The notes under the pieces: model-generated
What the model was told of the DNA's origin: nothing
The model's input: only the letters and a program-made list of their open reading frames with translations
Databases searched by the model: none
In this document: one piece after another, positions 1 to 26,995 of the stretch
Layout of the letters: each line of letters opens with the position of its first letter
Position numbering within the stretch: the stretch's first letter is position 1
Position numbers and translations under genes: made by a program
Assembly (NCBI GenBank): GCA_024741835.1
Contig: JAENRP010000472.1
Coordinates: 1 to 26,995 of the forward strand
Length of the DNA: 26,995 nucleotides
Origin: Diplocarpon mali
Taxonomy: Eukaryota; Ascomycota; Leotiomycetes; Helotiales; Drepanopezizaceae
Direction of reading: 5' to 3'

Positions 1-111
1 AGAGTTTTTAATAATCAATTTATATAATTTATAAATAATAATTATAAAGTGATCTTTAAAGCTAAAATCAAAGATAGACTTTATATTATTTTAAAGGTAA
101 TATTATAGAAA

Positions 112-540
112 TTGACTCTTAGGCCAGATCTATAAGTAGATTCCTTTAAGGAAAGTGCACTCTTTGCCTTAATATAATTAAGCGAGGATAGGGAGAATAG
201 ATAGACTCTTAAGCTAGGATTATAAGTAAAATTTGCGAAAATGACTCTTAAGCTAGGACTATAGGTAGATTATAAGGTATCTTTAAAGATAACTCTTAAA
301 CTAGGATTATAAGTGAATTTAGTAGAAATAACTCTTAGGCTAGGATCGTAAGTAGATTCTATAAATTCGCTAATAATAACTCTTAAGCTAAGATTGCAAA
401 TGAAATTTACAGAAATAACTCTTAAGCTAGGACTATAAGTAGATCTTGCTATTTCTAGGAAATCGACTCTTAAGCTAGGACTGCGAGTAGATCTTGCGGT
501 TTTATTAAAAACGACTCTTAAGCTAGGCTTGCAATTGGAA
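112..540 (+). repeat. In-frame palindromic peptide-repeat array, 9 units (copy A)
   Basis: Nine units begin with ACTCTTA-type sequence at 115, 205, 244, 292, 331, 379, 418, 466 and 514. The spacings are 90, 39, 48, 39, 48, 39, 48 and 48, all multiples of three. In the pol frame each unit reads T-L-K-L/P-G-L-Q/R-V-D followed by 4-7 variable residues. The array lies between the protease remnant and the integrase zinc finger. Similar units occur in gypsy F and in the family 3' UTR, so this is not simply a private minisatellite. Confidence 0.85.
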
Positions 541-1605
541 AATGGTAAAACCTTAAACTGCTATTACTAGTCCTTTTTAGCTGCTAATAATAAAGTATCG
601 ACTGATAATAAGCTACTAAAGCTATTAGAAGCCGAAAGCCTATTAAGGTATTAGCTAATATATAAAAGATTCGCATATCTAAGGCTAGAGAAATTAAAGG
701 GCCTGTATAAGGTCTCGACCTTAAAATAGAAGATTTAAGTACTAAAGGATCGCTTGATATGCCGAATTTGCAAGCTAATAAAACTTTAAAATCGGACGCG
801 AACTAAGCTTAGTCTATAAAAAGATTTGATACTAGCGCTAATATCTATTAATACTATTAGACTATTTACAACCTTAATTAAAGGAAATAATTAGTTTTCT
901 TAAATAGTAGATAATTCTACTTAATAGATATAGACCATTTGCGCTAAGACTAAATCTAAGCTTATAAGAAAGCTAGAAACTTAGAAAGTAATAGAAGAAC
1001 GCTAAACCTAGTTAAAGCTAATAGCTATTAGGTTTAATAACGCATTAAAGATTAAGGTAAAGCTTAACGAATAGATAAAATAAAGAGTTTATTATAAACT
1101 AATTATAATATATAAAGGTTCCTATTAGAATAGTATCGCTAAGCAAAGCATCTAATAAGCAGAGACTAACTATTGTACTTTACTATAAGATGCTGACTTA
1201 TTACTAGAATTCTAGGACCTTGCGGTTAAAGCAGACGTATACCTACGAAATAGAATAGGTAGTAGACTAATAGTCAATAGTACTTAAATATTACTATATA
1301 AGGCATATTTTAAATAGAAACTAAGCTTAAACTATATCTGCGTTTTTAAAAGCGTTTGCTACTCTTATATTAGCCTAAAGTCCTAGCCTATAGGTATAAA
1401 AAGTAAGAAGCTAATAGACTAAGGTAAAGAGTATATATTTATTAAGTATATTAAATAGATAATAAAGCAATAGATAGTATATATACTAGACCTAGGGCAA
1501 GTAATTATATCCTTAATAGTTGAGTTTAATAAATCTTAAAATAAGGAGGAGCTATTCTTAAAGCTCTATATACCTAGAGATTCGTAAGGTATACTACTTA
1601 ATAGT
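541..1605 (+). pseudogene. copia integrase region of copy A, broken
   Basis: After the array the frame runs into a GAG-pre-integrase/integrase zinc-finger remnant: a His-containing stretch now reading RFAYLRLEKLKGL (about 667-706) and a C-x2-C pair, CRIC, at 760-771. It continues through a degraded DDE core to the C-terminal copia hallmarks, an AVYLINR-like segment now reading ADVYLRNRIGSR (about 1232-1265) and a KAYF...LRVF-like segment near 1300-1350. The last recognisable part resembles the ISRDV-type copia end near 1500. Stops at Gln codons are frequent. The enzyme would join retroelement cDNA to the chromosome, but this copy cannot be translated. Confidence 0.8.
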
Positions 1606-1781
1606 AATACTATTAAGCCGAATTAATAACCCCTCTCTTTAAGCTTAAGTATATTAAGCGTACCCGCTGATCGATAACCTATTAGTCGCCTAAAGGCCGA
1701 ATAAACTATTCCTATTGTCTGCGAATTGCCTAAAGTATAAAATAACTTCGATATTATCATCCCTTTAGTTAAAGCACCTAA
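1606..1781 (+). other. Integrase-to-RT linker of copy A, left part
   Basis: This is degraded, low-complexity linker between integrase and reverse transcriptase. It is interrupted by the mini-element and resumes at 2298. Copy C carries the same stretch uninterrupted near 8170-8350. An antisense open frame here (1623-1820) is a by-product. Confidence 0.6.
1777..1781. repeat. Left target-site duplication of mini-element G (CCTAA)
   Basis: CCTAA is repeated at 2298-2302. Copy C has the unoccupied site, with RIP changes, near 8174-8190. Confidence 0.8.
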
Positions 1782-1866
1782 TGTTGTGCATAATACCGCT
1801 CGGCCAAAATGTGAATCCATACCTTAGGGCGCGTATTAGCATATTTAGCCTATTTTCTGCATAACA
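1782..1866 (-). repeat. Mini-element G, 3' LTR (minus-strand sense)
   Basis: It starts TGTTGTGCATAATACC and ends ATAACA, and matches 2213-2297 along its full length. Its outer edge keeps TG and CA, where the other copy shows TA. Confidence 0.8.
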
Positions 1867-1877
1867 CACCCCCTAGG
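1867..1877 (-). other. Polypurine tract of mini-element G
   Basis: On the minus strand this reads CCTAGGGGGTG immediately before the 3' LTR, the place and composition expected of the plus-strand primer. Confidence 0.55.
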
Positions 1878-2201
1878 TCGTCGGAAGAACAGTTTTTCCG
1901 GCGGCCTAAGTACTAGCCTAGTCTGTAGTAGCGTAGATATAGCGCATAGACCGCTAAGCCAGTAGAAAATAGGTGGTCGGAAGGGCCGGAAGACCGCAAT
2001 TTCTCCTTCGGCCATATATCGGACGGCCATCGGACGTCTTTTTACTCAAACCTATCGAAACTTCTATCGATACAGTCGAAACTGAGTATAATCATTGCCG
2101 AGAATTTGGGAAATCGGCGACTGGTAGAACTTCGAAGCGAAAGAAACGTCGGCTAAACCTTGCGCAAGAGGAATGCGAAAAGAATTATCGCTGCGCTCAT
2201 A
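1878..2201 (-). other. Interior of mini-element G, no retroelement protein
   Basis: The interior is relatively GC-rich and keeps CpA and TpG. It has several GG/CC-rich inverted stretches (GTCGGAAG, CTTCGGCC, CGGACGG). A plus-strand open frame of 83 codons (1973-2224) ends inside the second LTR. It is antisense to the element as oriented by PBS and PPT, and I recognise no family in it. The interior may be a captured host fragment or residual retroelement leader. Confidence 0.5.
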
Positions 2202-2212
2202 GGGCTTATAAC
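2202..2212 (-). other. Primer-binding site of mini-element G (half-tRNA type)
   Basis: Minus-strand GTTATAAGCCC directly abuts the LTR. Its complement contains CTTATAA, the sequence expected for the anticodon loop of a tRNA-Ile(UAU). Copies C and E carry the same core after their LTRs. Confidence 0.6.
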
Positions 2213-2297
2213 TATTATATATAATACCGCTTGGCCAAAATGTGAATCCATACCTTAGGGCGCGTACTAGCATATTTAGCCTATTTTCTGTATAACA
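2213..2297 (-). repeat. Mini-element G, 5' LTR (minus-strand sense)
   Basis: This is the 85-bp partner of 1782-1866. Its inward-facing end reads TATTATATATAATACC where the partner has TGTTGTGCATAATACC, so the differences are RIP-type transitions. Confidence 0.8.
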
Positions 2298-2302
2298 CCT
2301 AA
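2298..2302. repeat. Right target-site duplication of mini-element G (CCTAA)
   Basis: Matches 1777-1781. Confidence 0.8.
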
Positions 2303-2559
2303 GGTAAAGGATATTCCTAAAATAGGTATAAGTAATAATAAGCCTCTACTACTAGAAAGCAGTTCCTTAGATAATAAGCCTATGGAACCTATAGCTGAAC
2401 CTACGTCTTTAAAGAGGAATAAAGACTTAGAATTAAAAGACACCTTAGACAAACGCGAGTCTAAGCGTATCTAAGCCATAATAGCGCATAGGATCTATAA
2501 GTTCGAACTTCAATAGAGCTTTAATAAAGATAATACATTCCTAGCCATTAAGAAGATAA
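2303..2559 (+). other. Integrase-to-RT linker of copy A, right part
   Basis: This continues the linker interrupted by G and leads into the copia RT domain. It is Lys/Glu/Asp-rich in the pol frame and shows no recognised domain. Confidence 0.55.
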
Positions 2560-3250
2560 TGAAAATCTCTTTTCCAAAGATATATAATAAAGCTATTAAT
2601 AATCTAAAGAATAAAGTAGTATAAAGTAAAGCAATCTAAAAGGAGATAAGCTCTTTTATTGCAAATAGTATATAGATAGAGAAACTAACACTAAAGGATA
2701 TGAACCTAGTATTAATAAAGTGGGTCTTTATAATCAAGATATATGCAAATAGGACCTTAGAACGTTATAAGGCAAGGCTTATAGCTAAGGGCTTTTCCTA
2801 ATAGTATAAAAAAGACTACTTCGACATATTTGTGCCAATAGTTCGCATAGATACCCTTTACATATTTATAGTAATAGTAGCTGCTAAGGACCTTAAATGC
2901 AAATAGTACAATATTAAAAATGCATTTACTAAAGCAACTATAAAGGAATGGATTTTTCTCTCCTAACCTAATAGTATTCCTATACGCGCTAGCCACTCTC
3001 TCTATATACTTTATAGTATCTATAGGCTTAAATAATCAGCCTATAATTAGAATCTCTTATATAGCTCTACTCTAGTAGAAATAGGATTTATTTAAAGCCT
3101 AATTAACCTTTGTCTATTTACCTATACTAAGCGTAGAATCAAGTTGCTATTATATATTAATAATATTACTATAGCTGCGAAAATAACCACTTAATTAGAT
3201 TGGTTCTTTATAATAATTTAAAACGTTTTAATACCAAGGATCTAAGGGGA
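2560..3250 (+). pseudogene. copia reverse transcriptase of copy A, broken
   Basis: The frame shows the order typical of RVT_2. It begins KWVFIIKIYANRTLERYKAR (about 2719-2778) and LIAKGFS (2779-2799). Next come DYFDIFVPIVRIDTL (about 2815-2860), AAKDLKCK followed by YNIKNAF (2880-2935), and a SLYGLKQS-like segment (about 3019-3042). The catalytic Y-x-D-D reads YINN at 3153-3164, as expected if two GAT codons after T became AAT. Several Gln codons are now stops. The enzyme copied element RNA to cDNA; this copy is inactive. Confidence 0.9.
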
Positions 3251-3409
3251 ATTTATAAGATCCTTAGTATCTGCGTCATAAGGAACCGCTCTACTTAAGA
3301 ACTTTAGTTAGATTAAGAATAGTATATTAAGAAGATCCTAGATTAAATAGGACTTTCCGCTTATACTCCTAACTTTAAGCCAAAGCGTACTCCAATTAAA
3401 GGAAAGTAT

Positions 3410-4140
3410 AATAAGTTAGAGCCTACTAATAAAAATAAGCAAAGAGGAGATCTAAAAAAGTACTAATAGGATATTAAAGCGATTATATATACTATAGTAT
3501 ATATAAGACTAGATATCGCCTTTATTACTAAGTAACTTAGTTAGAACCTAAAGGATCTAACAATTTAATATAAAAATGCAATTAAGCGACTTAAAAGGTA
3601 CCTTCGATCAATAATCATATAGAAGGTAAGATATAGATTAATAAAATATATAAGTGCAAAGCTTAAGGTATATACCAATTCCAACTAGGCAAATATAAAA
3701 GGTTAAAAAAGTATATCTAAAAGCGTAGTAGTACTATATAGCAGACCTATATTGTAAGGAAGTAGGAAGTAGAAATTAATAGCTACCGCAAGCACTAAGG
3801 CCGAATATATATTAATATTATCAAATTGCAAGTAAGGATTATAGATCGCTTAAGTTTTAAAAGATATAGGTTTTACTAAATATATTAGATAAGATAGGAA
3901 CTATATTAATCTTTAAACAGATAATATAAGGGCGATTGCACTTATAAAGAATCTATACTTATATAAGCAATTAAAATATATTAATATTACTTACTACTTT
4001 ATTTATAACCTTATTATAAAGAATAAGTTATTAATTACCTATATCCTAACTAATTAAATAGTAGTAGATAGATTTATAAAGCTATTAAAGATAGTTATAA
4101 AGTTTAAAGTATTTAAAGATATACTAAAGTTGCAAAAGAT
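3410..4140 (+). pseudogene. copia RNase H domain of copy A, broken
   Basis: After a degraded connection domain the frame carries DIKAIIYTIVYIRLDIAFIT (about 3472-3531), matching the copia Y..AIGSLMY...TRPDIAF block. Downstream are RLKRYLR, TASTKAEYILIL (about 3785-3823; the A-E-Y of the RNase H core), and a DNIRAIALIKN stretch (about 3921-3952) equivalent to DNQSAIALAKN. The LKYINITYYFI segment (about 3970-4004) corresponds to the T-K-H-I-D-I-x-Y-H-F-I signature, with His residues lost to Tyr or Asn. Sense reading fades after about 4140, where pol should end. Confidence 0.85.
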
Positions 4141-4453
4141 AGTAAGGACTTAGCAGGCTTAAGGACGACTCCTAGGCCCGCTTTGCAAATTAGGTTACGT
4201 AATCTTATAAAGGAAAGTTTTTAAATTGACTCCTAGGCCTAGACCGCGAGTTAAGTCACGTAGTCTTATAAAGGAACGCTTTTGGAAATTTAACTCCTAG
4301 TCCCGCTTTGCAAATAGGATTAGTGATTTTAATAAAAGTTGCTATTAATTAATTGTTTTTAATTTAAAGAGATACTTAAGAGTTAGATTAGCGTAAAAGG
4401 ATAATTATTATTTTCCTAACTATAGGTCAATCGAAGTAAGGTTTAAGTAAGGA
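4141..4453 (+). other. 3' untranslated region of copy A with palindrome repeats
   Basis: About 310 bp lies between the end of pol and the LTR. It contains three palindrome units in a tandem of about 62 bp. An A/G-rich tract reading AAGTAAGGA sits directly before the LTR and is the likely polypurine tract. Confidence 0.65.
4168..4315 (+). repeat. Three dispersed palindrome units in the 3' UTR of copy A
   Basis: Units of the ACTCCTAGG...GAGT type start at 4168, 4229 and 4293, with spacings of 61 and 64. They are separated by a repeated spacer containing TCTTATAAAGGAA. Unlike the pol arrays, the spacing here is not a multiple of three. The same trio occurs in copy C at 6157-6309. Confidence 0.75.
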
Positions 4454-4648
4454 TATTAAGATAGGTAATATAGCTATTACTCTAATATATTATTATATAA
4501 CCCTACTACTTAATTAGTAGGATATTAATATATATATAGCTATAAGGAAGAAAGGGGTAACCTTCCTTCCTTAACTCTTACTAATATATCAATTATCGAC
4601 CTTTAGAAGCCTCCTTTACCTACTGCGCCGACTCACTTAAGCTCAATA
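4454..4648 (+). repeat. 3' LTR of copy A (195 bp)
   Basis: It runs from TATTAAGATAGG to CTCAATA, the RIP-altered form of TG...CA. It aligns over its full 195 bp with the two LTRs of copy C (5824-6018 and 11834-12028, opposite strand). Sequence after 4648 is host copy H. Confidence 0.85.
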
Positions 4649-5375
4649 GTCTACTACCTATTCTATTTTGCAAATATGCGTCTGCCTTAATCGCAAGGTC
4701 CTAGAATTCTAGTAGTAGGTCAGCATCTTGCAATAGAGCGCAATAGTCAGTCTCTACTTACTAGATGCTTCGCTTAGTAATACTATTCTAGTAGGAACCT
4801 TTATATATTACAATTAGTTTATAATAAACTCCTTATTTTGCCTATTTATTAAGCTTTGCCTTAATATTTAATATATTATCAGACCTAATAGCTATTAGCT
4901 TTAATTAGGTCTAGCATTCCTTTATCACTTTCTAAGTTTCTAGCTTTTCTATAAGCTTAGATTTGGTCTTAGCGTAAATAGTCTATATCTGCTAAGTGGA
5001 ATTATCTACTATTTAAAAAAACTAATTATTTCTTCTAATTAAGGTTATAAATAGTCTAATAGTATTAATAGATATTAGCGCTAGTATCGAATCTTTCTAT
5101 AGATTAAGCTTAATTTGCGTTTGATTTCGAAGTTTTATTAGCTTATAAATTCGGCATATTAAGCGATCCTTTAGTACTTAGATCTTCTATTTAAAGGTCA
5201 AGACCTTATATAAGCCCTTCAATTTCTCTAGCCTTAGATATATAAATCTTTTATATATTAACTAATACCTTAATAGGCTTTCGGCTTTTAATAGCTTTAG
5301 TAGCCTATTATTAGTTAATACTTTATTATTAGCAGCTAAAAAGGATTAGTAATAGCAGTTTAAGGTTTTACTATT
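4649..5375 (-). pseudogene. copia integrase remnant of host copy H
   Basis: This is the minus-strand equivalent of copy A positions about 541-1287. It includes the zinc-finger C-x2-C neighbourhood near 5145-5160 and the DDE-core remnant. It is truncated at 4649 by copy A. RIP stops are scattered throughout. Confidence 0.75.
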
Positions 5376-5379
5376 TTCC

Positions 5380-5804
5380 AGTTGTAAGCTTGGCTTAAGA
5401 GTCGTTTTCCTAGAAATAGTAAGATCTACTCGCGGTCCTAGCTTAAGAGTCGTCTTTAATAAATTCGCGAATTTTACTTATAGTCCTGGCCTAAGAGTCA
5501 TTTCTACAAATTTCACTTATAATCCTAGCTTAAGAGTTATTATTAATAAATCTATAGAATCCACTTATAGTCTTAGCCTAAGAGTTATTTCTATTAAATT
5601 CACTTATGATTTTAGCTTAAGAGTCACCTTTAAAGATATCTTATAATCTACTTATAATCCTGGTTTAAGAGTTATTTTTACAAATTTTACTTGCGATCCT
5701 AGCTTAAGAGTCCATCTATTCTCCTTATCCTTACTTAATTATATTAAGGTAAAGAGTGCACTTTCCTTAAAGGAATCTACTTATAAGTCTAGCCTAAGAG
5801 TCAA
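5380..5804 (-). repeat. In-frame palindromic peptide-repeat array, 9 units (host copy H)
   Basis: Unit ends (GAGT on the plus strand) fall at 5402, 5450, 5498, 5537, 5585, 5624, 5672, 5711 and 5801. The spacings are 48, 48, 39, 48, 39, 48, 39 and 90, identical to copy A and all multiples of three. Confidence 0.85.
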
Positions 5805-5818
5805 TTTCTATAATATCA

Positions 5819-5823
5819 CTTTT
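5819..5823. repeat. Left target-site duplication of copy C (CTTTT)
   Basis: Repeated at 12029-12033. The interrupted sequence matches the uninterrupted region at 9905-9915. Confidence 0.75.
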
Positions 5824-6018
5824 TATTAAGCTTAAGTAAGTCGGCGCAGTAGGTAAAGGAGGCTTCTAAAGGTCGATGGTCGATATATTAGTAAGAGTTA
5901 AGGAAGGAAGGTTACCCCTTTCTTCCCTATAGCTATATATATATCAATATCCTATTAACTAAGCAGTAGGGTCATATAATAATACATTAGAGTAATAGCT
6001 ATATCACCTATCTCAATA
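5824..6018 (-). repeat. 3' LTR of copy C (195 bp)
   Basis: On the plus strand it begins TATTAAGCTTAAG and ends CTCAATA. It pairs with 11834-12028. Its outer (left) part keeps CpG/CpA sites such as TCGGCGCAGTAGG that are mutated in the partner. An AAGTAAGGG purine tract lies just inside it on the minus strand. Confidence 0.85.
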
Positions 6019-6335
6019 CCCTTACTTAGACCTTATTCCGATTAACCTATAGTTAGGAAAATAATAACTATCCTTTTATACTAATCCAACTCTTAAGTAT
6101 CTCTTTAAATTAAAAACAATCAATTAATAGCAACCTCTATTAAAATCACCAATCCTACTTGCAAGGTAGGACTAGGAGTCAAATTTCCTAAAAGCGTTCC
6201 TTTATAAAACCATATGACTTAACTCGCAATCTAGGCCTAGGAGTCGATCTAAAGAAAAACTTTCCTTTATAAGACTATATAACCTAACTCGCAAGGCAGG
6301 CCTAGGAGTCGTCCTTAAGCTTACTAAGCCCCTAC
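6019..6335 (-). other. 3' UTR of copy C
   Basis: Non-coding stretch between RNase H and the 3' LTR. It contains the purine tract next to 6018 and the palindrome trio; no gene is seen. Confidence 0.65.
6157..6309 (-). repeat. Three dispersed palindrome units in the 3' UTR of copy C
   Basis: Units lie at about 6157-6179, 6223-6244 and 6287-6309. The last is among the best kept, running from ACTCGCAAGG to CCTAGGAGT. Spacers share TTCCTTTATAA. It mirrors 4168-4315 in copy A. Confidence 0.75.
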
Positions 6336-7065
6336 TATCTTTTATAACCCTAGTATATCTTTAAACGCTTTAAACTTTACAACTATCTTTAATAGCTTTA
6401 TAAATCCATCTGCTACTATTTAATCAATTAGGATATAGGTAATTAATAACTTATTCTTTGCAATAAGGTCGCAGATAAAGTAGTAAGTAATATTAATATA
6501 TTTCGATCGCTTATATAAATATAGATTCTTTATAAGTATAATTGCCTTTATATTATCTGCTTAAAGATTAATATAGTTCCTATCTTATCTAATATATTTA
6601 GTAAAACCTATATCTTTTAAAACTTAAGCGATCTATAATCCTTACTTGCAATTTAATAATATTAATATATATTCGGCCTTAGTACTTATAATAGCTACTA
6701 ATTTCTACTTCCTACTTTCCTATAATATAAGTCTGCTATATAGCACTACTACGCTTCTAAATATACTTTTCTAACCTTTTATATTTACCTAATTAGAATC
6801 GGTATATACCTTAAGCTTTACACTTATATATTCTATTAGTCTATATCTCACCTTTTATATAATTATCAATTGAAGGTATCTTTTAAATCGCTTAACTGCA
6901 TTCTTATATCGAATTATCAGATCTTTTAAGTTCTGACTAAGTTGCTTAATAATAAAGGCGATATCTAGTCTTATATATACTATAATATACATAATTGCTC
7001 TAATATCCTATTAGTACTTTTTCAGATCTCCTCTTTGCTTATTTTCATTAGCAGGCTCTAACTTA
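6336..7065 (-). pseudogene. copia RNase H domain of copy C, broken
   Basis: Reverse complement of the RNase H blocks described for copy A (3410-4140). It includes the A-E-Y segment near 6650-6690 and the TRPDIAF-like block near 6945-6990. Stops replace Gln codons and the catalytic carboxylates are partly lost. Confidence 0.8.
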
Positions 7066-7224
7066 TTATACTTTCCTTTAATTAGAGTATACTTTAGCTT
7101 AAAGTTAGAAGTATAAGCAAAGAGTCCTATTTAATCTAGGATCTTCTTAATATACTACTCTTAGTCTAACTAGAGTTCTTAAGTAAAGCAGTTCCTTATA
7201 ATGCAAATGCTAAGGATCTTATAA

Positions 7225-7920
7225 ATTCCCTTTAGATCCTTAGTATTAAAACGTTTTCGAATTATTATAAAGAACTAATCCAATTGAGTAATTATCTTTA
7301 TAGCTATAGCAATATTATTAATATATAGTAGCAACTTAATTCTACGCTTAATATAGGTAAATAGATAAGGGTTAGCTAAGCTTTAAACAAATCCCATTTC
7401 TATTAAAGTAAAGCTATATAAGAGGTTCTAATTATAGGCTGATTATTTAAGCCTATAAATACTATAGAATATACAAAAAGAGTGGCTAGCGTATATAGGA
7501 ATACTATTAGGTTAAGAGAGAAAAATCCATTCCTTTATAATCGCTTTAGTAAATGCATTTTTAATATTGTACTATTTGCATTCAAAGTCCTTAGCAGCTA
7601 CTATTACTATAAATATATAAAGGGTATCTATACAAACTATCGATGCAAATATATTAAAGTAGTCTTCTTCATACTATTAAGAAAAGCCCTTAGCTATAAG
7701 CCTTACCTTATAATATTCTAAGGTCCTATCTATATATATTTTAATTATAAAGACCCACTTTATTAATACTAGGTTCATATCCTTTAGCATTAGTTCCTCT
7801 ATTTATATACCATTTATAATAAGAGAGCTTATCTCCTCTTAGATTGCCTTATTTTATACTGCTCTATTCTCTAGGTTATTAATAGCTTTATTATATATCT
7901 TTAGAAAAGAGATTTTTATT
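7225..7920 (-). pseudogene. copia reverse transcriptase of copy C, broken
   Basis: Minus-strand RVT_2 remnant collinear with 2560-3250 of copy A (coordinates sum to about 10478). The Y-x-D-D box is YINN at 7314-7325. An 79-codon plus-strand open frame (7482-7721) is the antisense shadow of this domain; its twin lies antisense to copy A's RT, so its conservation only reflects the shared parent sequence. Confidence 0.85.
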
Positions 7921-8360
7921 GCCCTTCTAGCAGCTAGGAACGCATTATCTTTATCGAAGCTCTATTAAAGTTCAAGCTTATAGATCCTATATGCTATTAT
8001 AGCCTAGATACGCTTAGACTCTCGTTTATCTAAGGTATCTTCTGGTTCTAGGTCTCTATTCCTCTTTAAAGATGTAGGTTTAGCTATAGGTTCTATAGGC
8101 TTGCCATTTAAGGAACCGCTTTCTAATAGTAGAGGCTTGTTATTACTTATACTTGTTTTAAGAATATCCTTTACTATAAGTGCTTTAATTAAAAGGATAA
8201 TAATATCGAAGTTATTCTATACTTTAAGCAGTTCGCAGACGATAGGAATAGTCTATTCGGCCTTTAGGCAACTAGTAGGTCGTCGATTAATAGGTATACT
8301 TAATATACCTAAGCTTAAAGAGAGGGGTTATTAGTTCGGCTTAATAGTATTACTATTAAG
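7921..8360 (-). other. RT-to-integrase linker of copy C
   Basis: Low-complexity linker without a recognised domain. It contains the empty insertion site of mini-element G near 8174-8190. The plus-strand open frame 8101-8334 is an antisense by-product. Confidence 0.55.
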
Positions 8361-9415
8361 TAGTATACCTTGCGAATCTTTAGGTATATAGAGCTTTAAG
8401 GATAGCTCCTTCTTATTTTAAGATTTATTAAACTCAACTACTAAGGATATGATTACTTACCCTAGGTCTAGCGCGTATACTATCTATTGCTTTATTATCT
8501 ATTTAATATACTTAATAAATATATACTCTTTACCTTAGTCTATTAGCTTCTTACTCTTTATACCTACGGGCTAGGACTTTAGGCTAATATAGGAGTAGCA
8601 GACGCTTTTAAAGATATAGATATGATTTAAGCTTAGTTTCTATTTAAAATATGCCTTATATAGTAATATTCGGGTGCTTTTAACTATTAGTCTACTACTT
8701 ATTTTATTTTACAAATATATATCTACTTTAACTGCAAGGTCCTAGAATTCTAATAGCAGGTTAGCATTTTATAATAAAGCGTAATAGTCAGTCTCTACTT
8801 ACTAAATGCTTCGCTTAGTAATGCTATCTTAGTAGGAACCTTTATATATTATAATTAGTTTATAATAAACTCCTTATTTTACCTATTTATTAAGCTTTTC
8901 TTTAATCTTTAATATATTATTAGACCTAATAGCTATTAGCTTTAATTAGGTCTAGCGTTCTTCTATTACTTTTTAAGTTTCTAGCTTTTCTATAAGCTTA
9001 GATTTGGTCTTAATGCAAATAATCTATATTTATTAAGTGGAATTATTTACTATTTAAGAAAACTAATTATTTCCTTTAATTAAGGTTATAAATAGTCTAA
9101 TAGTATTAATAGATATTAGTGCTAGTATTGAATCTTTCTATAGATTAAGCTTAGTTTGCGTTTGATTTTAAAGCTTTATTAGCTTGCAAATTTAGTATAT
9201 TAGGTAATCCTTTAATACTTAGATCTTCTGTTTTAGGATTAAGACCTTATATAGGCCCCTTAATTTCTTTAGCCTTAAATATGCGAATCTTCTATATATT
9301 AGCTAATACTTTAATAGGCTTTTAGCTTTTAATAGCTTTAATAGCTTATTATTAGTTGATACTTTATCATTAGCGGCTAAAAAGGATTAGTAATAGCAGT
9401 TTAAGGTTTTGCTAT
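8361..9415 (-). pseudogene. copia integrase region of copy C, broken
   Basis: This mirrors 541-1605 of copy A, with the C-terminal AVYLINR-like block near 8690-8730 and the zinc-finger neighbourhood near 9180-9300. It is read on the minus strand and interrupted by RIP stops. It abuts the palindromic array in the pol frame. Confidence 0.8.
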
Positions 9416-9419
9416 TTTC

Positions 9420-9893
9420 CAATTGCAAGCCTAGCTTAAGAGTTGTTTTTAATAAAACCGCAAGATCTACTTACAGTCTTGGCTTAAGAGTCGATTTCTT
9501 AAAAATGGCAAGATCTACTTACGGTCCCGGCTTAAGAGTCGTCTTTGATAAATTCGCGAGTTTCATTTGCAATCTTAGCCTAAGAGTCATTTTTACAAAT
9601 TTTACTTATAATCCTAGCCTAAGAGTTATTATTAGCAAATTTGCAAAATCTACTTGCGGTCTTAGCTTAAGAGTCATTTCTATTAAATTCACTTATAATC
9701 CTAGCTTAAGAGTTATCTTTAAAGATACCTTATAATCTACCTATAGTTTTAGCTTAAGAGTCATTTTCGTAAATTTTACTTATGATCCTAGCTTAAAAGA
9801 CCATCTATTCTCCCTATCCTTACTTAATTATATTAGGGTAAAGAGTGCACTTTCCTTAAAAGAACCTATTTATAGGTCTGGCCTAGGAGTCAA
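9420..9893 (-). repeat. In-frame palindromic peptide-repeat array, 10 units (copy C)
   Basis: Unit ends fall at 9443, 9491, 9539, 9587, 9626, 9674, 9713, 9761, 9800 (degenerate) and 9890. The spacings are 48, 48, 48, 39, 48, 39, 48, 39 and 90. Compared with copies A and H there is exactly one extra 48-bp unit at the integrase side. Because units are near-palindromic, both strands stay open; the plus strand (9409-9735) reads a series of S-L-R-V motifs, but the copia sense strand is minus. Confidence 0.85.
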
Positions 9894-10330
9894 TTTCTAT
9901 AATATTACCTTTAAGATAATATAAAGTCTATCTTTGATTTTAGCTTTAAAGATCACTTTATAATCGTTATTTATAAACTATATAAATTGATTATTAAAAA
10001 CTCTTATATAATTTAATTCTATATAGATCTTGCGGCTAAATAAAAGATTAATGCCTAAGTTAGGCATAAGGAGAATATTTTACAAAAGGAAAGAAACGCT
10101 AGCGATATTCATCTCTACTATACTTATTAAGTCTATATATAACCTTTTACTACTAACCTTAATAGAGCGCCTTTTTATTTTAATAAGTAGGCCTTTAAAT
10201 AGATAGGATTTACTAATTATATATACTATATAATTAATATTATTATACCAATTGGATTTAAGGATCTTATAAAGATCGGCTTTTAAAATATAAGCATCTT
10301 TATTATAATTATCATTTGAATTATCAGAAG
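9894..10330 (-). pseudogene. copia protease and pre-integrase region of copy C, broken
   Basis: On the minus strand the frame reads NILLMPNLGINLL near 10050-10090, the L-x-V-P-x-L-G-x-N-L-L block that follows the aspartic protease core in copia. Upstream is an SKSYLF stretch equivalent to the N-D-x-S-L-F region. The D-S-G-like site is degraded (S-N-W) near 10240-10260. The protease would release Gag and Pol products. The same segment recurs in H at 12034-12108 and 26734-26995. Confidence 0.75.
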
Positions 10331-11445
10331 TGGATTTAGGTTTAAATAACCTACTATTATTATTAAAGGTATTTGCTAAAGTTTTAGCTAAATAGCCTTT
10401 TCCTTTGCCTTTCCTTAGTAGTTATAGCCTTTAATAGGATAAGGGTAGTTTACTTCTTAACTTTTGCTTTGATTGCTTTTTAATATTAAAGCTAGCAATT
10501 ATATTGATTAATTGCCTTCTAACTTTATAATTAGTAATATTATAAGTACTATTATAGAAGTAGCATCTTTAATAAGCTTAAGGGCTTATTCCGCGCTCCT
10601 TCCTCTTCTTAAGCTTATTATTGCCTTATAATGCAGCATTTGCCGATTTAGAGCATCCTTTAAAGTCTTACTTAATAGTTTAAAGGAGGTTGATCTTCTT
10701 ATAGATCTTAAGGTTAGGTTAGATAAGAAGAGATTATTTTATAATAGCAAACTTAAGAGGAAGGCTATTGAATAGGAAACTAAAAAGCTAAGTTTTCCTA
10801 AAAGTTATAGCTATCCTAGGATCTATAGCTCTTACTCTCCTCTTTGCTTTATATAGTATAAATTAGGTAAAGTCTATATTTATATCTATATTCTTACTAT
10901 CTTTATCTTTTTTATATTAAAATGAAGTGATCTGCTATAGCAGATGCTAGGTGTTAAGGGTAGTTATCTAAGAGTATTTTGCCTTTAAAGTATCCTATCT
11001 TATCTTTGTATTATTATAAACTTAAATAAAATCTTAATCTTTATTATTTAAACCTTTATTGATCTTAAGCTTACATTTAGCTAAGGCCAGCTTATACTCC
11101 TTTTCCTTTTCTATATTTAAAATCTGCCTTTGGGATTCTTAGTTATTATCTATTAAGGCTCTTAGGCTAAGCTTATTTAATATATTTAGCAAATCCTTAG
11201 TAGTTGTATTAGCTATTGAAGTAGAAGTAGACGAATCGGTAGAAGGAGTATAAGGGGCTATTCTTATATATTTAATAAGTGTCTTTTAAATTGCTATTTC
11301 GATGCCTTTGCTCTTAAAGTAAAGCTCTAAATTGTCGAACTATTATTGCTTATTCTTTTAAGAGAGTTGGAGGTCTTTAGGTCTGGTATTTCGGTCGGAA
11401 TCGGAAGCTATTGCTATTTCAAATAGAATTGCATTTAAAAATCAA
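10331..11445 (-). pseudogene. copia Gag region of copy C, broken
   Basis: The minus-strand frame starts near 11430 with an acidic/basic segment (EIAIASDSDRNTRPKDL). It runs through a Thr/Ser-rich linker near 11230-11260, a Glu/Lys-rich helical stretch near 11100-11160, and a Lys-rich segment near 10400-10500. A C-x2-C...H...C zinc-knuckle remnant now reading RCYFYNSTYNITNY lies near 10530-10570. There are RIP stops throughout. Gag would form the particle shell; assignment rests mainly on position plus the knuckle remnant. Confidence 0.65.
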
Positions 11446-11821
11446 ATAAATTAAATAGTTGAGGGCATTCCTCCTATCGAAAAGTTGAAATGATTAAATA
11501 GCAGGTATTATAGAAGTATTAAATAGGGAGGAAGTCCTCTTATCGAAAAGGGTTTTTTTTTTTTTTTTTTTTTTAGCTATAACGCAAGGAATCATACCTC
11601 TTATAAAATACAGTAAAGCAAAGAATCACACCTTTTGTAGTACCAAAGGGTTATAGAGTAAGGAATCATACCTCTTGCAATATAAGTTGGCTAAATAGGG
11701 AATTATACCTCCTATTCGCCGATTGCTCGCCTTTTACTATAAGTCTCGTTTAACTTCCTACTAATAGTTGCGGCGTAAGTGCTTTCTAAGGGAAGTTAAT
11801 AATCTATTATCGGTCTATCTA
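11446..11821 (-). other. 5' leader of copy C with T-run and short repeats
   Basis: About 375 bp between the PBS and gag. It contains a 22-nt T run at 11553-11574 (A run in sense). Variants of AGGAATCATACCTCTT occur near 11587, 11622, 11661 and 11698, with related TCCTC(C/T)TATCGAAAAG motifs at 11469-11484 and 11535-11550. No gene is seen. Confidence 0.65.
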
Positions 11822-11833
11822 GGGCTTATAACC
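11822..11833 (-). other. Primer-binding site of copy C (half-tRNA type)
   Basis: Minus-strand GGTTATAAGCCC follows the 5' LTR directly. It contains the complement of CTTATAA, fitting the anticodon loop of tRNA-Ile(UAU). Confidence 0.55.
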
Positions 11834-12028
11834 TATTAAGCTTAAGTAAGTTAGCGCAATAGGTAAAGGAGGCTTCTAAAGGTCGATAGTCGATATATTA
11901 GTAAGAGTTAAGGAAGGAAGGTTACCCCTTTCTTCCCTATAGCTATATACGTATCAATATCCTACTGATTAAGCAGTAGGGTCATATAATAATACATCGG
12001 AGTAATGGCTGTATCACCTATCTTAATA
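11834..12028 (-). repeat. 5' LTR of copy C (195 bp)
   Basis: It begins TATTAAGCTTAAG and ends CTTAATA on the plus strand, and pairs with 5824-6018. Its outer (right) part keeps TCGGAGTAATGGCTG-type sequence that is mutated in the other LTR. Confidence 0.85.
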
Positions 12029-12033
12029 CTTTT
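12029..12033. repeat. Right target-site duplication of copy C (CTTTT)
   Basis: Matches 5819-5823. Confidence 0.75.
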
Positions 12034-12108
12034 AAAATAATATAAAGTCCATCTTTGATTTTAGCCTTAAAGATCACTTTATAATTATTATTTATAAACT
12101 ATATAAAT
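12034..12108 (-). mobile_element. Host copy H of family-1 copia, segment 2 (protease region)
   Basis: The 75 bp matches 9915-9990 of copy C. It is bounded on the left by copy C and on the right by element E; H resumes at 26729. Confidence 0.8.
12104..12108. repeat. Left target-site duplication of element E (TAAAT)
   Basis: Repeated at 26729-26733. The uninterrupted site is present in copy C near 9985-9995. Confidence 0.85.
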
Positions 12109-12305
12109 TGTTGTGCAGAATGGGCGGAGTCTCTACTTATTCTGGAGACCCTCCACGTGACTCTGCTTAGTTATAGACTCTCCCTTTTCTTTCTAAAGTC
12201 TCCTTACTATATATATATTAGATAATAATACAATCAATCATCTTTATCTATATTAGCAAGCCTCTTAAGCGACCTAATAAAGGCCCTCCAGCCGACCGCA
12301 CTATA
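12109..12305 (+). repeat. 5' LTR of element E (197 bp)
   Basis: It starts TGTTGTGCAGAATGGGCGG, unmutated, and ends CACTATA, where the partner has TACCACA. It includes a GTCTC...GGAGAC short inverted repeat near 12130-12150. Confidence 0.9.
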
Positions 12306-12315
12306 GTTATAAGCC
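12306..12315 (+). other. Primer-binding site of element E
   Basis: GTTATAAGCC directly follows the LTR. It is the same core as in copies C and G. Confidence 0.55.
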
Positions 12316-12331
12316 TTATAAGCACTTTAAT

Positions 12332-14040
12332 ATGCTTTCTCTTCGCATGCAATCGGCTAAAGGGCCCTTCGAGCTCCTGACCGACTTTTTAAGTATTTAT
12401 AATAACTTAAAGGACCTTTATTTTTAATTAACAAATCTCCATTTTCCGATCGAACCTTATTTATAAACCTTATTTATATATCCAACCTTTTTTATTAGAC
12501 TCTATTTAATATATCTAACTCTTTAAGTATCTTTAAGCCTTGCTTTAATACTTCTACCTCTTAAGTAAAGTAGTTTAATAAATATATATTCTTCGCTAAG
12601 CTTTATAATATTATTATTTTTGCCGATCTAAGACTCTTATTTAAGTCAATTATAGAGACTGAGCCTTAAGCTCCCTTTATATAAGAGCTTAAGGAACTGG
12701 AAACGGCTAACCTTTGCATAGTATACGCAAGGTTGTATAAAGAGTATATAGCGACTCTATCCGAATAGATTTACGCCCGCTTTCTCCTAGGAGATCTGTC
12801 AAAGGCTCCTCTTCTATAGGCTTTTTATAAGGATATTAAGGATGAATATAAAATCCTAATAAAGGAGCACTATATATGCAAGGAAACTTAAAAGACCTAA
12901 CGCAAATACTATAAGCTACTCTTAGAATAGGTCTTTAAGACTATTGATAGAACGCTTTTAGCTTCTGCGATAGCTTAAGTACAAATCCAAGCTGAGAAGC
13001 TCTCTTCCTTAATACCTGATAGAGATACTCCTATAAGTGGAACTATTGCTAACGACCCGCATACCAATTTAGTAAATTAGCAACTCTTACTCTAAGGCCT
13101 AGTATCTATTTTAAAGCGTGATATTACGCCTTTTAATAAGGCTATTTAGTCTTAGATAAGGCTTTAATACCGCGATATACTATGCTAAGGCAAAACTAGG
13201 AGAACTAATACTTAGCAGTAGATCTAGGAGTAGTAGGAGGCGTACTGCCTAGTAGAATAATACAGTCTTCCTAAGATTAAAGGGAGACTAAGAGTTACTG
13301 ACTTTTTAGACTTAGTTATAGTAAAGATCAATCCGATTTAAGCGACTCGCTTAAAGGAGGAAATTATTACTAATAAGTAAATAGGAACCTTATATAAGTA
13401 CGACTTAATGCAGTTGAGCTGTGCCTTAGTAGGCATTAAATCCAATAGAGCAATTGATAATAAAGGGCTAGTAGTTTTTGCTACTTAAGAGTCTCTCCTA
13501 AATGCTAAGACCCCTTCGCAGGCTCTAGCGAGCAGCTTCTGAAATCGCTCCATAAGCTTTAAAAGGGAGATTAGGCCTAAGTGCCCTTATAAAGGCTTTA
13601 AAAATCACTATTAGAAGCCCTAGGACTATTAGAAACTATTATATACTATAGATAGGCGTAAGGAAAATATAAAGGTACTCTCCTTGCAAAAGGAGGTCCT
13701 ATAAATACAAAAGGCATTAAATGCAAGAGACTAATTCAAAGGTCTTTAAGTATAGCTTAAGGAGAATGATATTACGATAATAGCGATTGATAAATTCAAA
13801 GGAAAGGCTTTAGCCTTTAAGGAGGACGGTTTAGGTAATAAAAGGAAGAACTTACTAGTCTTTATAGTAATAGATCCCTTTGCCTTCGACGCTTTTAAAG
13901 AATCGTTTAATATCTACTACCTCTTTAAGCTAGAATGCTACCCGCTCTCTTTAAGTACGCTCTTTAACAATTGCGCGGCCACTTATATTATTAATTTAAA
14001 GGATTTACTTATCGCAAGCACCTTTAAGCCTTCTGGCGAC
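12332..14040 (+). pseudogene. copia Gag and protease region of element E, broken
   Basis: Two in-frame ATGs (12332, 12347) open a frame beginning MLSLRMQSAKGPFELL. Gag sequence is recognisable by continuity to about 13540, with a Ser/Gln-rich helical middle (near 12950-13010). A zinc-finger remnant CPYKGFKNHYQKP, lacking its second Cys, lies near 13580-13620. The protease follows: a D-x-G-A-T-like site now reading NNCAATYIIN near 13966-13996. Stops are mainly TAG/TAA at Gln positions. Frame continuity was read by eye, so small frameshifts may be missed. Confidence 0.75.
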
Positions 14041-15791
14041 TTATAGCAATATATTGAAGCAAGTACCTTGAGACTCCTAATTATTAGGAAAGGTAATAGA
14101 TATATGGCGGACTCTCTTCTATAGTATAACGGCTCTCCTATAGGGATAACGCTTTGCAATATTGCTATTATAGAAGAGTTTACTATTAATATTATCTTAA
14201 AGAGGCTTTTTATAGATAAGGGTTTTTAATACTCTAGAGTAGACCTTACTTTACGCTCTAAGAGTATTAAAGATTCTATAAAGCGAGCTTAATTAAAGCA
14301 TTGCTATAATCTCATTTTCTTTAAATATAAGCCTATTAACTATTTAGATCTCCTAAATATGCTTTAATATAACTTCTCTGCCTTAATAGCATTCCTTATA
14401 GCTAAGACGACGCTTTATAATAGGTTCTAGTCTAGCTATATACCTACTAAGGTGTAGGATAATAACGCGTATACTTAGTACCTTCGCGCTGGCTACCTAG
14501 GCGCAGAGGCTCTCTAAGTGCTAGTCAAGTGCGCTAAGGGAGTAAAGATTAAGGGAATACAGAGGCTAGAGTGCCCTATATGCGCAATAGCGTCTATTAA
14601 GCAAGTTATTTCTCGCGCTACCTTTAAGAACCGATCTTTAAAGCCCTTCTTTAGGATCTTCTAAAATCTCTTTAACTTTTTAAACAACTTATATAATAGT
14701 TATTTATAAGTTCTTTTAATTAAGGACAAGTATAGTAGTATACTTTAGACATTCCTATTAAGATCAAAGGGCAGAGATATAATTATAAAGGTCCTTTAGG
14801 CCTTTAAAGCGTAGGTAAAACGCTAATATAGGCTTTCAATTTGCAAGATTAGATAAGATAATAATACTTTAATAATCTCCTTAAAGGAAGACTCTCTTAT
14901 AAAGTACCAAAGATAGGTAAAAGAGGAGGGAATCGATTTAAAGCTTACTCCTACTTATATATATCAACCTAATAAAGGCGCAAAGCGAGTAGGAAGGGAG
15001 TTAATTAAACGCTCTATTAAAATGAGGATCTACGCCAGGCTTCTAGCAAGCCTTTGGCTAAAGGTTATAAAGGCTGCTATATACCTTTATAATATCTCCT
15101 TACTCGCTAGGAAGAAGATGATCTTATTAAATAAGGCTCTTTATAATTGGTTTAAGTAGTATTTTCAATTCTATAAGCTGCTACTTATTAAGCAGATAAT
15201 AGCAAGCTTAAAGCCCGATTAGAGTTGCATTTATGCATATAGTGCTTGCGTATACCCTTTAATTAGAGAGAGGAAGGCAAGGAGGGACCGCCGAACTTTT
15301 AAAATTAAACTATAAGGGTACCTAGGTTATTTAATTAGATATATTACCTTTAAGATTTATAGAATCTAGGTTCCTATACTCTAGTAAGTAATAATAACTT
15401 ATAATATCGAATTCGATAAGTCTCTCTTCTATAGTCTAAAAGCTAAGCGCGCAAATCCTATATCGCACTAGGAACTTAAGACGACCTTTTAATTAATTAG
15501 AGAAGGAGAGGGAGCTTAGAACGCTAAGTTCAAAGGCATTTTCAAGGAATTAGAGCTTATCGCAAGGCCGAACGCAATCGCTGCAGAAGAAGCCGCTATA
15601 TAAGAAGAGCCTATATTATAGACTAACGCTACTTTATAGCCTTTAACTAATAATATAAAAGGCCTTAACTTAAATCCAAATCCGAGAGACCTGCTTGGAA
15701 ACTCAAGGGTGGAAGCAAGCGAATTAGAAGCCACTTCGCCAGTCTTTAAGAAGGCAAATGGCGACCAGAGCTTAGGGGTGATAATTCCTTA
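14041..15791 (+). pseudogene. copia integrase of element E, broken and split from RT by F
   Basis: The end of the protease region leads into the integrase zinc finger (YLRAGYLGAEAL near 14480-14516, then ECPICA with Cys at 14572-14574 and 14581-14583). The DDE core includes IRQDNNTLI (near 14850-14876) and EEGIDLKLTP (near 14925-14955). An IKMRIYARLLASLWLKV block (near 15018-15070) and an AAIYLYNIS segment (near 15073-15100) follow. These match the fungal copia type in which the element carries KEEGI-x-x-ELT-P and A-x-LW. The frame stays open to F's insertion. The antisense open frame 15516-15734 is a shadow. Confidence 0.85.
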
Positions 15792-15796
15792 TAAAG
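15792..15796. repeat. Left target-site duplication of gypsy F (TAAAG)
   Basis: Repeated at 22834-22838. Confidence 0.9.
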
Positions 15797-16071
15797 TGTT
15801 ACGGCCGCATCACGTGCACGATTCATGTGCACGGTTGTGCACGGTTATATTACGTGTCTATTATATGTCGAAGTCAGGTGCACGCTAAGGTAGCAAGGTG
15901 GCTGGATCATGTGCGCGCTAGTGAAGCACTTGTACTTATTCTAAAGGAGTTCTACTAAAGACTCTCTCTTCTTTTTCATCTTTTCTTCTCAATTATATAG
16001 CGTACCTCTTAAGGTAATATAGTTAGCGTTCGATTCTCGCCCTACTATATACTCGAGAGCTAGTTGTAATA
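15797..16071 (+). repeat. 5' LTR of gypsy F (275 bp)
   Basis: The first 90 bp are clean, with TG and CA kept (for example CATGTGCACGG). The last 75 bp are mutated and end TTGTAATA. A CT-rich stretch at about 15963-15990 and a GTTCGATTC motif at 16028-16036 lie within it. Confidence 0.92.
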
Positions 16072-17009
16072 TAAGAAAAGATCACTTAACCTTTGCTAAA
16101 AAGCTTAATATCTACCCCTTTTAGAATTATCACTTCGAATTGCCTTAAGCAACTCGATCTCGATTCTCCTACTACAAACTACCTTAAGCAACTTGTATAT
16201 AGCGCTTAGATTCTACTGATCTAGTTTTTAGAGAAAGCTGAATAACAACCTTCGAATATAAGATCAGCTTGTTTTTTCGACCCCTTATATACTCTATTTT
16301 GCAAATAGAGATTCACCTTTAATTTCAATTCGAAAAAAAAAATTATTCACTATGCTCTCGCTTCGCTAGCGTAGGCTGCTGCCTAGAGCAGTATAATAAC
16401 TTTTCTCTTTTTAACTCTCTCCCTCTCTTATAAACACTTTATACTATATCTACCTATACTTATCGATAACTCTCCTTTACTCTTTGAAGCCTCTCACTCC
16501 TTTAAAACCCTTAAATATAACTCGACTCTTTAAAAAACCCTCCTTGCGAATAAGTCATCGACCTTCTTTATACTCCCTATCGACCTATACTTGTCGACAA
16601 CTCTCCTTATACTCTTCGAAGCTCCTTATACTCTTCAAAGCCCCTTACTCCTTCCTTTAAAATACTTAGGTACGAAACTAGGAGACCTATACCTATATAT
16701 ACCATTAGAGACTAGGTCAACTTTAGTAAAGTGATAAGCTTTGGATCCTCGGACCCTACTTCCCTAGATTTGCATTGCACCCTTAGACAACCTTATTGCA
16801 ACTCCTAATTAGTAAAGAGACATGATCCTGAAGTAAAACCTTCTTTCTTAAGATCTATAAACCTTTAATACCTTAATATATATTCTATTAAAAGGCTTTA
16901 AGAATGTATATAGCTCTGCCTATATTAATCTTCCCCCTTTTAAATAGGTCACTATTTAGCATTAGGTCCCTTTAGATTAAACCAGATAATATAGAGAGAG
17001 TTAGTACTT
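16072..17009 (+). other. 5' leader of gypsy F
   Basis: About 940 bp without a recognised gene. It is pyrimidine-rich. It contains an imperfect direct duplication (CCTATACTT(A/G)TCGA(T/C)AACTCT near 16452 and 16583), a run of A at about 16333-16341, and a CGCTAGCG-bearing segment with a CTGC...GCAG stem near 16345-16390. No confident primer-binding site was found right after the LTR. Confidence 0.6.
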
Positions 17010-18370
17010 ATGACCTCTAATCTTATACCACTTAAGAGAAGTAAAAGGTTAACCGCACCCCTATTACTAGGCCTTACTGCCACTAGTTCTACAGGCCTTA
17101 CTACCAACCCTAGTCCTAGAGATATTCCTCCTTTTAAGCCTACTTAAGAAGAAACCTCCCTTAATATCGATTTTACTCTTAGGCCTAAACTGCAAGTAGA
17201 TTTTCGAAATACTCTTCTTTTATTAATTAAAGTTAAGGAAGAACCGACGTCTACCTTTACTATATCTGCCCCTCTCTTTTCAACTACTTAATAGGCCGAA
17301 ATCGCGAACCTTATTAGCGCTGCTATAGCCGCTGCTCTTTAAAATAATACTACTGCCCCTTCTTTCCTAAGTGCTAGCCTTTAAAACACTCAGTCCCTTA
17401 CCGCCGACTTATTGCCTCCCTTAGACTACTACCTCTTAATTATCTGACTTTTAATCCTAGCCGTCGACTCTTATCAAATTAAGTACCTTTAAACCTATTT
17501 TAGCAACCACTAAGGCGAAATTACCTATAACGCTTAAAAGATAGCTATAAAGGTATTTATTTAAAAGTACTTAAGCAACTTTACTTTAAAAGAGGACTAA
17601 ATTACTACCTACTTTAAGTATATAATAGGTAAAGCTTAAAACTTAATCTTATAATATATAAATCCTATCTTTACTAATAAGTTTATATATACTACTAATA
17701 TCCTTAGGGTCTTAGATTAAAGGTTCTTTAACTATAATTATATTTAATCTACTAAGCTTAAATATAATAGGCTAACTATAGGTTTAATATTATATAATAA
17801 GTTCCAATCTAAGTTCGTTACTCTTACTATAGCTAGTAAAATCGATTAATCTTACTAATTTGATAATATTTATAAAAAGGTCTCCTTAGCTTTAAAGAAC
17901 GACCTTTAAGTAAAGAAGTATAAAATAAATAATAATTATACTACTTTAAATGAGTTCTTAGCTATTGCGAACCGCAAGGCTTATAATATTAAGTAAGAAG
18001 AGGCCTATAGCGCTTGATGAGTTACCTTTGCTATTGCATTCTCCCCTTCGAAGGACCGCGTCCTTGGCATACTAAAAAGGGAGTTATAAAGACCTATAGC
18101 TATAGCTACTTCCCTAGCTCCCCGTACTCGTTCCCCTTTGCTAGCGGCCTATTGAGAAAGGTCTACCAGCCTAAAGCTGTCGTCTAGTCTTTGCTATAAT
18201 TGCAAAGCCCTTGGTCACTATGCGATAGACTGCCTTAAGCTAAAGAAGCAAGGCGAGTTTATAATAGCTAAAGTTGAAATAGAAAACGACCTATTATTAA
18301 GAAACTGCTAAGCTATAGTAAAGACTCTTACTATAATATAGTTTATAATTTATAAAAAGACTTAGATTTT
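17010..18370 (+). pseudogene. gypsy F Gag, broken
   Basis: An ATG at 17010 opens a frame beginning MTSNLIPLKRSKRLT. It is interrupted only by TAA/TAG/TGA at expected Gln, Trp or Arg sites. It contains one palindrome unit in frame (D-F-T-L-R-P-K-L-Q-V-D, 17169-17201), an Ala-rich stretch near 17320-17340, and capsid-like sequence. A complete CCHC zinc knuckle CYNCKALGHYAIDC lies at 18192-18233. Gag would coat the RNA. The start is chosen because it is the first ATG after the leader and keeps frame with the knuckle as far as I could follow. Confidence 0.8.
17169..17201 (+). repeat. Palindrome unit inside gypsy F gag
   Basis: ACTCTTAGGCCTAAACTGCAAGT starts at 17175, exactly 55 codons after the gag ATG. 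It reads T-L-R-P-K-L-Q-V, the same peptide as the copia array. Confidence 0.75.
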
Positions 18371-18379
18371 GATTCCTAC

Positions 18380-18930
18380 TTATTAATAGGCGGCCGCCAG
18401 TTCTTAATTCTTATAGAACTAGCTTAAAATAGATCATTTATTAAAACAGTTGCCTATATTAATAGTAGAGCTAATATTTTTAGTATTATTAAGACGTCTT
18501 TAGTATATTAGCTCTTTTAAAGACTTAGGGTGAAATTTATTAAACTGCCTAAACCAATTACCCCTATTAGCTATAATAGCTTTAAGGGAGAAACTATTCG
18601 ATTTGCCATTTTACTTACCTTTATAATCGATAGGCGATAAATAAACTTCCCTTTCTTAATTATAAGCTTAAAAGCAACTGACGTTTTAATTAATAGGAAG
18701 TTCCTAAAGGACTATGACCTTAAATAATCCTACGGAAAGGGGAAAAATAGTATCTCCTAGCTTAAGGATATGCCTATTATCTCCTACTTTAATTAATGCA
18801 TATTAATCGATCTCTTGCGGCCAACTAAACCTCTAATAGCCTAGTAAGACATCAATTATCGAGCAGCTATAATAGACGTTAAGGATAAAGACTTAAGAAT
18901 GGCCTAAGCCTAGCTCTTAGTACTAGTAAG
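18380..18930 (+). pseudogene. gypsy F protease region, broken
   Basis: A retropepsin-like segment TVAYINSRANIFSII has N-S-R at 18461-18469 where D-S-G is expected. Two TGA/TGG to TAA/TAG-type changes (AATAGTAGA from GATAGTGGA after T) explain the loss. A hydrophobic I-x-F-P-F-L-I-I strand (near 18645-18670) and a KATDVLINRKFLKDYDL segment, equivalent to the D-x-I-L-G-x-x-W-L motif, follow near 18680-18720. Confidence 0.75.
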
Positions 18931-18940
18931 TAATAACTCG

Positions 18941-19020
18941 AATTCTACTCCTAGTCCTAGCCTGCGAGTGAAAACTGCAAACTTGAATTCCACTTTTAGT
19001 CCTGGCCTATAAATGGCCTT
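18941..19020 (+). repeat. Two palindrome units between gypsy F protease and RT
   Basis: Units start at 18947 (ACTCCTAGTCCTAGCCTGCG) and 18992, 45 bp apart, a multiple of three. They read N-S-T-P-S-P-S-L-R-V and N-S-T-F-S-P-G-L. Confidence 0.75.
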
Positions 19021-19469
19021 TTGCAAACTTAGGAATAGTAGTTTCTTTAAAGACTTAAAAAGAGATCTGAACTATATAAAGAAGGCCTTGCTAAGAGTAC
19101 TAGACCCTTTGCTCCCTCTCTTAATAAAGAGAAACGATCCTTAGAAGATAGCTTACCAAATTAGCTTAATCTTAGCCTTAGTAATTAGCGCTCTCTACTA
19201 CTACTTTATAACTAAAGTAAAAAGAGCTATATAAACTTAAGAACTAGCGCTTAAAGAGTTTATATTTATAAGCTCTATTTATAATCTAGATTAAGAAATC
19301 AATCGCTAAGAATCGGCTAGGCAAGCTGAAATTAGCTCCTTTAGTCTTAGTTCGGCACTATAAGCTAAGTATAAGAGCAACGACAAGCTAATAGATTAGA
19401 AGCTCCTACCTTAGTATATTGAATTTAAGAATGTTTTCAATTGCTAGGCCTCCGATTAGCTGCCGAAAC

Positions 19470-20110
19470 CCAGGCTAGGGGTAGATTATAAAATCGAGCT
19501 AATAAGCGAGAATAACTTAATAATCGAGCCCCTTTGCCGCTTTATTAACAAATAGCTCTTAAAGGTCAAGAGCTATATTCTTAAGAACCTATACAAAGGA
19601 TTTATTAAAGCTTTGAGTTTCCCTTAGGCAGCCCTAATCCTTTTTATTAGAAAAGCTAATAGCTTCTTATATCTATGCGTCAATTACCGGAAACTGAATG
19701 CCTTAATAAAGAAAGACCCTTACCCGATTCCCCTTATCGATAAGATAATAGTATATATATCGAAAGCTTATGTTTTTATAAAAATCGATATATAATAAGC
19801 TTTCTACCATATCTGTATATTAGCTAATGCTAAGGACCTAACTACATTCTGCATGTATTATAGGACCTATAAATACAAGGTTTTACTATTCGGACTAACA
19901 AATAGGCCTACTACCTTTTAAAGGTTTATTAATAATATTCTCCTTAACTACTTTAACAATTTCTGCTTTACCTACTTAAATAATATTCTAATCTATTTAA
20001 AAAACTCCCTTAACTATAAGATTTATATTAAGAAGATCTTAAGAATTCTCTAATGCTATAGCCTTTAAGTAGATATTAAGAAAAGCGAGTTTAGAGTTAC
20101 TAAGACTAAG
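19470..20110 (+). pseudogene. gypsy F reverse transcriptase, broken
   Basis: The frame shows the RVT_1 series of gypsy elements: RLGVDYKIEL (near 19473-19502), CVNYRKLNALIKKDPYPIP (near 19678-19733), KIDI then AFYHI (near 19780-19812), and TTFCMYYRTYKYKVLLFGLT (near 19839-19900). The catalytic Y-L-D-D now reads YLNN at 19973-19984, from GAT to AAT after T or A. KKSEF and FLGF (near 20082-20122) close the palm and thumb. Inactive by loss of both catalytic Asp. Confidence 0.92.
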
Positions 20111-20199
20111 TTCCTAGGGTTTATTATTAGAGTTTACAGAATTAAGGTAGACCTTAATAAGGTCTTAGTTATTTAAAAGTAAAAATACGCTAAGAATAT

Positions 20200-20790
20200 A
20201 TATAGTATATAGAGTTTCCTAGGGTTTTATAACTTCTATTAAAGGTTTATTAAAGGCTATAGTTATATCTGCCGACCTTTAATAGCTCTTATAGGAAACG
20301 TCCCTTTTAATTTTAATAACGCTTATAAAGAAGCTTAAAAAGCTTTGCGCTTAAGCCTTTAAATAACCCCGATCTTATGCTACTATTACCCTTAGAAGCA
20401 GATAAGGCTTAAGATTAACGCCTCTGATAGCGTAGTCGCTAGCGTACTCTCCTAACTCTAGGAAGACGATAACTACCACCTAATCGGGTACTTTTCGAAG
20501 ACTATAAATAACGCCGAGCTAAACTACCCTATTTATAATAAGGAGCTCCTAGCGATTTTTAAATCGTTCTACTAATATAAGGCAGAGCTACTTAAGGCCT
20601 AGAAAACCATATATATATATATAGATCATAAAGCCCTTAAATACTTTATAACAACTAAGGACTTAATAGCCTAATAGGCTCGCTAAGCGGAGTTCTTTGC
20701 TAATTTCAACTTCCTTATCATATACTAAATAAGTATAATAAATACGCTAGCTAATACACTCTCCTATCAAGATCAGGAGCTAACCCCTCT
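20200..20790 (+). pseudogene. gypsy F RNase H domain, broken
   Basis: The connection segment FLGFYNFYQRFI-like (near 20216-20255) leads to LKINASDSVVASVLSQ (near 20408-20455), equivalent to I-D-A-S-D-x-A-x-G-x-V-L-S-Q with D to N at the first catalytic site. IGYFSKTINNAELNYPIYNK (near 20485-20545) matches the F-x-S-K-x-L-x-x-A-E-x-N-Y-x-x-x-x-K-E-L-L block. IYIDHKALKYFIT (near 20612-20655) is the D-H-x-x-L region. Confidence 0.9.
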
Positions 20791-20878
20791 TAAGGCTAAG
20801 AAATGAGCTTTACGCCACTAGCAGCTCTTGCCTAATGATAAGCTCTCTATAGAAGTACTTGCTACTAGAAACGATTCC

Positions 20879-20901
20879 ACTCCTAGGCCTAGCCTACAAG
20901 T
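20879..20901 (+). repeat. Palindrome unit between gypsy F RNase H and integrase
   Basis: ACTCCTAGGCCTAGCCTACA, closing AGT, reads S-T-P-R-P-S-L-Q-V in the pol frame. This copy shows both arms clearly: ACTC/AGT and AGGC/GCCT around a CTA loop. Confidence 0.75.
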
Positions 20902-20939
20902 GACGATTGTGCCAATCGCACTAATAGAAGCACCTGCCG

Positions 20940-22240
20940 ACCTAATGTCTAAGGTCGAGTATAATGTAGCGAACTACTACGTTATCGACAAAGTCATTTA
21001 AGCTAATAAGACCTCCCTTAAGCTATAGAAGTTCCAAGACAAGGCGCAAAGCCACAGCCTTGATTATAAACTCAGCTAAGGCAAACTCTTCTTCTAAGGT
21101 AGACTTATTATACTATCTTAACCTCCCGAACTGCAAATAGCCCTAATTCGTTATATATATAAGCAACCTTGCGTCGCATACGCTAGAATCGGGAAAACAA
21201 GGCTTCTAATAGAAAGAAAATACTACTAGAAAAGCCTTAGTAGCGATATCGGCACTTACATCTAGAACTATTATTATTTAAGAATAAAAGCTTATTATAA
21301 TAAGACCCCAGGTTTCCTTTACCCTTTGCCAATTCCCAAATGAGTATACTAATACTTAACTATAGATTTTATAAAGCTCTTACTTAATGAACTCGGCTAC
21401 AACTTTGCATTAATAATAATAGACCGATTATTAAAGAAGGTAGTATCGATCCTATACTATAAGACGGTTGACGCGAAAGGCCTTATAAAGTTATTTTTAA
21501 TTCACTAGATACGCCATTTCGGTATACCCGATTCGATTCTATTAAATAAAGGCGCTTAATTCGTCTTTACCTTTTAAAAAGAGCTCTATTGAATACTAAG
21601 TATAAAGGTCAAGCTAACTATAGCTTATAACCCTAATATCGATAGCTAAACTGAGATTATAAACTAATACTTAAAATAACGCCTTAAGCTGTTCTACTTA
21701 TACTACTAAAACAATTAGAGTCGTCTCTTGCCTTTGATAGATATTGCTTAATTGACCTTGCCTTATAAATCCCTAGGGCAAATTTCCCCTTTCCAAGTGC
21801 TAAACAGCTATAAGGCTCGCTCCTCTTGGAATTTAATTAACCTAGAGCCTTTATAGATAGTAATTGAAAGAGTAAATTATAAAACGGCGCTTTATATAGC
21901 TACTAGAGCTTAAAAAGTAGTCTAATTCGCCTAGTCATCTCTTTAAGTATAATAAGCTAAAATGAAATAGCTTGCAGATCTCTACTGCTGGCCAGTTGAT
22001 TAGACTATAGGAGATAATATACTAATTAGTATTAAGAATTGGAAACTAGACCGGCTGAGCCGAAAGCTCTTCGATAAGTGGTATAGCTTAATAAAAGTAC
22101 TAGAAAAGCTAGGAGAAAGCTAGAAGGTACAATTGCATGATTCGCTCTATTCGATCTATCCTATATTCTACTCTTACTTACTATGAAAATATATTCCCAA
22201 TCCCTTACTAGGCCAAGCTTAGGAACCTCCTGCTTTAATT
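20940..22240 (+). pseudogene. gypsy F integrase, broken
   Basis: The H2C2 finger is degraded (His and Cys now Tyr) near 21145-21275, but ARIGKTRLLIERKYYQ (near 21180-21230) keeps the G-x-x-K-T...Y-W spacing. The catalytic core begins LTIDFIKLL (near 21356-21384), continues to FGIPDSILLNKGA (near 21518-21557; second Asp now Asn) and ends TEIINQYLK (near 21648-21676) with its Glu kept. SPFQVLNSYKARS (near 21787-21824) is the P-F-x-x-x-x-G-x-x-P-R block. Confidence 0.88.
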
Positions 22241-22244
22241 AAAG

Positions 22245-22390
22245 TACTATTAGAATAAGAGGAGTAGGAGATAGAAGAAATAATTAAATCTCGTATTTGA
22301 GCTAAGAAGCTTAAATATTAGATTAAGTAGAAAGGAGCTAATAAAGACCTTAAATAGTATCTATGCTCGGACGCTATAATAGTGCCGTAT
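22245..22390 (+). pseudogene. Chromodomain at the C-terminus of gypsy F integrase
   Basis: The sequence EIEEIIKSRI (near 22269-22298), then AKKLKYQIK and KGANKD (near 22301-22350), matches the E-x-E-x-I-L-x-S-R-I...L-x-Y-x-V-K-W-K-G pattern of chromodomains. Trp codons are now TAG. In chromoviruses this domain directs integration to methylated-histone chromatin. Confidence 0.85.
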
Positions 22391-22543
22391 ACTATTTGAG
22401 ATTTCCATCTAAAGAACCCTTAAGCTAAGGGGCTACTGAGGGCGTTATTAAGCTAGCTTAAGTCATATAATAATAGAGTCGACGATTATAGGGACCTAGA
22501 GGATAATACGCCTATAGATATAACTGCGCAAGCGCAGTTTTTT
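22391..22543 (+). other. Pol 3' end and hairpin upstream of the F polypurine tract
   Basis: The end of pol fades around 22450. A perfect inverted repeat AACTGCGC-AA-GCGCAGTT lies at 22522-22539, followed by six T (22538-22543). Confidence 0.65.
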
Positions 22544-22558
22544 AAAGGGGGGGGGTAG
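22544..22558 (+). other. Polypurine tract of gypsy F
   Basis: AAAGGGGGGGGGTAG directly precedes the 3' LTR, with nine G (22547-22555). Confidence 0.8.
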
Positions 22559-22833
22559 TATTACGGCCGCATTACGTATACGATTTATATATACAGTTAT
22601 ACATAGTTATATCATATATCTATTATATATCAAAGTTAGGTGCACGCTAAGGTAGTAAGGTAGCTGGATCATATGCGCGCTAGTGAAGCACTTATACTTA
22701 TTTTAAAGGAGTTCTACTAAAGACTCTCTCTTCTTTTTCATCTTTTCTTCTTAATTACATAGCGTACCTCTTGAGGTAATACAGTCAGCGTTCGATTCTC
22801 GCCCCACTGTACGCTCGAGAGCCAGTCGTAACA
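22559..22833 (+). repeat. 3' LTR of gypsy F (275 bp)
   Basis: It starts TATTACGGCCGC, heavily TA-converted over the first 90 bp, and ends clean in AGTCGTAACA. The GTTCGATTC motif is at 22790-22798. Confidence 0.92.
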
Positions 22834-22838
22834 TAAAG
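22834..22838. repeat. Right target-site duplication of gypsy F (TAAAG)
   Basis: Matches 15792-15796. Confidence 0.9.
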
Positions 22839-23640
22839 GCCCTACTGAAGAAGGAACTATAGAAGACTTTAAAGGAGTCTTTAAAGACGAGTTCTATAAG
22901 GCGATTAGCAGATCTTTAGCCGCTATTCTATATAAGAATAGAGATAGCTTAAGGGCTTTAAGATAGAGTCTTTAATTATAAAGGTAGGCCTTAGTAAACT
23001 CTGGTAAAAGGCTAGAAGCACTACTGCCAAGATCTAGGAGAAGCTCTAATAGTCTTATAAGAAGCGACCTAGTAAAAGGAGCAGGCCCTAATAATATAAT
23101 ATCTTAAGTTGTAATACTAGCTTAAAGACTATAGGCTTAGGAGATAGAGCCACTTAGACTTTTAAAGGAACCTCTAGTAATAATAAAAATAGAAGAGGAG
23201 ACTTATAAAGAAAAGCGCAAGGAGGAACTCCCTCTTCTTAAGCAAAAGAGGATAAGATGCTTAAGCGTTAAGCAATAGGAGACTTTAAAAGTGTACGTTA
23301 TTACTTTAAAGTATATACTCTTTTAAAGTAATATTGATTTACCCTACTCCTTATATATATAGGAGTTTATATCGACCTTTTAAGTAAATAAATAGATAAG
23401 GGAGGATAGGAAGGACTATTTGATAGTTTATATAATTATTAAAGCTGCAGTTAATAATTAGGCAAAGGATAGAGCGCAGTCTCTTAACTGCCTATAGTAT
23501 TAAGGCTCTTTACTAAAGCCTTTAAAAGGATGGCTAGACTTAAAGAAGTACCCTTTTAGTAAACGATTTAAGAAAAGAGGGCATTAGGAGATTAGGAATT
23601 TAAAATCTCAAAGTTATTAGAGAATCGTATAAAGGGATTA
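22839..23640 (+). pseudogene. Integrase-to-RT linker of element E, broken
   Basis: E resumes after F in a long Lys/Glu/Leu-rich linker, for example EEETYKEKRKEELP near 23193-23235. This is typical of the unstructured part between copia integrase and RT, and no catalytic motif is seen. Stops are at Gln and Trp codons. Confidence 0.65.
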
Positions 23641-24330
23641 CTTAAAGCCCTTGCTAATACTATTAAAATGGGTTTTTACTTATAAGGTCAATAGCTCTAG
23701 CGAGCTTTTAAAGTGCCGATTATAGCTAATTATATAAGGGGATCTTTAAGATAAAGCTTTAATTTTCTTAACTTACGCAACTATACTTATAGTAAGGTCT
23801 TTTAAAGTACTAATAGCACTTACCATATACTTTAATATAGAAGTAAAGCAGTTCGATATTATTAACGCATTTGTCAACGCTTTTAAAGACCTAAGGAGTG
23901 CTTTAATTATATACTTCCTATTAAATGGCTTCAAGTGCCTTAGTATAATAGTAGAACTGGACCGCGCGCTCTATAGGCTAAAAGACTCTTTAGCGCTATA
24001 GTATAGGAACTTTGCAAAAACGCTCAAGGGCCTTTAACTCAAGCTACTAAGCGAAGAGCCTTATATTTTCATAATAAAGGATCGTATAATTTTTATAGCG
24101 TTTTATATCAATGATATTCAAGTGTTATATAAGGCCTTAAACCTAGATCGGGCGACTTATTTAATTAAAGACTTAAAGAGGGCATATAAGCTTACTATTA
24201 TAAGAGATATCTCTTAGTTCTTTAAAGTAAGGATTATTTAAGATAAGAAGGTAAAGAGGATCTCCTTAGTTTATAATACTTATATTAAGAAGATCGCTCA
24301 AAAGTTTAAAGCTAATATAAGAAGAGTACC
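23641..24330 (+). pseudogene. copia reverse transcriptase of element E, broken
   Basis: The frame shows KWVFTYKVNSSSELLKCRL (near 23668-23724), EVKQFDIINAFVNAF (near 23840-23885), VELDRALYRLKDS (near 23952-23990) and EEPYIFI (near 24054-24074). FYINDIQVLY has YIND at 24104-24115 in place of Y-V-D-D. The block DLKRAYKLTI lies near 24172-24200. Only the first catalytic Asp is replaced (by Asn). The domain is well kept apart from scattered TAG/TAA. Confidence 0.9.
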
Positions 24331-25110
24331 TAGTACTCTACTACTAAAGAAGGAGTTTATTAAGAACTTAAGGCAAGCTTCCTTAGAAAAGGTAAAAGAG
24401 TATTAAGAGAAAATAGGCTCTATTCTTTATATAGCAATTATAATACACCTAGATATTGCGTTCGTAGTCTTCTAACTGTCTTTCTTTCTAATTAATCTAA
24501 GCTTTAAGTACCTTTTAGCCGCGGACTAGACGCTTTAATACTTATATAGCATACGCTTCTTAAGAATTACCTATATCTTTAAAGCTAAGGAATACTAATT
24601 GGTTGCGTCTTTAGATGCTTCTTTTAAAGATAATTAAAAGACCTGCAGATCCTCTTAAAGATACGTCTTCTTTTTATTTAAAGGACCGATTATTTAAAAA
24701 GCGAATCGCTAAGCGACTATTACACTCTCCTTTACTAAAGTAGAACTCTATAGTATAGTTTCTACTACAAAGGAGATAATAGCTATAAAATGCCTTTTTA
24801 AAGAGATTCGCATAAACTCCCTCTTTAAATAGAATATATATTGCAATAACTAATAAACGATTCAGCTAATTATTATAAAGAATAAGAAGATTAAGATAAG
24901 CCTTTAATATATCGAAATTAGCAATATATAGATCTATTAAAAGTACTAAAGAGGAAGCTTTTAAATAATCTACCTTCTTATTAAGAAAATATATACAAAT
25001 AAGCTTATTAAAAACCTAAACCGCTAGAAGTTTAAAAGCTTTATTTATTTATTAAACCTTTAGAGCTTTTAAATAATCATTTAGCAACTCGCATTTGCTA
25101 GCAAGTAGTT
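24331..25110 (+). pseudogene. copia RNase H of element E, broken
   Basis: The segment IGSILYIAII then LDIAFVVFQLS (near 24415-24480) is the copia IGSLMY...R-P-D-I-A block. RFLRITYIFKAKEYQ and SLDASFKDN (near 24549-24630) hold the S-D-A-S-F-A-D-N equivalent. The FTKVELYSIVSTTKEI segment (near 24733-24775) corresponds to S-T-A-E-A-E-Y. IYCNN (near 24837-24850) has D to N. The frame fades by about 25110. Confidence 0.85.
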
Positions 25111-25335
25111 ACTTATTATTAAAAGACTTATACTTATAAGCTCCTACTCTATTATAGTCATATTTATTTATTTTCTTTTATAAAGTGTACTATAAAAGCT
25201 TTCCTTTTTTAAAAATATAGAGTAGGTAATATTCCTAAGCTGCTATTATAAGGCGCGACCCTCTCTTAGATTCTCTTAGCTAGGGCCAGGAGCTAGGATA
25301 CTATAGCCAAAAGCTCCGCATAGATCTCCTCTTAA

Positions 25336-25704
25336 GAGAGGCCTACTAGCACTCCCTTAGCCAAAGGCCTACCGGCGAATATACTAGCGACAGCAGGGGC
25401 GAAGGCGGGAGGTGCGGCGAAGGCGGCAAGGGTAAGGATAGGCGCGGCGGCGATAAGGGCTAGGAAGACGAAGGGAGAGACTATAGCAGCAGCTGCAATA
25501 GCAGAGGCAAAGGGGACAAGAGCGGCGGCGGCGATAACAGGGGCAAATAGGTCTAAGCCAAAAGGGCTAGAAGCGAATAGGAATAGTATGCTAAAAGCAA
25601 AAGAGGCAGCGATACTACTACTCGCAGGAGTAGTAGGCCCTTCTAGCACTAGGGTCCGATTGCTCCTATCTTTCAAAATCAGCCTAGAACTTAATAAGAC
25701 TTAA
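25336..25704. other. GC-rich, RIP-spared island with Ala-rich open frames on both strands
   Basis: The plus strand is open for 122 codons from 25336 to a TAA at 25702-25704. It is rich in Ala, Gly, Lys and Arg (for example AGAKAGGAAKAARVRIGAAA) but lacks an early ATG. The minus strand has an ATG-initiated 114-codon frame (25332-25676), Ala/Phe/Pro-rich. High GC alone keeps both open, so neither is a secure gene. No family is recognised. The contrast in CpA/TpG content with flanking sequence is clear. Confidence 0.45.
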
Positions 25705-25984
25705 TAAAACGTACTATAAAAGCTCTAAAGCGCGCCCTTTATTATATTAAGTAATAGCGCCACCTCCTCTTTAAAGGCGCCGCAGGCATAGGCCGATATA
25801 ATAGCCTTTTAAAAGGCAAGGAGAGGTCCGCTGGCCTACTAGCAGCTATTGCTTAATATTATATAATAAATGCAACGCGTACCAAAGGTGCTATTAAAGC
25901 ACCGATAATCGAGATTGCTAGTACTCTTATATATAATATAATGCACGCACGTATTATTGCGCTCTATTATAGGCTTAGGCATAC

Positions 25985-26125
25985 GGCGCATAGTAGGGGC
26001 AGGGCTCTTAGGTAGCGGCGGCGGCAGCAGGAGCAGCGGCGGCAGCAAGGGCGACAGTAGTAGCAGCTTATTACCTAGCAGGCGCTAAGAGGACCGCGCC
26101 AAGGTTGCAACTTCCGTAAGAGCGC
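25985..26125. repeat. GGC/AGC trinucleotide-rich island
   Basis: An interrupted (GGC)/(AGC) run at about 26014-26065 encodes Gly/Ser or Ala repeats depending on frame. The minus-strand open frame 25839-26048 crosses it and is a by-product of the triplet repeat. Confidence 0.6.
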
Positions 26126-26531
26126 CAGCAACTTAGCGCAAAGTCAGTATAATATAAGGTATAAGGACTCTAAGGGTCTTACTTTACAAGGGCGGCCAGG
26201 GCTATAATAAATAGGAGTTCCTTCTATATTTAAAAATTATTAGTATAAAGACGATATTTTTAAATAATAAAGGAGGGTTATTTTTAAAAGAAGGGAAAGA
26301 GAACCTTTGCGATAGAAATATTCTAAAGGAAGCCTAATAAAGCACTAGTATAGAATTGCAAAGATTCCTAAGCGCGCTTATTACCTATAGTAACCCTTCT
26401 TATTTTAAAAGGAATAACCTTTAAAAGGGCGGCATATAAGATAGAGCCTCTTTTCTTTATAACTGCTATTCTTTCCTTTATTTTATTTATATAGTTAAGC
26501 GATTCTAAGAGTATCGCCTAACTAAAGGGTA

Positions 26532-26728
26532 TATTATATAAAATAGGCGAAGTCTCTACTTATTCTAAAGACCCTCTATATAACTCTGCTTAATTATAGA
26601 CTCGCCTTTTTCTTTCCGAAGTCTCCTTACTATATATATACTAGATAATAATACAATTAATCATCTTTATCCATATCAGCGAGCCTCCTAAGCGACCTAA
26701 TGAAGGCCCTCCAGCCGACCGTACCACA
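26532..26728 (+). repeat. 3' LTR of element E (197 bp)
   Basis: It starts TATTATATAAAATAGGCG, with TG and CA converted, and ends clean in GTACCACA. It pairs with 12109-12305. Confidence 0.9.
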
Positions 26729-26733
26729 TAAAT
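26729..26733. repeat. Right target-site duplication of element E (TAAAT)
   Basis: Matches 12104-12108. Confidence 0.85.
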
Positions 26734-26995
26734 TAATTATTAAAAACTCTTATATAATTCAACTTTATATAAATCTTACAATTAAATAAGAGATTAATAC
26801 TTAAGCTAGGCATAAGGAGAATATTTTATAAAAGGAAAGAAATACTAATAACATTCATCTCTACTATACCTATCGAGTTTATATATAACCTTCTATTACC
26901 AACTTTAATAAAGCGCCTTTTTATTTTAATAAGCAGGCCTTTAAATAAATAAGATTTATTAATTATATATACTATATAATTAGTATTACTATACT
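26729..26995 (-). mobile_element. Host copy H of family-1 copia, segment 3 (protease/Gag boundary)
   Basis: It matches 9991-10255 of copy C nearly base for base apart from RIP-type changes, on the minus strand. It includes the N-I-L-L-M-P-N-L-like block near 26800-26830. It continues beyond the window, where its gag and 5' LTR should lie. Confidence 0.85.

Follow-up and report, generated by a model that had tools for sequence, protein, structure and literature searches.

The window (the whole stretch of DNA analyzed, 26,995 nt) contains three copies of a copia element (copia A), a gypsy element (gypsy F) and a further element, E. An initial annotation had described an imperfect palindrome recurring in the first two; at ≤3 mismatches, its exact pattern matched 16 places in the window, whereas 0.11 matches were expected and not one of 100 shuffles reached 16, and units were recovered at every named place at ≤6 mismatches and through clusters of similar flanks. 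The end units of some arrays were read directly from the sequence. In copy 1 of copia A, an array spans 115..540 on the plus strand (first unit at 115, the rest from 205, spaced 39 or 48 bp) and is read in the frame of ACT, while three copia A units 61-65 bp apart in the 3′ UTR (4168..4315, plus strand) show no frame preference. The array of copy 2 is inverted (5380..5804, minus strand, units 5380 to 5779), and three 3′ UTR units lie on the same strand at 6157, 6222 and 6287 (6157..6309). Copy 3 also has an inverted array (9420..9893, minus strand, last unit 9868). Thus, with both of these arrays on the minus strand, the orientation of the unit is constant within the copia element.

Gypsy F carries a single unit in what we call its gag region, assigned by position only (17175..17197, plus strand, frame ACT). 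Its protease-RT-RNaseH-integrase part (18371..21073, plus strand) hosts three more units and has 48 internal stop codons (1 TGA, 18 TAG and 29 TAA); it is 47% identical to the gypsy protein P0169 by tblastn, and P0121 matches the window at 19745-22555 with 67% identity. Two of these units occupy the protease-RT linker (18947..18969, frame ACT, and 18992..19014, 45 bp past the first) and one the RNaseH-integrase linker (20879..20901, frame ACT), all on the plus strand; the last is missing from a sister lineage (L098/L099). As the initial annotation had stated, element E (about 12.1-15.8 kb) is free of the unit, with no match even at 6 mismatches.

The palindrome of 23 bp first described proved to be the core, and not the full length, of a conserved unit of ~35 bp with the form RANTYN-ACTCSYRGGCCNGGCCYRSGAGT-NRANTY. 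Each arm keeps the blocks ACTC and GGCC with a variable stretch in between, at coding and non-coding sites alike, and the symmetry is imperfect (7-11 of 11 pairs match in 20 cluster representatives). Taken together, silent positions 3 and 21 show 93% conservation across coding and non-coding clusters, indicating that the recurring entity is DNA and leading us to reject peptide selection as the sole cause; residues 2, 3, 6 and 7 of the encoded octapeptide vary, even within one array (L035). Arms come in pairs: only 1 of 191 exact arms in the examined loci lacked a partner, and that one was cut by the locus end, while at 1 mismatch 14 of 312 did so, which is within chance given 9 in the reversed control. 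No convincing separated arms, which terminal repeats of a larger transposon would leave, were found in these loci. A target-site duplication was not found either; at most sites the RANTY on the left does not equal the one on the right, and these flanking pairs look like part of the unit. Selection for a hairpin found no support, because variable arm positions do not covary; two arm pairs match less often than in shuffled data. In eight RNA folds, a check proposed earlier, those of L012, L036 and L048 were equalled by 1, 4 and 14 of 200 shuffles, and the other five by 31 to 95 of 200.

The unit is abundant genome-wide. The symmetric pattern occurs at 1,314 places in the 49.4-Mb assembly with ≤2 mismatches (reversed control, 0), and ACTCNTAGGCCTAGNCTGCGAGT at ≤3 mismatches gave 1,167 plus-strand and 1,162 minus-strand matches (control, 1 and 2). 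Once five single-site clusters with weak matches (17, 18, 20, 21 and 24 of 25) had been dropped, the flanks grouped into 20 clusters, or 17 when merged. One of the dropped clusters sits in gene-rich L027. Host contexts comprise two copia families, two gypsy families and unassigned repeats, so the unit is not restricted to one element family, and the flank clusters extend beyond descendants of the two families to which the initial annotation had considered that matches might be confined. Occupied positions include interdomain joints, other coding parts and untranslated regions. The LTR-retrotransposon context, together with a nuclear gene adjoining a unit site in L009, argues against a mitochondrial location. 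In gene-rich DNA, eight 10-kb stretches had no match at ≤5 mismatches, where few were expected by area. The exact symmetric pattern was absent from the prokaryote genome collection genome_contigs, and its single exact match in IMG/VR, on a contig of 70% GC, was taken as chance. Protein-level searches yielded little: a copia B piece had no match at E 10; neither 10 stop-to-stop pieces nor 10 further pieces reached the cut-off for a Pfam family, although in the second set copia A gave RVT_2 (E 7e-4) and the L012 gypsy RT_RNaseH (E 2e-4); and tblastn with four gypsy pol proteins did not match L012 at 1e-5. Of 59 stretches selected solely for their palindrome, not one lay between flanks unique to it, so recent or present-day mobility of the unit itself was not seen.

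When translation begins at the first base of ACTC, both strands give a stop-free octapeptide, T-x-x-P-x-L/P-x-V. This one frame is used in 13 of 14 coding-frame clusters before merging and at 10 of 11 merged coding sites, a bias with P = 1.3e-4 under equal frames and 1.1e-3 when weighted by the stop-free share of each frame; in 80 sampled strand variants, frame 0 was stop-free in all 80, frame 1 in 65 and frame 2 in 46. The claim that all coding copies share a frame holds for the sites in the window and fails elsewhere at L012:992, an RNaseH-integrase site in another frame that is still inside an open frame. Coding units are single or tandem, with a period of 13, 15, 16 or 18 residues. Array spacings are multiples of 3 in 43 of 43 coding cases and in 0 of 21 from 3′ UTRs, counts taken over copies that share ancestry and are not independent; a distance of 121, seen five times in later loci between a weak match in the flank (6 mismatches) and the first unit, was left out. 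Several coding sites lie at joints. In gypsy F these are the protease-RT and RNaseH-integrase joints, and in copia B the integrase-RT joint, where an array directly precedes RVT_2, and, judging by a motif, probably the gag-protease joint. Both orientations occur in frame, since the unit at L012:3689 and at this gag-protease site of copia B runs opposite to the form seen more often.

Related lineages without the unit are present in the same genome. In the sister gypsy L098/L099 it is absent from both linkers, which are 14 and 24 residues shorter there, and a further family (L097) is free of it over 2.9 kb. Empty sites thus exist at the level of homologous positions; no base-exact empty/filled pair was found, the sister lineage being divergent and having further indels around these sites. 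Scans for empty sites found none in gypsy F (40 scored of 190 candidates) or in copia B (40 scored from 175 candidates in one scan and 40 from 177 in another), where many copies appeared as two separate matches with a unit or array between them. Two candidates were rejected: C86 retains one unit, and in L105, considered as an empty site for a second palindrome, the stretch consists of N and is unreadable. Among 25 gypsy proteins aligned of 120 listed, the RNaseH-integrase linker contains the octapeptide only in P0121 and P0122, both from D. coronariae. P0169 has TREPGPRV, which is also the translation of the L048 palindrome, at a different point of its protease-RT linker; the protein reaches no more than 61% identity with any sequence scored and probably comes from another genome, and the suggested likeness is one of eight residues at the protein level. 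We infer that the absences are explained by gain rather than loss. Together, the absences in the sister lineage and the octapeptide elsewhere in P0169 make in-frame gain, more than once, the best reading. With occurrences in more than two families and the frame bias, these absences also bear out the earlier notion of a dispersed palindrome that tolerates translation.

Gene conversion, the other process proposed initially, found no support at the single site tested: over 40 copies, the palindrome varies much like its flanks (transitions per site, 0.146 and 0.131; transversions, 0.011 and 0.007). Three palindromes occupy matching positions in two paralogous halves that are only 29% identical, a finding that suits long-standing constraint or repeated arrival better than neutral tolerance. 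L019 jumps from L012 835-5074 to L012 9017-10000 at a palindrome edge, the bases AAGGGGTGATTT border both a copia B site and a non-coding repeat on the left, and spacers in the arrays at two sites in gypsy F (clusters 2 and 3) are alike. Flank similarity exceeded the null threshold in 5 (14 bases) and 3 (20 bases) of 190 cluster pairs; longer comparisons reach into the next array unit.

We propose, at about even weight for and against, that the LTR retrotransposons of this fungal lineage acquired, in several ancient insertions, a quasi-palindromic DNA module of ~35 bp with its 23-bp core. Insertions would have fallen between protein domains, in other coding parts or in untranslated regions, with the frame preserved in coding regions. 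The unit itself would have been what was inserted, and linkers would be occupied because extra residues are tolerated there. Once placed, the unit would be copied along with its host element, could be duplicated locally into arrays that change length by whole units (45, 48 or 39 bp), might act as a crossover point between elements, and would decay together with the element, mainly via transitions. As the machinery, a non-autonomous DNA element would be compatible with this, as would template switching between co-packaged retrotransposon RNAs. A bolder form, which we hold tentatively and consider somewhat doubtful, makes the unit a hyperparasite: a non-autonomous mobile palindrome that specializes on LTR retrotransposons, entering them in frame and often between domains, that encodes a stop-free peptide on both strands in one frame, and that propagates by being carried along with its hosts.

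Paired arms whose ACTC and GGCC blocks flank a variable middle at coding and non-coding sites could also mark a selected binding site. The dimeric DNA-binding protein recognizing it, perhaps with an anti-silencing or regulatory role, would be encoded by the elements or by the host, and the element families would share a dependence on it that acts at the DNA level. Variable positions that do not covary are what a protein site would show and a hairpin would not, the sites persist across paralogous halves at 29% protein identity, and targets of Arabidopsis VANC likewise form tandem repeats (PMC5735166). Nevertheless, the frame bias and the multiple-of-3 spacing indicate that translation also shapes position, many copies lie within coding regions, and some gypsy lineages of the same genome have pol linkers free of the unit; we consider this explanation unlikely.

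Somewhat less probable still is that the unit was not inserted as such, and that recombination between elements, crossing over at the palindrome itself, dispersed a small number of ancient copies or just one. The clear palindrome-edge breakpoint between paralogous halves, the left flank common to copia B and the non-coding repeat, and the similar gypsy F spacers speak for this, whereas for most of the 190 cluster pairs, compared over 14 or 20 bases, the flanks were not found to be more alike than the null threshold, and in-frame sites occur in both orientations. A functional octapeptide, selected at polyprotein junctions as a protease-processing site or flexible joint, would suit the joint positions in gypsy F and copia B and the one frame shared by most coding sites. 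Against it stand the different frame of the L012-type RNaseH-integrase site, the retention of the same DNA in 3′ UTR and other non-coding copies, the conserved silent positions, the variable residues 2, 3, 6 and 7 (also inside the L035 array), and a sister lineage that manages without the peptide, and we regard this account as the most improbable of those considered here.

Several known systems resemble the unit in part. For Rickettsia palindromic elements, homologous genes without the insert exist. Passages of PMC10969869 and PMC2996958 describe these elements as palindromic repeats of ~150 bp, in frame within unrelated ORFs of bacterial genes, and report in-frame protein-coding palindromes in bacteria and an archaeon. 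The Rickettsia and Wolbachia elements thus share with the fungal unit its palindromic form, in-frame position in unrelated ORFs and insert-free homologues (here not base-exact), but the fungal unit is ~35 bp long, nuclear, in repeated contexts and mostly in retrotransposons; the comparison made initially holds as an analogy and not as membership. Yeast mitochondrial GC clusters, according to parts of PMC5558958, are also short, GC-rich, often palindromic units dispersed in AT-rich DNA, but are organellar and described there mainly from intergenic regions, whereas the present unit is nuclear and largely coding in retrotransposons. PARCEL repeats share coding location, imperfect dyad symmetry, tandem arrays and a link to mobile elements, as excerpts of PMC2996958 have it; PARCEL is a 25-residue amphipathic tandem repeat, unlike the octapeptide unit, which also occurs singly. 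MITEs are likewise small inverted-repeat units without their own genes and with many copies, but our unit has no target-site duplication, is much shorter and has no known parent transposon. VANC of Arabidopsis VANDAL elements recognizes sequence-specific motifs in transposons, often in tandem repeats; VANC21 lies in non-coding regions (PMC5735166), in contrast to a largely coding fungal unit with no known binding protein.

Word searches of the open-licence literature, which may miss reports, showed none among the titles and abstract openings listed that describes such a palindrome common to unrelated LTR retrotransposons in a eukaryotic nucleus. If the insertion reading is true, the unit would be an element living within other elements, and its sites would provide a natural test of which polyprotein joints accept a foreign peptide. 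Since many copies and unit-free sister lineages occur in one genome, gain, frame and position can be tested across Diplocarpon strains and species.

The palindrome recurs at the places in the window named by the initial annotation and is abundant throughout the genome. A pattern search returned 1167 and 1162 matches on the two strands versus 1 and 2 for a control pattern, and a second pattern (the symmetric form with up to 2 mismatches) gave 1314 matches versus 0. When sites were grouped by flanking sequence and profiled across these clusters, symmetrised over both strands, the consensus was RANTYN-ACTCSYRGGCCNGGCCYRSGAGT-NRANTY, with the signal dropping 6 bases beyond the 23-mer on both sides. 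In the loci examined, 1 of 191 exact arms lacked a partner, and that one was truncated by the locus end; at one mismatch, 14 of 312 arms were alone, compared with 9 in a reversed control. Runs of N, which may be gaps in the assembly or withheld sequence, lie close to palindromes in two loci (L013 after 5802 and L105 from about 112).

The assembly comprises 49.37 Mb in 676 contigs, of which C472 is the window. A 493-codon ORF in L009, from a different contig, shows 100% identity over 99% to a U3 snoRNP protein of Diplocarpon coronariae, compared with 90-92% for D. rosae; this helotialean fungus, the agent of apple blotch, is therefore the probable source of the window. The window has a GC content of 32%, and none of its stop-to-stop frames reaches 150 codons, as expected for elements decayed through C-to-T change, for which repeat-induced point mutation would be the cause. 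Positions 25370-26130 are GC-rich with many GGC and AGC triplets amid AT-rich, mutated repeats.

Flank clustering of 170 sites from the first loci and the window produced 25 clusters. Five single-site clusters (weak matches) were excluded, and merging an array pair (0/8) and two paralogous pairs (4/16 and 12/15) reduced the remaining 20 to 17. The host contexts include (i) gypsy F, in the gag region, between protease and RT and between RNaseH and integrase; (ii) a second, gypsy-like element that carries an additional long ORF and has eight sites in locus L012 and one further site past the ORF in L013 and L019; (iii) copia A, in an array and the 3'UTR; and (iv) copia B, at gag-protease and integrase-RT. 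Other clusters are non-coding or unassigned repeats. Gypsy F is assigned from its pol, which resembles Ty3-type proteins containing RT, RNaseH and integrase domains. For copia B, the copia reverse transcriptase domain RVT_2 (over cut-off) begins, at 12 places and in matching orientation, ~220 bases past the right flank; for copia A, RVT_2 ends ~850-870 bases upstream of the 3'UTR unit, likewise same strand, at four places (C19, C33, C149 and C155) (150 scored of 1082 in both cases). The L012 element, which we take to be gypsy-like, gave a sub-threshold RNaseH piece (E 2e-4) and no match to the four gypsy proteins searched against it. Sites presumed to lie in gag and protease were assigned from position or motif. 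The non-coding repeat of cluster 13 (L042, L046, L047 and others) bears the palindrome together with several AAGGGGTGATTTTTT stretches, and its bases also flank one copia B site.

Reading frames were called by comparing stop density over all frames for 240 bases on each side. A coding frame was detected in 14 clusters, with the clearest signal in 6, 7, 11, 14 and 16 and a fainter one in 2 and 5, and by this measure not in clusters 1, 10 and 13; the one-member clusters 19, 22 and 23 were given no call. The initial annotation had proposed a single peptide frame for all coding copies. This holds for 13 of the 14 coding clusters, which use the frame beginning at ACTC, but cluster 14 (L012:992) is read in the next frame, where the open frame crosses the palindrome as L-T-V-L-A-C. 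After merging, 10 of 11 clusters are in the first frame (P = 1.3e-4 with equal frames; 1.1e-3 weighted by stop-free share). In cluster 2 this frame is also used in database proteins, and in the long ORF downstream of L012:992 it is used by all seven palindromes. The first frame was open in 80 of 80 sampled strand variants; such openness fits tolerance in translation and does not fully explain the frame bias. Array spacing is consistent with this result: coding-array spacings of 39, 45, 48, 54, 87 or 96 are multiples of 3 in 43 of 43 cases and 3'UTR spacings of 61, 64 or 65 in 0 of 21, both sets being copies of shared ancestry and not independent events.

All 40 gypsy F copies that were scored, from 190 candidates, contain the unit between RNaseH and integrase; other copies carry 2 or 3 units (flank-to-flank gaps of 68 or 113 bases). 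At this site L035:202-359 has four tandem 45-bp units with differing palindrome variants; two of the spacers show a single-base difference, and the last is distinct. In a sister gypsy lineage (C239 and C235), the 2.75 kb searched in each, outside gag, yielded no unit at 6 mismatches; in protein alignment this lineage has 14 residues fewer at RNaseH-integrase, the octapeptide T-x-x-P-x-L/P-x-V among them, and 24 fewer at protease-RT. No unit was found across 2.9 kb of a third gypsy (C74:104000-106900), a 49% GC copy with just three stop codons in its matched part.

Among 25 aligned gypsy proteins, of 120 listed, the RNaseH-integrase linker is variable throughout (P0192 terminates within it), and only P0121 and P0122, both from D. 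coronariae, carry the octapeptide there. A loose pattern, for which chance matches are possible, found P0121, P0122, P0151 (also D. coronariae) and P0169 among all 120. The D. coronariae genome paper reports 34% repeats (LTR/Copia 20.7%, Ty3 5.7%), and its main text lacks the word stem palindrom (PMC11527701). P0169 has at most 61% identity to the 50 candidates scored, of 871, in the assembly that contains the window, pointing to a source that is probably a different genome. Its TREPGPRV, known there as peptide alone, is the exact translation of the L048 palindrome. Within the protease-RT linker it follows the conserved helix instead of preceding it, at a position where a peptide of this kind is missing from gypsy F and P0192.

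Because the first loci had been selected partly by hits, further stretches were drawn by palindrome alone (20, then 39). In the first sample, 19 of 20 fell in multi-member clusters, the exception being L034 (single-site clusters 22 and 23); in the second, 38 of 39 could be placed in clusters already defined, although for L108 just one flank matched. The L105 flanks are those of L034, and L118 aligns to L108 and L009 at 66%. Thus, no flank context is unique among the sampled stretches and new contexts are few; these 20 and 39 stretches gave no sign that the unit had recently moved by itself. Gene conversion, also proposed initially, left no sign at the one site tested, since across 40 copies the unit changes at about the same rate as its flanks. 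Variable arm positions show no covariation, and matching at pairs 5/19 and 6/18 is rarer than in shuffled arms. We therefore rejected the hairpin as the feature retained.

At L012:3000-10000 (+), the very long extra frame past integrase consists of two tandem paralogous halves of ~1000 residues each (29% identity over about 1060 residues, E about 1e-82); five pieces of it matched no Pfam family above cut-off. Three palindrome positions are common to both halves, and site 7790 is confined to the second. The shared positions speak for long retention and are the strongest argument for a selected function. A shorter copy at L019:4841 has one half, a chimera of the first half's left part and the second half's right part whose breakpoint coincides with a palindrome edge, so units can serve as crossover points.

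There are three other ways to view these data, each explaining a part of them: the unit could be a putative protein-binding site, a putative processing peptide, or a sequence spread by module exchange between elements. By analogy, the closest system is the Rickettsia palindromic elements, whose length the fungal unit does not reach. The reading that best accounts for the data is that retrotransposons have repeatedly gained a small palindromic insert, which is tolerated in translation.
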